This document shows positions 1 through 64,000 of a DNA stretch of 64,000 nucleotides, in pieces. Every line of letters begins with the position of its first letter. Within the stretch, counting starts at the first letter, position 1. Source of the DNA: Aequorivita vitellina (GTDB lineage: Bacteria; Bacteroidota; Bacteroidia; Flavobacteriales; Flavobacteriaceae); the NCBI RefSeq assembly GCF_022008365.1, contig NZ_JAIRBA010000003.1, positions 1 through 64,000 of the forward strand. Direction: 5' to 3'. The notes under the pieces were generated by a model that searched no databases, had not been told where the DNA came from, and was given only the letters and a program-made list of their open reading frames with translations. Made by a program: the position numbers and the translations under genes.

Positions 1-62
1 ACGAAAAAACAACTTCAACTAATGTACTAAACCAAAAAAATGTAATTTAGTAAAAACTATAA

Positions 63-254
63 AAACACGAGCGGGTTATTAGACAAACTGCCGTTCTCAC
101 TAATACTTTCTTCGGGGTTTTTATTCAGGGAAGCAATGTTTATTATTCAAACCCTGCACTTGGATTAATAAAGCTTTCAGATTCATTAAATTTAATATAC
201 TGTAAGAATATTGAACTTTGGAATGTCATTGCAGATTTATCTTCCATTGCAGCC
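63..254 (+). other. Open frame upstream of the large adhesin-like gene
   Basis: The reading frame of the large gene at 255 stays open back to position 63, directly after a TAA at 60-62, yet it contains no ATG, GTG or TTG codon. The translated stretch has ordinary protein composition (for example GSNVYYSNPALGLIK), so it may be coding. Either the gene starts at the TTG at 255, or it uses a rare start codon, or a frameshift or truncation near 60 has cut it from an upstream start. Positions 1-62 show no convincing gene. Confidence 0.4.
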
Positions 255-3200
255 TTGGGATTTGGAGCCTCTACTTCTACCAGAAAATTACGATATGCGA
301 CCAATTTAGAATTGGAATCCTGTAAAACGATAAATACAGGCCCACCTTCCTTTCAAGTTCAAACAGGACTAACTTTTATTAACAATTCTAATCCCTCACT
401 TCTTTCTTTTTCTGAAATATCTGGTAATAGCCAAGTTGCTATTTCGGATATTAATTTATCTAAAGAAATTATTTGCGGCCCAACAAATCCCCTACCTAGT
501 CTTAGTGAAAGCACCATTGAAGCAAATCCTACATCAATTCCCGCCAATGGTAGTTCGCAATCTTTAATTACAGTTACACTAAGGGATTCCAATGGTGATC
601 CAATTATTCCTAGTACTGCATATACCGTGGTGATACATACAACTAAAGGAACTTTATTAGGGCCTGGTGTAGCCAATAATGGTTCTGGGGTTTATACAAG
701 AAGTTTGCGTTCTTCAAATGTAGAGGAAACAGCAATTTTAACCTTTACTATTGTTGGGATAGTAGGACAAGGCACTGATTCTGCAACAGTTGAATTTGTT
801 GATGACGGAGAAATAATTACTATTAATGAAGATACCGTTATACAATCGCCTAATATTTATCTGCAGGCAGCGGGTTCTGATGGAACGGAAAGTACAAAGG
901 GGAGACATCTCCGCTGGGCTTTTAGAGGTGCTTTAGGGGAAAAACATTTACCAAAAGGAAATAATGCAGTTGGCACAGCAAACTTTAATAAACCACAAGA
1001 TTTTGTAACAATTTATAGAGCGGGTTATAAGAAAAAAACAATCCGATTAAATTTTGCCCAAGCATTGCCAGCAGTGGTTGATCATTCAAATTATTTGTGG
1101 ATATATCGGATTTCAGGAAAGGAGTTTTATATCCGTTTTGGAAATACCACCAAATATAACTTTGTAAAAAATAATTTCAATCCGCTAAGTCAGCCCTACC
1201 AGTTTTTAAATGCTTATGGAAATGAATTGGTTGAAATAGAGAATATCAAGGAATTATTTTTTACAGTAACCTGTAATTTTTCTGCTTCTTCAATAGGTGG
1301 AAGTACTGGAGGATCTTTTAAGGTTGAGACCCTTAGTGTTGAAAAGAATACTATTACCAGTAATAAAATTATTTCAAATAGAAGAATTGTTGAAGGCACT
1401 GCATTAAATGCAGCAATAAAACTAGTATGTGAAAATGGAAGGTCCGTAAGATGGAGAAGGGATAATATAAATCTTGCTTCCTTAGACTTCGAATTCTATT
1501 TAGATACCATAACTGAAATAAATGCAACTACTGGCTGGGAAACTATTGGTGATTTTGCACTGACGTTAAATGATCCAACGGCGCTGTCTCAATTGGAGCC
1601 CACTGCTGGTGATGTTCATGGGATTTGGCAACGTTTTAATGATGATGCTTTTGTAAACATTAATAATTATCATGATAAATGGAGCGGGACACCCGACACG
1701 GGAGATCGAAACATTAAACAAATCGTTACCAACTATATAAATCTAAGCAATAGTTCAACTAATCCTACAGCAATCGAAGAAGTCCCTCTTGCGAATGATC
1801 CAAATGATCCCAATGATTACGTTTCTATTTCAAACCTTGATTTATTAAATCTAGCGGCAAATGACTACCACGTAGCAAGGTTACTTGGCTTGGGTATCTT
1901 AGATATTGACAGTCCTTTGAAAGTGGAAATTAAAAATGGAGAAAAAGAAACCCAAATAATTTATATGGATCCCAAGCCAAATTATTTGTATGTGGCAGAA
2001 TACTATACCACAGCTGATTTAGAAGATGGTCTTGGAGCAAGGAATGTCCATCATTTATTTATGAGTTTGCCTACAACAAATACTGATACTAGGTTGCCCA
2101 TTCCTTTGAACCTATCCCATATCACTCCTGGTGTATTTTTAGGAGGGATGGGTGGTGAACTTTCACCATTGACAGATGTTGATGGTTATACCCACGATGG
2201 CCTTTCGAGGTATATAAGTATATATTCCCAAGATTTACCATCTGATGAAATAAACCCTCCTTTTTTAAATTCATTGGATGAATTGAGTTTAAGCACTGTT
2301 ACTACTCCAGTCTATGGTGGTTTAGAACATAGGATAGGTATATCGGATTGGGACAAGCCTGAACTGTCAAATGATCCTGAATATTATAATGTGGTTTCTT
2401 CTGGCACTCCCCATTTTGAGACCCGTTTTATTCTCATACCGGATCCACCGCAACCTTTTTATGTTCATCGTCAAACTTCAAATGGGCTTCATACCTATAG
2501 TTCATATGGTATTAATTGGTTTTCCCGCGCCTCAGCCCGTCCGACTCAAATTTCAATAAATACCTTATTAACCCCTACAAATCCTTTAAAGGCGCCTGTA
2601 AATACACAAAGTTTATTAATCAGGTCCGAAAGCCCGCTGTTTTTGACTTCAAGAACGGAACAGGATAGATTGGAGGCTATTACGGATGAAGATAAAACTT
2701 TGATACGGCTTTTTTTCAATTACCACCACTTTAATGAGTTGAAAAGCTATAAGGTTCCATTAAATTCTTCCTTATCAAATACTGATCTAATTACAGATAC
2801 AACCACAATATATGATGATAATGATGAAATTTTCGCTGATAAAGTGGAGATTTTATTTAGGGATCAAATACCTCAAAACATTCGCGGTAAGATTCTTTCT
2901 GTTGAGGATCACCCTACTTATGAAATACTATCCGTATTAACCACTGGCGAATATTATATTGCCAGCACTGGAGAAACAATTATTCCCATTATACCATCAG
3001 GAAGTGAGTCAAATTTTATTGGTGGTGTTATCGTCCTTGGAAATGAAAAATTTATAATTCATGAAATATCGACAGGGATAAGTGGACCAATTATTACAGT
3101 TTATAAGAAACAGATAAGTGATTCAATTACTGGAGGTAATGGGCCAACCAATGAGGAAGGTTACACTATTGACTTACCAATAACGAATGGAGATTTCCCA

Positions 3201-5516
3201 GAAATACAAACGGGAACGGAACTTATACCCCCTACTATTACAGGTGACGGTTATTTTATGGCGATAGAAAATATGCAAAATTTAGATAGTTGGGGAATTC
3301 CCAATCCATTAGATTATAATATTGAAATTGGTATTGGTTGGAATATTCATCGGGAGGTACTTGAAATCGCTGAGGATGATGGAAATATTGAGAGATATTT
3401 AGAAAAATCAAGAGGTATTTTCCATAATTCGAAAATAGACAATATTGATATCGATGGGAATATAGTACAATCACCAACAGGTCTCTATAAGATCGAGTTT
3501 ACAGGCTTTACACTAAATGAACATATACAGTATGCTGAAGACGGGCCTTCCGTTGGGTTCTCTCAAGGCGTGGTTAGGGTCTTTACTGAAAATTCCATAC
3601 AAGGAGGAGTAGCTGTAAAAAGAAGAAAGGTCTTTCCTGTGCTTAAAATCGAAAATATTGTTCGTCCGGGTGATCCCCTACCCTTCCAAAATCTAATCTT
3701 GATAATTGAGGATACCACATTTGACGCAACCGACCCAAATTATGATTTACTTCCCACCGGCAGCAATATTAATGTAAACTTTTATCCGGGCTACAAAGTG
3801 TATCTATATAAAAATAGGGAATATGGTCTAACCGAGGATGATTTATTGCCAGATTTAGGTGAGGGAATGCGTTATTCCATCTTTGGTTTCCGGAGTGTAG
3901 ATATAGATGATAATTATATCTCCAAAATTAGCGCCCCAGCTGTAATGTTTGCACAGGAAATAATTTCAGCCGAACCTCCGTTACAGCCTCAAGGACCCTT
4001 ATATGCTACACGACCTGATTTTTTTGGAAGATCCACCTATACCTTTGAAACTGAATACACCCACCAACCCCATGGTGTGCTCTTTTATCGTTCCAACGAT
4101 GAGGCACTGCTCAATGCAATCTATGAAAAATCAACTATTTTACAAATACGTACAGCTCTTAAATCTTTAGGAGGAAACGATGAGGAATGGCTTACAGATC
4201 GTTGGGCAAATTTTATTGATTTCAATGCTTTACAATCATCAGGATTTCAAGAGTTTCCCCCTACAGATGGGTATAAATTTCCCAACCCTGATAAACAGGC
4301 ATTCTTTGATTGGGCAAATAAAATATTAACTGACTTGGACCAAAGCCCAATTACCGATCCCCCCGGTTCTTTGGCTGTAAATAATCCAAAGATTTTTGAA
4401 TTTTTCAGGGGTGCCATATACAGTGCATTTGTACCACTGACAGAACTTCCTATATTGTACCAATACCTCAACGGACCAAAATATCAACCGATTAATAAAA
4501 AGCAGGTTGTTAAGGATAGCAACGGGTATGTAATACCACCAGTAGATCCAAAAATTTCACCTCCTGTGGAAACGGAATTTGATATGGCTCCGATGATGAA
4601 AATCATTAATGACAATCCAAATCAAACTTTGTTTACGGATTTTAATCTGGATGGGACTTCGAACAATCTATATTTTTACGGTGCGAGGGAATTAGGCACC
4701 AAAATGAAAATGAGTGATTTTAGCCCATTTCTAGGCCCCATTAAATTGGTAAATACCAATGCGCCAGAAGCCCCAGCTATAAAAAGAATAATCCCGGTCT
4801 TAGAAAATGCAATTTTGGGTACTTCACCAGAAATCCGGTTAGAAATTAATGCCTACCCAGAAGTACAGAAGATTAGAAAGCTCACAATTTACCGAGGGTA
4901 TAGTAAATTGGAGGCTCAGTCAATACGAAACATGGAATTAGTCAATATAATAGATTTAGTGACGGAAAATCAAATTGAAGAACCTGTTTATATAGTTAAG
5001 GATGACTTTAATGATCTATTGGAAGTACCTTATGGCGATCCATTATTTTATAGAGTTACAGTTTCAAGAGAAGTAGAATACGCTGATGTGGATGGCAACA
5101 TTATAACAGAGTATGCTCCCTCCCAACCTTCAAAGATTGTCGCAAGTTTAATAGTGGAAGTTTCAGCACCGCCCTCTCCTATCTTGAAGTTTTTATCATC
5201 TGCACCGGATTCAAATGATGAGATTCACTCGGTAACCTTAAAATGGACCAAGACGGCATATAAAGTAAAATATCACATTTATAAGATGAACAATCAGGGT
5301 AATTGGTATAAAATATATCAATTTCAGACAAATGAAAATGATATACAGGTTTCATTAAACGATACCGAATTGCAAAATGATACACTTGTTTTGAGCGAAG
5401 CGGGTCAGAAAAAGTACCATCATTTTAAAGTAGTTGCAGAAAACACCGCAGGAATGCTAAGTAAGGAAGAGAATATATTGACGATTTTTAATGAAGATGA
5501 CTGGATTCAAATTTGA
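255..5516 (+). CDS. Very large beta-rich adhesin-like protein, invasin-type Ig domain and C-terminal FN3
   Basis: The predicted product is about 1753 residues from a TTG codon, though the frame is open further upstream. Residues about 83-183 resemble an invasin/intimin-type bacterial Ig-like domain (PTSIPANGSSQS, VTLRDSNGDPI, TKGTLLG, then a VEFVDDG end). Around residue 210 there is a KGRHLRWAFRGALGEKH block. A long stretch of more than 1300 residues follows that I cannot assign. The last about 110 residues look like a fibronectin type III fold (SVTLKWTKTAYKVKYHIYK, then HFKVVAENTAG). No signal peptide is visible, consistent with a missing or misplaced start. There is no T9SS sorting tail, since it ends NEDDWIQI. 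A surface or filamentous structural role is inference only. Confidence is high that it is coding and low for function. Confidence 0.8.
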   Translation: MGFGASTSTRKLRYATNLELESCKTINTGPPSFQVQTGLTFINNSNPSLLSFSEISGNSQVAISDINLSKEIICGPTNPLPSLSESTIEANPTSIPANGSSQSLITVTLRDSNGDPIIPSTAYTVVIHTTKGTLLGPGVANNGSGVYTRSLRSSNVEETAILTFTIVGIVGQGTDSATVEFVDDGEIITINEDTVIQSPNIYLQAAGSDGTESTKGRHLRWAFRGALGEKHLPKGNNAVGTANFNKPQDFVTIYRAGYKKKTIRLNFAQALPAVVDHSNYLWIYRISGKEFYIRFGNTTKYNFVKNNFNPLSQPYQFLNAYGNELVEIENIKELFFTVTCNFSASSIGGSTGGSFKVETLSVEKNTITSNKIISNRRIVEGTALNAAIKLVCENGRSVRWRRDNINLASLDFEFYLDTITEINATTGWETIGDFALTLNDPTALSQLEPTAGDVHGIWQRFNDDAFVNINNYHDKWSGTPDTGDRNIKQIVTNYINLSNSSTNPTAIEEVPLANDPNDPNDYVSISNLDLLNLAANDYHVARLLGLGILDIDSPLKVEIKNGEKETQIIYMDPKPNYLYVAEYYTTADLEDGLGARNVHHLFMSLPTTNTDTRLPIPLNLSHITPGVFLGGMGGELSPLTDVDGYTHDGLSRYISIYSQDLPSDEINPPFLNSLDELSLSTVTTPVYGGLEHRIGISDWDKPELSNDPEYYNVVSSGTPHFETRFILIPDPPQPFYVHRQTSNGLHTYSSYGINWFSRASARPTQISINTLLTPTNPLKAPVNTQSLLIRSESPLFLTSRTEQDRLEAITDEDKTLIRLFFNYHHFNELKSYKVPLNSSLSNTDLITDTTTIYDDNDEIFADKVEILFRDQIPQNIRGKILSVEDHPTYEILSVLTTGEYYIASTGETIIPIIPSGSESNFIGGVIVLGNEKFIIHEISTGISGPIITVYKKQISDSITGGNGPTNEEGYTIDLPITNGDFPEIQTGTELIPPTITGDGYFMAIENMQNLDSWGIPNPLDYNIEIGIGWNIHREVLEIAEDDGNIERYLEKSRGIFHNSKIDNIDIDGNIVQSPTGLYKIEFTGFTLNEHIQYAEDGPSVGFSQGVVRVFTENSIQGGVAVKRRKVFPVLKIENIVRPGDPLPFQNLILIIEDTTFDATDPNYDLLPTGSNINVNFYPGYKVYLYKNREYGLTEDDLLPDLGEGMRYSIFGFRSVDIDDNYISKISAPAVMFAQEIISAEPPLQPQGPLYATRPDFFGRSTYTFETEYTHQPHGVLFYRSNDEALLNAIYEKSTILQIRTALKSLGGNDEEWLTDRWANFIDFNALQSSGFQEFPPTDGYKFPNPDKQAFFDWANKILTDLDQSPITDPPGSLAVNNPKIFEFFRGAIYSAFVPLTELPILYQYLNGPKYQPINKKQVVKDSNGYVIPPVDPKISPPVETEFDMAPMMKIINDNPNQTLFTDFNLDGTSNNLYFYGARELGTKMKMSDFSPFLGPIKLVNTNAPEAPAIKRIIPVLENAILGTSPEIRLEINAYPEVQKIRKLTIYRGYSKLEAQSIRNMELVNIIDLVTENQIEEPVYIVKDDFNDLLEVPYGDPLFYRVTVSREVEYADVDGNIITEYAPSQPSKIVASLIVEVSAPPSPILKFLSSAPDSNDEIHSVTLKWTKTAYKVKYHIYKMNNQGNWYKIYQFQTNENDIQVSLNDTELQNDTLVLSEAGQKKYHHFKVVAENTAGMLSKEENILTIFNEDDWIQI

Positions 5517-5730
5517 AATTAACCAGTATTAGAATTGACTATTAGCTATTTGATTGACCAAAGAGTATTCTCTAAAGAATTTTTATTGAAAACAGAAGCA
5601 ACATTTATTTTATTCGTTAGAATTTCAAATATTGATCTGGGTGAAAAATAAATATTGAATTTTTCTTTAGTCATTAGGATATACATGGCTCACTAATTAA
5701 TTTCTAAAGTGGTGAAATGGTTATAAGATT

Positions 5731-6621
5731 CTAAATCCCGTTTTCTATTCTTTTTATAATTCGTTCATAATATTGGATTCTATTATTTCCATTTAATTTT
5801 TCAGAAATGGTTGATACACCGTTTATATTAAACATTTCTAGCTTATGCCTTGAATTATGTTCATATTTTTTCGGGTAGAAATAAAATATTTCATTTGATA
5901 TTGGAAATCTGTTCTCAACCATCACTCTTGCTCTGTAGGTAATAAGCCACCATAGATGCATTTCTACAAAATCAAGATTTAGACCAAAAATATAAATATC
6001 GTGAGTGAAAAATAAATCTATCCAACTTTCGTAGTTTACATCATTGTTTTTAATTCTCTTGGCGAGGGGAAGAAAATCTTTTTTTGTATAATTACCTTTT
6101 GTGCCAGTTGCTACATAATTTCGCATTTGTTGCAAAAATCCGCTGTAATGCTCATAGCCTAATGTAATAGTTTTCGGGACGGTTTGACTTCCGTGAATGT
6201 GCCAAATTTTATGATTTTGAGTTTGATGAAAACGAAATATATTATATAAACTCTCTTTTATAAATCCTTTATTTCGACAGTTATGGGATTCAAGCCCTGC
6301 TACTTTTTCAAATGATAAATCATAATTAGTTGTAAGAATGTTTTCGATCCCTAAATCTAAAATTGCTTTGTGTAATTTATTAGGACTCATTTTCCGAGTT
6401 TGAGAAGCGATATATTTTTTAAGGCGGCTTTCGGGTGTGTGGTGGGCTCTTGCAGAATTCAAGTATATTTCTTCATAGAGCATTGGAAATGGTTTATTGA
6501 CTTGATTTAATTTTCGATCGATTTTTGAGTATTCAAGCAATCCATTTATTAAATCTGACCATGAATAGGATTCGGTCGCATTATTAATGTCATTGCCAAT
6601 TAAGAGCGCTTTTTCATTCAT
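5731..6621 (-). CDS. AbiH/SIR2-like family protein, defence candidate
   Basis: This 296-residue soluble protein has the motif order of AbiH and related SIR2-like anti-phage families: a nucleotide-binding-like start LLIGNDIN (residues 6-13), LTTNYD (96-101), WHIHGS (140-145), LGYEHYSGFL (154-163) and a C-terminal FGLNLDFVEMHLWW block (212-225). In SIR2-type proteins such motifs line an NAD-binding pocket, and many act by NAD depletion during phage infection; activity here is inferred. It starts at an ATG and lies 3' of repeat copy A and of a membrane protein on the same strand. It could equally be a lone AbiH gene of unknown mechanism. Confidence 0.75.
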   Translation of the reverse strand: MNEKALLIGNDINNATESYSWSDLINGLLEYSKIDRKLNQVNKPFPMLYEEIYLNSARAHHTPESRLKKYIASQTRKMSPNKLHKAILDLGIENILTTNYDLSFEKVAGLESHNCRNKGFIKESLYNIFRFHQTQNHKIWHIHGSQTVPKTITLGYEHYSGFLQQMRNYVATGTKGNYTKKDFLPLAKRIKNNDVNYESWIDLFFTHDIYIFGLNLDFVEMHLWWLITYRARVMVENRFPISNEIFYFYPKKYEHNSRHKLEMFNINGVSTISEKLNGNNRIQYYERIIKRIENGI

Positions 6622-6725
6622 ATTCTATATTTCTTCAAATATCAAATAACCTTTATAAAACTTGCTATTTTCTAAATTCTATTACTAATTAATATATTTG
6701 ATTTTTTAAGCAGGAAACCAATGCA

Positions 6726-6786
6726 CCCCACTATTAGGGAATACCATAAAGGATTCTTATTTAACTGGGGAAAATACCAAATATAA
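6726..6786 (+). repeat. Structured intergenic repeat, copy A
   Basis: This is the most diverged of four related intergenic elements. The order is a C-run (CCCC, 6726-6729), GGGAATACCATAA, a purine-pyrimidine loop, ATTTAACTGGGG and then AATACCAAATATAA. An inner stem can form between GAATaCC and GGATTC and an outer one between CCCC and GGGG. It lies between two minus-strand genes, just 3' of the membrane protein at 6833. Confidence 0.75.
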
Positions 6787-6832
6787 TTGCTTTGGTAGCT
6801 CAAATAAATGTAAGAAAGAAAACATATTTAAC

Positions 6833-7456
6833 CTAGTGCCAATAATTTTCCAACTCTTTTTTTGGTATTTTTTCATACTGGGTCTTATCAGTGTTAAAAT
6901 AATATCTTGATTGAAAAGTATTCCCCCTGGGATTCTTATATTGAAATACTATCATCAAATCCGTTAATATATCCGGAACCTTTCTAAAATTTTCTTCTCG
7001 ATCTTTGCCTTGGCATTCAACATATCTATGAACTCGAAATGGAAGCTTAATTTCTTCGTGCGATTTTAGAGCCTTTTGCATGTTAATGTCATTGTCGAAT
7101 TCAATTTGAGGCTTGGATTGATGCTGCAATAATTTGACTTCATATGCATTAACTTCAGAATTATTACGCACAATTAGTACAAATCGCCATTCAAATTTAT
7201 ATAAATACCACATTTCATCAGGCCCATCAGATATGGGTTTATTTTTTGTCGAGTAACCAATAAAATCTTGTGTTTTCGTTATCCCTGTGTCAGGCTCAAT
7301 TTCAACCACTAATTTTGGGCGTATTTTAAAATACATTTCATATCTAGGATATATAAAATAAATCAAACCTGCCAAGAAAATTATTCCCGAAATAAAATAT
7401 CCTATCATTGCTTTAAGATATAACGTTATTTTAAAATAGTCATTTTTATTATGCAC
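6833..7456 (-). CDS. Single-pass membrane protein of unknown function
   Basis: The protein is 207 residues from a GTG start; an in-frame ATG lies at 7408. One strongly hydrophobic segment (residues about 17-36, MIGYFISGIIFLAGLIYFIY) is followed by a soluble region of about 170 residues rich in beta strands (KLVVEIEPDTGI, WRFVLIVRNNSEVNAYEVKL). No catalytic motif was recognised. The soluble part resembles a cytosol- or periplasm-facing sensor or effector partner, but no family was identified. The gene precedes the AbiH-like gene on the same strand, with repeat A between them. A functional pairing, membrane effector plus SIR2-like sensor, is possible but unsupported beyond proximity. Confidence 0.7.
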   Translation of the reverse strand: MHNKNDYFKITLYLKAMIGYFISGIIFLAGLIYFIYPRYEMYFKIRPKLVVEIEPDTGITKTQDFIGYSTKNKPISDGPDEMWYLYKFEWRFVLIVRNNSEVNAYEVKLLQHQSKPQIEFDNDINMQKALKSHEEIKLPFRVHRYVECQGKDREENFRKVPDILTDLMIVFQYKNPRGNTFQSRYYFNTDKTQYEKIPKKELENYWH

Positions 7457-7557
7457 ATTAAAGATAAATTATTTAGAATTTCCTACAAATGTTAAACAAA
7501 TGCAATCCCATCCATTATGAGAATTATGTTGATTATATTTACTTAAATATTCAAATT

Positions 7558-7905
7558 ATGAGCATTATTCCACCTTCGGAAATTAGAGAAGTAAAAGGTA
7601 TTACACCACAACAAAAACAAAGAATTTATGATTTTTTACAGGGCGGGATTTATTGTTGGTGTAAAAACAGATCTGATGAGTGGTTCGCAATAAGAGATTT
7701 ATTAGGCGGAGAAAATTTTGATTGGACCAACACACCACTCATAGTGTTGTTTAATAAACACAAAAATAAAGGAAAGTCAGATGACGATGCCATTACGGAT
7801 GCAGGAAAGGATGCGGGTTGGATAGCTAAAAAAGTGCTCGACGATGATGCTAGAAATTTTGAAACTAGAGATGACTTTGCTAGAAGTTACAGATGGCTTA
7901 AATAA
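7558..7905 (+). CDS. Small protein of unknown function
   Basis: A 115-residue product is predicted from the ATG at 7558, starting MSIIPPSEIREVKGITPQQKQ. The frame extends to an ATG at 7489, but the extra 23 residues have atypical composition, so the inner start is preferred. The sequence is compact and soluble, with a GGIYCWCKNRSDEWFAIRDLLGG centre and an acidic, helical C-terminal half (KSDDDAITDAGKDAGW). No family was recognised. The gene is transcribed opposite to its neighbours and ends about 165 bp before repeat copy B. Confidence 0.7.
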   Translation: MSIIPPSEIREVKGITPQQKQRIYDFLQGGIYCWCKNRSDEWFAIRDLLGGENFDWTNTPLIVLFNKHKNKGKSDDDAITDAGKDAGWIAKKVLDDDARNFETRDDFARSYRWLK

Positions 7906-8069
7906 TATTTCTGACGTTCTCTACCTTATTGGGATTTTGGGGCATTTCTCCTTACTTATTTATTACTTTCATCTTTATTGTGGTTTTCCGCTTTCAGAGG
8001 TTTGGCAATTCCAAGTTTATTAAAAATTTTCTTTGTATTTGTATAGGTTCTAAATATAAGGCAAAATCA

Positions 8070-8170
8070 CCCCCAAAAAAAATTACGAAAAACCATAAAA
8101 GTGGATTTTTTAACTGCGGAGAATACCAAAAATAACGATTTTCGGTTTCAAATAGTCAGCGAAGGGCATT
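8070..8170 (+). repeat. Structured intergenic repeat, copy B
   Basis: It contains CCCCC, TTACGAAAAACCATAA, a short loop, TTTTTTAACTGCGGAG and AATACCAAAAATAACG. A conserved tail GAAGGGCATT follows 40 nt after the GAATACC start. The inner stem pairs AAAAACC with GG-A-TTTTT, with a bulge. The GAAGGGCATT tail is shared with copy D. The surrounding 7906-8399 stretch shows no convincing gene. Confidence 0.75.
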
Positions 8171-8399
8171 ATCGCATCGATAATTAGGAACGGTTTCTAA
8201 AAGCGCGCCAGTGGGATTGTTAAATGACAAGCTATAAGATGAGAGGGGCACTGTCAAACCAGATTAAAGGATTTGGGGATTGAAATGAGCTTTTCCAAGC
8301 AAGGAATATTCAATATAATATATCGTGCGCTGGGCAAGCTTAAAACGCGTACGGCCAACAGAAAATATTGAGCTAATGCAACACATTTTGGGGAAGCTA

Positions 8400-8561
8400 T
8401 TATTTTCCCTTGAACGCATTAATCAATCTAACCAAGTCGTCCGTTACGGCCTTTCTTTTTTTGTCCTTTATACATGAAAAGAAAACCACTATGAGAAAGA
8501 ATACTATTGCTGGAACCCCAACCAACAGCAATCCATAATATGATATATTCTTAAACCACAT
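8400..8561 (-). CDS. Small single-pass membrane protein (53 residues)
   Basis: A short reading frame from ATG (cat at 8559-8561) to TAA encodes 53 residues. A hydrophobic segment (YYGLLLVGVPAIVFFLIVVF) is followed by a basic stretch (KDKKRK) and an amphipathic tail ending NAFKGK. The transmembrane-then-positive pattern and sensible composition argue that it is real. It lies between repeats B and C in the accessory island. Tiny membrane proteins in such islands can be toxins or regulators, but nothing here identifies it as either. Confidence 0.55.
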   Translation of the reverse strand: MWFKNISYYGLLLVGVPAIVFFLIVVFFSCIKDKKRKAVTDDLVRLINAFKGK

Positions 8562-9092
8562 CTTAAAATCATTTTATAATTAATCTCCAAACATAAAAAC
8601 CAGTCTCGCAAATCCTGTGATACATTTTTTTAGTCCTACCATATAAACAAAATATCCTCATTTCTATTACAAATCTGCCCAACACCCGACGAAGGTAAAA
8701 TCTATATTCCATTTCGACCCCGAAAGCAGGTAATGTTGGATTTCCAAACCTACGGATTGCCCAAATCCCAAAAAAGGACAATGACCTAAATTGGTATTCA
8801 AACCAATCCAAAGTTAGAACAACATTTCCAAAAAAACCAAAATTGCATTATAGCTAAAAGTCTGAATATCATACCTTTTTACAGCTAGTTCCATCCTACC
8901 CCCCTGCTCCCCTAACAATATATTCTGAAAGGAAAAAGGACACATATGAGATTTGTGTATTGCAATATGCAAAAAGGGTATTTCTAAAAAAATTACAGTT
9001 TTATAAATGCATTATATAACATAAATCAAGATAGACTTTAGATTATTTGTGATGTGGAGATTGGGATGTAGCTTTGCATAAAAATTAGAACT
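8562..9092. other. Gene-poor intergenic stretch
   Basis: This 531-bp stretch holds no gene I can support. An 80-codon minus-strand frame (8569-8811) has poor, arginine- and aromatic-rich composition. A plus-strand frame ending near 8785 lacks a start. Around 9000-9050 the DNA is AT-rich and may hold the promoter of the small gene at 9093. Confidence 0.5.
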
Positions 9093-9311
9093 ATGGATAC
9101 CGAAAAAGAACTTCACCAAGCCAATCAAACAATTGCAGAATTGAGAGAAGAAATGTTAAGATTAGAGAATGATAACAACGCTATCAAAAGAATGCTGGCA
9201 ATACACTATGAACAACTATTGGGAATATTGGAAGAGGAAGATATAGCCAACAACAATCTAATAAACGAATTGTTATTTGAATTGGATAAGCATGGATTTA
9301 ACCATCCGTAA
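9093..9311 (+). CDS. Small coiled-coil protein
   Basis: The 72-residue product is almost wholly helical. A heptad-like run with leucines and glutamates (KELHQANQTIAELREEM, then RLENDNNAIKRML) suggests a coiled coil over residues 4-35, followed by a second acidic helix (GILEEEDIANNNLINELLFEL). No signal peptide or membrane segment is present. Function is unknown; such short coiled-coil proteins often act as oligomerising partners or phage/plasmid accessory proteins. It ends about 120 bp before repeat copy C. Confidence 0.6.
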   Translation: MDTEKELHQANQTIAELREEMLRLENDNNAIKRMLAIHYEQLLGILEEEDIANNNLINELLFELDKHGFNHP

Positions 9312-9430
9312 TAAGTCCATATAAATATTATCTAGCTCCCTAGCAATCACAGAATAATTGTCAATACAAGTGGTAAGCACAACATATTAAAATATCCCTT
9401 AATATAGTTCGAAAAGTAGACAAACATAAA

Positions 9431-9490
9431 CCCACTCATCACGGAAAACCATAACACCGTGCATTTTAACTGGGAGAATACCAAATATAA
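9431..9490 (+). repeat. Structured intergenic repeat, copy C
   Basis: It contains CCCACTCATC, ACGGAAAACCATAA, a loop, TTTTAACTGGGAG and AATACCAAATATAA. CCCA can pair with TGGG (outer stem) and AAAA with TTTT (inner stem). It lies between two convergent genes, the coiled-coil gene ending at 9311 and the thioredoxin-like gene ending at 9596. Confidence 0.8.
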
Positions 9491-9595
9491 TGATTTGAGT
9501 GTTTTTGAAATTAGGCAAATTGCATTTCAGATATAAAAAAGCTTAATAAATGCAAGTCAAAGAGTAGCAATAGTTGAGTAATGCTTTTATTATTT

Positions 9596-10171
9596 CTATT
9601 TTAAAACAGGAACTATCCTTTTTTGTATCATTTGGGAATCGTCATCCCAATCATTTTCTTTATTGTCTTTCCAATTGGTAATCATTAATACATTTCCCAG
9701 CTTATCCAATATTATATATTTTGACATGTCGTTAATATTTTCAAACGAAGATGGAGTTATCTCATTCAAAAATTGTTTATACTTTTTGTTGGGCTTGCCA
9801 TTCGTATCCTTAAGATTAACCACCTTAATTTTAAAATTTGTATTTTCTTCAGCTTGATTCAAATATTGAATTGCAGCTAGTTCTTTATCGCTATTCTCTT
9901 TGTCAACCAATAATACATAAAAATCGAGATTGTAGTTTTTTGCCAGCTCAATAGCATTTGGCAAGTGCTTTAAACAAGGGGCACACCAGGTTCCGAAGGT
10001 GTAAACTAATGTTTTTTCTTTTTCTGAATTTTGGGACAAACAGATTATATCGTTTTTGTCAACCGTGAATATTTTATCTGATTTGCTCTTCTCAAGCTCG
10101 CAATAATTGATTTGTGCAAGTGCTGTTGGGCATATAAAAACAAGTGCCATAAAATTAAAAATATACTTCAT
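9596..10171 (-). CDS. Exported thioredoxin-like thiol-disulfide protein
   Basis: The 191-residue product starts at an ATG (10171); an upstream frame extension lacks a signal peptide and is not preferred. The N-terminus is a signal peptide (IFNFMALVFICPTALAQ). The thioredoxin active site FGTWCAPC has its cysteines at about residues 63 and 66. The CAPC spacing and following helix (LKHLPNAIELAKNYNL) fit the TlpA/ResA-like class of periplasmic thiol-disulfide oxidoreductases. Near the expected cis-proline position the protein reads NEITPSSF. The substrate is unknown. It is a single gene bracketed by repeats C and D. Confidence 0.8.
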   Translation of the reverse strand: MKYIFNFMALVFICPTALAQINYCELEKSKSDKIFTVDKNDIICLSQNSEKEKTLVYTFGTWCAPCLKHLPNAIELAKNYNLDFYVLLVDKENSDKELAAIQYLNQAEENTNFKIKVVNLKDTNGKPNKKYKQFLNEITPSSFENINDMSKYIILDKLGNVLMITNWKDNKENDWDDDSQMIQKRIVPVLK

Positions 10172-10283
10172 TAATTTTTTTTTAAGTAAAGGGAGGTTTT
10201 TAGGTCTCCCCAAATATATTAGATATTTTGATTTTTAAGGAACAATCTAACCTCCGAACAGCACCCCTCACAGATTCACTTAT

Positions 10284-10430
10284 TCATTTACTCACAACAA
10301 CCTGCATTTTAAGGTCTATAGCCATCCAAGCGCCGGAAACAAAGAAATTTTCAGGAATCTTTTCGTAAGCCTTGATTTTTTTGTTTAGCTCGCTGCTATT
10401 AAATTTGATAAAGCGGAGCTCGTGAATCTC
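10284..10430 (-). pseudogene. C-terminal remnant of an unidentified protein
   Basis: On the minus strand, 48 codons directly after an in-frame TAG read as ordinary protein (HELRFIKFNSSELNKKI, then IPENFFVSGAWMAIDLKM) and end at a TGA. There is no start codon, so this looks like the surviving tail of a larger gene. It lies between the thioredoxin-like gene and repeat D. The family was not recognised. Confidence 0.45.
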
Positions 10431-10475
10431 CTAAAGTCGATTTCTTTTTTCATCAAGGAAAAAAGAAAGAATGCT

Positions 10476-10577
10476 TCCCTCCCAGTACGGAAAACCATAA
10501 GAGTGAGGTTTTAACCAGGGAGAATACCAAATATACTATGTTTTTGTTTGTTTAAAAAAAAGGTCGTGAAGGGCATT
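10476..10577 (+). repeat. Structured intergenic repeat, copy D
   Basis: This copy forms the cleanest hairpin: CTCCC (outer), TACGGAAAACCATAA, loop, GGTTTTAACCAGGGAG, then AATACCAAATATACT and a tail GAAGGGCATT 46 nt after GAATACC. AAAACC and GGTTTT form a 6-bp inner stem with a 10-nt loop; CTCCC and GGGAG form the outer stem. It lies just 3' of the AbiEii-like gene. Confidence 0.8.
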
Positions 10578-10631
10578 GCAATTGCAGCAGTAAATAGAAG
10601 TGTAAGATATTAAAGGGGGGATTTTATTGTA

Positions 10632-11291
10632 TTAATTATCTACATCCAACAAATTTTGTACCTGCTCTTCGATATCAATTTTTATAAGTTCCCAAACTTT
10701 GTTTCTATAACAATTGGGTGTGAAATCGTCTTCAGCCATTGAAAAGTCTAAACAGGCTTCTAGAAGTTCTTGTCTTGTTGAACCATACGGATTTCTTTGC
10801 TCATAGAACCCTAACATTTCCTCTAAAGTGAACACATCAAGAAGTTCGTGGATGTCCCAAAAATCTTTTTTACGACCACCATTTGAAATAACTTCAAACT
10901 TCATTGCAGCAATTTCCTCATTTGATGCCAAACGTATATTGTCTTGCTCTAATAAAGGAAAAACAAAAGGCTCCGTATAATATATATCCAATTTAACTGC
11001 ATTATGCTCATCTTCTCCCACAAAATAAGATCTACCAAAACCAACTTCACCAACAGAAGATGTATCTACATATGGAAAAGTTTCATTTAAAATTTCTTCT
11101 AAACGATTGAAATCTATACCACCATATGCCGCATCGGTGAATAAATCAATATCTACCGATTCCCGGTGACCTTGCTGTAAACTTAGTGATGTACCGCCTA
11201 CCAATCTAAAACTATTAAATTCCTCAATAGCCATTAATGTTATTAAGGAATCCCAAAGAAGATCGGAAACGGTATTTAAATGTAAAGGCAT
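10632..11291 (-). CDS. AbiEii-type nucleotidyltransferase toxin
   Basis: This 219-residue protein has the signature of the AbiEii/DUF1814 nucleotidyltransferase fold: VGGTSLSLQQGHR (residues 31-43), DIDLF (47-51), VKLDIYY (99-105) and a helical block with K131 and KKDFWDIHELL (141-151). Known relatives transfer nucleotides to RNA or protein targets and arrest growth. The gene starts 6 bp after the upstream HTH gene, so the two form a bicistronic toxin-antitoxin unit. Toxicity is inferred from the family. A housekeeping nucleotidyltransferase role is less likely given the pairing and the island context. Confidence 0.85.
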   Translation of the reverse strand: MPLHLNTVSDLLWDSLITLMAIEEFNSFRLVGGTSLSLQQGHRESVDIDLFTDAAYGGIDFNRLEEILNETFPYVDTSSVGEVGFGRSYFVGEDEHNAVKLDIYYTEPFVFPLLEQDNIRLASNEEIAAMKFEVISNGGRKKDFWDIHELLDVFTLEEMLGFYEQRNPYGSTRQELLEACLDFSMAEDDFTPNCYRNKVWELIKIDIEEQVQNLLDVDN

Positions 11292-11297
11292 TTAATA

Positions 11298-11807
11298 TTA
11301 AATAAGATTATAGGCTTCTGCATTCTTTTGAAATGCAGCTAAACGGGAGTGCTTAATAGACTTAGCTATATTAGATACAGTAGCTTTACTATAGAAATCT
11401 ATAATTTCATTGATTTCTATGTCATTCCCTCTTTCCAGTATTCTTTTTATAATGGCACGTTTGTTTTTATGCCAATCTATTTTATCAAAAGTGGTATCCC
11501 AAAACAATACTTTTCTAATGTTGTTTAGGTTTGGTGTTCCTTTACTATTCTCCGCCAGTTTAGTTTTTACTTCATAGCTTGCCTGCAACATCATAAAGTA
11601 ATCATCTTCCGTCCGGAAGTATTCTCCCAATTTAATGGACAGTTCGGGATTGATACCTCTTCTTTGATTTATAATGGCACTGATGGTTTGCTTGTGTTCA
11701 GTTAGAGCCAAAGCCAGCTGAGAGCTTTTAATATTCTTACGCTTTATCTCACGTTCTAATATAAGCCCTGGGTGTAAACCTTTAATTTTAGCTATTTTAG
11801 GTAACAT
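11298..11807 (-). CDS. HTH antitoxin (HigA/XRE-like) with C-terminal DUF6922-like domain
   Basis: The 169-residue protein begins with an XRE/HigA-like helix-turn-helix region (residues about 10-65; LHPGLILEREIKRKN, SQLALALTEHKQTISAIINQRR). The C-terminal domain (about 95-155; RKVLFWDTTFDKIDWHKN, then KRAIIKRILERGNDIE) resembles the small domain found in Bacteroidota antitoxin-like proteins. It is the first gene of the unit with the AbiEii-like toxin. A palindrome overlapping its promoter supports autoregulation. It would bind its own operator and neutralise the toxin. Confidence 0.8.
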   Translation of the reverse strand: MLPKIAKIKGLHPGLILEREIKRKNIKSSQLALALTEHKQTISAIINQRRGINPELSIKLGEYFRTEDDYFMMLQASYEVKTKLAENSKGTPNLNNIRKVLFWDTTFDKIDWHKNKRAIIKRILERGNDIEINEIIDFYSKATVSNIAKSIKHSRLAAFQKNAEAYNLI

Positions 11808-11823
11808 TGTTTATTTTCAAATA

Positions 11824-11866
11824 CAAAAGTAGCCATTAACTATTTAGTAAACAAGAATGTTTACTA
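11824..11866 (-). promoter_or_regulatory. Promoter and palindromic operator of the toxin-antitoxin operon
   Basis: Reading the minus strand, TTG (11854-11852) and TACTTTTG (11831-11824) are separated by 20 bp, matching the Bacteroidota -33/-7 arrangement, and lie just before the ATG at 11807. A perfect 8-bp inverted repeat, TAGTAAAC and GTTTACTA with a 6-bp centre (11845-11866), overlaps the -33 element. That is where an autorepressing antitoxin would bind. Confidence 0.65.
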
Positions 11867-11874
11867 TATATTAA

Positions 11875-12006
11875 AAAGAACAGTTAGGAACTACTGATAA
11901 TATATCTATAAATGTTTCCGGGTATGCTTTTGGAGTATATTTTGTGGCACTTAAAACAGTAAATGAAACAACCACCAAAAAAGTTGGTGTTGCAGTAGGA
12001 ATGTGA
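11875..12006 (+). pseudogene. Remnant of a T9SS C-terminal sorting domain
   Basis: A plus-strand frame of 43 codons without a start, beginning after a TAA, reads NISINVSGYAFGVYFVALKT and then KKVGVAVGM before a TGA. The NVSGYAFGVYFV...KKV pattern is that of the end of a type A sorting domain. It is directly followed by an intrinsic terminator. It looks like the truncated tail of a lost exported protein gene. Confidence 0.5.
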
Positions 12007-12019
12007 TTCTTTAAATTAT

Positions 12020-12048
12020 AAAAAGGAGTCGTAACAAGCTCCTTTTTT
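12020..12048 (+). terminator. Intrinsic terminator behind the sorting-domain remnant
   Basis: AAAAAGGAG (12020-12028) and CTCCTTTTT (12039-12047) form a stem with a 10-nt loop and a T-run. It follows the remnant's stop codon by 13 bp. Confidence 0.75.
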
Positions 12049-12090
12049 ATTTTTATGAATTTGGAGGTTTTCGCTTCTTGACGCTCTATA

Positions 12091-12124
12091 AAAAAGGGGC
12101 AGACATTAAAAAAGTCTAACCCCT
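12091..12124 (-). terminator. Intrinsic terminator of the repeat-split TolB/CsgG-like gene
   Basis: AGGGG...AGAC pairs with GTCT..CCCCT. Read on the minus strand, the stem is followed by a T-run (the A-run at 12090-12095), as expected for the gene ending at 12164. Confidence 0.7.
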
Positions 12125-12163
12125 GTTATTTTAAACTTACACATCTTGCAAGATAGTGACTAG

Positions 12164-14584
12164 TTAATCCATATAAGGAAGTTTTCTCGTGAATTTGCGA
12201 GCAAACCTATCTAATGATTTTTCAATATCATAAACGTTGGTATTTTCTTCTACTTCAACATAATTCCAAGTTAGGCCGCCAGTAGCTCCATCAAAAATGC
12301 TAAATGAAGTTGAACCAATATCGCCTTTACTGCCCGATAAGAAGTTTCCAATTCTTTCAGATGCATTTGTTTTACCTGCATTTGTTCCATTTGTAAGTGC
12401 AAAATCTGTCACTTTATTAAAGAATTTTTTCTTCTTTATAACCATTTTTTCATTTTTATTCTTGTTTGAAGAATTGCCTTCCTCTTCTACTTCAATACTA
12501 AAATTAGATGTTGTTAATTCCCCTGTTAATGCATAAAATTCAACCGCACCTGAAGCTAGAATCTCGGCGGCTTCTCCTCTAGATTTTAAAAAGATTCCCG
12601 CCATATTATTCATTACACTCGCGTCTAATCCTAAACTTTTTAATTCTTCACTTCTAAGAAGTTGGTCTACCATAATATTGCTATCTCCACTGAGCATGCC
12701 ACCCATAAAATTTTGATCTGCACCATACGTTTGCGCTAAGTTTGTAATCATTTCAGGATTCATAAAATTCTTAACTTTTTCTACCTCAGCAACATTAACT
12801 TCAAATAGTTGGGTTAATTCATTTTTGTTACTTGTAAGGAATTCGGTGTATTCTGAAATACTACTAGCGTCCACCTCTGGGATTAACTGCTTAATTTTGG
12901 AAGTTAAATTTGCTGTGTTGCCAGCGCTAATAATTCCTAAAATCTCTGGGTTGGCTGTAAGTATTTGTCCTAATTCATTAGACTGTTCTAAAGATAATTT
13001 TCCTGATGAAATTTTACTTAAAGTTCCACCTACTATATCGCTAACATTGCCAGAAGTTAAATTGCTTACTAAGTCTTTGTTTTGTCCAACAAGATTTGAA
13101 AATTGCTGAATCTGAGCAATATCTAAGTTTACTCCTAAAAGATCTGGGGCCTGAGAAAGGGCATTATTTACAATGCCCGAGGTATCGCCATTAACGAAAC
13201 TTTGCACCAATTCTTTATTACCAGTAAGGATAGAGGAAAACTCGCCAATTTCAGAATTACTTAATTGCGCCCCCAAAAGCTCGGTTCCTTGTTCTAAAAG
13301 TTTAGATTTTATCTGGGTCATATCACCTGCTATCATTCCTTTAACAAGGTCCTTGTTTGCAGATATCATTCCCACGTATTTTGAAACCTCTTCGGAACCA
13401 ATTTGTTCTCCTAAGGTATTCATATTGTTAGTGAGTAGGTTTTGAAGTAATTCGGTTGTATTACCACTTGCAATATCCTTAATTAAGGTTTGGTTATTAA
13501 TAATTAAGTTGGTGTACAACTGAGCATTATTGCCACCAATCTTTTCTCCAATTAGATTTGCATTATTGGCCAGAATTTGTTGAAATAAATTGGAAGTATC
13601 TCCATTAACCACATTTTTAATTAAGCTACTATTATTTGAAATAATATTTGAAATTAAAACACCATCAGCACCTCCAAATTCTCCCGCCATCGCACTTAGG
13701 TTGTTTGATACTAAATCTGTAAATAAGTTTTCAACTTCTCCATCAACAATATTTTGGATAGTAGTTGCATTCTTTTTAATTAGGTTGGCAACCATTTCCC
13801 CATCATTTCCGCCAAGTTGATCGCCAATTAAAGAAGCGTTATTTATTAAAACATCTTGTAGTAAATTATCTGTTTCTCCTTTTGCCAGTTTAATTACTGT
13901 ACCACTATTAGCAACCAATACGGTTGCCAATTTTGGATCAAAACCAACTGCCCCAGCAGTCATAGAGATAAGTTCGTTTAAATCTCCGCTTTTCAGCTTA
14001 TTTACAAAGCCTCCAGGATCAGTGGTCATATCCTTAATCATTTGTGAACTGAGGTTGGATACACCTGGAATATTACTTGTAGCGGCGGCGGCGGCTGCAA
14101 GTTCAGTTAAACCTGCACCAAGAAGCGTGCTTTCATCATTATTTAGCGATAAATCGTACGTACTAAAAACAATGGCGTCAACGTCCAAGATTTCGCATAA
14201 ATCGATTGGGGAATATTTATTGAAATTTCTAAAATAATCGTGATCTAAAAGTATTTTATTCGTTTCCTGAATCTCCTGTATTTCTACGGATAGTTTTTTA
14301 GAACGTTTAGTGATTCTTTCATGCAAAGCAACTTGCCACATATATGAAAGGCGTTGTTGGTTATTTACTTGTTCTAATTGCGACTCAACTCTAATTTCTG
14401 GATGTTGATATGTAATAAGTGTTCTAAAAGGAAGCACGGCAATTTTTTTATGTTTTGCACTAACTTCTTCAATATTTTCAATTTCGAATATATCGTCCTT
14501 TGACTTGCTGAACGGAAGTTGCGCGTAAAAATCTGTGTTGATCGTAATGGCCAAAACGAATAATAGAAGTAATGTTTTTTTCAT
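12164..14584 (-). CDS. Exported TolB/CsgG-like protein with a large internal repeat domain
   Basis: This 806-residue protein starts with a signal peptide (LLLLFVLAITINTDFYAQ). Residues about 43-165 (KKIAVLPFRTLITY, VDAIVFSTYDLSL) look like the first half of the TolB/CsgG-type periplasmic fold. Residues about 685-806 (FYALTGELTTSNFSIE, FDGATGGLTWNYVEV, ARKFTRKLPYMD) look like its second half. Between them are about ten degenerate repeats of roughly 46 residues (GDTxNLxxxLLxNNxxLxGxxxGG, NLIxNNxxLIKxIxxG), helical and asparagine-rich. It is a single gene with its own terminator. Function is unknown; the repeats could be a binding or spacer scaffold grafted into an envelope protein. Confidence 0.7.
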   Translation of the reverse strand: MKKTLLLLFVLAITINTDFYAQLPFSKSKDDIFEIENIEEVSAKHKKIAVLPFRTLITYQHPEIRVESQLEQVNNQQRLSYMWQVALHERITKRSKKLSVEIQEIQETNKILLDHDYFRNFNKYSPIDLCEILDVDAIVFSTYDLSLNNDESTLLGAGLTELAAAAAATSNIPGVSNLSSQMIKDMTTDPGGFVNKLKSGDLNELISMTAGAVGFDPKLATVLVANSGTVIKLAKGETDNLLQDVLINNASLIGDQLGGNDGEMVANLIKKNATTIQNIVDGEVENLFTDLVSNNLSAMAGEFGGADGVLISNIISNNSSLIKNVVNGDTSNLFQQILANNANLIGEKIGGNNAQLYTNLIINNQTLIKDIASGNTTELLQNLLTNNMNTLGEQIGSEEVSKYVGMISANKDLVKGMIAGDMTQIKSKLLEQGTELLGAQLSNSEIGEFSSILTGNKELVQSFVNGDTSGIVNNALSQAPDLLGVNLDIAQIQQFSNLVGQNKDLVSNLTSGNVSDIVGGTLSKISSGKLSLEQSNELGQILTANPEILGIISAGNTANLTSKIKQLIPEVDASSISEYTEFLTSNKNELTQLFEVNVAEVEKVKNFMNPEMITNLAQTYGADQNFMGGMLSGDSNIMVDQLLRSEELKSLGLDASVMNNMAGIFLKSRGEAAEILASGAVEFYALTGELTTSNFSIEVEEEGNSSNKNKNEKMVIKKKKFFNKVTDFALTNGTNAGKTNASERIGNFLSGSKGDIGSTSFSIFDGATGGLTWNYVEVEENTNVYDIEKSLDRFARKFTRKLPYMD

Positions 14585-14843
14585 AAATTCTGCGAAAATT
14601 TTAAGTTAGTTTAGTTGAAAATTAATGCAACATATAAAATTTAATTGATAAAATATAGCTCCTTTTTTCCTTCCCTTCGGCCTCTTACTGATTATCAATC
14701 CATTATACTTTTCTTAAAACGGAGAAATAATTTATTTATTCCAGACGACATTGAAATCAAAAAAGGTGTGCAATTCGCTTTCTAATAATATGTTTAAGAG
14801 CATATCTCTGAAAAATTTAATAATGGAAAATTTATCTCTCCTC

Positions 14844-14872
14844 AAAAAAAAGACTGCCCTAACGGACAGTCT
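14844..14872 (-). terminator. Intrinsic terminator of the T9SS operon
   Basis: AGACTG (14851-14856) pairs with CAGTCT (14867-14872). On the minus strand the stem is followed by seven T residues. It lies about 60 bp after the stop of the gene at 14933. The rest of 14585-14932 shows no gene. Confidence 0.7.
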
Positions 14873-14932
14873 CTTAAAAGAAGTATTATAAATAAATGGC
14901 TTCATTCCATGTTGAGAAATATAACTTAGGGT

Positions 14933-17900
14933 TTATTTTTTAACTATTTTAAAGGTTTTATCGCCACCATTGATTGTTACCTTCATAAAATACACTCCTT
15001 GTTGAAGACTGCTTGTGTTCAATTGCATTTGCGGTGTGTTTTCTTTAACCTCAAAGATATTTTGACCCAGTAAATTATAGATTTGTATCTTTTCTATTGG
15101 ATTGTTTGCTTTTAAGGTCAATTGATTTTTTACTGGATTCGGATAAAAAGTGAATTTACTGAAGTTTTCATCGGCTAAAGAAAGTTCAATCGTACTGAAG
15201 GATTCAGGACCCGCGAAATCGCTTTCGTTATCTGTACCGCATACAGCACGAACATATAGATCATAATTCGTATCCGGATCGAGGCTACTTAATGTTTCGC
15301 CGAGGATGCCATCATTATCAGCAACACTTACGCCAGTAATATTGGGGTCAAAACCTGATGGTCCGTATTTAATTTCCCATGCCGTCTCACTACCTCTAGC
15401 TGTCCAACTTACATCAGCAGTATTAGAAGTAATATTGGCTACTGTAATATCAGTGGGTTCTGGACAAGCTATGCCATCATCGCGAACTTCAATGCAGAAA
15501 TTACCTTCATTGCCGGAGTTTCCATTTATTTGAACGTAATAAGTTTCCCCTACGGTAAGCCCCGTCAAGTTAACCGTAGACAACAATTCATTGTTAATAA
15601 AATCTACATCGTCATTACAGCCAATTTCCGCTCCCATTGTTAGTAAATCAGCACAATTTGAAGGTGCTTCATATACCGCCATTTGTGTATCTTCTAAGTC
15701 ACTAAGAGAAATATTTGTAGTTACTGTTACGTTTCCGCTACCGGGGGCTTCAAAAGTAAACCAAACCGTATTGGTAGGTATTTGGAGGAAACAACTGCCT
15801 TCGGGCTCATCACGTTCTACTGTTGCAGCTATGTTTGTAAATGTATTTCCAGTACAAACTTCGTCTACTATTAGGCGAATGGCATTGCAAAGGTTATCAT
15901 TAACAGGAGGTGAAACAAGTGTAGTGAAGGAAGCTGCATCGCTGAATTCGCTTACATCATTTACATCGCATAAGGCTCGAACATAGACATCGTAGGTTGT
16001 CCCGGGGCTTAAATCTGTAAGTGTTTCTCCTAAAATACCATCGTCATCGATAACGGAGGTTCCTCCAGTAGTGGGATCAAAACCCGATTCTCCATACACA
16101 ATTTCCCATTCGTTTTCTCTGTCTCCTACAGTCCAAATTACATCGGCGGTTGATACTGTAATATTTTCAACGGTGACATTGGAGGGTGCGGGACAGCTTA
16201 GCCCATCGTCTTGAACTTCAATACAGAATGTACCTTCTAGGGTTCCATCGTTAAAACTTATGAAACCATTTACTTGAACAAAATACGTATTGCCTGCGGT
16301 TAGGTTTGTTAAGCTAACTACTGAAAGGAAGCCAGTTCCTGAACTTCCACCGTCTTCATCGCAACCTATTTCTAGACCTAACGTAGCGAGGTTACTACAA
16401 TCTGTGGGAGCTTCATACACTGCTAACTCGGTATCTTCTAGCGTACCTCCAGCAAAATCTGTAGTAACGGTTACATTACCACTAAGGGGAGCATCAAAGC
16501 TAAACCATACTGTTTGGTCTCCTGGGGCGTCGAAACATGAACCTTGAGGTTCATTATTTTCTAAGGTGCCACCCACGTTCGTAAAGCTACTACCAATACA
16601 AGGTTCATCTACTATTAAGCGTGTAGCATCACAAAGATTGTCATTAACAGGGCGGGTTTTAAGAGTTATAGGCCCTGTAAAAAAGCTGTTTCCATCTGAG
16701 CCACCACATTGGGCTTGCACATATACACTATATATATGGGCAGGTGTGAGATTGGTTATTGAAGCGTTTGGATTATCTCGTACTTGAGCGGAATCTCCTT
16801 CGATTTCAGGATTAAAACCAGGCTCTCCGTATTTCACTAACCAATCCGTTTCGGTTCCAATTGGTGTCCAGCTAATATCTGCTGTGGTAGCTGTAGTGGC
16901 GTCAATCTGTAAATTTGTTGGTTTTACACAAGCTTGCGTTTCGGTAATTGAAAGGTCGTCCAAGGTCATAAAGAAAGGAAAAAAACCAGTATTTACATGG
17001 CCCTGAATACCGATATAAAACACTCCTGTTGTAGCAGGAGTAAATGTGCCGCTTACCTCTTGGTAATCTCCTTGCGTTATTTCGGTAGTTGGGATTATTT
17101 CATGAATCATATCGCTAGAACTGTTTGAAACTCCATAACTTGCAGCAACATTTGCTCCTTCCGAATTGCTTTGTCTAGCATAAAAGGTTAGTGTATAGTT
17201 TGTACCAGCTTGAACTTCTACTGGATAAAACATCCAAGCTTCGCTACCATAAGCTAAGAATATATCCCAATCGCCAGTGCGTGGGGCTCTGTCATGGTCT
17301 GTGAAGGTGTTGTTGGTGATCCAATACGAATTCATCACTAGTTCCTGAGTCCAACATCCATCGAGACTGTTGTTATGGGTATAGCCATTTTCAAAACCCT
17401 CGAAAAAGGGGATTGTAGCAGGCAAGCAAGGTGTAACAAATCTTAATGGGCCAGCAAATTCGCTTTCTCCATTGCCGTTTCCGCATAGTGCTTTCACATA
17501 AATATCCAGAACAGTTCCCGGTTGCAAATTGCTAATTGTAGTATTCGGGGTTCCTGTAACCTCCAATAATTCACCTTCAGTTTCTGGATTGAAACCTTTC
17601 AAGCCATATTTCACCGTCCATTCATTTTCCGATCCTCCTAGGTTCCAGTCGAGATCTAAGGAAGTAGGCGTTAGATTTTCATAGTTTAAATTTGAAGGCT
17701 TGGGGCATCTTGGTAAGGCATTGACAGAAAATTCATCTACATAAAGGTGAAAAGCAGCAGTAGCGGTTGCTACAATAGCAATGTAAACAGGCTGTCCATT
17801 ATAAGCAGTTAAGTTGTATGTATAGTTTATATATTCACCTAAATCATCCACATCGGAAATTGTCGTTTCCGAGCCCAATAGTACCGTAAAATCTGAAGGG

Positions 17901-18244
17901 CGGGTACCGGTAGTAGATAATTTTACATCAAATGATTCTGGGAATGCTAGTCCTGTTCCGCCCGCATAAAATGAAACCTGATCTGAAACTCCTAGGTTTA
18001 CTGTAAATTGGGGAGAGATTAAATAATCGTCGTGTGCATTTGTTTCGAAGTTAATACGAACTCCTCCAGGACCACGATAGGCATCACCAGCGTGATACTG
18101 CCAAGTTGCGCCTTGTCCATCATTATCAATAACCGTCCAGTTGTGTGGAATTTCTGTATCAAAACTTTCTAAAAATTGGGCAGAGGTTTGCCAGCTTGTT
18201 ATGCCAAGTAGCATAACAAGTAATAAAACTGTTATTTTTTTCAT
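14933..18244 (-). CDS. T9SS-exported multidomain protein (choice-of-anchor J, FN3, PPC-like)
   Basis: The 1103-residue protein has a signal peptide (ITVLLLVMLLGITSWQTSAQ). Domains in order are: choice-of-anchor J-like (about 23-175, FLESFDTEIPHNWTVID), FN3 (180-270), a second lectin/MAM-like module (272-435), FN3 (437-530), a pre-peptidase-like module starting NDNLCDATRLI (535-680), FN3 (684-773), a second NDNLCNAIRLI module (778-915), FN3 (919-1010) and a type A sorting domain (1025-1103, FYPNPVKNQLTL, GVYFMKV, FKIVKK). No catalytic motif is visible, so an adhesive or matrix-binding surface role is inferred. It lies 33 bp after the FG-GAP gene, presumably in one operon. Confidence 0.85.
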   Translation of the reverse strand: MKKITVLLLVMLLGITSWQTSAQFLESFDTEIPHNWTVIDNDGQGATWQYHAGDAYRGPGGVRINFETNAHDDYLISPQFTVNLGVSDQVSFYAGGTGLAFPESFDVKLSTTGTRPSDFTVLLGSETTISDVDDLGEYINYTYNLTAYNGQPVYIAIVATATAAFHLYVDEFSVNALPRCPKPSNLNYENLTPTSLDLDWNLGGSENEWTVKYGLKGFNPETEGELLEVTGTPNTTISNLQPGTVLDIYVKALCGNGNGESEFAGPLRFVTPCLPATIPFFEGFENGYTHNNSLDGCWTQELVMNSYWITNNTFTDHDRAPRTGDWDIFLAYGSEAWMFYPVEVQAGTNYTLTFYARQSNSEGANVAASYGVSNSSSDMIHEIIPTTEITQGDYQEVSGTFTPATTGVFYIGIQGHVNTGFFPFFMTLDDLSITETQACVKPTNLQIDATTATTADISWTPIGTETDWLVKYGEPGFNPEIEGDSAQVRDNPNASITNLTPAHIYSVYVQAQCGGSDGNSFFTGPITLKTRPVNDNLCDATRLIVDEPCIGSSFTNVGGTLENNEPQGSCFDAPGDQTVWFSFDAPLSGNVTVTTDFAGGTLEDTELAVYEAPTDCSNLATLGLEIGCDEDGGSSGTGFLSVVSLTNLTAGNTYFVQVNGFISFNDGTLEGTFCIEVQDDGLSCPAPSNVTVENITVSTADVIWTVGDRENEWEIVYGESGFDPTTGGTSVIDDDGILGETLTDLSPGTTYDVYVRALCDVNDVSEFSDAASFTTLVSPPVNDNLCNAIRLIVDEVCTGNTFTNIAATVERDEPEGSCFLQIPTNTVWFTFEAPGSGNVTVTTNISLSDLEDTQMAVYEAPSNCADLLTMGAEIGCNDDVDFINNELLSTVNLTGLTVGETYYVQINGNSGNEGNFCIEVRDDGIACPEPTDITVANITSNTADVSWTARGSETAWEIKYGPSGFDPNITGVSVADNDGILGETLSSLDPDTNYDLYVRAVCGTDNESDFAGPESFSTIELSLADENFSKFTFYPNPVKNQLTLKANNPIEKIQIYNLLGQNIFEVKENTPQMQLNTSSLQQGVYFMKVTINGGDKTFKIVKK

Positions 18245-18277
18245 TTAAATAATTTTACGAATTGCTGTTTTCTTCAA

Positions 18278-19771
18278 TTAGTTTTTGATGATTTTCTGAA
18301 CTACTTCTGAACCATTTTCAAGTGTAAGATTTACAAAATAAATTCCATTTGCGTAGTGTGCAATATTTACTCCAGTAGTGCTTTTGTTTACATTTTTCAT
18401 TTCTTGTAAAAGTGCACCAGTTATTGAATAAACTTTTACATTATCAATAGCTATAGATTGGCTATTAATATTTAGCACATCACTTACTGGATTAGGGTAA
18501 ACAGCAATGTTGTTTTCAATATTATCATGGGTAGGCATATCCAAAAGATTAGGGTCTTTAAATATATAGGCCGATCCTGCACGGTCAATTTCATTTCCTC
18601 CATTTTCATCGTGGTCTTCCCAAGGCGCACCTGCAATCAATTGGTTTTCATGTATTGCAATACTCCAACCGTAAAAATCTTCGCCTTCAGAATCGGCGCC
18701 TAGTACTACTTGCTCTTCGGTCCACGTTCCTGAGTTTTCTCTTTTATAGAAGTAAACCTCGCCGGTTTCAAATCCATAGGCATGTGGTGCGCTCACGACA
18801 ATATTATTTCTTTGAATATCTGTGCTCCAACCAAATTGAGTACCTTCAGTTGAGGCATTACCTACTAGTTTTTGCACTTCTACCCAAGTTCCTTGATTGT
18901 CCTTTTCAAATATATAAGCCGCACCTTGCTCTAAATTTGAGCCATAGGCTCCGATTACCATTTGATCTCCAGACAGGCTCACCGAGGTGCCAAAAAAACT
19001 ATCGTTGGTTGCATCAGACGCCATAAGCGTTTGATTATACTCCCAAGTTCCGTTACTATTTTTCAAATAAACATATGCGGCACCTTTGCGCCCATCAGCT
19101 TCATTTGCTCCGATTACCAAATAATCTCCAGATATCGAAACACCTATTCCAAAAGTATCGGATGCTGGTGCTGTGGGACTTAGAATTTTTTGAGCTTCTG
19201 ACCAATTTCCAGCTTCTCTAGTAAAAACATATACCGAACCGACCCATCCGTTTTCACCTGGAGCCCCTACAACAATTGTATTACCATCAGCGTCTAGAGA
19301 GGTAGGGTTCATGCCTAGTTTTGCATCATTAGTCATATCGGAAGCCATCAGTTTTGTACTAAACTCATAGTTATTATTTTGGTAATTGTAAACATATAAG
19401 GCTCCGGCTCTCGTTGTACCACCTACATCTGCCCTACCTGCGGCTACTACTAAGTAATCTTCAGCAAATGTTACACCGCCACCAAACTCTGCTCCTTGGT
19501 TGGGATCATCAGCTGCCAATCTTTGCGAATAGCTCCATGTTCCTTGATTGTCTTTGCTATAAATATAGGCAGCCCCCGAAGCTACAGTTTCTCTTGAAGC
19601 TCCAACAACAGCAAAGTTTTCAGTAATATCGACGGAGGTACCATATTCTGCCCGACTTTCCCTGTTTGCACTAACAATTTTCGCAGTTTGGTCAAATTGT
19701 GCTTTTACGGTTGTAACCCCAAATAAACATGCTAGGATAACAACGCATTTTGTAATGTTAATTTTTGTCAT
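18278..19771 (-). CDS. T9SS-exported FG-GAP repeat protein
   Basis: The 497-residue protein has a signal peptide (ITKCVVILACLFGVTTVKAQ). Residues about 35-400 form roughly seven FG-GAP-type beta-propeller blades (AEYGTSVDITENFAVVGAS, FGTSVSLSGDQMVIGAYGS), a fold used for protein or sugar binding. A type A sorting domain ends it (VYPNPVSDVLNI, GIYFVNLTL, VQKIIKN). It is the first gene of the operon with the FN3 protein. The upstream region carries the tandem GTCACA element described separately. Confidence 0.85.
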   Translation of the reverse strand: MTKINITKCVVILACLFGVTTVKAQFDQTAKIVSANRESRAEYGTSVDITENFAVVGASRETVASGAAYIYSKDNQGTWSYSQRLAADDPNQGAEFGGGVTFAEDYLVVAAGRADVGGTTRAGALYVYNYQNNNYEFSTKLMASDMTNDAKLGMNPTSLDADGNTIVVGAPGENGWVGSVYVFTREAGNWSEAQKILSPTAPASDTFGIGVSISGDYLVIGANEADGRKGAAYVYLKNSNGTWEYNQTLMASDATNDSFFGTSVSLSGDQMVIGAYGSNLEQGAAYIFEKDNQGTWVEVQKLVGNASTEGTQFGWSTDIQRNNIVVSAPHAYGFETGEVYFYKRENSGTWTEEQVVLGADSEGEDFYGWSIAIHENQLIAGAPWEDHDENGGNEIDRAGSAYIFKDPNLLDMPTHDNIENNIAVYPNPVSDVLNINSQSIAIDNVKVYSITGALLQEMKNVNKSTTGVNIAHYANGIYFVNLTLENGSEVVQKIIKN

Positions 19772-19858
19772 TAGATAAATTTTAGAATTAGTTATGTTTT
19801 TTCTAGTTTTAAAGAAGAAAGCTTCAGGTTATGTAGCTTTCTATTTTAAAAGATTCGA

Positions 19859-19936
19859 TAAAAATAGCGACAAGGAGGATTTAACGCTAAAAAAGTGCGT
19901 AGACATTTTGTGACATGTGGTATTACAATATGTGAC
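19859..19936 (-). promoter_or_regulatory. Tandem GTCACA operator and -7-like box before the FG-GAP operon
   Basis: On the minus strand, GTCACA occurs at 19936-19931 and again at 19914-19909 (22 bp apart). TATTTTTA lies at 19866-19859, 48 bp after the start of the proximal repeat. The same architecture recurs before genes at 60847 and 63889 and behind the regulator at 20911. The stretch from here to 20834 also shares an AAAAGATTCG block with that copy. Confidence 0.6.
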
Positions 19937-20323
19937 AGAGTACTGTAAAGCAGCAATATATGATAAAACAGGAAGAAATTTGAGCTATATACATTCTTTG
20001 GAATTAGCTTCCTTCAATTTCCGGCAAAATAGAGGTAATATTTAGCAAGGAGGTTGTTTCACTATAGAATATAGGCAGTAATAAAATTACTTTCGATGTT
20101 GTTCTTTATCTAAAAAAACCTCTGTTCTTTTATACCTACAATCTGTCATCGCCAAGTAGGCGATTCTTCATATCCCTAATTTAGTTAAATTTGATAAGCT
20201 CTGGAAAATTCATGATTTGTTGAATTAACAAGCGGAAATTATCGGCAGTAGATACTATTTGAAAAATAAATTAAATGCTTTCGATCATCCGGTTTAGAGT
20301 TTTTAACCGTACCTTATCATTAT
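19937..20323. other. Gene-free stretch, possibly decayed
   Basis: No intact gene is seen. On the minus strand around 20150-20225, a short interrupted frame (PELIKFN, stop, IRDMK) vaguely resembles the small frame at 20695-20802, so part of it may be a decayed duplicate. Confidence 0.35.
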
Positions 20324-20536
20324 TTATAATTTATCGCTTTCTGATTTATTTAATTTTCTTTTTGATAATCCAATAAACAAAAATTCAATGAAATAACCAG
20401 CTATAAGGATGAGACTAATTTCTTTAAATGATTCACCCAAAACTTGATAACAAATTATGAGTAGCATAGCCCAAATAGTGCCGCTAATTATTTGAATTCT
20501 TGTTAAAATCTGTTTTAATTTTTTAGAGCATTTCAT
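20324..20536 (-). CDS. Small two-transmembrane protein
   Basis: The 70-residue product has a basic N-terminus (KCSKKLKQILTR) and two hydrophobic segments (IISGTIWAMLLIICYQVL and SLILIAGYFIEFLFIGL), ending in a charged tail. The composition and topology are typical of real small membrane proteins. No family was recognised. It stands alone between two copies of the GTCACA promoter. Confidence 0.55.
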   Translation of the reverse strand: MKCSKKLKQILTRIQIISGTIWAMLLIICYQVLGESFKEISLILIAGYFIEFLFIGLSKRKLNKSESDKL

Positions 20537-20694
20537 TTTTCTAAATTTTAAGTTTTACTCTATTGCGTTAGCGCGTTACTTTCCAAAACTATTTACGTAT
20601 TAACCTTTGTTTTTCTCGTTCTAAATTCTGCTGAAAAACGAAAATCTCGTTCTTTTTATAATAAAGCAATATATTTAGGTAATCTACTAAAGCA

Positions 20695-20802
20695 TTATTT
20701 TATGTAGTGAGATTCTTCCATATCCTTAGAAGTGAATTTGCTGAATTCTGAGAGAATAATATTTGAATTGATATTTTTAAATAATTGGTTTGAAGATAAC
20801 AT
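20695..20802 (-). CDS. Possible small ORF after the orphan GTCACA promoter
   Basis: An ATG at 20802 opens a 35-codon frame (MLSSNQLFKNINSN, then FSKFTSKDMEESHYIK). It begins about 25 bp after the -7-like box of the orphan operator, the same distance as for genes at 60847 and 63889. It has no signal peptide. It may be a genuine peptide, the start of a lost gene, or chance. Confidence 0.3.
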   Translation of the reverse strand: MLSSNQLFKNINSNIILSEFSKFTSKDMEESHYIK

Positions 20803-20826
20803 AGATCTCTATAATAAAAGATTCGG

Positions 20827-20904
20827 CAAAAATAGTTAGATGCTTATTTCTTTAAGTAAAATGGAGGAAGACAAAACGTGACAAATACAGGGAAAATATG
20901 GGAC
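20827..20904 (-). promoter_or_regulatory. Diverged tandem operator and -7 box behind the TPR/LuxR regulator
   Basis: On the minus strand, GTCCCA (20904-20899) and GTCACG (20882-20877) are 22 bp apart. TATTTTTG (20834-20827) lies 48 bp after the start of the proximal copy. It begins 7 bp after the regulator's stop codon, mirroring the arrangement at 60921-60954. The downstream region shares an AAAAGATTCG block with the promoter at 19859. Confidence 0.55.
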
Positions 20905-20910
20905 ACTGCG

Positions 20911-22560
20911 TTAAATTTCTGAGAGATATGCGTGCAGGGGAATATTTTTAGGGACATTCATCTTTTTTGAAATTCGTTCCTTTCTCTTTCGGCAAGATTG
21001 TTGGGTAATGTTGAGTAGTGATGCAATTTCCTTATAGCTTAAATTCATATAGAGGAATGCAAGAAACCGAATGTCGTTTGGCGTTAATTGGGGGTGTTTG
21101 GCTCTCAAACTATCTAGAAAACCTTGGTTTAACTCTTCAAAGTGCACAAAAAAGCTATCCCATTGCGTATCTTTTTTGAGGTGTTTTTTTAAATCGTTTA
21201 CTCGACCTTTTAAAGTAGTGTTGGTTGCAATTTGGGTGTTTACAGATAAAGAATCTACAACCTCCTCTATCAGTTCATTTTTACTAGCTAAATACATGGC
21301 CCGAGCTGTCAATTCTCTATTTTTTATATCCAGTTCGTTTTTTAAGCGTTCTTTTTCTAACAATACTAAGGCTTCTTTTTCACGGTGCTGTTCTTCAATT
21401 AATAAGTGATCGCTTATTTCTTTTTCCAATTCTAATTCTACAATTCTTTTTCGTTGTTTGTGTTTGAGGGAATTATTTTTGTACACCCATATTAAAAACC
21501 CCATAATAAGTACAACTCCAAAAATAATAATATAAAAAAATTGTTTTTCGCGTTTTAATGTTTTTTTGCTTTCTAAAAGTTCGTGTTGGTAATTTTGAAT
21601 TTGGAATTTTACTTTTTCACTTTTAAACAAGGCGGTATTCTTAATGGAGTACAGTGAATCTGTAGCAATGATTACCGAATCTTTATAGGCAATTGCTTTA
21701 TAAAATTCGTTTGTTTCTGCAAAAAGATTTGCCAGGCTACCGTAAGACGCTATTCGCTCCTCAATGTTGGGTTGTGCCGCACGGGCCATTAAAGCGTATT
21801 TTTGGGCTTTTTTATACTGCTTTTGTTTTTCGTAGATTTTCGATATCAATAGCAGCAGCGTAATTTTATCATTAACCGTTACACCTTCATTAATTAGGGA
21901 CAGATTATTTATTTGGGGTAAGATTTCTAAAGCTAGTTTTTCGGCTTGAACATATTGTTCTCGCAAATGTAGATTTTCCGCTTTTGCTATTTTTGCCAAT
22001 AAAAGGACGTTGGATCTAATTTTTAACAAGGGTAATGCCTCTTCGATATATTTCTTGGCTTGATCTAATTCTCCCATTTTATTTAACACAAGTGCTAAGT
22101 TGATGCCATAGGTACCAATAATCTCTTTGTCATCAAGGTCTTTAGCAATTTCATAAGCCTTGATAAACGATTCTTTAGCTTTGGGAAGATCCTTTTCCTC
22201 AATATATAAAATTCCTATATTGTTTACAACAAACATTTCCTGGCGCTTACCAAGATGTTTAATAGCAATTTCATAGGCTTTTAAATAATACCGAAAAGCC
22301 TCTCCATAGTCTAACATTAAACAATAATTTGTACCAATATTTAAGGTTGCATTAAAAGCTTGTGTGTACCATTCATTTCGAAGCGATGCTTCTTTAGCAG
22401 CAATCAATTCTTCAATGGATTTAGCGTGCTCTTTTTCCGATAAATATTTTACCCCTAGGTTAATTTGATCCACAACACTTGATTGGGTTTCGTTTTGGGC
22501 GAATATTTGGAATGGAGCGAGGGTTAACAACAATAGGACCGCTAAGGTATAGAAACGCAT
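20911..22560 (-). CDS. Membrane-bound TPR regulator with LuxR-like HTH
   Basis: Start chosen at ATG 22560, which gives a clean signal sequence (RFYTLAVLLLLTLAPFQIFAQ); an upstream extension to 22629 does not fit. The 549-residue protein has about seven TPR-like helical pairs (30-320) outside the membrane, one transmembrane segment (about 341-360, FFYIIIFGVVLIMGFLIWVY), a coiled coil (EKEISDHLLIEEQHREKEA) and a C-terminal HTH (about 487-549; LSYKEIASLLNITQQSCRKR, then ERISKKMN). This is a one-component type in which an envelope signal sensed by the TPRs would control the DNA-binding end. It is a paralogue of the protein at 60954. Confidence 0.8.
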   Translation of the reverse strand: MRFYTLAVLLLLTLAPFQIFAQNETQSSVVDQINLGVKYLSEKEHAKSIEELIAAKEASLRNEWYTQAFNATLNIGTNYCLMLDYGEAFRYYLKAYEIAIKHLGKRQEMFVVNNIGILYIEEKDLPKAKESFIKAYEIAKDLDDKEIIGTYGINLALVLNKMGELDQAKKYIEEALPLLKIRSNVLLLAKIAKAENLHLREQYVQAEKLALEILPQINNLSLINEGVTVNDKITLLLLISKIYEKQKQYKKAQKYALMARAAQPNIEERIASYGSLANLFAETNEFYKAIAYKDSVIIATDSLYSIKNTALFKSEKVKFQIQNYQHELLESKKTLKREKQFFYIIIFGVVLIMGFLIWVYKNNSLKHKQRKRIVELELEKEISDHLLIEEQHREKEALVLLEKERLKNELDIKNRELTARAMYLASKNELIEEVVDSLSVNTQIATNTTLKGRVNDLKKHLKKDTQWDSFFVHFEELNQGFLDSLRAKHPQLTPNDIRFLAFLYMNLSYKEIASLLNITQQSCRKRKERISKKMNVPKNIPLHAYLSEI

Positions 22561-22740
22561 TCTTCTTTTCTTAATAATTAAATGGGAAAACAAATTAGAT
22601 GTTATATTTAAGACGTTTATAGCATACATATGTTACGCGATAATGTATAAATACAAAACTAATGAATATTTAAGATTGCAATTACGCAAGATGCCAAACT
22701 ACATTAGTCCCCCAATCATGACTTTTAAATTGTTTTCAAT

Positions 22741-23601
22741 TTACCGTTGGCTTTTATTTAGAATTAAATCTTCAATTATTTTAAAATTCTTATTATTTGG
22801 TACGTGTTTAGATCCTTCCAATAAAACAACTTCTTCTAACGAAGGAAATAGTTGTTTTGCCTTTTTAATCATTTTTTTACCTGGAAACATAATGTCTTTT
22901 TCAGCAGCGAAAATGGTGATTGGTGTTTTTATGTTTTCAGCTGAATCTTTAGTAATTACAGGAAGTGGTGAGAAATCCATGTTGCAGTGCCGAAATGTAT
23001 TTGACATATAGTTTAATGCAAAATCGTCGTATTCAGTAAAAAGTACTCCCATTACTTTTTTTATGTGCTTTTGGTTATTTGTTTTGATAAACTTTTTTAT
23101 TGGAATGAACATTTTGAATAAACCTAGAAGCGGATTACCATTAACGATATAAACAGGTGCGATTAAAAAAACCTGTTTTATAGGTGTTTCATTAAACTCT
23201 AATGCCTTTAAACTGATTAATCCACCAAAGGAAAACCCTACTAAAGTGACCTCTTTTAATCTTAACTTTATAATGATTTCAATAAGCCATTTTCCATACT
23301 CTAAAGATTTCATGTCTAATCTGTTTTCAGCACTTTTATTAGGTTGTGCCAATACATCTACTGCATAGACGCAATATTTTGATGACAAATTGGGGAATGA
23401 ATCTAAAATTTGAGGTGCACAACCTCCTGTTCCGTGAATCAGAACTAAAGGAGGGTTTTCAGTATTACCAGTAATGATAACATTAGTGACACCAAACTTT
23501 GTTTCTACCAATTTTTCTGAATATTCAATATTCAGCTCTTTTAACTTTTGATTGTAAAGGCTTAAAATTTTTTCTTTTCCTTCTTTTGATTTGAAAAACA
23601 T
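22741..23601 (-). CDS. Alpha/beta hydrolase
   Basis: Start taken at ATG 23601 (MFFKSKEGKEKILSLY); a GTG at 23640 is possible. The product of about 286 residues has the alpha/beta-hydrolase plan: VLIHGTGG (oxyanion region), the nucleophile elbow GFSFGG, an acid after TIFAAEKDIMFPG, and a likely catalytic His in EGSKHVPNN. Substrate is unknown; esters, lactones or C-C bonds are possible. It starts about 50 bp after the MDR oxidoreductase and is probably co-transcribed with it. Confidence 0.8.
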   Translation of the reverse strand: MFFKSKEGKEKILSLYNQKLKELNIEYSEKLVETKFGVTNVIITGNTENPPLVLIHGTGGCAPQILDSFPNLSSKYCVYAVDVLAQPNKSAENRLDMKSLEYGKWLIEIIIKLRLKEVTLVGFSFGGLISLKALEFNETPIKQVFLIAPVYIVNGNPLLGLFKMFIPIKKFIKTNNQKHIKKVMGVLFTEYDDFALNYMSNTFRHCNMDFSPLPVITKDSAENIKTPITIFAAEKDIMFPGKKMIKKAKQLFPSLEEVVLLEGSKHVPNNKNFKIIEDLILNKSQR

Positions 23602-23651
23602 AGACTGTTCGTTTTTTGATGTTTTGACTTCGTTCAGCACGAGTTGATTAT

Positions 23652-24614
23652 TTATGGATTGATGATTACGATGTTACCCACTTTGCGTCCCGTATCAAGA
23701 TGCTGATGTGCGGTTACGATTTCTGAAAGTATATAGGTTTTATCGACATGCGTTTTTAGTTTCCCTTCTTCAAATAGATTAATTAATTCTTTTAATAAAC
23801 GTTTTAAATCTTCAGTCTTCTTTATTCCTGTAGCTTCAAACTTTACATTTTTTGGATTCCATAACATCTGCCACATAACTTTTCTACTTAAAACGGGTGT
23901 CATAAAAATACCATCAGTGGTTAAGATGGTTTTAGTGTCTTTATAGTTTAGTGTCCCTACTGTATCATATATTACATCAAATTTATCAGGTAGGTTGTAG
24001 ACTGATGTTTTTGTATAATCTATGGCTCGATTCGCGCCAAATGATTTTACAAAATCACTGTTTTTAGAACTACAAACTGCTGTTACTTTAGCTCCCAAAA
24101 CTTTTGCCAATTGCACTGCAGCAACCCCTAAACTACCCGAAGCTCCATTAATTAAAATATGCTGGTCTTTCTTAAGTTTGGCGTGTTCTTTTATAAAATT
24201 ATACGAGGTTAAAAAACCATCACAAATTGGAGCTGCTTCTTGGTGTGAAATATTAGTTGGTTTGAGGGCAATTACCATATCTTCTGTTATACATATATAT
24301 TCAGCATTACAACCATTACTAAATAGTTTTTCGCCAAAAATTTCATCTCCTATTTTGAATTCAGTTACCTCTGAACCAACCGATTCCACCACTCCTGAGA
24401 ACCCAGTGCCTAAACTTGTGTTCTTTGGTTTGAAAAGACCTAAAAAAATCCTTCCGAATTTCGGCCTTCCTGCTCTCATCATTGTATCGGCACGAGTAAC
24501 GGACGATGCTTTAATTTTAATTAAAACCTCATTAGGTTTAGGTACTGGCTTCTCAGTGTCAATAATCTGAATAACTTCTGGAGAGCCATATCTTGTATAA
24601 ATTGCTGCTTTCAT
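23652..24614 (-). CDS. NAD(P)-dependent quinone-oxidoreductase-like MDR protein
   Basis: This 320-residue protein has the full medium-chain dehydrogenase/reductase plan. A GroES-like N-terminal half (KAAIYTRYGSPEVIQ, GTGFSGVVESVGSEV) is followed by the Rossmann half (ILINGASGSLGVAAVQLAKVLGA), which carries a nucleotide-binding GASGSLG motif. Structural zinc ligands are not evident, so it fits the zinc-independent QOR/enoyl-reductase-like branch. Likely reduces a quinone or activated double bond with NAD(P)H. A broken relative lies at 43028. Confidence 0.85.
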   Translation of the reverse strand: MKAAIYTRYGSPEVIQIIDTEKPVPKPNEVLIKIKASSVTRADTMMRAGRPKFGRIFLGLFKPKNTSLGTGFSGVVESVGSEVTEFKIGDEIFGEKLFSNGCNAEYICITEDMVIALKPTNISHQEAAPICDGFLTSYNFIKEHAKLKKDQHILINGASGSLGVAAVQLAKVLGAKVTAVCSSKNSDFVKSFGANRAIDYTKTSVYNLPDKFDVIYDTVGTLNYKDTKTILTTDGIFMTPVLSRKVMWQMLWNPKNVKFEATGIKKTEDLKRLLKELINLFEEGKLKTHVDKTYILSEIVTAHQHLDTGRKVGNIVIINP

Positions 24615-24702
24615 AATTGTTATTATTTAGCGCAAAGTTGGTAACTACTTGAGCTTTAAACGTTCGTGTTTGGAAATTAGAACTTAATTGATTGGCTTAT
24701 TG

Positions 24703-25679
24703 TTACTGCCTTTTTTGCTTTGCCAATTTAAATTCCTCGGTTCTTTTTATCTGCTCTTCTAAATTCCATTCAAAATCAAATCGATTTTTCAAGAATATGG
24801 CAATGGAATCAAGTCCAATTTCAGTTCTTTGTTGCCAAACGTTTTTTATAGAATCTTATCAATGCTCTAGATTAATATATTTTAATCCTTTATACAAAGC
24901 CTTTAATGGTACAGAACGATGATTTTCTTTTTCAAAATACTCTAATTCTACTTTTAAAGGTTCATCAGATTTCTCTGTTATTAAAGCATAAAACTCGTTG
25001 TGACTTTTCTTATTCCTCTCATAATTGGCCTTTCCTTGATTGGCGGTAGCGATGTATAATTTTTTATGTAATGAGGAAATAGAATCAACTTTGTTTTTTA
25101 TCATTTCCTCATTCCACCAAATACTTGGGTCAATAGCTATGTAAGCGTTGAAGACACTATTTTTGTCATATATGCATTTAATGTTAGAAGCCCTCCCAAA
25201 GAATGACCTATGAGCGTTCTATGTGATTCTGTTCTATAATTTTTATCAATGTGAGGAATTAGTTCTTTTTCAATAAAGCTCAAAAATTTTCTTCCTCCTC
25301 CTCCAGTATTGGGACGTTTGGTCTTAATTTTTGTAACCGTAAAATCTCTTCTGCGGTCTACATTCTCAATAGTAACAATAATTGTTTCTGGCATCAAATA
25401 ATTTCTATTTCTATCCGAACTCATAAAATGTACTATTCCAACTGCTATTTTAAAATGAGCATAACCATCCAATAAGATTATAATTGGATATTTTTTCTCT
25501 ATATCAGTAGAATCATTTTATGAATTTGGAAGGCTTATCAAACAAGTTCTATTTTCATCTAATATGGAAGAATACATATTGAACTTACTGCCTACCAAAA
25601 TGTCATTATTCTGTTGCGCAAATAGGGTTTGTATTCCAAAAATAAAAATGAAAGAAAAAGCTGTTGTTAATTGTTTCAT
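24703..25679 (-). pseudogene. Broken exported esterase (Fes/EntD-esterase-like alpha/beta hydrolase)
   Basis: Reading from ATG 25679, the product starts with a signal peptide (AFSFIFIFGIQTLFAQ) and continues as a putative esterase (YPIIILLDGYAHFK, nucleophile GHSLGG, IAIDPSIWWNEE, RSVPLKALYKGL). A TAA interrupts it at 25518-25520 (PNS-stop-NDSTD), a frameshift follows near 25150, and another break comes near 24860. The tail (FEWNLEEQIKRTEEF) resumes in yet another frame to a stop at 24703. With three lesions it is very likely dead. Relatives hydrolyse siderophore or acyl esters. Confidence 0.75.
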
Positions 25680-25690
25680 AGCAATTGTTT

Positions 25691-26266
25691 TTATAGACTG
25701 TTAGCACTTGTTTTTCTGTTTAATACTTTAATTCCAAGTGCTATTAATACTATTGTCAATGCCATAAAAAATATACTTGTTGAAATGCTTTTTATAATCG
25801 AAAATATATTAGTTGCATAAACTGTAGTCTCTTTCAATTCGGGATAATTTTTAAGCATTGTAATAATTCCGAAATTCTCCAAATAATCTGCAATCCCGGC
25901 AATTATAGGTAATAGACTGAGAAAGATATAAGGGGAATTTAATTTGTTCAATTTTTTTAAGAAATATCCCAAAAGCAAACAGTAAGAAAGTCCGAATAGT
26001 AGTGGGTAAATCATATCCACAGGTATTTGGTTGTTTAGATAAGTCAAACGTCCATTTTCTCCAAGCAAACTGAATAATTCACTTACATAATCCAAATCAT
26101 ATCCTGTAGGCATCATATCCAGTAATTTCATTCCGTTAGAGAATTCCATTGTTTTGGGAATTGTAACAGTCAGCATAAAGGTGTAAACAAGATTGGTCAA
26201 GATAAAAAGGCCTAAAACTTTTTTTCCTGAAATGTTCTTTTCTATAAATTTGGTTAATCGTTTCAT
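25691..26266 (-). CDS. Multi-pass membrane protein of unknown function
   Basis: Start at ATG 26266 (MKRLTKFIEKNISGKK) is preferred over an upstream TTG/ATG extension. The 191-residue product has about four hydrophobic segments: VLGLFILTNLVYTFMLTV, MIYPLLFGLSYCLLLGYF, YIFLSLLPIIAGIADYL and IFFMALTIVLIALGI. The loop after the first contains a DMMPTGYDLDYV stretch. No known family was recognised. It precedes the dead esterase by 11 bp and may have been co-transcribed with it. Confidence 0.7.
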   Translation of the reverse strand: MKRLTKFIEKNISGKKVLGLFILTNLVYTFMLTVTIPKTMEFSNGMKLLDMMPTGYDLDYVSELFSLLGENGRLTYLNNQIPVDMIYPLLFGLSYCLLLGYFLKKLNKLNSPYIFLSLLPIIAGIADYLENFGIITMLKNYPELKETTVYATNIFSIIKSISTSIFFMALTIVLIALGIKVLNRKTSANSL

Positions 26267-26351
26267 TTTTTTTAAAATAGGTGCTAACAATAGAATATAT
26301 AAAGTAGATAAATTCTTATTGTTTTCATTTTATCAATAATTATATCAAACC

Positions 26352-26435
26352 CGAATTATGCATTACAAAATCCAATTCAGCATAGAAATATTGTAAATAC
26401 TAAAGTTTATAGGTGACTTTCTATTGCATAATTCG
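26352..26435. repeat. Long-range inverted repeat
   Basis: CGAATTATGCA (26352-26362) and its exact complement TGCATAATTCG (26425-26435) are separated by 62 bp. The element lies just 3' of the outer-membrane gene ending at 26445. It could be a terminator, an RNA structure or a mobile-element end; no T-run is obvious. Confidence 0.5.
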
Positions 26436-26444
26436 AGTGAAAGC

Positions 26445-27047
26445 TTATAACCAGCTAAACCCTAATCCTACATTAAAGATTACAGCATCTCTATGGGCGT
26501 CTCCATCTAAAAAGGCACGACCAAGGACTAATTTAGACTGTACATTAAGTGCAAAGTTTTTCTTTTTGTAAAATTCGTAACCTGTACTTGCCATAACAGC
26601 ACAGCCAAAGTTCCAATCGTCATTTACATTGTCTTCAATATCATATAGTGCTGGCGAATCTATTGCTAAACCAATTCCCCCGTGAATCCACCAACGATCT
26701 TTTATCCAATATTGTACCGATGGAATAAGTGCTCCAAAATTCCTGTCACTATCCTGAAATTCATATATGTTACCTGGTAAAGAGGCGGTAATAGCAAGTC
26801 TTTCGTTTAACATATAGCCCAACTTTAGATCTGGAAAAACAAAGGTTCCTTGAGATTCGTCGAAAGTTTGCATACCTGCGCTATCTTCTATACTGATTAA
26901 ACCTCCACCGACTACAAATTCGAATATGAATCCTTTTCTTTGGGTTGTGGTTTCAGAATTTGTGTTTTGTGCATAGGTTATACTTGATACTAATGTAAAG
27001 GCTACAAAAGCCATTCTTAATAAAATTTGTTTTTTGATTGTTTTCAT
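26445..27047 (-). CDS. Outer-membrane beta-barrel-like protein
   Basis: The product of about 200 residues starts at ATG 27047 or 27062 and has a signal peptide (LLRMAFVAFTLVSSITYAQ). The mature part has alternating short strands (GFIFEFVVGGGLISI, LKLGYMLNERLAITASL, YWIKDRWWIHGGIGLAI, FAVNLAL-type ends) and finishes with an aromatic residue region (VIFNVGLGFSWL), as barrel proteins do. This suggests an eight-stranded OmpA/OmpW-like barrel. Ligand is unknown. Confidence 0.7.
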   Translation of the reverse strand: MKTIKKQILLRMAFVAFTLVSSITYAQNTNSETTTQRKGFIFEFVVGGGLISIEDSAGMQTFDESQGTFVFPDLKLGYMLNERLAITASLPGNIYEFQDSDRNFGALIPSVQYWIKDRWWIHGGIGLAIDSPALYDIEDNVNDDWNFGCAVMASTGYEFYKKKNFALNVQSKLVLGRAFLDGDAHRDAVIFNVGLGFSWL

Positions 27048-27287
27048 TTTAATTGATTTCATGATTGTTCGTTTTTTGATTAATGATTTTTTTAATTGAT
27101 GTTCTAATTTCCTATAAAAGCTGGACGATTATGAAATGAAATAATCGAACTGTTACTTTAGAAAGATGACTTGTTGATTTTTTATTAAATTCTGAATTTA
27201 CTTTGTGATTCTTAACTAAACTGAAAAGTATCTTTATAAGACCGTATCATTCTAAGGAGGTATGACGCGTAGCTAATAGCCTTTAGT

Positions 27288-28109
27288 TTATATATTCATT
27301 TCCATTTCATATTGATTAACAGTATTCACTAACCCTATTGAATTGATGCAATCTATTTTTTGGTTTAATCTGGTATCAACATTTATGATTTTTATTGAGT
27401 TTGAAACTTCTTTTATTCCTTTGAATAATCGTTGCCAGCACCCAGCACTTTCTTTTAGAATCTCAAATTGTGCTATATACGCATTACAGGGGTATATAAT
27501 AAAATACGATTCAACCAAATTGTCATATATTAATTGATAGTATTTGTAATTTTCTTTTTTAATGACTTCTAAATTAAAGTCCCAAGAATATAATTGTTGA
27601 TTTGGCATTTTTTTCCAATCAAAAGCATTATAATCCACCTCGTTCAACTCTATTTTTTCATCTAGGTGTAATTTAATTTCGCCACTGAAACACTTAAATG
27701 TTTTACAAATATTAAATCCAATACTCTGGTACGTTTTTATGGCTTTACTATTTTCAATGATAACTTCTAACGCACATTTTATAACTCCATTTATTTTTAA
27801 ATCTGGTATAGCAAAATCATAGATTGACCTAACAATTTGTTTTCCTCTATATTCTGGAAGTACACCTGTACCCGTATTAAATGCTATTTTCTCTCCGTTT
27901 CGTTTATCGATTGCATTAATAATAAACCCAACTAACTTACCACCATCAAACATGCCATAAGAAAGCGCATAATCAACTTTTGCTATTTTCCACCTCTCTT
28001 TATAGTAATTTTTGTCACTTGGAATTTTGACGTAGTAATTCTCAAAAGATTTTAAAAAGCAATCAGCGATTATATCAAATGATACATTCTCTAATTTTCT
28101 TACTATCAA
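27288..28109 (-). CDS. GNAT-family N-acetyltransferase
   Basis: The 273-residue product starts from a TTG codon, as no ATG is near. The N-terminal half has the GNAT pattern: a substrate-side strand (YALSYGMFDGGKLVGFII), then the acetyl-CoA loop FNTGTGVLPEYRGKQIVRSIY with the R/QxxGxG/A-like PEYRGKQI, and IENSKAIKTYQSIGFNICK near the end of the fold. The C-terminal 120 residues look like a second, degenerate GNAT-like domain (YFIIYPCNAYIAQFEI). Substrate unknown. Confidence 0.75.
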   Translation of the reverse strand: MIVRKLENVSFDIIADCFLKSFENYYVKIPSDKNYYKERWKIAKVDYALSYGMFDGGKLVGFIINAIDKRNGEKIAFNTGTGVLPEYRGKQIVRSIYDFAIPDLKINGVIKCALEVIIENSKAIKTYQSIGFNICKTFKCFSGEIKLHLDEKIELNEVDYNAFDWKKMPNQQLYSWDFNLEVIKKENYKYYQLIYDNLVESYFIIYPCNAYIAQFEILKESAGCWQRLFKGIKEVSNSIKIINVDTRLNQKIDCINSIGLVNTVNQYEMEMNI

Positions 28110-28150
28110 AACACTATATGTTATTTGTTCTTAAATTCTAACTAACTGTA

Positions 28151-29629
28151 TTATTCGTCTTCTTTCAACAATTCTTGTAATGTTTCCTTTGAGCCTTCAC
28201 TACCTAACTCAACGGCTTTTGAATAACTTTTTATCGCATCTTTTTTTTGATTGTATTTTAAGTAAGCCTCGCCCAATGAGTCCCATAAATTACCATCTTT
28301 AGGGAATAATTTTACATTCAATTTAAACAATGCTAATGCCCAGTCAGGTTGGTCTTCTTTTTTCAATCTACTATACCCTAGTCTATTTAGAATGGCAGGA
28401 TCGTTAAATTCATTTTTAAGTTCTTTATTTAAATAATTTGGTAGTTTGTCTACATTTGCAGATGGATTGGTTTTCATAAAATCATGAATCAATTCATAAA
28501 TATTTCTGGATATTGGTGTAGCATTATAATTGGTATCAAAAACCATTTTACCAATTTCTCTCGCCACGTTTTCTGATTCAGGTCCTAAAAACGCATTTGT
28601 GATGTATATAACAACTACATCATCATCCACAAATCTCACAAAATCTGCAAAATACAATCCATTACTACCATTATGAGCAACTATTTTGGCGTCGTTATGA
28701 CTTTTGGATATGGCCCATCCATAACCATAATGAGATGTCATTTTATCATTCTCGGCTACATAAGGTGTTTCTTGGATTTCTCTAGTTTTTGTTGTTAAAA
28801 CGACATTATTTTGTAAAGCAACATGCCATTTGTATAAATCTTCAATACTGGAATGAATGTCGCCTTTACCTATACTATACCAATGGTTATTATTGTAAGG
28901 CAGGTGCTGTTGGGTTGTTCCCCAATCTCTCCACTTCTCATCATCTCTATTATAATAGTAGCCATGTGACAGTAGCTCTGTATTAAAATTGATACTTTTA
29001 TATCCGGTACTTTTCATTTGAGCAGGTTCAAATAAGTATTCCTTAAGAAAAGAATTATAGGTTTGACCTGAAACCAACTCTAATATAGCAGTGAGCATAA
29101 TATAGTTGGCATTGGCATATTGGTACTTTGTACCAGGTTTAGATTGTAATTCTGATTCAAAAAACTCTTTTAAAAACTGTTCTTTACTAGCTTCATCGTA
29201 TCTAAAACCGCCTGTTCTATTAGAAATTCCTGAGGTATGCGTTAGCAATTGATGAATCGTTATTTCCCTTTTATCAATAGGTGCCTGAGTAAAATATGAA
29301 CTTATCTTATCCGATATTTTAATTTTTTCTTGTTCTACTAATTTTAAAATAGCGGATGCCGTAAATTGCTTAGTTACTGAACCAATATTAAAAACGGTTT
29401 CAGGTGAGTTGGGAATTTTATTTTTTCCATCTGCCCATCCGTATCCTTTAGATAAAATAACTTTTCCTTTTTTAGCAACTAAAACAACACCGGAAAAGCC
29501 ATTTTTTGCACTCGCATCCAAATAAGAATCAATTTTGTTGAAAAGCTTCTTGTTAGTGTTTTGAGAAAAAACGCTAAAGGTGGAAAGTGTAATAACTGTA
29601 AAAAATAGTATTTTAAATAATGGTTTCAT
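28151..29629 (-). CDS. Exported beta-lactamase-family serine hydrolase with TPR tail
   Basis: Starting at ATG 29629 (492 residues), the protein has a signal peptide (FKILFFTVITLSTFSVFSQ). Catalytic motifs of the class C/penicillin-binding group are present: GSVTKQFTA (SxxK, S near residue 83), YANANY (YxN) and a HNGSNG motif in the KTG-equivalent region. After the catalytic domain two TPR-like repeats end the protein (ALALFKLNVKLFPKDGNLWDSL, then AIKSYSKAVELGSEG). It likely acts as a periplasmic esterase, peptidase or beta-lactamase-like enzyme. It is one of five such genes in this window. Confidence 0.85.
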   Translation of the reverse strand: MKPLFKILFFTVITLSTFSVFSQNTNKKLFNKIDSYLDASAKNGFSGVVLVAKKGKVILSKGYGWADGKNKIPNSPETVFNIGSVTKQFTASAILKLVEQEKIKISDKISSYFTQAPIDKREITIHQLLTHTSGISNRTGGFRYDEASKEQFLKEFFESELQSKPGTKYQYANANYIMLTAILELVSGQTYNSFLKEYLFEPAQMKSTGYKSINFNTELLSHGYYYNRDDEKWRDWGTTQQHLPYNNNHWYSIGKGDIHSSIEDLYKWHVALQNNVVLTTKTREIQETPYVAENDKMTSHYGYGWAISKSHNDAKIVAHNGSNGLYFADFVRFVDDDVVVIYITNAFLGPESENVAREIGKMVFDTNYNATPISRNIYELIHDFMKTNPSANVDKLPNYLNKELKNEFNDPAILNRLGYSRLKKEDQPDWALALFKLNVKLFPKDGNLWDSLGEAYLKYNQKKDAIKSYSKAVELGSEGSKETLQELLKEDE

Positions 29630-29630
29630 T

Positions 29631-29789
29631 CTATGATTGTTTGTTGTATGTACCATATTCTAATGCCGCACCTATAGCTATCCCCAGAACAAACCATAGT
29701 CCCATATTTGAGGTTAAATAACCTACTACAGTTCCTAGTATAATTCCTATACCCAGTTTTACTCCTTTTTTATTTTTTTTAATGTTCAT
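29631..29789 (-). CDS. Small glycine-rich membrane protein
   Basis: Start at ATG 29789 gives 52 residues with a lysine-rich N-terminus (NIKKNKKGVK) and two short glycine-rich hydrophobic segments (LGIGIILGTVVGYLTS and GLWFVLGIAIGAALEYG). It ends one base before the serine hydrolase start, so the two are surely co-transcribed. Function unknown. Confidence 0.65.
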   Translation of the reverse strand: MNIKKNKKGVKLGIGIILGTVVGYLTSNMGLWFVLGIAIGAALEYGTYNKQS

Positions 29790-29875
29790 TTTTAATGGAT
29801 TTGTATTAATTACTTTCAAAAGTATAGCGAATGACAGCATTAAAAGTTCTACTTTAAAAAACAGAACGAATTCCT

Positions 29876-31435
29876 TTAATCGGCAAACTGCACTCGAATT
29901 AATGAACTGTTAACCAAACTTATCAATGCTTTTACATTCATATGAAAGCTCCTGGCAGCTGTTTCAGTAAAGTTTTTGAGTTCCGTAAGTTTTTCTTCAT
30001 TATAGTAAATACCATTCAAGAACAAACCATATATATCCATTGTATTATTAATGTTATGTAATGGATTTTTGTTTAATACTATTAGATCCGCTTTTTTTCC
30101 TATATCGACAGTCCCGAAGTCTTTTTCTTTATTTGAAAATCTTGCAGGTACTATGGTTGCGCTTTTCAATGCTTCTAGATTTGTTAAACCACTTTTGGTT
30201 AACTCATGTAATTCGTCATGTAAACTAAATCCTGCAAATACATAAGAATCTGTAACATCGGTTCCTGCCATAATGGACACTCCTATTTTATTTGCCATTG
30301 CCACTTGCTTCTTTGAAGCTTCAAAAAATTGCTCACTTACACTATTACCTTCGCTTTCTAGGTTCTTCTCTTTGTTATAATCTGTATCGTACTTCCACCA
30401 CAATTTCTTTCTAACTTGGGTTACGTATTTTAAATTATTAGTATTCGTAAAGCTATTTTTATGCGCATTGGCTTCGAACTTTAAGGTCTGTAAGGTTGGT
30501 GTCCAATAGGCATTTTCTTGTTGCATTAAACGCATTAATTCTTTTGCTTGGACACTGTCAAACTGTTGTACAATCTTTGCTTTTGATTTTGAAAAATACG
30601 TTTCCCAATGGTTAGGATTTTTTAGGCTATCTGCCTCAGGAAAACACTCGTACATGAATATACGCCCATGTTCAAAACTCTTTTGACCCAAGTTTATAGC
30701 TTCTTCTAAGCTTAAAAACATGGGTTTATGACCTGCCAAATGCAGCCCATATTTGGGTGCCTTCTCAGCCAATGCTTCGTAGGTGTCTTTTGGTAATTGC
30801 TGATAGACTTTTATAAAATCTACTTTTTCATTCTCATAAAATTGTAACAACGAATCTACCTGTGATGGATTTTCCAGTTTGAAAAAGTTGGGAGACTCTT
30901 CAGGAATGGCTTTTTCGCCATCCATTTGGTAACTGCTCTGCAATACATATTTTGGTGAAACTCTGCTATTATTTTCAACATCTTTGTTCCATTGTAAACG
31001 TTCTTTACTACCCACCCAATAACTGTCTTTTTTATTTAATTGACCAGACATATCTCTTACGCTAGTAATCCCATTCGCAATATAGAGTGGATGATGCAAC
31101 CATTCTGAATGCTGATTAGAATGTGTATGCATATCCCACAAACCAGGTATTACATATTTTCCAGCACCATCGATTATTAAGGCATCATCGGAAACGTTGA
31201 TTTTAGTGGAATCAATTTTTGAAATTCTAGATTTTTCAATTAAAACATATTGATTGTAAGCAATGTTACCTGTTTCAACATCAATAATATTTACATTATT
31301 AATGATTGTTTTTTTGAAAGATTCTGGTGGGTGCAATGTGGAAGTTGGCCACAAATATGCGCCAGTAATTGTGATAATTGCTAATAGAATTATAGCAATC
31401 ACAACTTTTAAAAAATATATAAACTTATTTTTCAT
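29876..31435 (-). CDS. Membrane-anchored amidohydrolase (metal-dependent)
   Basis: ATG 31435 gives about 519 residues. An N-terminal hydrophobic segment (VVIAIILLAIITITGAYLW) anchors or exports it. The amidohydrolase-type metal site is visible: the HxH motif DMHTHS after GKYVIPGLW, then LHLAGHKP, SFEHGRIF and MAGTDVTDS (metal-binding Asp). The C-terminus has the usual GTVDIGKKADLIVLNKNP return to the small beta domain. Substrate unknown; family members hydrolyse dipeptides, imidazolone-type or related amide bonds. It sits among several serine hydrolase genes. Confidence 0.85.
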   Translation of the reverse strand: MKNKFIYFLKVVIAIILLAIITITGAYLWPTSTLHPPESFKKTIINNVNIIDVETGNIAYNQYVLIEKSRISKIDSTKINVSDDALIIDGAGKYVIPGLWDMHTHSNQHSEWLHHPLYIANGITSVRDMSGQLNKKDSYWVGSKERLQWNKDVENNSRVSPKYVLQSSYQMDGEKAIPEESPNFFKLENPSQVDSLLQFYENEKVDFIKVYQQLPKDTYEALAEKAPKYGLHLAGHKPMFLSLEEAINLGQKSFEHGRIFMYECFPEADSLKNPNHWETYFSKSKAKIVQQFDSVQAKELMRLMQQENAYWTPTLQTLKFEANAHKNSFTNTNNLKYVTQVRKKLWWKYDTDYNKEKNLESEGNSVSEQFFEASKKQVAMANKIGVSIMAGTDVTDSYVFAGFSLHDELHELTKSGLTNLEALKSATIVPARFSNKEKDFGTVDIGKKADLIVLNKNPLHNINNTMDIYGLFLNGIYYNEEKLTELKNFTETAARSFHMNVKALISLVNSSLIRVQFAD

Positions 31436-31487
31436 AATTAACAACTATGCATTCTAATTAGAAATACCTCTTAGCTATATCATAAGT

Positions 31488-33446
31488 TTATTTGAGTTTA
31501 ACTGCCGTTTGTCCATATAACATAAATGATTTAAACTCACTTGATTTTAAAAATTGTACAGATACTCCAGTGTTAGGATTAACAAAACTTATTTCTTCAC
31601 CTTTCACTGGAATGAGGTTGTAGGTGTCACCGTTCGGAAATTGCAATGAAAGTTGGTTTGTATTCTCATTAAAACTTACAGAAAGATCAACCTGGTTATT
31701 CCATTTGTATTTGCCTATCAATTGCTTTAATAATGCTGAATCTAATTGATTTCGTTTGACATATGTGCGTTTAAAGTGATTCCAATTGTACAATTGTGAA
31801 GCTGATAATAATAATTCATTACCCAATGCAGCACCATTGTCTGAATTGATCAAATAAACCAATCCTTTTCCTGTATTAAGGTCTATGGTCATACCTGTTC
31901 TGTACCCAGCATTACCTCCATAATGGGTAATTGCAAAACCATTTTCTGACCTATCTACAATTAAACCATAAATGTGTCCGTCACGTTCTTGATTGAGTAT
32001 CGATTGAATTTCTGACTTTGAAAAAACAGTACTTTTGCCTTGATAACCTTTGTAAATTTCAATTAAAAATTTCGCCAAATCAGTAGCATTACTCCAAAGT
32101 CCTGCTGCTGCCTGTTCTGGGTGATTTCTCCAGCCACCATCTAAAACAACTCCGTTTGATGTATATCCTTTTGCTACTTTACTTGAATCTGATGGCTGCA
32201 ATGGTTGTGTGAATTGAGAGTTTTTCATTCCAATGGGTTCAAGTATCCATTGGTTCATGCTTGTAGAAAACTCTTCATTAAAAATATCCTGAAGTGCTAC
32301 CTCAGCTAAAGTATATCCGCCACCTGAATAGGCTAACATCTCTTTAGGCGTTGAGATTACTTCTATTTTTGGCGAATTAACACCTTCACTAGCTTTTAAA
32401 ACATCTATATCAGATGGTATGGGTAGGTCTTTAGCGTAGCCTTGATAACCACCTGAAGTAATACCAGAAGTATGGGCAAAAATGTTTCTAAAGGTTACTG
32501 GATTTTGAGCTGTTTGTTTGCCTTGTGGTAATTGGTAACTTTCTAGGTAGTTTTCAATATTTTCATCTAAATCTATTTCTCCAGCGGTATGCATTCGTAA
32601 GGCAGCAAAAAAGGTTACTGGTTTCGATAAAGATGCAGCTTGAAAAATACTAGAGCTGTTCAAGTTTTGCTCTGGGAAACTTGGATTTTGATACGTGTCG
32701 CTCCATTCTATTTTACCATCATTAATAACTGCAAGTGAGAGCGCTGGTATTTTATATTCGACCATTTTATTTGCTATAGTGCTAAAGTTTTCAGGCTCCT
32801 CCAAAAACTTCACTTTTCCAATAATCTGTTTTTCTAATTGAACTTTGCTTTTTAATGACTTATCAGAATATTCGATTAGCTCTTCGTTATACACAAAATC
32901 GTCCTGCTTTTGAGTTAGCTTAATAAAATTTTTAATTTCAGGTGCGTATAGCCAAACCTCATCTACTACCGCATTATAGCCTCGAGAATTTGTGATTCTA
33001 CCATTGTAATGAATGGTGTACGCCATAAAAGTACCAGCTTCTACTGTTTCTTCTTTATAGGATAACACTTCAGCGTTCATTTGCTGTTTTCCTGTGGTAC
33101 CATCTTGACTTGTCCAGTTTTCTTCATAAACCCATTTTTTACCTACTTTAAGTGGCCAATCGTACTTTGGCGTTTCACTTGTTTCTGGTTTTACAATGTG
33201 TAATACAGGAATCGTGTCTTTACTGATAGTTATATGTAACTCACCGTTAACATCTAGTATTTTTCGTGTGTCAATTCCTTGAGACCTTACTTCACCTTGG
33301 GTGGTTACCCCTTTATACTTCCACACCCATTTTTCTCCAACTTTGTAATCGGATAAGGTTGGTTGACTCGTTGTATCAGAATTTATCTGACCTTTACATA
33401 CGCTAAATAATAGTAACGCAATGCATAATTTGATATAAAGTTTCAT
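31488..33446 (-). CDS. Exported beta-lactamase-family serine hydrolase with N-terminal domain
   Basis: ATG 33446 gives 652 residues with a signal peptide (LYIKLCIALLLFSVCKGQ). Residues about 25-215 form a beta-rich domain (GEKWVWKYKGVTTQGE, AGTFMAYTIHYNGRI). The catalytic domain follows with AASLSKPVTFF (SxxK, S near residue 271), YSGGGYTLAE in the YxN region and HYGGNAGYRTG in the KTG-equivalent region. A short C-terminal domain (about 560-650) completes it. Likely a periplasmic esterase/peptidase. It is transcribed after the regulator at 33527. Confidence 0.85.
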   Translation of the reverse strand: MKLYIKLCIALLLFSVCKGQINSDTTSQPTLSDYKVGEKWVWKYKGVTTQGEVRSQGIDTRKILDVNGELHITISKDTIPVLHIVKPETSETPKYDWPLKVGKKWVYEENWTSQDGTTGKQQMNAEVLSYKEETVEAGTFMAYTIHYNGRITNSRGYNAVVDEVWLYAPEIKNFIKLTQKQDDFVYNEELIEYSDKSLKSKVQLEKQIIGKVKFLEEPENFSTIANKMVEYKIPALSLAVINDGKIEWSDTYQNPSFPEQNLNSSSIFQAASLSKPVTFFAALRMHTAGEIDLDENIENYLESYQLPQGKQTAQNPVTFRNIFAHTSGITSGGYQGYAKDLPIPSDIDVLKASEGVNSPKIEVISTPKEMLAYSGGGYTLAEVALQDIFNEEFSTSMNQWILEPIGMKNSQFTQPLQPSDSSKVAKGYTSNGVVLDGGWRNHPEQAAAGLWSNATDLAKFLIEIYKGYQGKSTVFSKSEIQSILNQERDGHIYGLIVDRSENGFAITHYGGNAGYRTGMTIDLNTGKGLVYLINSDNGAALGNELLLSASQLYNWNHFKRTYVKRNQLDSALLKQLIGKYKWNNQVDLSVSFNENTNQLSLQFPNGDTYNLIPVKGEEISFVNPNTGVSVQFLKSSEFKSFMLYGQTAVKLK

Positions 33447-33526
33447 CTTAAAACATTTAAATTCATAAGTATAAGACAAAACTAGCCCATTGGCAGGTAC
33501 GTTCAGTTCTATTTTTTAAATCCGAA

Positions 33527-35317
33527 CTAATTTTCTTTGTTTAATTTGAGGAAAGAATTTGGAGTTGTGCCTTCTATTTTCTTGAAGAAAGTATTGAATA
33601 CCGTCTTTGAGTTAAAACCACTATCGTAAGCCACTGCCATAATTGTTAAGCCTTTGTTTTCTTCTAAAAGCACACGTTCTTTAAATTCGTTAACTCTAAA
33701 GGTATTCACATATTCAGAGAAATTTTTTTCAAAGCCCAAGTTCAACAATTGAGAAACATAATTTGCAGGAAGTTCCAGATAAGATGCCAGGTCTTTTAAG
33801 GATAGATCAGGATTTAAATACAGTTTATAATCCACCATAATCTGGTCTAATTCCTTCCTATATTTTTCAATTTCATCAGCTTCCAGTAAGGCCTGTTTGT
33901 ACTTTTTTTTCTGCCTATAGTTTACATTATCTGGAATGGCTTTTAGCATAATGCTTTTAAAGCGTTTGTTATTTTTTATGGGTTTAATTATAGGTTCAGT
34001 ATTAAGCAATAAAATTAAGGGCAAATGGTTTTCAAAAGCTTGTTCTACAAAATCTAATGCTTGGTCGTGATTGCCCAGTAATACGTTTACTAAAATCAAA
34101 AAGTTGAAAGCTTTATCTATATTTTCAGATTGTAAATAGGTTTCAAGCTCTGCTATCTTTTTATTACATTTTTCAATGTCATTTATTTTTGCGTAGCACA
34201 TGGCCAAACCACCCAACTGGGTTAAATCGGTTACCGGTACACCTTCTAGATTATTGTAATAATCAATGGCTTCTTGATGTTTCCCGATAAGCAGCAAGCA
34301 TTCCCCTATGTACAATGGCGGAAAAGGCAACCCCTTATTTAATTCTAATGCTTTTTGCAAATAAGGTATTGCTTCGTTGTACTTTTCCTGAAGATAGAGC
34401 AAAAAGCCCTTGTAATGATGATTCATTGCAGAAAAAGGATCTAACTGCAAGGCTTTGTCTATATAGTTTTGTGCGGAATCTAATTTTCCTTCAACGGTTA
34501 AATAGTTGGAAATGGTTAAGTATATATCATCTGCTGGTTGAATTTCCAATGCTTTGTTAGCGTGGTCATACGCTTTTTCCAAATTCCAGTTTTGCCAAGA
34601 TTCAATCCAAGATAAATTGAGTTGTACTCGTGGTGAATTTGGATTAAGCTCCATAGCTTTTTCAAAAAAGGGTTGTGCTTTTTGAAAAGCCTCAGAAGCT
34701 GGTAATAATCCAAGAGTACCCATATAAATATAACTTAGGTTTATATCTAAATAGGGTTGAATAAAGTTTGGTGATTTACTTGTTACTTCTTTTAAGATTT
34801 TGATACCTTTTATAGAGTTATCAAAATCCAGTTTCATTATATAGTATTTTCCTTTAAGATATTCTCTATAAATAGCTACAGGCACATCAATAGGTTCTAT
34901 TAACTTATCTTCAATTTCGAGGTGACCAATATGCTCCCGTAATTTTTCAGCGATAAACAGACTAATTTCATCTTGAATTTCAAAAATGTTTTCCGGGTTT
35001 CTATCAAAGGTTTCTGACCAGAAGTGAAAGTCATCTACAGTATCAATCATTTGCACTGTAATGCGCATATTGTTTTTTGAAGTTCTTACACTGCCTTCAA
35101 TAAAGGTAGCTACCTTTAATTTTTCTCTTATTTCCGCTGCTGATACTGACTTGCTTTTAAAGTAAAATGAAGATGTTCGAGAAGTAACCGAAAGCTGTTT
35201 GATTTTTGCTAAAGCGTTAATAATTTCCTCCGTTAATCCATCGCAGAAATATTCGTTTTCAATATCACTGCTCATATTAATAAACGGTAAAACTGCTATG
35301 GATTTTTGGTTAATCAA
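33527..35317 (-). CDS. Soluble TolB-like/TPR/AraC-type regulator
   Basis: The 596-residue protein begins at a TTG and has no signal or membrane segment. Residues about 6-130 form the TolB/adenylate-cyclase-associated N-terminal domain (KSIAVLPFINMSSDIENEY, TRTSSFYFK, FIEGSVRTSKNNMRI). Six or more TPRs follow (150-420). The last 110 residues are an AraC-type HTH pair (LSLKDLASYLELPANYVSQLL, TIMAVAYDSGFNSKTVFNTFFKKIEG). It is transcribed 80 bp before the serine hydrolase at 31488, a likely target. The domain order is reversed relative to the protein at 52120. Confidence 0.85.
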   Translation of the reverse strand: MINQKSIAVLPFINMSSDIENEYFCDGLTEEIINALAKIKQLSVTSRTSSFYFKSKSVSAAEIREKLKVATFIEGSVRTSKNNMRITVQMIDTVDDFHFWSETFDRNPENIFEIQDEISLFIAEKLREHIGHLEIEDKLIEPIDVPVAIYREYLKGKYYIMKLDFDNSIKGIKILKEVTSKSPNFIQPYLDINLSYIYMGTLGLLPASEAFQKAQPFFEKAMELNPNSPRVQLNLSWIESWQNWNLEKAYDHANKALEIQPADDIYLTISNYLTVEGKLDSAQNYIDKALQLDPFSAMNHHYKGFLLYLQEKYNEAIPYLQKALELNKGLPFPPLYIGECLLLIGKHQEAIDYYNNLEGVPVTDLTQLGGLAMCYAKINDIEKCNKKIAELETYLQSENIDKAFNFLILVNVLLGNHDQALDFVEQAFENHLPLILLLNTEPIIKPIKNNKRFKSIMLKAIPDNVNYRQKKKYKQALLEADEIEKYRKELDQIMVDYKLYLNPDLSLKDLASYLELPANYVSQLLNLGFEKNFSEYVNTFRVNEFKERVLLEENKGLTIMAVAYDSGFNSKTVFNTFFKKIEGTTPNSFLKLNKEN

Positions 35318-35614
35318 TTTATTATACTTTCTAACAAATGTATAAAAGTTAAAGATAATTCTCTGGAGATTGATTCTTCTCTCCGCTTTTAATTCTTAAA
35401 TAATCTGCAGCTTTTTCTTGCTACACTAGGAGGGAGTATTAATCGAAGGAGGCCAAAAACACATTTTTGCGCAAATTAAATCCGTACTTTAAATTGCAAT
35501 TACGGTTTCCTATAGTTTTCATTAGATCAAATTAAACAGGCTGTTTTGGGTTGTTTGCTATTACAGCATCACATAATCTGTTGTAGGCCCAATAGCCATT
35601 CAGTTCAATTATAA

Positions 35615-36221
35615 TTATTCCGTCATGTTTTTAATTTTAGGTTTTTCCATTTCAAATTCCGCTGTCCATTTTATTTGTTCTTCAAGATTCCATTCAAAAA
35701 TAAGTCTGGTTTTAAGGAATTCAGCTATTGGCTCAAGCCCTATTTTAGCTTTTCGTTTATCAATATTTTCAGGTTTTAAAACAGGCAAAAGATTAAAACC
35801 TTTAGTTTCTAGTATTATTTCACTTGTCCACCCTAAATTTTTAAGTTTCCCGCTTCAGTTGCAATTCTATCTTCTATTCGTACTTATGCATTTTTGAAGT
35901 GTATGAACTTTCTGAGATTGTATTCATGTCTTTTTTTTCAGGTTGTTCATACATCATCTCATCAGTATATAAAGAATAACCTTGGTAGTATCCATTCTTT
36001 TCTGAATAATCTTGTAAGGCAGAAGTTATTACTATTTTATTATTAAAATTGTTTGCCGTAAAATTTCAATTTTTTTAATAAGATTCCACTTCATTTTCAG
36101 CCCAACCTTCCATTTGCATAACGGCTTCAACGGTTACAAACTCATCATCAGTAAACTCAAACTCAAGATTAGTATACGTACTGTATATATCTATAAACGC
36201 CTTTAGAAACTGAAAATACAT
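35615..36221 (-). pseudogene. Decayed gene, fragments only
   Basis: Minus-strand fragments with protein-like sequence lie in different frames. MYFQFLKAFIDIYSTYTN ends at a TAA (ATG at 36221). A middle block reads LQDYSEKNGYYQGYSLYTD. The last (35615-35854) reads GWTSEIILETKGFNLLPV and ends with FEWNLEEQIKWTAEFEME. That tail is close to the tail of the broken esterase at 24703, so the two dead genes may derive from related proteins. The remainder of 35318-36341 is gene-free. Confidence 0.5.
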
Positions 36222-36341
36222 TTTGTTGTGTTTTAAACTTGAGATTAACTACTTGTTAGCGTCATCGCTACTAAGAAAAAAATTGTATTTATTTTGAATA
36301 ATTTCATGATTTTTAATTTTTAATTCTTCCATTTCTATTGT

Positions 36342-39300
36342 TTACAACCTCTTCAAATTATCAGTCAAATTCTCATCTGATCTGGTTCCATATGGATCAA
36401 TAGAAACATAAACAGGTTTCTCTTTTACTACAATTTTAATATTTGTAAGTTCTTGAGTAATCTGATGTGATTTGTAATTTAAAATTGAATCATCATCATT
36501 AGTAACCTCGGACGGATGTTTTGAAAACACCCCTATTTTTATAGGCTCATTAATTGAAATTTTCTTTATTTCTCCAGTATCTAAGGTTTCAAAACGTTTC
36601 GCCTTTACGCTTACAGTCAACTCGTAAGTTCCATTAGGGAGTGATTTATAAGAGCCGTTTTCAATTTTTAAATCATAAGTGATTACCTTTTTAAACCAAT
36701 CATCAATTAAAGTATGCTGTTCTACTGGAGTTGCACTGTAAATTTCTTGCAATAACTCTATAGAATTTGCTTCCAACGTATTTTTATCGCGATGTCTGTC
36801 AGTAATTATTTTTAATATTTTATTAACCTCTTTTTCACCAATTAAATCTCTTAGAGCCAGTAAAACGGTTAATGATTTACCATATGAAATATAGCCTTGA
36901 CCATCAACTTTATACACAGGAGGTTCCTTCTCTGCTGCAAAAGATCTTCCAGAAAAATAGCGTCTTCTAGCATTATCACTTAATTCATATACGGCTCTTT
37001 TTCCGTATATTTTTTCCATGATTACAGCTTCAGTATATTTTGCTAAACCTTCGACAAATAACGAGCCACCTGCAACAGGTTTAGCTGAAAGTGTATGTCC
37101 CCAATATTGATGTGCAACTTCATGAATGGTTCTTTTGGCTACTAGATTGAATGTTTCTTCTCTACGCACATCGGCTAAATACAATCGGTCTTCTACCATA
37201 CTAATCACCCCCGGATGCGCAAAGCCTGCAAAAGGCCAATTTGAAGGAACTTCTGCAATTCTTATATAGTCAAAATTATAAGGACCAAAATTTTCCTGAC
37301 AATAATCTAAGGTTTGTTTGACACTGTTTTCAATGTTTTCAATATTAAAGTCATTACTTGCATCGTAATATTGCTCTATTGAAATCCCTTTATAATCTAT
37401 CTTCTTAGTGGTATATTTAGCGGAAAAATAGCCGACTTCGGGTGTTATCTTTTTATTGGATTTATAATGAAAGTAGTTTCTGTTATTTTCCGACCATTCT
37501 TTTACTAAACGACCGGAACTAATAGCTATTTGATTACTTGAAGTTGAAATAATAGTTTCAAATCTTATTTTTTCATAATTAAATTCTTCGTGTAGAATAT
37601 GCGCATCAGATTTATCATCTTCAATGCGTTCTGGTAAATTTCGTTTTTCACGTTCAGATTTATTAGAAATCTCTAAGGATGTTGTGTAACCTAAAAAAGG
37701 TTCAAAATTGGAAAATCGATTCAAATATGTGCCATTGTTTACGATGGAATGGTCTTCTTCATACCCTTTTATTTCTTTCTTTAATGTGTAGGTATACCTT
37801 ACAGAATCGTTAGCCTGTAAGGGTTTGTTATATCGAAATAAATATACTCCATAGAAAGTGTCATGCGTAACTAACTTTGCATTTTCTACAGTGATATTCT
37901 CTAAGGGAATTCTTTCGGTGATGAAAAGTTCTGATAAAGGTTGTCCACTTTTATTTTTCGCTATATAATCAGCAGTAATAGTATACATTCTCTCTTTTGG
38001 ATAGATATCAACTTTTGTCGTTTTTGAAGTTGGGATTAATCTTTCAATACTTTCATATTTCTTAAATTTCCGTTCATAGCCTTCGCTAAAATCTAATTTA
38101 TCGGTCACAGTTTCATAATCAGAAACGATATTTATATTGTAATATATCAAACTTCCAAAACCGATAAATAATATTATAAGTCCGGTTATTGTTACTTTTT
38201 GAAATTTTTCCCAACTATAAAAGAGTTGTTTTAGTTTTACTGAAAAGCTAGCAACCACACCTCTGTGCCAAATTTTAAAAGATAGGGCAGTTAGTATCAA
38301 ACCTAAGGCCAACCAATACATTGCTAAATGATTAAATAAATTAGAACCACCATAAAAACCATTCATATTTGAATAAGATACTCTTGGCATAAACCCTATG
38401 CTAGTTAAAGGATGTTCCAATCCTAAAGCGCTGGATTTTAAACATATGGCCGCAACCAATCCAAAGATTCCCATGCCAATATATTTGGATTTTGCAAGGC
38501 TATTAATGAATAAGGCAATCATAGCATATATAACTAGTGGCAATCCATAATGATAATATAAGGATGTATAAAGGCTGAATTCAAAGTTTGAATATCCTAA
38601 AGCAATTTGCAAGCCAATACACATTAAAATTCCAATCGTTATTAAAATAACGGGCAATAATAATATGGCAAAAAATTTAGATAAAAAGAAGACACTATTT
38701 TTTGTTTGTGTAACATCAATAATTAAATTGAAGTTTAAACTACGCTCTTTCCAAACAATTTCTGAACTATAAAAAATGATTAGGATTAAACTAAATATGG
38801 TTAGCGGGTCTACTATTAAATCTATCAATTGATTTGTAAATGGATAAAGGTTTACACCGTATTCTTCACCACTTACTACCGTTGAGAATAATTCTGAAAA
38901 CACAATAACCAACCACATAATTAGTACTGCCAAAAAGGGCAAACTTTTAAATACACTTTTAAGCTCTATTTTTAATAAAGAGAAAAATGCTACTAATTGT
39001 GCCTTTAGACTCTGTGTGGCTTGCAAAGGCATATAATCTGTTAATTTTGTATTTCCATTTTTCACTTTGGATTCTTTTTTCACTTTTTTTGTGATTTTTC
39101 TAAAAGAGAATGTTCTATACGTCACAAATAAAATTGCCATGGAAATCAATACCCAAATGAGTCTATTCCATAAAAACAAACCTGAAAGGGATAGTAGCTG
39201 TGTGTTTTTTTGAAATGGCGTCCAGAATTGAGTTTGTTCAAAGAATGCTGCAATTCCAAATGGATCGGCAATAGCGGCAATAGCCATACTTTCTGGAGAT

Positions 39301-39905
39301 GCTGGAACCGCTTGCGCCATTAATGGGGAATTTAAAAAGAGTGAGCTTACAAAATATAGCATATAAACAAATACTGCGCTTACATAGGTTGAAGTGCTAT
39401 TTTTTGTTAATGTACTAACCGAAAATACAATGGCAGAACAGAAAAATATATTAGGCAAAACAATATATAACCATGGTTGTAAATAGGTTAGAAAATGGAA
39501 GTTACCTATACGTTCTGGATCTAAATTAGAATAATAATTTCCAAATATATAGCCTAAAATAAAAGGTGTAAATGCCAATACGCTAAACACAAATGTTCCT
39601 AAAAAACGACTCCAGAAGTAATGCTGTTTTTTTATTGAAGAACTATATACTATACTCTCCATATTTTGTTGTTTGTCTCTAAGTATAGCACTAATAGCGA
39701 AAAACATAATAATAAAAATACTTCCTAAACTAAAAAGGCCTGTATGAAAATAAACTTGATATACAGAAGTAAAATCAACACCTGCCGGAGCAAATCCTTG
39801 CCTTCCTACAAACACACCTAGTGCCAAAAACAAAATCGAAAATATTGGAAATGCACGCTGTTTCAGTTGATAGAAAATTTCGAAATCTAATAATTGCTTA
39901 AACAT
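36342..39905 (-). CDS. ABC-2 permease fused to M1-family aminopeptidase
   Basis: This 1187-residue fusion has two sets of transmembrane segments (about 20-290 and 330-590) of the ABC-2 permease type. A peptidase region follows with the gluzincin motif HEVAHQYWGH near residue 926 and the downstream third ligand in VEGLAKYTE, plus WPFAGFAHPG in place of the usual GAMEN stretch. It starts 3 bp after the ATPase gene, so the two make one transporter. Such fusions are common in Bacteroidota, and a role in exporting or degrading peptides is inferred. It is divergent from the LytS/LytTR pair. Confidence 0.9.
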   Translation of the reverse strand: MFKQLLDFEIFYQLKQRAFPIFSILFLALGVFVGRQGFAPAGVDFTSVYQVYFHTGLFSLGSIFIIMFFAISAILRDKQQNMESIVYSSSIKKQHYFWSRFLGTFVFSVLAFTPFILGYIFGNYYSNLDPERIGNFHFLTYLQPWLYIVLPNIFFCSAIVFSVSTLTKNSTSTYVSAVFVYMLYFVSSLFLNSPLMAQAVPASPESMAIAAIADPFGIAAFFEQTQFWTPFQKNTQLLSLSGLFLWNRLIWVLISMAILFVTYRTFSFRKITKKVKKESKVKNGNTKLTDYMPLQATQSLKAQLVAFFSLLKIELKSVFKSLPFLAVLIMWLVIVFSELFSTVVSGEEYGVNLYPFTNQLIDLIVDPLTIFSLILIIFYSSEIVWKERSLNFNLIIDVTQTKNSVFFLSKFFAILLLPVILITIGILMCIGLQIALGYSNFEFSLYTSLYYHYGLPLVIYAMIALFINSLAKSKYIGMGIFGLVAAICLKSSALGLEHPLTSIGFMPRVSYSNMNGFYGGSNLFNHLAMYWLALGLILTALSFKIWHRGVVASFSVKLKQLFYSWEKFQKVTITGLIILFIGFGSLIYYNINIVSDYETVTDKLDFSEGYERKFKKYESIERLIPTSKTTKVDIYPKERMYTITADYIAKNKSGQPLSELFITERIPLENITVENAKLVTHDTFYGVYLFRYNKPLQANDSVRYTYTLKKEIKGYEEDHSIVNNGTYLNRFSNFEPFLGYTTSLEISNKSEREKRNLPERIEDDKSDAHILHEEFNYEKIRFETIISTSSNQIAISSGRLVKEWSENNRNYFHYKSNKKITPEVGYFSAKYTTKKIDYKGISIEQYYDASNDFNIENIENSVKQTLDYCQENFGPYNFDYIRIAEVPSNWPFAGFAHPGVISMVEDRLYLADVRREETFNLVAKRTIHEVAHQYWGHTLSAKPVAGGSLFVEGLAKYTEAVIMEKIYGKRAVYELSDNARRRYFSGRSFAAEKEPPVYKVDGQGYISYGKSLTVLLALRDLIGEKEVNKILKIITDRHRDKNTLEANSIELLQEIYSATPVEQHTLIDDWFKKVITYDLKIENGSYKSLPNGTYELTVSVKAKRFETLDTGEIKKISINEPIKIGVFSKHPSEVTNDDDSILNYKSHQITQELTNIKIVVKEKPVYVSIDPYGTRSDENLTDNLKRL

Positions 39906-39908
39906 AAC

Positions 39909-40796
39909 TTAGGAGGTTTTCGATTGATTAATAAAAAGTGTAGTAAAATAAAAATCTTCCAAGTTGGGTGTAATTAACCTGAAACCCTCTTCCGGTTTTG
40001 CATCAGATAATACTCTAATTTGAGTTTCTCCAGCAACTAATTTTGTTGAAATAACATCAAATGCCTTTTTATAGGCTTCGATATCTTTTTTAGGGATAAT
40101 TTTAGTCCAAATTTTGCCTTCAATACTGGTTACTAGTTCTGTTGGATTTCCTTCTGAAATAATTTCCCCATCGGAAAGTATGGCCATTTTCGGGCATAGG
40201 TTTCTTACATCTTCTACAATATGTGTAGATAAGATGACGATGACGTTCTGCCCTATCTCACTTAGTAAATTCAGAAAACGGTTGCTTTCTTCTGGGTCTA
40301 AACCAGCAGTGGGTTCATCTACAATAATTATTTGTGGATTTCCCAATAACGCTTGTGCAATACCAAAACGCTGTCGCATTCCGCCAGAAAAAGTATAAAC
40401 AGATTTTTTTCTATGCTGGTAAAGGTTCACTTGTTGTAGTAATGCTGTTACCTGCGCTTTGCGTTTCTTTTTATTTAGTATTCCTTTTAAAACAGCTAAA
40501 TGATCCAGTAATTTTTCCGCAGAAATTTTAGGGTAAACACCAAATTCTTGTGGCAAGTAACCTATGTGTTTTCTAATATCATCAGGTTTTTGAACGATAT
40601 CTGAATCATTGAATAAAATACTGCCAGAAGTGGGTTCTTGCAAAGACGCAATGGTTCTCATTAAAGAAGATTTTCCTGCACCATTGGCACCTAACAAACC
40701 AAACATTCCGTTTGTTATTTCTAAATTGATTCCATTTAACGCCTTTACGCCATTAGAATACGTTTTTGTAAGATTATTGATTTGTAAGGTATTCAT
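39909..40796 (-). CDS. ABC transporter ATP-binding protein
   Basis: The 295-residue protein has all ATPase motifs: Walker A (GANGAGKSS, near residue 37), the Q-loop (YLPQEFGVYP), the signature FSGGMRQR, Walker B (IIIVDEP) and the switch His in LSTHIVED. The order and length fit the ABC-2/drug-and-peptide export class (CcmA-like). It lies immediately before the permease-peptidase fusion, with which it forms a complex. Confidence 0.9.
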   Translation of the reverse strand: MNTLQINNLTKTYSNGVKALNGINLEITNGMFGLLGANGAGKSSLMRTIASLQEPTSGSILFNDSDIVQKPDDIRKHIGYLPQEFGVYPKISAEKLLDHLAVLKGILNKKKRKAQVTALLQQVNLYQHRKKSVYTFSGGMRQRFGIAQALLGNPQIIIVDEPTAGLDPEESNRFLNLLSEIGQNVIVILSTHIVEDVRNLCPKMAILSDGEIISEGNPTELVTSIEGKIWTKIIPKKDIEAYKKAFDVISTKLVAGETQIRVLSDAKPEEGFRLITPNLEDFYFTTLFINQSKTS

Positions 40797-40807
40797 GAAT
40801 TCGTTTT

Positions 40808-40924
40808 TTAGATTGATGAGTTTAACAGAACTAATTTTTGTTTGTAGCGTCTTTTAGCATTCCAGATAGTGCTAGTGGTTGTGGTGAATCTGTTTGTGAT
40901 TCGAATGTTGTTTAAAGTGCTCAT
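40808..40924 (-). CDS. Possible small ORF before the ABC transporter
   Basis: A 38-codon frame from ATG 40924 reads MSTLNNIRITNRF, then STIWNAKRRYKQK, and ends 11 bp before the ATPase gene. The close spacing suggests co-transcription if it is real. The basic, threonine-rich sequence has no recognised family, and the function of leader or precursor peptides is only a guess. Confidence 0.25.
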   Translation of the reverse strand: MSTLNNIRITNRFTTTTSTIWNAKRRYKQKLVLLNSSI

Positions 40925-41098
40925 AATTTTGTTTTTAATATTAATTTGAAACAAACATAAAGCGAAGAAAAGGGGCTTTATAATCAATATGATATATGGT
41001 GCTTTTATTAACTTATATGTGTTGAAAAGAAGCATCAATCGTGTTCGTCCTGAAAATGGCTGGGTTCATGCTAATAATTACAGTGCCTGTCAACTTTC

Positions 41099-41129
41099 TT
41101 GTTTAGCCAGCATATCATACTTACTTTTG
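41099..41129 (+). promoter_or_regulatory. Promoter of the LytS/LytTR operon
   Basis: TTG (41099-41101) and TACTTTTG (41122-41129) are spaced by 20 bp, identical in geometry to the toxin-antitoxin promoter at 11824. The ATG at 41134 lies only 4 bp further on, so transcription may start at or near the start codon. Confidence 0.55.
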
Positions 41130-41133
41130 AGGT

Positions 41134-42258
41134 ATGATTAAGCTATTAAAGAAATACAGAGCCTTTTTAATTGGATTCATTATTATGATACCACTATTCT
41201 ATGTATTGGATTATTTTGGCTTTATTCTTCTTCCTAAAGAAAAATCATTTGAAATTTTTATTTATGCCATTATTTGGGGTTTCATAATGGCTTTGCCATT
41301 TTATTATTTTAAAAAGAACAAGCGAATTGTAATTAGAGTACTTGGTATATCCTTATTGCTTGTTACGGCATTGATTATCGATTCTTATATGAAGTTGCCA
41401 GATAACCCCATTACATTTATACTTATAATGGCATTTTGGATTGGAATCGTTTATGTATTATCTCCTACATTTATCAAAAAGTATTGGAAGTTAATAGTCA
41501 TTATTTACGGACCACTGCTCTTGTATTTTATTTATTTAAGGTTGTTTTCTGGTGATTTACAAGCCTATTTAAAAATTAAAGAAGATTTTCCTTTCTATAT
41601 ATTCTTTTTGCCAATTCCAATCCTATTTCTTATTTGGGTCTTTGAACAATGGAAATGGTTGCAAAATTTGAAAGCTGAAAAATCAAATGCTGAATTATCA
41701 TTATTGAGAGCACAAATAAATCCACATTTTTTCTTCAATACTTTGAATAACTTGTATGCCTTAACCGTTAAAAACTCCAAGCAGGCTCCAGAGGTAATTT
41801 TGAAATTATCCGATATGATGCGTTATACAATTTATGAAGGTGAAAAGGAAACAGTTCAACTTGCAGATGAAATAGCATATTTGAACAACTATATAGAATT
41901 ACACAAAATTCGATATAAAAAGTCTGTCGAGATTAGCTTTGATTATGCCTCGATAGATACTCACTTAACAATTGTACCTTTAATGTACATTATCCTATTG
42001 GAAAATGCTTTCAAACACGGTGTTGAAACACTTGCCGAAAAAGCCTTTATTCATATCAAACTATATGATGACAATGACTTCATCTATTTTACAATTGAGA
42101 ATAATTTTGATTCTAATGAAGTTAATGAAACATTAGGAATTGGATTGAAAAATTTAAAGAGAAGACTCTCTTTATTATATAAAAACCAACATGAATTACT
42201 TGTTAATACATCAAACAACTGTTACAAAACGACCTTAAAAATTTCGAAACATGCTTAA
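41134..42258 (+). CDS. LytS-family sensor histidine kinase
   Basis: The 374-residue protein has five or six N-terminal transmembrane segments (about 8-175; FLIGFIIMIPLFYVLDYFGF, PFYIFFLPIPILFLIWVF). The His_kinase domain follows, with the phospho-acceptor His in LRAQINPHFFFNTLNNLYAL (near residue 196), and a HATPase_c-like region (LLENAFKHGVE, LGIGLKNLKRRL). It overlaps the response-regulator gene by 8 bp, so the two are translationally coupled. It likely senses an envelope signal and drives expression of the divergent ABC transporter. Confidence 0.9.
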   Translation: MIKLLKKYRAFLIGFIIMIPLFYVLDYFGFILLPKEKSFEIFIYAIIWGFIMALPFYYFKKNKRIVIRVLGISLLLVTALIIDSYMKLPDNPITFILIMAFWIGIVYVLSPTFIKKYWKLIVIIYGPLLLYFIYLRLFSGDLQAYLKIKEDFPFYIFFLPIPILFLIWVFEQWKWLQNLKAEKSNAELSLLRAQINPHFFFNTLNNLYALTVKNSKQAPEVILKLSDMMRYTIYEGEKETVQLADEIAYLNNYIELHKIRYKKSVEISFDYASIDTHLTIVPLMYIILLENAFKHGVETLAEKAFIHIKLYDDNDFIYFTIENNFDSNEVNETLGIGLKNLKRRLSLLYKNQHELLVNTSNNCYKTTLKISKHA

Positions 42259-42952
42259 TTATATCATTATTGATGACGAACCATTAGCACACGAAATTAT
42301 AGAGGAATTCTGCAATTTGCTGCCGCACTTACAATTGAAGAAAAACTGTTATAATGCCATGGAAGCAATGCAGTTTTTAAATGAAAATAGTGTGGACTTT
42401 ATGTTTTTAGATATCAACATGCCAAAATTAAAGGGATTAGATTTTTTAAGGACACTAACAAATCCGCCAAAAACTATTATTACAACAGCATATAAGGAAT
42501 ATGCTTTAGAAGGTTATGAATTAAATGTCATCGATTACTTATTAAAACCCTTTAGCTTTGATCGTTTGGTGAAAGCAGTGAATAAAGTTTCAGAAAGTTA
42601 CGAAACAAAGGCAAATATCAAAGAAGTAAGTATTGAAGATTCCACCAGACGGTTTTTTATTAAGGGAGATAAGAAACATCACCAAATTGATTTGGATGAT
42701 TTATTATATATAGAAGCATATGGAAATTATACGAAGTTATTTTTAAATGATGAAATGATTGTAAGTCACGAAAAAATCTCTAATTACGGATCAATTTTAC
42801 CAGAAGAAAAATTTATAAGGGTTCATAAATCGTTTATTATAGCGGTAGATAAAATAAAATTCATAGAAGGGAATCGTATTCTTATAAATACGCATAAAAT
42901 TCCTATAGGTCAAACCTATAAAAGCCAAGTAAATAAACTTTTGAATTCATAG
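42251..42952 (+). CDS. LytTR-type response regulator
   Basis: The 233-residue protein has a receiver domain (residues 3-120; IIDDEPLAHEII, phospho-acceptor Asp in FLDINMPKLKG near 54, TAYKEYALEGYE, conserved Lys in LLKPFSFD). A LytTR DNA-binding domain follows (about 133-233; LLYIEAYGNYTKLFL, FIRVHKSFIIAVDKI). Such proteins bind direct repeats upstream of target genes. Coupled to the kinase at 41134. Confidence 0.9.
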   Translation: MLNYIIIDDEPLAHEIIEEFCNLLPHLQLKKNCYNAMEAMQFLNENSVDFMFLDINMPKLKGLDFLRTLTNPPKTIITTAYKEYALEGYELNVIDYLLKPFSFDRLVKAVNKVSESYETKANIKEVSIEDSTRRFFIKGDKKHHQIDLDDLLYIEAYGNYTKLFLNDEMIVSHEKISNYGSILPEEKFIRVHKSFIIAVDKIKFIEGNRILINTHKIPIGQTYKSQVNKLLNS

Positions 42953-43027
42953 TCAAAATATGTGCTGCTTTGTTGTCTTGAGTTGCCCACAATTTGAAAA
43001 AACACGAAGCTAAATGACAGACATCAT

Positions 43028-43663
43028 TCATTTTGTTTGGGTCTGTAAATTAAAGTCTACCTTGGTGCAGTCTATAGTTTTGTCGGCCCCCAAGGCTTTC
43101 ACCATTGCACTGTTTGCAGCGCTACAAACAGCAGTAACGATCGCCTCTTGGTTTTTGGCCAATTGTATAGCCATTGTACCTAGGGCGCCAGATGCTCCGT
43201 AGATAAGTACATTTTGACTGGGCTGGATGTTTGCTATTTTGATAAAATGCAAGGCCGCCGTGGCCCCAAAGGGAATAGCCGCGGCCTCTTGGTAACCCAT
43301 GTTGTCGGGCTTTAAAGCGAGTACGGCATCCTCAGAAACCGAAACTTATTGGGCATGGGATCCAAAGTTCATTCCGGCGGAGCCGAAAACCTTATCGCCC
43401 ACCTTAAACTTTGTGACCGATTTTCCCACGGCCTCGACTTCCCCGGAAACAACTACCCCCAAAACAGGTTTTCGCGGTTTCTTAAATCCAAAAATTAAAC
43501 GAATTAAAAAGGGGTCGGCCCGCCTTATTAGGGCATCGCCGGAAGTGACGGAAGTGGCGTGATTTTTAATCAATATTTCATTTTCTTTTGGGGTAGGTTT
43601 TTCGGTTTCAACCAGTTTAAGAAATTCAACCCCACCGTATTTGGTACGTTCAACTGCTTTCAT
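43028..43663 (-). pseudogene. Interrupted MDR oxidoreductase
   Basis: Starting at ATG 43663 (MKAVERTKYGGVEFLKLVE), the frame matches the N-terminal MDR half with GVVVSGEVEAVGKSV. It then meets a TAA after NFGSHAQ near 43346 and continues in frame as VSVSEDAVLALKP and the NAD-binding part (VLIYGASGALGTMAIQLAKN). It ends early at 43028 (CTKVDFNLQTQTK), lacking about a third of the family length. One stop plus a truncated end make it a pseudogene. A relative of the intact gene at 23652. Confidence 0.75.
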
Positions 43664-43704
43664 TTTTTTGATTATTTTGGTTAGTATTTCAATCTGTTTC
43701 GGAA

Positions 43705-44556
43705 CTAAAGCCACTTTCGTTCGGCTCTAATTGCATGTGTTTCAGGTTTCGCCATTTCCAGCTTTTTCGCAATCCCTTTTTTGTCTGTTTTTTTAAAGAT
43801 TAAAAATGCAATGATGAATAGGGGCAGGGTCAAGATTATGGGCGCCAGGGATACCGGGCCGCTTACCTCTTCCTGCACGGTTTTTAGGCCTGGCAAAAAA
43901 GCAATTGAAAATGAAAAATTGATAAGTCCGTGGGTGATTGCAAGTGGGTTTAACCTGTTGGTTTTTAACACCATAACCCCAAAAAAGAAACCGATGAAGG
44001 TGGCAAAGACCACTTGTATCAATACCTGTCCAACATTGTCGTTTCTGGTCAAGTTCAAAAGGTGAAAAAGTCCAAACAAAATCGATGAAAGAAGGATACT
44101 GATCAAGATCCCGTTTTTCCGCAACCCATATTTATTTAGGAAGAGCGATTGCAGCAATCCCCGAAACAGATACTCTTCGGCAAAGCCTACAATAAGGCAC
44201 CCGATGAGCAATAGCATCAAATTGAAAGGAGCTATGGCCGATAAGTCTTTACCCAAAAGCCCGAGCAGTGCAATTGCGATTAAATACCCCGGAATTAAAT
44301 TTAAGTATCCAAATCGCCAAGGGAATGGTCTTGATAGCCCCGCAAGGGACTGAAGCTTTAGTGATTTTATTAAGCTGTAAGCGATGGGAAAAATCAAACC
44401 CATTTTGAAGGTAAGGCTTAAGTACTCCAGCTTAAAATCATCATTAGGGATTTTGCCGAATAAAGCCTCTACGGGCATAACCATAATGAATGCCGTAACG
44501 GCAAGAACCGCTATGGTTATTACGAATGGGGATTGATTTTTAAGGTTGGATGTCAT
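43705..44556 (-). CDS. CPBP-family intramembrane metalloprotease
   Basis: The 283-residue protein has about eight hydrophobic segments. The glutamate-rich motif AEEYLFRGLLQSL (motif 1, EExxxR) and later a histidine in LLSSILFGLFHLLNL (motif 2) and a further region AITHGLINF are visible, as in CAAX-protease/bacteriocin-processing (CPBP) membrane proteases. It starts beside the broken MDR gene. Substrate is unknown; relatives process prenylated proteins or confer bacteriocin immunity. Confidence 0.85.
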   Translation of the reverse strand: MTSNLKNQSPFVITIAVLAVTAFIMVMPVEALFGKIPNDDFKLEYLSLTFKMGLIFPIAYSLIKSLKLQSLAGLSRPFPWRFGYLNLIPGYLIAIALLGLLGKDLSAIAPFNLMLLLIGCLIVGFAEEYLFRGLLQSLFLNKYGLRKNGILISILLSSILFGLFHLLNLTRNDNVGQVLIQVVFATFIGFFFGVMVLKTNRLNPLAITHGLINFSFSIAFLPGLKTVQEEVSGPVSLAPIILTLPLFIIAFLIFKKTDKKGIAKKLEMAKPETHAIRAERKWL

Positions 44557-44636
44557 TTTTTAACTGTTAAGGTTGTGTTGTTAATTAAATTATCTTCGAT
44601 GGCATATTCATTTTGCCACTTCGGTTTTGTTTTGGC

Positions 44637-46085
44637 TTACCACCCAAAGGCGACAATCTGATTGCTTTCATTGAATTGTAGATCAAAACAGGGGGTCAAT
44701 TCAACAATTTTTCCATCTTTTGATTCAAGTATAATATCGTAGCTTAAATCTCCATACTCCAAAACGTGTTTTAATTTGTAGCCTGAAAATTCATGTTGCA
44801 TATCCTTAACCCACATTTTGAACCTTCGTTCTCTTTCTTTGTTGGCGACATGTTCGTTGATGAAATCATCAATGTTCCCATCATCAGTCAAAATCAATTC
44901 GACAAATTGATGTATGATTTCAAGTTGCTTGTTTGTAACAGCGGTACTGCCGTGTTTTACACTTTTCATTTTGGGCACCACCGGGGTATAGTCTACTTTA
45001 AAAAGTAATTGCTCTATTTCCCAGGCCACAATTTGGGTATCGTACCTTAATTCATTGGTCATATAGATGATCACGGTGTTCTCTTCCGGAAGTTGAAGGA
45101 AATCGGCATAAAAAACACTATTTGAACCGTTGTGTGCTATAATTTTCGTGTTTCTGTCGCTGTCCATTATCGTCCACCCATAGGCATAATAAGAATCTCC
45201 TGATTCATGTTCTTTTAGGTGGGGAAAAGTGAGTTGCTCAAAGGATTTTTTGGAGATGATTTTATTTTCCTTCAATGCTTTATACCATTTATATAAATCG
45301 GAAGGATTGGAAAGTATTCCGCCATTTCCCTTTAAATGCCACGAGATTTGATTTGAATCTGCCTGCCATTTTAAGAGGTGGGTGCCCCAATCTTCCCCGC
45401 ATTTATAACCGTGGGCAATTTGAGTTGTATCCCATTTGGGGAAAAGATATCCCGTATGTTGCATCCCTGCTTTTTGAAAAAGATTTTCCTGCAAATAGGT
45501 TTCGTAATCCGTTTGCGTAACCTTTTCAATGATCATCGCCAAAATACTGTAACCCACGTTGGAATAACTAAATTGTTCTCCCGGTTCAAAATCCAATGGG
45601 GAATTGTAAACTTGATTTAAAAACTCCGCCTTCGAAATGAAAACGAAATCCACTCCATACCCCAGATTTCCTACGATTCCTGAAGAATGTGTAAGTAATT
45701 GATGGATGGTAATGTTTTGTTTGTCCTTCGGAATGTTGTCGAAGAATTTGGAAATAGAATCGGTTACCGATAATCTGCCTTCTTCCTGTAATTTTAGAAT
45801 AGCGGTTGCCGTAAACTGCTTTGTCAATGAACCTATTGTAAATATAGTTTCCTTTGTTACAGGAAGATTTTCGTTTTTGTTTCTCAATCCAACGCCACCA
45901 TTATAGAGAATTTCCCCGTTTTGGGCGACCAAGATACTTGCGGACAGTCCGTTTTTATTACATTCGTCAAGGTAAGACTGGAGTCTGTTTTCTACAGTGT
46001 TCTCTGAATGTTTCAAGTGGGACGCATCTTTACCGGAAATCCCGAGCGTAATAATTATTGCAATAAATAAAATAATATTTTTCAT
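44637..46085 (-). CDS. Exported beta-lactamase-family serine hydrolase
   Basis: ATG 46085 gives 482 residues with a signal peptide (NIILFIAIIITLGISGKDA). Motifs are GSLTKQFTA (SxxK, S near 85), YSNVGY (YxN) and HNGSNSVFYADF in the KTG-equivalent region. The C-terminal 100 residues form a separate small domain (LEYGDLSYDIILESKDGKIV). Close to the hydrolase at 28151 in motif spelling, suggesting duplication. Likely periplasmic. Confidence 0.85.
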   Translation of the reverse strand: MKNIILFIAIIITLGISGKDASHLKHSENTVENRLQSYLDECNKNGLSASILVAQNGEILYNGGVGLRNKNENLPVTKETIFTIGSLTKQFTATAILKLQEEGRLSVTDSISKFFDNIPKDKQNITIHQLLTHSSGIVGNLGYGVDFVFISKAEFLNQVYNSPLDFEPGEQFSYSNVGYSILAMIIEKVTQTDYETYLQENLFQKAGMQHTGYLFPKWDTTQIAHGYKCGEDWGTHLLKWQADSNQISWHLKGNGGILSNPSDLYKWYKALKENKIISKKSFEQLTFPHLKEHESGDSYYAYGWTIMDSDRNTKIIAHNGSNSVFYADFLQLPEENTVIIYMTNELRYDTQIVAWEIEQLLFKVDYTPVVPKMKSVKHGSTAVTNKQLEIIHQFVELILTDDGNIDDFINEHVANKERERRFKMWVKDMQHEFSGYKLKHVLEYGDLSYDIILESKDGKIVELTPCFDLQFNESNQIVAFGW

Positions 46086-46200
46086 TTTCAGGTTTGTGTT
46101 TGCTTTAAATGGCAATCGCCATTTTCAAATTCATATAGTTTCCTATCGTGAAACCAACTTTTTGGTAGTCTAACAGCAAGGCCAGCAAGTAGCCACGTTG

Positions 46201-47625
46201 TTATTTTTGGATTTTTTTAATCATTTCAATTGCATTGGTATTGTTTGGATTCAATTGCAGCGATTTTTTATAATTGACCAATGCCAGCTCATTGTTTCCA
46301 TTGAGAAAATATGCTTCGCCCATACTGTCGTATGCATTGGCCGAGTTTGGAAACTCTATGATATTCAATTTGAACGTTTTAACAGCATCTTCGATTTTAT
46401 TTTTCTCAATTAATTTATACCCCAATTTATTCAATTCGTTCTCGTTTGAAAAATTATAGGTGTTGGGATGGTTCTTTTTTAAACTTTTATAAAGCGCAAT
46501 ACCTTCATCTATATTGTTGAAGCATTTTTGACTTATGGTTAGATAAATAGATTTTTGGGGAATTGAAAACGTGTTCCCATTTAAGATATTTTCAATTGAT
46601 TCAGCAATTTCACGCAGTTTGAAATTTTTATTATTGGTCATTAAAATGATGGATATACCCTCAGTTGCATTATAATGTATAAAAGATTCGTAATTAAAAG
46701 AAGAGCCTTGATGTTCGTGCAACAGTAATTTTTTATTTTCAAAGACACCTTTTCCTAAAGCGGCCTCGCTGTTTTTAGAATAAGAATCAAATAATTGTAG
46801 TAATGATTTTTCAGAAATTATCTTCCCTGAGTGCAGGCTGCTTAACCAATGGTACATATCATTTGCAGTAGGATATACCCAGCCCGAGAATTCAATATCC
46901 ATAGGCTTATCATTGACCAAATCGTTGTTAAATGCAGCTACCAATTGCGGATTGTTTGGAGTTGCGTCCAAAACGGCGCCTGTCATATTACTGGGGGTAA
47001 GAATGTTTTTTTGAATAAAATCGTTAAAACCCATTCCAGAAACTTTTTCCACGATCCTTCTTTGAAGAAAAACATTGTTATTGCTATAGAGATAAGCCGT
47101 TCCGGGTTCGAAATTCAAATGGTCAATCTGCTTTAAATCTGCATATATATCTTGATCATTTTTAACGTGGTTCCAATTTATTTTTGGCAAACCGCTGGTA
47201 TATCTTAATAAATCCTTGATAGAGACCTTTGCAGACCATTCGGGTAACGGCAACCCAAATTTTGAAATTTTATCATCTAGGTTTAGCAATCCCCGCTCCT
47301 TTAAGATCATTAAAGCCACGGCGTTGAATTCTTTTCCTATTGATCCAATATTGAATATCATATTTTGGTTTAGCGCTTTTGCTTTTGAAGCATCTGAATA
47401 TCCAAATTCATTTTGATATATTATTTTGTGGTTTTTGGCAACCAGGATATTGCCATTGAAAATGCCGCGGTCATAGGATACCCTCATTAAAGAATCTATC
47501 AAAGTTTGCTTGATTACACGATCTTTATTGGTTGCTGTTAAATCACTTGATATAGTGTTAATATTGTTTTTGCAACCCATAAACACGGTTGCTACTATGA
47601 CTAAAAGTTGGAGTATTGATTTCAT
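46201..47625 (-). CDS. Serine hydrolase lipoprotein with TPR tail
   Basis: The 474-residue protein starts with a lipoprotein signal (LLVIVATVFMGC, lipobox Cys at 18). The catalytic region contains GSIGKEFNAVAL (SxxK, S near 94), YSNNNVF (YxN) and HEHQGSSFNYES. The C-terminal region has two TPR-like repeats (AVKTFKLNIIEFPNSANAYDS, ALVNYKKSLQLNPNNTNA). It shares its TPR tail layout with the hydrolase at 28151. Anchored in an envelope membrane. Confidence 0.85.
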   Translation of the reverse strand: MKSILQLLVIVATVFMGCKNNINTISSDLTATNKDRVIKQTLIDSLMRVSYDRGIFNGNILVAKNHKIIYQNEFGYSDASKAKALNQNMIFNIGSIGKEFNAVALMILKERGLLNLDDKISKFGLPLPEWSAKVSIKDLLRYTSGLPKINWNHVKNDQDIYADLKQIDHLNFEPGTAYLYSNNNVFLQRRIVEKVSGMGFNDFIQKNILTPSNMTGAVLDATPNNPQLVAAFNNDLVNDKPMDIEFSGWVYPTANDMYHWLSSLHSGKIISEKSLLQLFDSYSKNSEAALGKGVFENKKLLLHEHQGSSFNYESFIHYNATEGISIILMTNNKNFKLREIAESIENILNGNTFSIPQKSIYLTISQKCFNNIDEGIALYKSLKKNHPNTYNFSNENELNKLGYKLIEKNKIEDAVKTFKLNIIEFPNSANAYDSMGEAYFLNGNNELALVNYKKSLQLNPNNTNAIEMIKKIQK

Positions 47626-47768
47626 TTTGTTTACTGTTTAATATTAGATAATTTGGTGTTAAAGATGATATGACTTTTTTGAATGTTGCAGCTGGCAAAA
47701 TGGCCACAAAATTTCATAATTATTGCACCCACATCGTCCGTCATTGCGTTTCATTTTGTTTAGCTGTT

Positions 47769-48725
47769 TTATTCCATATTGTTTTTATACCAGTCGAGCG
47801 TTATCCTTAATGCGGTGTCCAAGGTTGTTTCCTTCATTTCCGGATAGCTGTTTTTTAGAGGATCGTCAACCAGCAGTATACTGTTTTCAAATTGATAAAA
47901 GTTTTCCTTCAATTCCCTTACTTCGGGGTCAAACAAGGCAATCATATTGAGCAGAAATTTGGGTGCTACTTTCACCTTCTTTGGGTTTCCTTGAATGGCA
48001 CTGATCTTTTCGCCTAAACTTTTTATGCTACTGAAGGTAATTCCGCTGTAATTGATCAAAAAGAAATTGGGCAAATCGGTTTCAAGGGTCAACCGGTGGA
48101 AATATTTTGAAACATTGGGCGTAAAGGCGAATTGATGCGGAATGGCATCGTTTATCAGCCACTTTATGGGTCTGTTGTGGATTGCTTCCTTAAAAATTGG
48201 TTTTATTAAGGCATTGGTAACATTGGGTCCGAAAAAATCAGGGAGACGGATTATTATTACCTTACAATCGTTGCGCTCGGCTGCTTTTTTTAAATGATTT
48301 ACCAAGCTCAACCTGAGTTTCCCTTTTTTTGTACTAGGTTGCGGAAGGGTACTTTCGGTTATAGGATTATCAACATTTCCAAAGGCATAATTATTTTCGG
48401 GAAATAATATTGTTGCTTTGTTCAGCTTTGCCGCGATGATTACATTCGAAATAATAGGCTCCATTTGCGTTTCCCATAGTTGATACGGGACATTGATGCC
48501 GAGAAATATAAATTCCTTGTTTGCCGAAATTTCTTTTAAGTGGCCAAGGTTATTTACATCTCCTACTATTACTTCCAATAGGGGGTTGTCATTAAACAGC
48601 TTTATTGCTTTTTCTTTATCCCTTACAAGAATTGTTGTTTGAATGTTATGGGACAGCAATTCCGCGGTATATGAAAAACCAATGCCTCCGGTTGCTCCCA
48701 ATACCAAATGTTTTGTGTCCTTCAT
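47769..48725 (-). CDS. NAD(P)-dependent SDR/NmrA-like reductase
   Basis: The 318-residue protein begins with the Rossmann nucleotide motif LVLGATGGIGFSYTAELL. It continues with NNYAFGNVDNPITE, the position usually held by a catalytic Tyr motif, and IIRLPDFFGPNVTNAL. It fits the extended short-chain dehydrogenase or NmrA-like group. Substrate unknown. The 143-bp gap to the hydrolase at 47625 shows no other gene. Confidence 0.8.
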   Translation of the reverse strand: MKDTKHLVLGATGGIGFSYTAELLSHNIQTTILVRDKEKAIKLFNDNPLLEVIVGDVNNLGHLKEISANKEFIFLGINVPYQLWETQMEPIISNVIIAAKLNKATILFPENNYAFGNVDNPITESTLPQPSTKKGKLRLSLVNHLKKAAERNDCKVIIIRLPDFFGPNVTNALIKPIFKEAIHNRPIKWLINDAIPHQFAFTPNVSKYFHRLTLETDLPNFFLINYSGITFSSIKSLGEKISAIQGNPKKVKVAPKFLLNMIALFDPEVRELKENFYQFENSILLVDDPLKNSYPEMKETTLDTALRITLDWYKNNME

Positions 48726-48910
48726 TTTTTATTTGAATTCATTATTGCTCTACTCAAGCATATCATTAGTATTGAATAATTAAAAAGTGTGTAACCGATT
48801 TAAAGTGATTGCCAATCTATTTAGAAGTAAGTCTTATGTCTTACGTCTTTTAGCGCAGCGGTCTTAAATCTTAGACAGACACGACTAATATTTTATAATT
48901 CGACCCATTA

Positions 48911-49987
48911 TTACCTGTGGCTATTTCTTTTGATTATCTTAATAACACGACTATATTCTACATCTGCTAAATTCCAGTAATACAATTTAGGATCGGTGGT
49001 GCTGGTAAACTGAACGACCACGGCATCTATATCTTTGTGATACTCGGCAATGCTTTGATAGCCGGGAACCCACCCCTTATGTTCATATTTATATATTGAT
49101 GAATAAATTTTCTTTTCCTCTCCATCAAATAGGCTTCCATCATTTAATGCCCGTAAAAATATCCCCACATCTTCTGCGGTGGCCACCATTCCGATATCGT
49201 CGGTTTTTAAATCAAAAGGATGGCCTTTGTGATATCCGCTCATCATCTTATCCATATTAACCTGACGGACTGATGGGAAGGTGTTTTTTAAATCCAGTCG
49301 ATCGAGGATTTCCTTTTGGATGAATTCAAAATGGGGGTAGCCCAAAACCCTATCCATGATTTCGGAAAGCAATAAATAATTGGTGTTGCAATATTCATAT
49401 TTTTTCCCGGGCTCAAAATCGGCGGGATGGTCCAGGACCAATGCGAGTTTTTCCTTGTTGTTCTCTTTGGGGTGTGCCCAATAATCCTTGGTGTCGGTAT
49501 AATTCGGAATACCACTACGATGCTGCACCATCATTTTTAGGGTGATCTTATTTGCATTTTCAATTCTTCCCGATAACTCCGGAAGATAATCGGCTAAAGT
49601 TTTGTCTAAAGACAACTGGCCGGCATTGACCAGTTTCGCGATTGCAACCGCCGTATAGAGTTTGTTTATACTCCCAATCTTGAAGAATGCATGCGGATTG
49701 GCCGGTATTTTTTTCTTTTTGTTGTGCCAACCCGCGGCATAGAATTCAGCCGGTTCGTTCGCTTTATCCACGTAAATGAGTATTCCAGCAAATCCATTTT
49801 CAACAGCTTCATTCGCCTGCTCTTGAATTGTATCGGGCAAGGGCAGTACCCAAGCTTTTACAACAATCCATGGCACAAACCACAACGAAACAAGGCTTCC
49901 CACAATAAGCACTATTTTAAACATGTTTTTTGCTTGTTTTTTTTTCATAACCTTCTGATTTACAGTCTTGCAATTTACCTTTTTCAT
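48911..49987 (-). CDS. Serine hydrolase (D-Ala-D-Ala carboxypeptidase-like)
   Basis: The 358-residue protein has an N-terminal hydrophobic anchor (MFKIVLIVGSLVSLWFVPW) preceded by a basic stretch; the start may be at 49987 or at a later Met. Motifs are GSINKLYTAVAIAKL (SxxK, S near 105), YCNTNYLLL (YxN) and KHRSGIPNYTD-like VQHRSGIPNYT. It is the most compact of the five hydrolases. Likely a membrane-anchored periplasmic enzyme. Confidence 0.85.
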   Translation of the reverse strand: MKKVNCKTVNQKVMKKKQAKNMFKIVLIVGSLVSLWFVPWIVVKAWVLPLPDTIQEQANEAVENGFAGILIYVDKANEPAEFYAAGWHNKKKKIPANPHAFFKIGSINKLYTAVAIAKLVNAGQLSLDKTLADYLPELSGRIENANKITLKMMVQHRSGIPNYTDTKDYWAHPKENNKEKLALVLDHPADFEPGKKYEYCNTNYLLLSEIMDRVLGYPHFEFIQKEILDRLDLKNTFPSVRQVNMDKMMSGYHKGHPFDLKTDDIGMVATAEDVGIFLRALNDGSLFDGEEKKIYSSIYKYEHKGWVPGYQSIAEYHKDIDAVVVQFTSTTDPKLYYWNLADVEYSRVIKIIKRNSHR

Positions 49988-50185
49988 TTTAATTTATAAC
50001 GATTAAATGACCTTTGAATTGAAATTAATGTCCTGACCATCTGACAATTACGACTACTTTATAACCAATTATACGGCCTGCTTTTTTTTAATTCCCCGTA
50101 CTGAAAAACTATCGCGACAAAATTGAAAGGCTGCCAAACACTAGACATTACGAATTAAAAATCCGATTACAACTTGTACGGTTTA

Positions 50186-51289
50186 TTAATTTGGTTGAAC
50201 GGGTTTTGACAACTGTTCTACCCCATTTTCTTTCTTGTTGAACTTCCATTTTAGGCCAAATAGCGGTCTTAGTATATTTATCCTTCTCAGGATAAATTCG
50301 TAAATGAGAAAGCAGAAAATAAAAGTAAATGCTAAAACACCTATAAACTTTAGAAGCGGATGGATTTTCAAGGGCAGAATAATAAAGGCACCCGCAAACA
50401 ATACAGCCATGTGGATAATGTAAATGGGATAGGCCGCCTTGCTTAAATAGCTTAACAGTTTGCTCGGTTTGTTTAAATATTTATACCCTAAACCAAAAAC
50501 CCCAAATATCCAGCAATTGGACTCTACAGTAGTGAGGTACATATTTGAAATATCCCCAAACCCTGTAAACCGAATGGCAAATAAAACTGTCGCTATTCCG
50601 ATGTACAACCATTTCCATTTCGATACCGTTTTCCAAAAAGTTTCACCACTGTAAACAAATAGGAAACCAAAAAAGAAAGCCAGAAAACCTATAAAAAAGC
50701 CATGCCAGGTTTGGGCGTACAATTCAAATAATTGAGGTTTTACGATAGCTATTTCGAACATAAAGAAGACAGCCATTGATAATGGCCCCACGGCATAGCT
50801 CATGAGTTTGGAAAGTGCTTTTTTAAAATTTCCATTGTCATGTTTTTTCAAATAGAAGAAAAGGGGCGACAACAAGAGCACGTAACAAAAAATATTGCCC
50901 AAAAACCATAAATGGCCACTGCTTGCATAGTAACTTAAAGGCATGTGATAGAACTGCTGGAATAGGTAAATATGCAAAGGTGCTATAGCTACAAACCCAA
51001 AGGCAAATGGCAAGAGAATTCGTGTGCTGCGTTCTTTGAGCAATTGCTTCCAGTTTCGTTTTTTCATTGCGAAAAACAAGCCCATTCCCGATACATAAAA
51101 TAACAGTGGGATTCGCCATACATTAAGCATCGTCATGGGTGCCCAAAGTCCTTCTAAGGAGTCATCACTTCTAATAAACCCAATGAACATCGCCCAAGGT
51201 TGGAATATTATAGCAATATGATAAATGAGCAAGAGACCAATGGCAATGACCCGTAACCAATCTATATCGTATCTTCTTTGTGTCTTCAT
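50186..51289 (-). CDS. Acyltransferase-3 family membrane protein
   Basis: The 367-residue protein opens with the family signature RYDIDWLRVIAIGLLLIYHIA (conserved R and H). About ten transmembrane segments follow (WRIPLLFYVSGMGLFFAM, LWFLGNIFCYVLLLSPLFF, AYPIYIIHMAVLFAGAFIIL). Members O-acylate sugars, peptidoglycan or lipids using acyl donors at the membrane. Target unknown. It starts 12 bp after the ankyrin gene, so the two are probably one operon. Confidence 0.85.
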   Translation of the reverse strand: MKTQRRYDIDWLRVIAIGLLLIYHIAIIFQPWAMFIGFIRSDDSLEGLWAPMTMLNVWRIPLLFYVSGMGLFFAMKKRNWKQLLKERSTRILLPFAFGFVAIAPLHIYLFQQFYHMPLSYYASSGHLWFLGNIFCYVLLLSPLFFYLKKHDNGNFKKALSKLMSYAVGPLSMAVFFMFEIAIVKPQLFELYAQTWHGFFIGFLAFFFGFLFVYSGETFWKTVSKWKWLYIGIATVLFAIRFTGFGDISNMYLTTVESNCWIFGVFGLGYKYLNKPSKLLSYLSKAAYPIYIIHMAVLFAGAFIILPLKIHPLLKFIGVLAFTFIFCFLIYEFILRRINILRPLFGLKWKFNKKENGVEQLSKPVQPN

Positions 51290-51301
51290 CTCGATTGCTA
51301 T

Positions 51302-51895
51302 CTACTGCAACATTATTGCAATTACGGGACGCGCTTTTTGTAACTCTTCCAAGTTTAATTGGAAGCCCATTGGTTTTAGCTGTTGCATAATCATCTCGTA
51401 AAACGGCTTGATTTCGGCAAAGTCTCCCATTACAGTTTCCCTGGGCGTGGCTCCATAATTGTTGCGTATGGTTTTGTCGGCCTTGGCGTCGATAAGCATT
51501 TGCACCATTTCTATTCGACCAAAGAATGCGGCGTTATGTAGTGCAGTGGAGCCGTCATTGTTTTTTATGGAGAGGTCTGCACCTGCCGCAAGTAACAGTT
51601 TGGCTATTTCAGGTTTATTAAAGGTGATTGCGGTCATTAAGGGGGTTGCGCCGCTCATCGCTTCCTTTTGGTCAATATCGGTTCCTGCTTCAATATGCTG
51701 TCTAACCGCTTCAATATTTCCAGATATTATTGCCGTTTGAATATCTACACTGGGTTTTTCTATTGTTTTTACTGCTTCGTTTGTATTTCTTGCAGTTGCT
51801 TTTTTATTGGATTGCGCACACGCGCTTGTTAAAAAAATAGCTAGTAATAGCATTGGAATTGTCATTTTAAACGAGGTAAATTTTAGTGTTTTCAT
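51302..51895 (-). CDS. Ankyrin-repeat lipoprotein
   Basis: The 197-residue product has a lipoprotein signal (MLLLAIFLTSACAQ). Residues about 50-155 form three ankyrin repeats (AIISGNIEAVRQHIEAGTDI, GATPLMTAITFNKPEIAKLLLAAGADL, DGSTALHNAAFFGRIEMVQMLI). It is a periplasmic or surface protein-binding module. It shares a divergent promoter region with the AraC-type regulator at 52120, a likely controller. Confidence 0.85.
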   Translation of the reverse strand: MKTLKFTSFKMTIPMLLLAIFLTSACAQSNKKATARNTNEAVKTIEKPSVDIQTAIISGNIEAVRQHIEAGTDIDQKEAMSGATPLMTAITFNKPEIAKLLLAAGADLSIKNNDGSTALHNAAFFGRIEMVQMLIDAKADKTIRNNYGATPRETVMGDFAEIKPFYEMIMQQLKPMGFQLNLEELQKARPVIAIMLQ

Positions 51896-51973
51896 AATAT
51901 AAATTTGTAATGATTAATAATTAGATTTTTGTTGCCACAAATATCCGGCAATAGGCCAGTTGCCCGCAAACCC

Positions 51974-52044
51974 TTATGCAGCCTTATGTATCAAGTTTGT
52001 TGTAGGAATGAAAATTATGGCGCAGGAGTATAAATTATGACGCA
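51974..52044. promoter_or_regulatory. Phased TTATG direct repeats in the divergent promoter region
   Basis: TTATG occurs at 51974, 51984, 52015 and 52035, giving spacings of 10, 31 and 20 bp, near whole turns of DNA. The last pair is extended (ATTATGgCGCA at 52014 and ATTATGaCGCA at 52034). AraC-type proteins often bind such tandem half-sites about 20 bp apart. It lies between the ankyrin gene (minus) and the regulator gene (plus). Confidence 0.45.
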
Positions 52045-52119
52045 AGTCTTGGTTTTCGCAATCAGAATTACAGATGGAAAGCCATAAAGCATTAAAATAA
52101 AATTTACTACTTTCGATAA

Positions 52120-54228
52120 GTGGAAAACGAGCTGTCCAACATCCCATACCAAGGAAAATTTATCGAGCAAGTTGAAGCTGCTGTCTTAGGGAATATCTCT
52201 AATGAACAATTTGGCGTTTCAGAATTGGCCGACCTTATGAATATGAGTCGTTCCAGTTTGTTGCGGAAGATCAAGAAACAAACAGGGCTTAGTGCAAGCC
52301 GGTTTATTCGTCAAGTGCGTCTTAAAAAAGGGATGGAGCTGCTGGAAGAAACGGAGCTTACGGTTTCTGAAATTTCATATCAAGTTGGGTTTGGAAACAA
52401 TTCGTATTTCATCAAATGTTTTCGGGAGTATTATGGACATTCGCCCGGGGAAGTGAGAAAAAATGGTTTTGAAGAAGCCCCTATTTCAGAAAGTAACGAA
52501 GCAGAAAGTAAAGGAGATGCCCAAAACAGTTTTTTGGAACAGTACCGCTTGCACCTCCTTGTAACAATGGTTTTGATGCTATGCTTGGCGGCATTCCTGA
52601 TTTTTCAAAATAGCACTCCCAATTCTGAAATAACGAATAGCCACATTACAAAGTCAATAGCCGTACTACCTTTTAAAAATATGAGCAGTGATTCTACTAA
52701 TCTCTATTTTGTAAATGGACTTATGGAGGCGTCATTGAACAAGTTGCAAAAAATAAAGGATTTGCGGGTAATTAGCAGGACCTCGGTAGAAAAATATAGA
52801 AATACAGACAAGACCGTTAAAGAGATAGCAGAAGAACTGCATGTTAATTATCTGGTTGAAGGAAGCGGGCAACGCGTAGGCGACCAGGTTTTATTGAATA
52901 TTCAATTGATTGACGCATCACGGGATACACCCGTGTGGGCCGAACAGTATAACCAGAAAGTGATAGACATATTTTCTTTGCAGAATGCCATCGCCAAAAA
53001 AATCGCAGATGCCATACAGGCCAAGGTTACTCCCGCGGAATTGGAACGTATCGAGAAAAAACCCACTGAAAACCTTGTCGCGTATGAATATTACTTAAAA
53101 GCCTTGGAACTTCTTCAAACAGAAACTAAAGAGGGGTTAAAAGCAGCCATTCCTTTATTTGAAAAAGCGATAGAAGCGGATCCACACTTTGCCCTCGCGT
53201 ATTCCAAAATCGCTATAGCGTATTATTACCTAGATATTTACCAAGTTGAAAAACATTATGCGGATGTCATTAATTACAATGCAGATAAAGCCTTGCTTTA
53301 CGACCCCAAGTCTGCGGAGAGCCTTATCGCCAAAGCTCTCTATTATATGGATATTAATGAGTTTCGATATGCAATACCCCATTTGGAAAAAGCCTTGGAG
53401 TACAACCCCAATTCATCGGCAGTGGTCAATATGCTTTCAAGTTTATATGCCAACACGATTCCAAATACCGCAAAGTCTTTGGAATACGCCTTGAAAGGGG
53501 TTCAACTCGATATTGCTGCCAATGATTCAATTGGTAAAAGCTATATCTATTTAAACCTAAGCAATGCCTTTATCCAAAATGGCTTTACGGAGGAAGCACT
53601 TAAATACATCAATTTAGCATTGGATTACAACCCCAATAATTATTACGCACCTTATCTAAAAATATACATTCAATATGCCAAGCACGAAAACCTCGATAAA
53701 ACCAGGAAGTTGTTGTTAAAGGAATGGAAAAAGGATACTACGCGTTTGGATATCATGCAAGAAGTGGCAAAGCTTTATTATTTTCAGGAGAAGTATGACA
53801 GTGCCTTCTACTATTATAAAAAATTTGTAAAAGTAAAGGAAGAAAATGGATTGAATATATACCCGCAGGAAGACCTAAAGATAGGAATGGTTTTTGAAAA
53901 AATGGGTATGAAAAAAAGAGCTGAAGACTTTTATAAAACGTATGCCGCCTACTGCGAAAGTGACCAATCTATTTACCAACCGGCTAGTTTGGCTATGAAA
54001 TACTTGCATGAAAACAAACCCGATCTTGCTATTGAACAACTAAAGCTATTTGCGTCAAAAAACAATTATCAATATTGGATCTTGTTGTTTCTTGAAAAAG
54101 ACCCACTAATGAAGACCTTAAAAAACCATCCTGAATACGAAGTGGTTGTCCAAAAAATCAAAGATAGATTTTGGGAAAACAATAGGCAATTAAAGAAATC
54201 TTTAAAAGAAAAGGGGTTAATTAATTAG
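52120..54228 (+). CDS. Transmembrane AraC-type regulator with TolB-like/TPR sensor
   Basis: The 702-residue protein begins at GTG (52120). Residues 20-120 carry an AraC-type HTH pair (FGVSELADLMNMSRSSLLRKI, TVSEISYQVGFGNNSYFIKCF). One transmembrane segment follows (about 145-165, LLVTMVLMLCLAAFLIFQ). Then come a TolB/cyclase-associated-type domain (about 180-290; KSIAVLPFKNMSSDSTNLY, TPVWAEQY) and about nine TPRs to the end. The DNA-binding part is thus cytoplasmic and the sensor extracytoplasmic. It is the domain-swapped counterpart of the soluble protein at 33527. Confidence 0.85.
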   Translation: MENELSNIPYQGKFIEQVEAAVLGNISNEQFGVSELADLMNMSRSSLLRKIKKQTGLSASRFIRQVRLKKGMELLEETELTVSEISYQVGFGNNSYFIKCFREYYGHSPGEVRKNGFEEAPISESNEAESKGDAQNSFLEQYRLHLLVTMVLMLCLAAFLIFQNSTPNSEITNSHITKSIAVLPFKNMSSDSTNLYFVNGLMEASLNKLQKIKDLRVISRTSVEKYRNTDKTVKEIAEELHVNYLVEGSGQRVGDQVLLNIQLIDASRDTPVWAEQYNQKVIDIFSLQNAIAKKIADAIQAKVTPAELERIEKKPTENLVAYEYYLKALELLQTETKEGLKAAIPLFEKAIEADPHFALAYSKIAIAYYYLDIYQVEKHYADVINYNADKALLYDPKSAESLIAKALYYMDINEFRYAIPHLEKALEYNPNSSAVVNMLSSLYANTIPNTAKSLEYALKGVQLDIAANDSIGKSYIYLNLSNAFIQNGFTEEALKYINLALDYNPNNYYAPYLKIYIQYAKHENLDKTRKLLLKEWKKDTTRLDIMQEVAKLYYFQEKYDSAFYYYKKFVKVKEENGLNIYPQEDLKIGMVFEKMGMKKRAEDFYKTYAAYCESDQSIYQPASLAMKYLHENKPDLAIEQLKLFASKNNYQYWILLFLEKDPLMKTLKNHPEYEVVVQKIKDRFWENNRQLKKSLKEKGLIN

Positions 54229-54325
54229 CGATTCAAATTCACGTAAAATCTCTCGCTTTACAAAATTTAACTTATGTAACAAGTAGCGTAATAAGTCATT
54301 AAAGTGTGATACGTATTTTTGTAAA

Positions 54326-54544
54326 ATGAATACAACTTCAAAATCCATAGCAGTACAAGACATGGATCAGTTTGAATTGCCTTCATCAAAATTGGTCATA
54401 ACCTATTCAAAAAGAAAATGCAATTTATCAGAAAATATAGTTCAAGGTGTACAGCCAGATCTCTTAATCAATTTCAATTGGAGCGATTATAAAAATGGCA
54501 CAGACACGATGCTTAAAAGGCTTATTAAAGTCTTAAAACAATAG
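54326..54544 (+). CDS. Small protein of unknown function
   Basis: The 72-residue soluble protein (MNTTSKSIAVQDMDQFELP, then KLVITYSKRKCNLSENIVQ) has no signal or membrane segment. A TATTTTTG box lies at 54314-54321, only 4 bp before the ATG, like the arrangement at 41134. No family recognised. It follows the AraC regulator by about 100 bp. Confidence 0.5.
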   Translation: MNTTSKSIAVQDMDQFELPSSKLVITYSKRKCNLSENIVQGVQPDLLINFNWSDYKNGTDTMLKRLIKVLKQ

Positions 54545-54706
54545 ATGTATAACGGTTATGGTATGTAATGATAGACTTAACCCATTGAACGTGAAACGTA
54601 ATTGTAATGTAAAAATTAGAGTGTTTAAAACTGAAGCAGATAACATGTACTACGGATTCTGATAAAAGTAAAAAAAGCAATGAACTCAATGGTTTTATAT
54701 AAAAAT

Positions 54707-54733
54707 GCCCCGCTATCTTTACAATAACGGGGC
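54707..54733 (-). terminator. Terminator of pta-ackA (bidirectional)
   Basis: GCCCCG (54707-54712) pairs with CGGGGC (54728-54733), with short inner pairing. T-rich DNA on both sides lets it work for the minus-strand pta-ackA operon and for plus-strand transcripts. Confidence 0.75.
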
Positions 54734-54763
54734 TTTCTTCTTTTTTATAAAAATTGGTATTGA

Positions 54764-55948
54764 TTAATTTACCAACCGAAAAGCTTGTTTTGCAATCTCC
54801 AATTCTTCATTAGTAGGAATGACTAGAATTTTTACTTTGGAAATAGCGCTGTTAATTTCACGAAGTTCTTTAGATTTTGATTCGTTTTTAGTTTCATCCA
54901 AATCTATTCCGAAGAAATTCATATCCGTACACACAAGTTTTCGAATTACACTGGAATTTTCGCCAATTCCTGCAGTAAAAATAATGGCGTCTAAACCATT
55001 CAACGTGGCAACATAAGCGCCAATATATTTCTGAATACGGTAGGCGTTCATCGTTAAAGCGAGAATACAATTTCTATTTCCTTTTTCAGCTTCAGCTTCA
55101 ATATCTCTTAAATCGTTGTGTCCGGTTAGGCCTAACATGCCACTTTCATTTGTGAGCAGATTTTTTACTTCATCCATATTATAGCCTAATTTGTTGACCA
55201 AATGGTAAATAACACCGTGGTCTAAATCGCCACTTCGGGTTCCCATTATTAAACCATTGGACGGGGTGAAACCCAAACTGTGATCTATACTTTTACCATC
55301 CCGAATTGCAGTCATACTACAGCCATTACCCAAATGAATGGAAATGATTTTAGATGATTTAAGCCCTAAATATGCAATCGCTTTTTCCGAAACATATTGA
55401 TGGCTCGTACCGTGAAAACCATATAGCTGAATACCTTTTTCTTTGTAAAACTTGTTGGGAATTGCGTACTTATTTGCTTTTTCAGGAATGGTTTGATGAA
55501 AAGCAGTGTCAAAAACTGCGACTTGTTTCGCCATTGGGAAAAATTCTTCAGCAACAAGAATACCTTCTAGATTCCCCGGATTATGAAGCGGAGCCAAAGT
55601 AGCGTATTCTTGAATCTTTTGCTTCACTTGGGCAGTGATTTCAGTGGTATTAGAAAATGAATTTCCGCCGTGAACAACGCGATGGCCAACCACTTCAATA
55701 TCACTGGTGCTTTTAATAACCCCTTTTTCAACATGAAGTAATAATTCCACAATTTTATGTAGCCCTTGTTTGTGCGTCTTTATACTGCTTGTTTCTTGAA
55801 AAGCTACGGTATTTGTTTTATATTTTAGAACAGCATCGGTATGGCCAATGCGCTCTACTAATCCACTACATATCAAAGCTTCGGAAGGCATTTCTATTAA
55901 CTGAAATTTTATAGATGAACTTCCAGAGTTAATTACTAATATGTTCAT
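54764..55948 (-). CDS. ackA: Acetate kinase
   Basis: ATG 55948 gives 394 residues, the usual family length, beginning MNILVINSGSSSIKFQL (ADP/phosphate loop); a longer frame upstream runs into pta. Further family signatures are VVGHRVVHGGNSF, DTAFHQTIPEKANKY, YGFHGTSHQYVSEKA, IHLGNGCSMTAIRDGKSIDHS, IMGTRSGDLDHG and FTAGIGENSSVIR. It converts acetyl phosphate and ADP to acetate and ATP. It follows pta by 13 bp, forming the acetate overflow/ATP-yielding operon. Confidence 0.97.
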   Translation of the reverse strand: MNILVINSGSSSIKFQLIEMPSEALICSGLVERIGHTDAVLKYKTNTVAFQETSSIKTHKQGLHKIVELLLHVEKGVIKSTSDIEVVGHRVVHGGNSFSNTTEITAQVKQKIQEYATLAPLHNPGNLEGILVAEEFFPMAKQVAVFDTAFHQTIPEKANKYAIPNKFYKEKGIQLYGFHGTSHQYVSEKAIAYLGLKSSKIISIHLGNGCSMTAIRDGKSIDHSLGFTPSNGLIMGTRSGDLDHGVIYHLVNKLGYNMDEVKNLLTNESGMLGLTGHNDLRDIEAEAEKGNRNCILALTMNAYRIQKYIGAYVATLNGLDAIIFTAGIGENSSVIRKLVCTDMNFFGIDLDETKNESKSKELREINSAISKVKILVIPTNEELEIAKQAFRLVN

Positions 55949-55961
55949 AGGTGTTTGTATT

Positions 55962-58055
55962 TTAAATATCTTGAGCCTGAATTGCAGTAACAATAACGGT
56001 ATTAAAAATATCGTCTGTAGTACAGCCACGACTCAAGTCGTTTACAGGTTTGTTTAATCCTTGAATTATGGGGCCAATGGCCAAAGCCTTAGTTTCTCGC
56101 TGTACGGCTTTGTAGGTGTTGTTTCCGGTATTTAAATCTGGGAAAACAAAAACATTTGCTTGTCCGGCCACTTCAGAGTTTGGCATTTTTGTTTGTCCAA
56201 CGGCAATATCAACTGCAGCGTCGTATTGAATGGGCCCTTCCACTTTTAAATCGGGTCGTTTTTCTCTGACGATTCTTGTTGCATTTCGCACACTTTCTAC
56301 ATCTGCACCAACGCCAGACGTCCCTGAAGAATAAGACAACATTGCAATTTTAGGTTCAATGCCGAATGCCCGACTGGTTGCAGCGGAAGAAATAGCAATT
56401 TCAGCCAATTGTTCTGCTGTGGGATTCGGGTTTATTGCACAGTCTCCGTACACCGATACACGATCTTCCAAAAGCATAAAAAACACCGATGAAACAATTG
56501 AAGCTTCCGGTTTGGTTTTTATAAATTGAAGCGCCGGTAGAATGGTGTGTTGTGTAGTGTGTTGCGCGCCAGAAACCATACCATCTGCATCGCCTTTGTA
56601 AACCATCATCGTTCCAAAATAAGACACGTCTATCATTAAATCTTTCGCCATTGCAAGATTGACATTTTTGTGTTTCCGAAGTTCAAATAGGGTTTTTGCA
56701 TAGGTTTCAAAGTGACGAGATTCACTAGGGTTTACAATATTAATTTTATTCAAATCCAGCGTAATATCTAGTGCCGCTATTCGTTCTTCTATTTCCTTTT
56801 TATCGCCAAGTAAGGTGATATTTACTGCATCTAAATCAATCAATCGTTTGGTTGCTCTTAAAATACGTTCATCTAAACCTTCGGGTAAAACAATGTGTTT
56901 TTTGTTGGATTTTGCCTTTTTCAATAAGTTATACTGAAACATTCTAGGCGTAATTCCATTTGTTTTAAACGTAATTAGACGTTCTACCAAAGCATCTACT
57001 TTTACATATTTTTCAAAATCTTTTATAGACGTAATTATCTTTTCGGTATTTTCGGCATAAATCTGCGATTTTATTCTTCCCAAACTATTGGTAACGGAAA
57101 ACGTTCCTCCTTCAACTGAAATAATAGGAACCACTTCTGAAAGCCCTTCAATTAGCTTAATAATGGAAGCTTCGGGCACGAGACCTGCAGTAAGCACGAT
57201 ACCAGAAATGGCGGGATAGTTGTCTGAAATATTGGCCTGCAAAGCGCCTAAAATAATATCGGCTCTATCGCCGGGTGTAATTACCAGCGCATTTTCCTTT
57301 AAGTGAAGCAGGTAGTTATGCAGTTGCATTGCGCCCACACTGTAATTTCCTGCTTGATTGTTGATAAACGGTTCACCAAAAAGAACCTTTGCACTTAAGG
57401 TATCTACAATTTCTTTGATTGAAGGGTTTGCCAAAACAGGGTTTAGCGGAATGGCATTTACAAGTACTTCCGAAGGCAGGTATTTTTCAAGTTCAGTTAT
57501 TACGAGTTCCTGATTTTTTGGTTCTACTTTATTGGCAATAACCGCCAAAACTTCAACAGCTTTATCTTTAAAGGAATCGAAAGCCATTTGTAATCTTCCT
57601 ACAAACTCATCTAAGGTTTTACCTATTCCGCTAGCCAAAATAATTGCGGGAACACCAAGATTTTTTGCAATTAGTACATTAATGTCGAATTCCTTAATCG
57701 TTCCTTCCCCCGTAAATCCAGTACCTTCAATAAGTACAAAATCAAAACGCTCTTCTAAGGCTTTATACTTTTCAATAATTCTACTAATGATTTCGCCGTC
57801 TTTGTTTTCATTTGTTTTCTTAATTACTTCGCTTCGTTTAAAAGCATAAGCATCTTCAAAGTTTATATCTAAATTGAAATAAGTTGATACGGTATTGATA
57901 TGGTTGTCTATTTCTCCTGGCTTGAAATCATCAATGATAGGTCTAAAATAGCCCACTTTAGCCGCTTTTCCCAATAGCGATTGCATTAACCCAAGCGAAA
58001 TTATAGACTTACCACTGTCCGGTTCGGTGGTGGCAATGTAGATGGCTTTGTTCAT
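55962..58055 (-). CDS. pta: Phosphate acetyltransferase
   Basis: The 697-residue protein is the long form. It has an N-terminal P-loop/BioD-like domain (TTEPDSGKSIISLGL), a middle DRTGG domain (about 210-330; LVITPGDRADIILGALQ) and a C-terminal PTA_PTB catalytic domain (370-695; VLPEGLDERILRATKRL, AQHTTQHTILPALQF, YSSGTSGVGADVESVR). It interconverts acetyl-CoA and acetyl phosphate. First gene of the pta-ackA operon. Confidence 0.97.
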   Translation of the reverse strand: MNKAIYIATTEPDSGKSIISLGLMQSLLGKAAKVGYFRPIIDDFKPGEIDNHINTVSTYFNLDINFEDAYAFKRSEVIKKTNENKDGEIISRIIEKYKALEERFDFVLIEGTGFTGEGTIKEFDINVLIAKNLGVPAIILASGIGKTLDEFVGRLQMAFDSFKDKAVEVLAVIANKVEPKNQELVITELEKYLPSEVLVNAIPLNPVLANPSIKEIVDTLSAKVLFGEPFINNQAGNYSVGAMQLHNYLLHLKENALVITPGDRADIILGALQANISDNYPAISGIVLTAGLVPEASIIKLIEGLSEVVPIISVEGGTFSVTNSLGRIKSQIYAENTEKIITSIKDFEKYVKVDALVERLITFKTNGITPRMFQYNLLKKAKSNKKHIVLPEGLDERILRATKRLIDLDAVNITLLGDKKEIEERIAALDITLDLNKINIVNPSESRHFETYAKTLFELRKHKNVNLAMAKDLMIDVSYFGTMMVYKGDADGMVSGAQHTTQHTILPALQFIKTKPEASIVSSVFFMLLEDRVSVYGDCAINPNPTAEQLAEIAISSAATSRAFGIEPKIAMLSYSSGTSGVGADVESVRNATRIVREKRPDLKVEGPIQYDAAVDIAVGQTKMPNSEVAGQANVFVFPDLNTGNNTYKAVQRETKALAIGPIIQGLNKPVNDLSRGCTTDDIFNTVIVTAIQAQDI

Positions 58056-58083
58056 TTTTTTAATATTTATTCAAAAATAAGCA

Positions 58084-58091
58084 CAAATATA
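58084..58091 (-). promoter_or_regulatory. -7-like box of pta-ackA
   Basis: TATATTTG on the minus strand (58091-58084) lies about 29 bp before the pta ATG at 58055 and matches TAnnTTTG. No clear -33 TTG is seen at the expected 20-bp spacing. Confidence 0.4.
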
Positions 58092-58116
58092 TCTTCGTGA
58101 CAAAATCTTGTGCGAA

Positions 58117-58254
58117 ATGAAAAATTTTATTCAAAAAGTAAAGGTAGTGTTGATTGAGAATAAATTAAATGATTTGCGTCATACCCTGTTGGGAAATATC
58201 AAATTTTATGCGTTGGTTTTAAGGGAAATTTTAAGAAGTGAAGCTGGCACTTGA
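58117..58254 (+). CDS. Possible small ORF between pta and the BNR gene
   Basis: A 45-codon frame from ATG 58117 (MKNFIQKVKVVLIEN, then KFYALVLREILRSEAG) has an amphipathic, helical composition. No family or clear promoter. The remaining 58255-58477 stretch has no gene. Confidence 0.25.
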   Translation: MKNFIQKVKVVLIENKLNDLRHTLLGNIKFYALVLREILRSEAGT

Positions 58255-58477
58255 TCATTGAGAAAAAAACATACAGTTGAAAACAGAGGTATTAAGGAAT
58301 AGAATCTATTATTTAAAATATGAAATTCAAGAGAAGCAATTATAGGAGGAATCGATTAATTGTAATTCAGAAAGTATTAAATTCAATGGAACACGGCCAA
58401 AAAAAAATAAATCTATTGATGTCAAAGTCGTTTATGTCAAAGGACAAAGAACTCAATGAATGAAAGATAAATTAATA

Positions 58478-58506
58478 AGGCTGTCTAAATTGATTGTAGA
58501 CAGCCT
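58478..58506 (-). terminator. Terminator of the BNR T9SS gene
   Basis: AGGCTGTCT (58478-58486) pairs with AGACAGCCT (58498-58506) with an 11-nt loop. On the minus strand it is followed by T/A-rich DNA. It lies 32 bp after the stop codon of the gene at 58538. Confidence 0.65.
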
Positions 58507-58537
58507 CTCAGCTATTTAGGATGGGAAAAGGAAATTT

Positions 58538-60847
58538 TTATTTTTTTACGATGCGTTTTATAAAATTATCTCCTTTGGCATTTTTAATAGCAACAAAATA
58601 AATACCACTTTCTAAATTCCGGATGTCAATTTGCTTTTCTGCAGCGTGTTTCATCACTATTTGTCCAATTGCATTATAAATATGGATTGAAACAATTTCG
58701 TCGCCATTATTCTTTATGTTAATAAAATCTTGCGCAGGATTGGGATAAACAATAAATGAATTTGAGTTTTGAGAAATATCAGGGGTTTCCAGTGTGCCGA
58801 GGTCTATTGTATATTTGATAAGTCCTAAGTCAAAAGTACTTAAATAAACGTCTACGCTATCTTCTTGAAAAAGGTAGCTCATACTCAAAGAACCCACGTG
58901 AGCAATGGCCTCAAAAGGTACCTCAATCCATGTCTCCCCTCCATCGGTAGTATAGATTATTTGCGCATCAATGGGATCTCCAAATAACGGTTGTCTGGTC
59001 ATTCTAGATGCTACCGCGTGCAAATCGTTGAATTGCGAATATGTCATCTTTCTTAAATTGTGCCCTTGATAGGTTTGAATCCAATTTTCACCTTGATCGG
59101 TTGTTTTAAATATTCCAGAATTTGTAGCAATGCTATATTCATTATTATGAAATGGGCTTTGTTCAATATCGTAAATAACATTATCTCCAGTTGGTAACCC
59201 ATTACTCTTTTCCACCCAAGACAAACCACCATCGACAGACTTGTAAATTTTAGCGCCAGCAGCCATATAAACTAAGTCTGAATCATTTTCGTCAATAAAT
59301 ACATCTAACATGGATTCGGTTCCGGGAAGAGCGACTGGAGTTACAGCAACGTTATTTAAATCAGTAAAATCAATTATAACAGGTCCTCCCACTTCAAAGG
59401 ATGCCCAAACAATATTCGAATTATTGGGGTCTTGGTTCACGCTTCTAATTTCATCAAAAAAGTTTACAAATAATGGATCGTAATTTCTTCCAAAATCTGA
59501 GCTTACTCCCAAAACCGATCCTAATGAAGAAGGAGTATATTTATATAAACGACCAATCGTATTTTTCTCCACGTGGTAAAATGGTGGAGGATTACTACTA
59601 AATACTCCTAAAGGCACAATGTCAAAAGACTCAACTTCATTGGTCTGTAAATTTTTATGAATTATTCCTTGTTGCGCTTCAAAATACAAATGAGTTTCTG
59701 AATCGCTTTGAATTCCCGTAAAAGTTGATGAAAGAAAAGGGTTGGGCAGTTGGGAGAAAGTGGCACCATAATCTGTAGATAAAAGTGGGTAAAAGTTACT
59801 ATTGATAAACACCTCTCCTTGTTGAAACGGACTAAACGAGGCATTGAGCCCATAAAAATATCCATCAGAAGGGCCAATTGGATGTACATATTTTTCAAAG
59901 CTTTGCCAATCATCTTGGGTAACTACTATTTCGTTCTCTTCTAAAACCATAACTGTATTGGGGTTTTGAGCGTCAAAAACAATAACATTTATTACATCTG
60001 AAATACCCGCTTCCCAAGGAATAGGGATAATGTTCCAAGTATCTCCACCATCAACTGATCTGTATAGATTCTCTGATTGACCTCCGTAACCAACATCATC
60101 AGTTCCTAATAAAATTATGTCGCTGTCTAGAGGATGAAAAGCTATAGCTTTAAATGTTGTTCCAGGCATTTTTTCCTCCCACGTTTGACCGGCATCATTG
60201 GAAATAAACAAACCCCCAAAGGTTCCTGTAGGACTATTTCCTCGGGCGATGAATAATTTCTGGGGATTAGTTGGGCTAATTGCTACATTATTAGGAAATA
60301 CAGAATCATAATTTTCGGGTAGATAAACCTCTGTCCAGTTCTGCCCGCCATCATTGGTGTAGTACACAACTTCGCTGTCAAAACGGCCTACTCTATAACC
60401 AAAATGCAACATAGCTACGAATGGATCTTGCGCGTAGACTGAATATGAAACCATGGAAATATTTTCGGCACCTATAGGAATTGGAGCTGTATATTTTATA
60501 ATGTCTCCACTTCCTGTATCTAAAAAATACAAGCCATTGTCTTCCAAGGTAGTTGGAGACTGCACCATAAAACTCAAAATTCCGGCAAAAACAAATTTTA
60601 ATTTTTTAAATCGACCTGAATTTCCAGGCATGCTATAAATAATCTCCCAAGTTTCTCCTTTGTCATTTGATTGAAGAATATGATTATTCAGACTAAGCGC
60701 ATAAAGTCTATTCTCCACATTTGAATCGAATGTAATGTCGAATATCCTACCATAATTACCGTTGCTATCGAAAGTAATTTGTGATTGAACTGTTGAATTA
60801 CAAAAAAGCACTATAAGCACCATTATAATTTTTGTGATAATTTTCAT
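58538..60847 (-). CDS. T9SS-exported BNR/Asp-box repeat protein
   Basis: The 769-residue protein has a signal peptide (IITKIIMVLIVLFCNSTVQSQ). Repeated Asp-boxes (SNDKGETWEII, TNDGGQNWTEV, SNDAGQTWEEK, SVDGGDTWNII, TTDGGETWIEV) mark a sialidase/VPS10-type beta-propeller. It lacks a recognisable sialidase catalytic set, so binding is more likely than hydrolysis. A type A sorting domain ends it (VYPNPAQDFINI, GIYFVAI, FIKRIVKK). It lies directly after the regulator at 60954, with the GTCACA operator between them. Confidence 0.85.
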   Translation of the reverse strand: MKIITKIIMVLIVLFCNSTVQSQITFDSNGNYGRIFDITFDSNVENRLYALSLNNHILQSNDKGETWEIIYSMPGNSGRFKKLKFVFAGILSFMVQSPTTLEDNGLYFLDTGSGDIIKYTAPIPIGAENISMVSYSVYAQDPFVAMLHFGYRVGRFDSEVVYYTNDGGQNWTEVYLPENYDSVFPNNVAISPTNPQKLFIARGNSPTGTFGGLFISNDAGQTWEEKMPGTTFKAIAFHPLDSDIILLGTDDVGYGGQSENLYRSVDGGDTWNIIPIPWEAGISDVINVIVFDAQNPNTVMVLEENEIVVTQDDWQSFEKYVHPIGPSDGYFYGLNASFSPFQQGEVFINSNFYPLLSTDYGATFSQLPNPFLSSTFTGIQSDSETHLYFEAQQGIIHKNLQTNEVESFDIVPLGVFSSNPPPFYHVEKNTIGRLYKYTPSSLGSVLGVSSDFGRNYDPLFVNFFDEIRSVNQDPNNSNIVWASFEVGGPVIIDFTDLNNVAVTPVALPGTESMLDVFIDENDSDLVYMAAGAKIYKSVDGGLSWVEKSNGLPTGDNVIYDIEQSPFHNNEYSIATNSGIFKTTDQGENWIQTYQGHNLRKMTYSQFNDLHAVASRMTRQPLFGDPIDAQIIYTTDGGETWIEVPFEAIAHVGSLSMSYLFQEDSVDVYLSTFDLGLIKYTIDLGTLETPDISQNSNSFIVYPNPAQDFINIKNNGDEIVSIHIYNAIGQIVMKHAAEKQIDIRNLESGIYFVAIKNAKGDNFIKRIVKK

Positions 60848-60871
60848 ATAAAGTTTATTTTAAGTTTGGCT

Positions 60872-60947
60872 CAAAACAAACTATAAGCATTAGGGGTGGC
60901 AAAAATTAAAACATAAAAACTGTGACATATTTAGTTAAATGTGTGAC
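60872..60947 (-). promoter_or_regulatory. Tandem GTCACA operator and -7-like box before the BNR gene
   Basis: On the minus strand, GTCACA at 60947-60942 and 60926-60921 (21 bp apart) precede a TTGTTTTG box at 60879-60872, 47 bp after the start of the proximal repeat and 25 bp before the ATG. The distal repeat begins 7 bp after the regulator's stop codon. Confidence 0.6.
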
Positions 60948-60953
60948 TTCAAA

Positions 60954-62606
60954 TTAAAATCCTGATATATAGTTAAATAGATCAGACCCGTCTCTTAAAT
61001 TCATTTTTTTAGAGATACGTTCTCTTCGTTTTCTGCAAGCTTCATAAGTAATGTTAAAAACAGTTGCTATCTCCTTATTTGTTAATTTCATGTACACATA
61101 GCAGATAAATCGCAGATCATTTACATTCAAGTTAGGGTGCTTTTTTTTAATGGCACTTATAAATCCCTGATTTACCTCTTCAAAATGATCGATGAAATTT
61201 TTCCATTCTTCTTCGGAACGTACCAATTCCTTTAGTTTTTTAATATACGCCTTCATATTTCCATTCTGCTGTTCCGTCTGTGTTTGTTGTTCTAAATCAT
61301 CAATAATTGATTGAAGCAACTCATTTCGCTGAATTAAATGGAGAGCTTTTGCAGAAAGTTTACGGTTGCGGAAACCAATTTCATTTTTAAGACGCTCTTC
61401 TTCCAAGAGTGCCCTTGTTTCTTCTTCATTTAATTTCTTTTCCAACAGGAGTTTTTCACTCTTTTCCTTTTCCAGTTCCAAGGCCATAACTTCTTGGTTT
61501 CGTGCATGAATAATTCTTCGCTGTTTAGCTTGTATATAAATAGTACGTAAAGCCAAAGCAATTAACAGAATTATAAGTATAGCTGCTCCCAGAAGCACAC
61601 GGAAGGTTTTTTGATTCGCTTCCATTTCTTCTTGATTATTCATTAATTCATTTTGGTAATTTTGAACTTCGAATTTAACTTGGTTTGTTTCAAAAAGACG
61701 GCCATTCTTGATTTCATTCCATTGGTGGGAAACGGATAAAATAGAATCTTTTGCAACAAGTGCAAGTTGAAGCTTACCTGTTTTAGTATATATTTTTGAT
61801 AATTGGTGAAAAGCATCTAATCGTGCTTCTATATTATTTGAATACTGCAACATTGCATTTGCCCTCTCCACGGCCAAGGGCATATCGTTTTCATTGTATG
61901 CTATTTTTGAAAGCAGTAACAACACATCTGTCACCAAATCTTTTTTATTTTTAGTTCGCAAATCTGGTAGAAGTAAGAGCAACCTATCCTTTGCCTCTTT
62001 ATAAAACCCTGAAAGAACTAACGTTTCCGCCAGTCCAATAAACGCCTGTTGTTTCATCCTAGGAGACTCTTCTAATAAAGGAATTGCCTCTTCAAAATAG
62101 GCTTTGGCTTGATTAAATTTGCCAGATCTGTTTGTGACAAGACCTAGATTTACCGCATATAAGCCCCTTTTTTTTTCCTCATTATTTTGGATCGCTATCA
62201 CATAGGCTTTCTTGAAATATTCATAGGATTTATCATATTTTTCCTCTTTGGAATACAAAATTGCAATATTGTTGAGGACAATCATTTCGTATTTGCTATC
62301 CAGCTCCTTAATAGCAATAGTGTAAGCTTCTAAGTAACTATCCAAAGATTCACCATAATCATATAAAGAATAATAATTTGCCCCAATATTGTTAATGGCT
62401 AAAAATCGCTGTTTACTCCAATTGTTTTCCTTTGCCAATACTTCGGCCTCTACTAACAATTCAAGAGATTGGGTATATTTACCTTCATACAATAGTCTCA
62501 CTCCTTCGTTTATTAGATTATCACAATAAGCCAGTCCCTTATCTTGAGCATTCGTTAATCCTGAGAATAACATCAAACCTAAAAACATCACTATTTTATT
62601 AAACAT
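60954..62606 (-). CDS. Membrane-bound TPR regulator with LuxR-like HTH (second paralogue)
   Basis: ATG 62606 (MFNKIVMFLGLMLFSGLTNAQ signal) is preferred over 62639. The protein of about 550 residues has seven or so TPRs (35-310), one transmembrane segment (VLLGAAILIILLIALALRTIY), a coiled coil (EKEKSEKLLLEKKLNEEET) and an HTH tail (LTNKEIATVFNITYEACRKR, RERISKKMN). The recognition helix is nearly identical to that at 20911, so both should read the same DNA sequence. It likely senses an envelope signal and controls the BNR gene directly downstream. Confidence 0.8.
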   Translation of the reverse strand: MFNKIVMFLGLMLFSGLTNAQDKGLAYCDNLINEGVRLLYEGKYTQSLELLVEAEVLAKENNWSKQRFLAINNIGANYYSLYDYGESLDSYLEAYTIAIKELDSKYEMIVLNNIAILYSKEEKYDKSYEYFKKAYVIAIQNNEEKKRGLYAVNLGLVTNRSGKFNQAKAYFEEAIPLLEESPRMKQQAFIGLAETLVLSGFYKEAKDRLLLLLPDLRTKNKKDLVTDVLLLLSKIAYNENDMPLAVERANAMLQYSNNIEARLDAFHQLSKIYTKTGKLQLALVAKDSILSVSHQWNEIKNGRLFETNQVKFEVQNYQNELMNNQEEMEANQKTFRVLLGAAILIILLIALALRTIYIQAKQRRIIHARNQEVMALELEKEKSEKLLLEKKLNEEETRALLEEERLKNEIGFRNRKLSAKALHLIQRNELLQSIIDDLEQQTQTEQQNGNMKAYIKKLKELVRSEEEWKNFIDHFEEVNQGFISAIKKKHPNLNVNDLRFICYVYMKLTNKEIATVFNITYEACRKRRERISKKMNLRDGSDLFNYISGF

Positions 62607-63062
62607 ACTCGCATTTTTTGAGGAATAAAAAAGTTTCATAATTCCAAACCTAAGGTTTTTAAAACCATTAGAATCCTTTGTCGTCTCACTTTATAGGAAA
62701 TCCTTACACCTCTAATATTTGTTAAAATATATAAAAGACCCAAATTTTTGGTATTGATATAAGTTTTGCGGAGTAGCGATTAAAAATTATTTGAAATAAT
62801 ACTGTTAAAAAGTTTCAGGAAAATTAAGTCTTCCCTATAAAAATAGTGGCCATTCAACCTTTTTTCGAAATGTAAGTCACTTGAGTTTAATCAAGGAAAT
62901 TTATTTGAACGTATATAATACTTCAATTTTAGTTTGAAATATGTTGTACCAATCCCTAAAGACTTTCTGTAATTGAATACATGCTAAACATTCTTGTAAC
63001 CAAATTTCATTTTTTTAATCCAATAAACAATACCAATGTATTTTTAACTTAATTAAAGAACT
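62607..63062. other. Divergent intergenic region without gene
   Basis: No gene is seen in this 456-bp AT-rich stretch between the divergent regulator (minus) and cupredoxin gene (plus). A single GTCACT at about 62877 has no partner at 21-22 bp, so it is not counted as an operator. Confidence 0.5.
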
Positions 63063-63653
63063 ATGAAAACAAAATTATTATTACTAATCTTTTTAGGATT
63101 TTTAACGGCAAACGCACAAAACACCTATAATTTAGACTGGGTGATGGGAATAGGAAGCAACGTAGATTTAACAATTGATCAAGGCGATACTGTAATTTGG
63201 ACGTGGGGAGATAATGCACCTCATACCGTTGAAAACGAAGTGGGAAACTCAGTAGAAACTTTTAATAGTGGCGTGCTTTCTGGAATGGGAGAAACCTATG
63301 CCTACACTTTTACCGAGGTAGGCGACAACAGATATTTTTGTGGAATTCACGGTGCAAATAACATGTCGGGTACTATTACCGTACGAGAAGTCTTGGGTGT
63401 TGAAGAAAATAATTTAAGTGCAATAAGTATCTACCCAAATCCATCGTCCTCAGTAATAAATCTGGAGATTCCACATAACATTCTATCTGGTCAAATAACC
63501 GTGTTTAATGTGTTGGGAAAACAAATCTATTCCGATGATTTTGAACCAAATTCTAAGATTTCAATAAACATTACAAATTGGAGCACAGGAAGTTATTTTC
63601 TAAAAGTAGTTTCTGGCGAAAACGCAATAACCAAAAGATTTGTTAAAAACTGA
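63063..63653 (+). CDS. T9SS-exported cupredoxin (plastocyanin-like) protein
   Basis: The 196-residue protein has a signal peptide (LLLLIFLGFLTANAQ). Residues 20-110 form a cupredoxin domain with likely type 1 copper ligands: His in NAPHTVENE, Cys and His in RYFCGIHGANN, and Met in NNMSG. A type A sorting domain follows (IYPNPSSSVINLEI, GSYFLKVV, ITKRFVKN). It would be a copper-binding, perhaps electron-transfer, protein at the cell surface. Confidence 0.85.
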   Translation: MKTKLLLLIFLGFLTANAQNTYNLDWVMGIGSNVDLTIDQGDTVIWTWGDNAPHTVENEVGNSVETFNSGVLSGMGETYAYTFTEVGDNRYFCGIHGANNMSGTITVREVLGVEENNLSAISIYPNPSSSVINLEIPHNILSGQITVFNVLGKQIYSDDFEPNSKISINITNWSTGSYFLKVVSGENAITKRFVKN

Positions 63654-63790
63654 TTTCATTTAAAACCAATTTTACTGCAAATTTTCTGAATGTAAATTAA
63701 AATGCCTGCTTTTGTGAAAATTTCGGTTTCCGGCTGCCAGGAATTTTTGCGCTACTGAAAAGAGTTGTTTTTACCCCTTGTTTAGAAATT

Positions 63791-63866
63791 GTCACAGTAT
63801 TTTGGAAATACGTCACAGTATTTCGAAATTATAACAATGGAGCCTGAAGCAGCAGTATTAAATTTG
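63791..63866 (+). promoter_or_regulatory. Tandem GTCACA operator and -7 box before the partial gene
   Basis: GTCACA at 63791-63796 and 63812-63817 (21 bp apart; identical for six more bases, GTATTT) precede TAAATTTG at 63859-63866, 47 bp after the start of the proximal repeat and 23 bp before the ATG at 63889. Confidence 0.6.
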
Positions 63867-63888
63867 CCGTAATTAAAATCAAAATATT

Positions 63889-64000
63889 ATGAACAAAATT
63901 CTATTACTTCTTTTTATTTTTACTGGTTTAAACCTTTCATTTTCACAAGAACCCATTATTGAAGGAGACATAATGTTATGTCCCAACACCAACGGGACAG
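63889..64000 (+). CDS. Start of an exported protein, cut by the window end
   Basis: The first 37 codons show a signal peptide (ILLLLFIFTGLNLSFSQ) followed by EPIIEGDIMLCPNTNG, reminiscent of PKD/Ig-like 'ITGDLTLCPGT' starts in T9SS cargo. The rest lies outside the window. Confidence 0.6.
   Translation, partial: MNKILLLLFIFTGLNLSFSQEPIIEGDIMLCPNTNGT

Follow-up and report, generated by a model that had tools for sequence, protein, structure and literature searches.

Tandem GTCACA repeats mark a compact cassette of putative membrane-bound regulator, operator-promoter and T9SS cargo in Bacteroidota

Tandem GTCACA repeats in the 64,000-nucleotide stretch of Aequorivita DNA analysed here (the window) belong, as far as sequence comparison can tell, to a compact cassette of putative regulator, operator-promoter and exported surface protein, which recurs phylum-wide in many Bacteroidota. 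The order within the cassette is regulator stop codon, 0-9 bases, two TGTCACRNTWTTTC copies 21-23 bp apart, a run of T and a TAnnTTTG-like box, behind which there is usually a gene for T9SS cargo. Based on sequence and structural models, the tandem is probably the operator of membrane-spanning one-component regulators that activate the adjacent cargo gene. The sequence-only reading had suggested one small T9SS-cargo regulon with a single activator, an interpretation that was partly right but too narrow, as the main meaning of the sites is the phylum-wide cassette, invisible from a single window.

All four tandem sites originally noticed are present, and their end coordinates are reproduced by the box distances. 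Scanning the window for exact GTCACA-N15/16-GTCACA returned 19936-19909 and 60947-60921 on the minus strand and 63791-63817 on the plus strand (0 exact pairs expected by chance from 100 dinucleotide shuffles of the window), and the pair at 20904 is indeed a diverged one (GTCCCA...GTCACG, 22 bp). Counted from the first base of the proximal copy, a TAnnTTTG-like box lies at 47-48 at every site. In the operator-promoter ahead of the FG-GAP cargo gene (19859-19937, minus strand), a GTCACA pair at a spacing of 22, whose proximal copy has GTC at +10, is combined with the box TATTTTTA (19866-19859) at 48. The diverged copy directly behind regulator 1 (20827-20905, minus strand, spacing 22) carries TATTTTTG at the same distance and shares 59 of 102 bases with the 19936 copy, from which it is separated by a 70-codon ORF with hydrophobic stretches (20324-20536, minus strand). 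No exported-protein gene follows 20904 itself, and this copy is probably a decayed duplicate that has no cargo gene of its own; it may be the original element, stranded when about 1 kb was inserted or duplicated. In the operator-promoter that separates regulator 2 from cargo 2 (60871-60948, minus strand), six bases lie between the regulator stop and the first GTC of a pair spaced by 21, followed by a weak -7-like box at 47 (TTGTTTTG, 60879-60872) and a second box-like TAATTTTT at 18. The operator-promoter of cargo 3 (63790-63866, plus strand, spacing 21), which has no adjacent regulator, begins 138 bases after an unrelated gene has ended (63653) and keeps the spacing both to its box TAAATTTG (63859-63866, at 47) and to the start codon. 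Exact TAnnTTTG boxes occur only at 20827 and 63859, the others being imperfect, and the full pattern with an exact box is matched by 63791 alone.

As had been proposed, three of the sites precede genes for exported proteins, each with a T9SS type A sorting domain scoring above the 23-bit cut-off of TIGR04183: a 497-aa FG-GAP repeat protein (cargo 1, 18278-19771, minus strand; 43.1 bits), a 769-aa Sortilin-Vps10/BNR propeller-like protein (cargo 2, 58538-60847, minus strand; 49.7 bits) and a 292-aa protein (cargo 3; 47.9 bits), which starts at 63889-64000 on the plus strand and continues past the window (coding to C131:64764). Cargo 3 shows 44-46% identity to genes that immediately follow a regulator in two other genomes (G222 and G143); its homologues elsewhere have their own regulator.

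The HTH proteins encoded at 20911 and 60954 remain the best candidate readers of the repeats. Regulator 1 (P0002, 20911-22629, minus strand, 572 aa; described from Pfam TPR_12, a weak Sigma70_r4_2 match below cut-off and the alignment with relatives) and regulator 2 (P0001, 60954-62639, minus strand, 561 aa; AlphaFold2 models) are paralogues with 39% identity and the same predicted architecture, in which a signal-like N-terminus or helix, a TPR solenoid, a hydrophobic helix and a coil are followed by a C-terminal LuxR/NarL-like HTH. The hydrophobic stretch (around residues 346-370) is predicted to lie within one long helix, with the TPR part before and the HTH-like domain after it. Neither protein has a specific Pfam or NCBIfam name above cut-off or a Pfam LuxR/GerE match at 0.001, and a PDB sequence search returned TPR proteins only, with Rap proteins among the matches to the TPR part. 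Foldseek placed the modelled HTH next to the VraR and LiaR domains (TM-score 0.73 by target length, 2.2-2.3 A), with a weak best E-value of 0.093. One relative with an internal stop (L070) was omitted from the full-length structure alignment.

The arrangement is conserved well beyond this genome. Within 60 bases past the regulator stop, the repeat pair was found in 78 of 96 relatives versus 0 of 334 windows after other genes of the same loci. The -7 box reached the full score in just two of these 78, so that boxes are often imperfect. The 96 relatives are 113 regulator C-termini minus 17 with duplicate sequence in the first 90 downstream bases; as the best 80 of 156 confirmed relatives were kept, they are no census, and the genomes of the family and phylum searches are drawn samples. 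One further locus (L074), whose contig ends near the match, stands outside the 113. Starting from the cargo gave the same picture: of 21 Vps10-type genes, 19 immediately follow such a regulator, all 19 with the operator or a diverged form of it (17 matching the pattern, L207 and L210 recognised by eye), and the remaining two, one of them a partial match, have neither regulator nor operator. Starting from the operator in 28 same-genus genomes, 30 of the 32 matches with E<=1e-4 touch a regulator gene at its 3' end, as do 14 of the 16 that remain once members of the training set of profile R1 (described below) and sequences identical to them are removed. These genomes hold between zero and five regulator matches each; the nine with none have no operator match at E<=1e-4, and neither do two genomes with a regulator (G005 and G027). 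Where a regulator has no cargo gene behind it, the operator is missing too, and no such site was seen in the 157 bases after the stops of L007 and L008, two further TPR-HTH-like proteins encoded in this genome.

That the geometry exceeds chance, as the sequence-only reading had argued, holds for position and conservation, and not for the bare pattern genome-wide. The latter gave three matches in the 3.63 Mb genome, all inside the window; its reversed form, taken as control, gave two. Over the 28 same-genus genomes there were 19 matches to the pattern and 57 to the control, with some control counts high in single genomes. Because the reversed control was as common or commoner, we rejected enrichment of the bare pattern as stand-alone evidence. 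Of the 19 exact matches, 11 lie directly behind a regulator (ten in relatives, one here), two are other sites of this genome and six are unrelated, two of these sharing one tandem array in a single genome (G008). In contrast, two profiles, R1 built without this genome and R2 without recognised members of its genus, each ranked exactly the four sites first in the 3.63 Mb genome and left only these above noise. The E-values for R1 and R2 were 4.0e-9 and 8.7e-7 at 19936, 1.5e-5 and 0.0071 at 20904, 2.2e-7 and 3.3e-5 at 60947, and 0.0044 and 0.0033 at 63791, where both profiles match the operator half of the model only. With R2 the top four thus span 9e-7 to 0.007, and the next match follows at 0.28. 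Among R1 matches at E 0.001-0.01, the one in L172 and the weaker one in L186 lie behind regulators; those in L188 (inside a coding gene), L194 and L173 were taken as noise. Concerning autoregulation, neither profile matched upstream of either regulator, and no element was seen in the 160 and 430 bases inspected there.

In the mechanism that we favour, a periplasmic TPR domain would be connected through one transmembrane helix and a probably dimerising coiled coil to the cytoplasmic LuxR/NarL-like HTH. The HTH units would bind the two tandem copies, in each of which another GTC/TTC half-site lies 10 bp further on, so that contacts would be repeated on one face of the DNA with a period of roughly one helical turn. 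With the -7 box at -12 to -5, the operator would extend from about -82 to -45 and end shortly before the -33 region, a usual position for activators. Upon receiving a signal at the TPR domain, the regulator would recruit RNA polymerase to the promoter of the neighbouring T9SS-exported surface protein. Regulator 1 would thereby control the FG-GAP cargo via 19936 and regulator 2 the Vps10 cargo via 60947; judging by spacing and nearness only, regulator 2 probably also acts in trans on cargo 3 via 63791, and two regulators would serve three cargo genes here. A more speculative and rather unlikely extension is that each regulator senses its own cargo, the TPR solenoid binding the neighbour's surface protein or sorting domain while it awaits T9SS; such a private feedback loop would match synthesis to export, and cassettes would multiply and swap cargo while the operator code drifts for insulation.

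The sequence does not reveal whether regulation is positive or negative, and with an operator adjoining the promoter the protein might instead be a repressor that keeps the cargo promoter inactive until a signal reaches the TPR domain. We consider this unlikely, as an operator that ends near -45, with the -7 box in its usual place at -12 to -5, leaves the core promoter uncovered on its downstream side, an arrangement better suited to activation than to steric repression, and the frequently imperfect -7 boxes also speak against it. Adjacency by itself does not prove recognition either, and no regulator stands immediately ahead of 19936 or 63791; a different factor encoded elsewhere could read the tandem, with the TPR-HTH gene a mere neighbour. 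The joint absences described above make this improbable: none of the nine same-genus genomes without the regulator has an operator match at E<=1e-4, both Vps10 cargo genes without it lack the operator, and regulator-like genes without operator are also without cargo. Least probable is that the repeats are no operator at all and arise by chance or as a structural element, or one acting at the RNA level, where the upstream gene ends. The reversed control counts would fit this, but positional conservation and the ranking by both held-out profiles do not, nor does 63791, which lies 138 bases past an unrelated gene and still keeps its spacing to a -7-like box and start codon.

Literature searches returned no earlier description of the cassette. 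ToxR/CadC-type membrane-bound one-component regulators have an outside sensor, one transmembrane helix and an inside DNA-binding domain, with the target gene nearby. The proteins here are predicted to unite these three parts, but in inverted order (N-terminal sensor, C-terminal HTH), with a TPR sensor, a LuxR-like instead of OmpR-like domain and T9SS cargo as target. With the LuxR/NarL-type (GerE) domains of VraR, LiaR, NarL and RcsB, the C-terminus is predicted to have a small helical fold in common (Foldseek E 0.09 and above), whereas the window regulators lack a receiver domain and have a predicted membrane anchor and a tandem direct-repeat operator. RRNPP regulators (Rap-type) also use a TPR sensor; their receptor is cytoplasmic, with a cognate propeptide gene, while the cassette regulator is a predicted membrane protein with its HTH at the C-terminus. 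The nearest named family is BT3442 (NCBIfam NF053779, Bacteroides thetaiotaomicron BT_3442), similar over the coil and C-terminal region (P0001 residues 309-548); with scores of 30.3 and 28 bits against its curated cut-off of 940, the cassette proteins fall outside it. The accessible part of PMC2954219 describes BT_3442 as a TPR protein clustered with MACPF lipoproteins and mentions neither a regulator role nor an operator, whereas the cassette proteins are candidate regulators with a probable operator. T9SS control by PorXY-SigP in Porphyromonas gingivalis, a circuit influenced by the CTD protein PorA according to the accessible text of PMC7712824, differs in that a two-component system and an ECF sigma factor act on machinery genes, compared to a one-component regulator beside its cargo.

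As far as we found in the literature, the switching-on of single T9SS cargo genes is little described; the published circuits that we found (PorXY-SigP and an ECF-type motif in F. psychrophilum) concern, in their accessible text, the machinery. The cassette offers a sequence-defined operator, a probable reader and a target within about 4 kb, phylum-wide, so that binding, activation and signal are directly testable. The sequence-only reading is supported in its activator-like operator, set at a constant distance from a -7 box of Bacteroidota type; its single regulon under one activator is replaced by two paralogous regulators, each heading its own cassette. Such paralogous cassettes in one genome are a natural system for studying the joint change of a LuxR-like HTH and a direct-repeat operator. 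Two operator subtypes, one of 22 bp with GTC ten bases into the proximal copy and one of 21 bp with TTT/TTC at that place, go with regulator clades. The correlation between recognition helix and base is kept as a lead: with descent allowed for, the tree (without L070, L087 and L101, which have an internal stop) holds only three independent pairs and therefore gives no significance. In the counts themselves, G at +10 accompanies Ser as third residue of the recognition helix in 25/25 paired cases and other residues in 8/53, four of the 53 having a helix missed by the regex.

Both regulator genes in the window, regulator 1 (20911-22629, minus strand) and its paralogue regulator 2 (60954-62639, minus strand; 39% identical to each other), encode proteins that begin with a signal-like N-terminus and TPR repeats, continue through a single hydrophobic stretch and a long coil, and end in an HTH-like C-terminal region. 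In both cases the stop codon is followed by six bases and then by the first GTC of the tandem. The AlphaFold2 model of regulator 2 (mean pLDDT 84.4) consists of a TPR solenoid (helices 55-287) and an unbroken helix (290-453) with the hydrophobic stretch within it, followed by a small helical domain (about 493-559); modelled alone, the C-terminal part reaches a mean pLDDT of 86.6. In Foldseek, this domain resembles the DNA-binding domains of NarL, LiaR, VraR and RcsB with a good local fit and weak E-values (best 0.093). BT3442 is the nearest named NCBIfam family, yet with 30 of 940 bits, and in the part of the Bacteroides work considered here BT_3442 figures only as a TPR protein with MACPF lipoproteins as neighbours (PMC2954219).

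Using the regulator to scan GTDB species genomes, we obtained 79 loci as the best of 156 confirmed, with sources including Flavobacterium, Winogradskyella, Aequorivita, Moheibacter, Epilithonimonas, Cesiribacter, Chitinophaga and Bacteroidales MAGs. Among 199 sampled family genomes, 14 carry the regulator at E<=1e-40, own genome counted. Removing redundancy from the 113 regulator C-termini that include a stop left 96 relatives, and GTCRC lies within 60 bases 3' of the regulator stop in 87 of them, as a pair at 20-23 bp spacing in 78. The same windows behind other ORFs of these loci contain GTCRC in 14/334 cases and the pair in 0/334, and mononucleotide shuffles give means of 5.3/96 and 0.2/96, respectively. 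Three relatives from Flavobacterium (L054, L055, L078) are followed by a PorP/SprF-type gene in place of the cargo, and the operator is absent.

In the 78 pairs the operator unit is TGTCACRNTWTTTC, a GTCAC half-site with a second half-site (GTC, TTC or TTA) 10 bp further; the sequence-only reading, which described a GTCACA repeat, caught the main half-sites and missed the second ones. The first unit begins 0-9 bases past the regulator stop, and the units are spaced by 22 bp (40/78), 21 bp (36/78) or 23 bp (2/78). Counted from the proximal G, a T-run lies around +22 to +24, the TAnnTTTG-like box (taken as the best-scoring box within +36 to +57) at +47 to +49 in 43/78 and mostly at +36 to +41 in the remainder, and the ATG most frequently at +71 to +82; the box is perfect in only 2/78. 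The F. psychrophilum sigma-A box, TAnnTTTG, is placed at -12 to -5 in the portion of PMC9723704 considered, and this would put the operator at about -82 to -45, just upstream of the -33 region. Beside other paralogues, four loci (L186, G025:C49; L187, G011:C33; L124, G002:C4; L218, G007:C1) show GTCCC or GTCCT half-sites, perhaps a diverged operator code.

The four sites proposed from sequence (19936-19859, 20904-20827, 60947-60872 and 63791-63866) are present as described. Genome-wide (3.63 Mb in 197 contigs), exact GTCACA-N14-17-GTCACA occurs three times, always inside the window; since a reversed control pattern also matches twice in the same scan, the bare pattern alone is weak proof. The profile R1, trained on 76 operators with this genome excluded, returns exactly these four sites as its best matches (E 4e-9, 2.2e-7, 1.5e-5 and 0.0044; fifth 0.035), as does R2, trained on 62 operators with recognised same-genus sequences excluded (8.7e-7, 3.3e-5, 0.0033 and 0.0071; next 0.28). 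A tandem array of a 23-bp unit containing GTCACA in another genome (L016/L026, G008:C27, from 298265) fits the simple pattern and is unrelated to the cassette of regulator, operator and cargo.

Across 28 same-genus genomes, R1 gives 32 matches at E<=1e-4, and 30 of them touch a regulator gene, whole or broken, at its 3' end. Locus matching assigns 16 of the 32 to the training set or to sequences identical with it; among the remaining 16, 14 adjoin a regulator. The two non-adjacent matches are 19936 here and one at an FG-GAP gene in G025, where the regulator lies one gene downstream. The regulator is found at E<=1e-30 in 19/28 of these genomes, 17 of which have an R1 match at E<=1e-4, and the 9 genomes without it have only weaker matches. 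With stricter filters, among 296 sampled phylum genomes counted regardless of regulator content, only our own and G404 match at 1e-4, the latter behind a regulator. The earlier idea of a small regulon of T9SS cargo was of the correct kind and too narrow in scope. Three regulators with stops or frame breaks (L167, G001:C12:22040-22855; L184, G007:C1:1686398-1688054; L182, G015:C2:42972-44321) still have high-scoring operators; some cassettes may therefore be in decay or served in trans. Three cassettes (L110, L122, L124), one of them in inverted orientation, share about 12 kb of G002 (C4, about 257-269 kb), a clustering that suggests local multiplication.

The downstream ORFs of the 96 relatives match Sortilin-Vps10 in 75 cases (56/62 in subset A2, 19/34 in A3) and FG-GAP_2 in 7. 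A Por_Secre_tail match is present in 56/62 of A2 and in 15/34 of A3, where 22/34 ORFs are cut off at the locus edge. By inspection, the remaining 14 comprise four shorter ORFs that form a third type (L068, L118, L119, L120), three other large exported proteins, two second regulators and five unrelated genes. Seven regulators without adjoining cargo also lack the operator (L046, L054, L055, L078, L098 and the first copies in L044 and L062). Starting from the Vps10 cargo, a set in which many loci are identical to those of the regulator search and reached by another route, 299 family genomes yielded 21 genes in 16 genomes, 19 of them directly behind a regulator gene (broken in L214). The tandem is found by pattern in 17 of these 19, in L218 via GTCCT half-sites, and by eye in diverged form in the other two (L207, L210); at the Vps10 genes without regulator, L208 and L213 (partial match), no tandem was found. 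The third cargo type has seven matches: regulator and operator accompany it in G222, G143 and G046, neither was found in G214, those in G111 and G290 are partial, and our own gene (63889) carries the operator with no regulator adjoining.

Three-way co-occurrence, position and the HTH-like region point to the regulator as the predicted reader of the operator. The operator subtype also tracks the regulator type across cargo types, with G at +10 in 23/23 pairs nearest regulator 1 and in 10/55 nearest regulator 2; allowing for descent, this association comes down to three independent contrasts and is not significant. The cassette would represent a putative membrane-bound one-component regulator adjoining its target, an already known arrangement. 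In openly accessible journal papers searched by title and abstract opening, we found no description of the regulator-operator-cargo unit, nor of this regulator architecture, operator or target class.

Regulator 2 shows the plain arrangement, with operator and Vps10 cargo (58538-60847) following. In five same-genus relatives (L015, L017, L020, L021, L022), regulator 1 is followed by the operator and an FG-GAP start codon within 167-187 bases, and in our genome the distance to the FG-GAP cargo (18278-19771) is 1139 bases. Here, an eroded operator copy directly behind the regulator is followed by a 70-codon hydrophobic ORF (20536-20324), a second, better operator and the cargo. The two operator copies share 59/102 bases, and the roughly 0.9 kb between the operator-promoter copies (20826-19938) is absent between regulator and cargo in the five relatives. 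This fits a duplication or insertion with subsequent decay of the copy without a cargo gene.

The site at 63791 resembles regulator 2's kind in its spacing of 21 and its TTTC second half-site. The 292-aa gene behind it shares 44-46% identity with genes that in G222 and G143 are accompanied by a regulator of their own; for this site, control by regulator 2 in trans would be the simplest reading. Between regulator 2 and this site, the gene at 63063-63653 encodes a plastocyanin-like protein of 196 aa that carries a T9SS sorting domain, and the profile search gave this gene no operator match of its own. Past the window, just downstream of the gene at 63889, genes resembling a heavy-metal efflux system were noted by eye on the minus strand (C131:64956-68968, L192).
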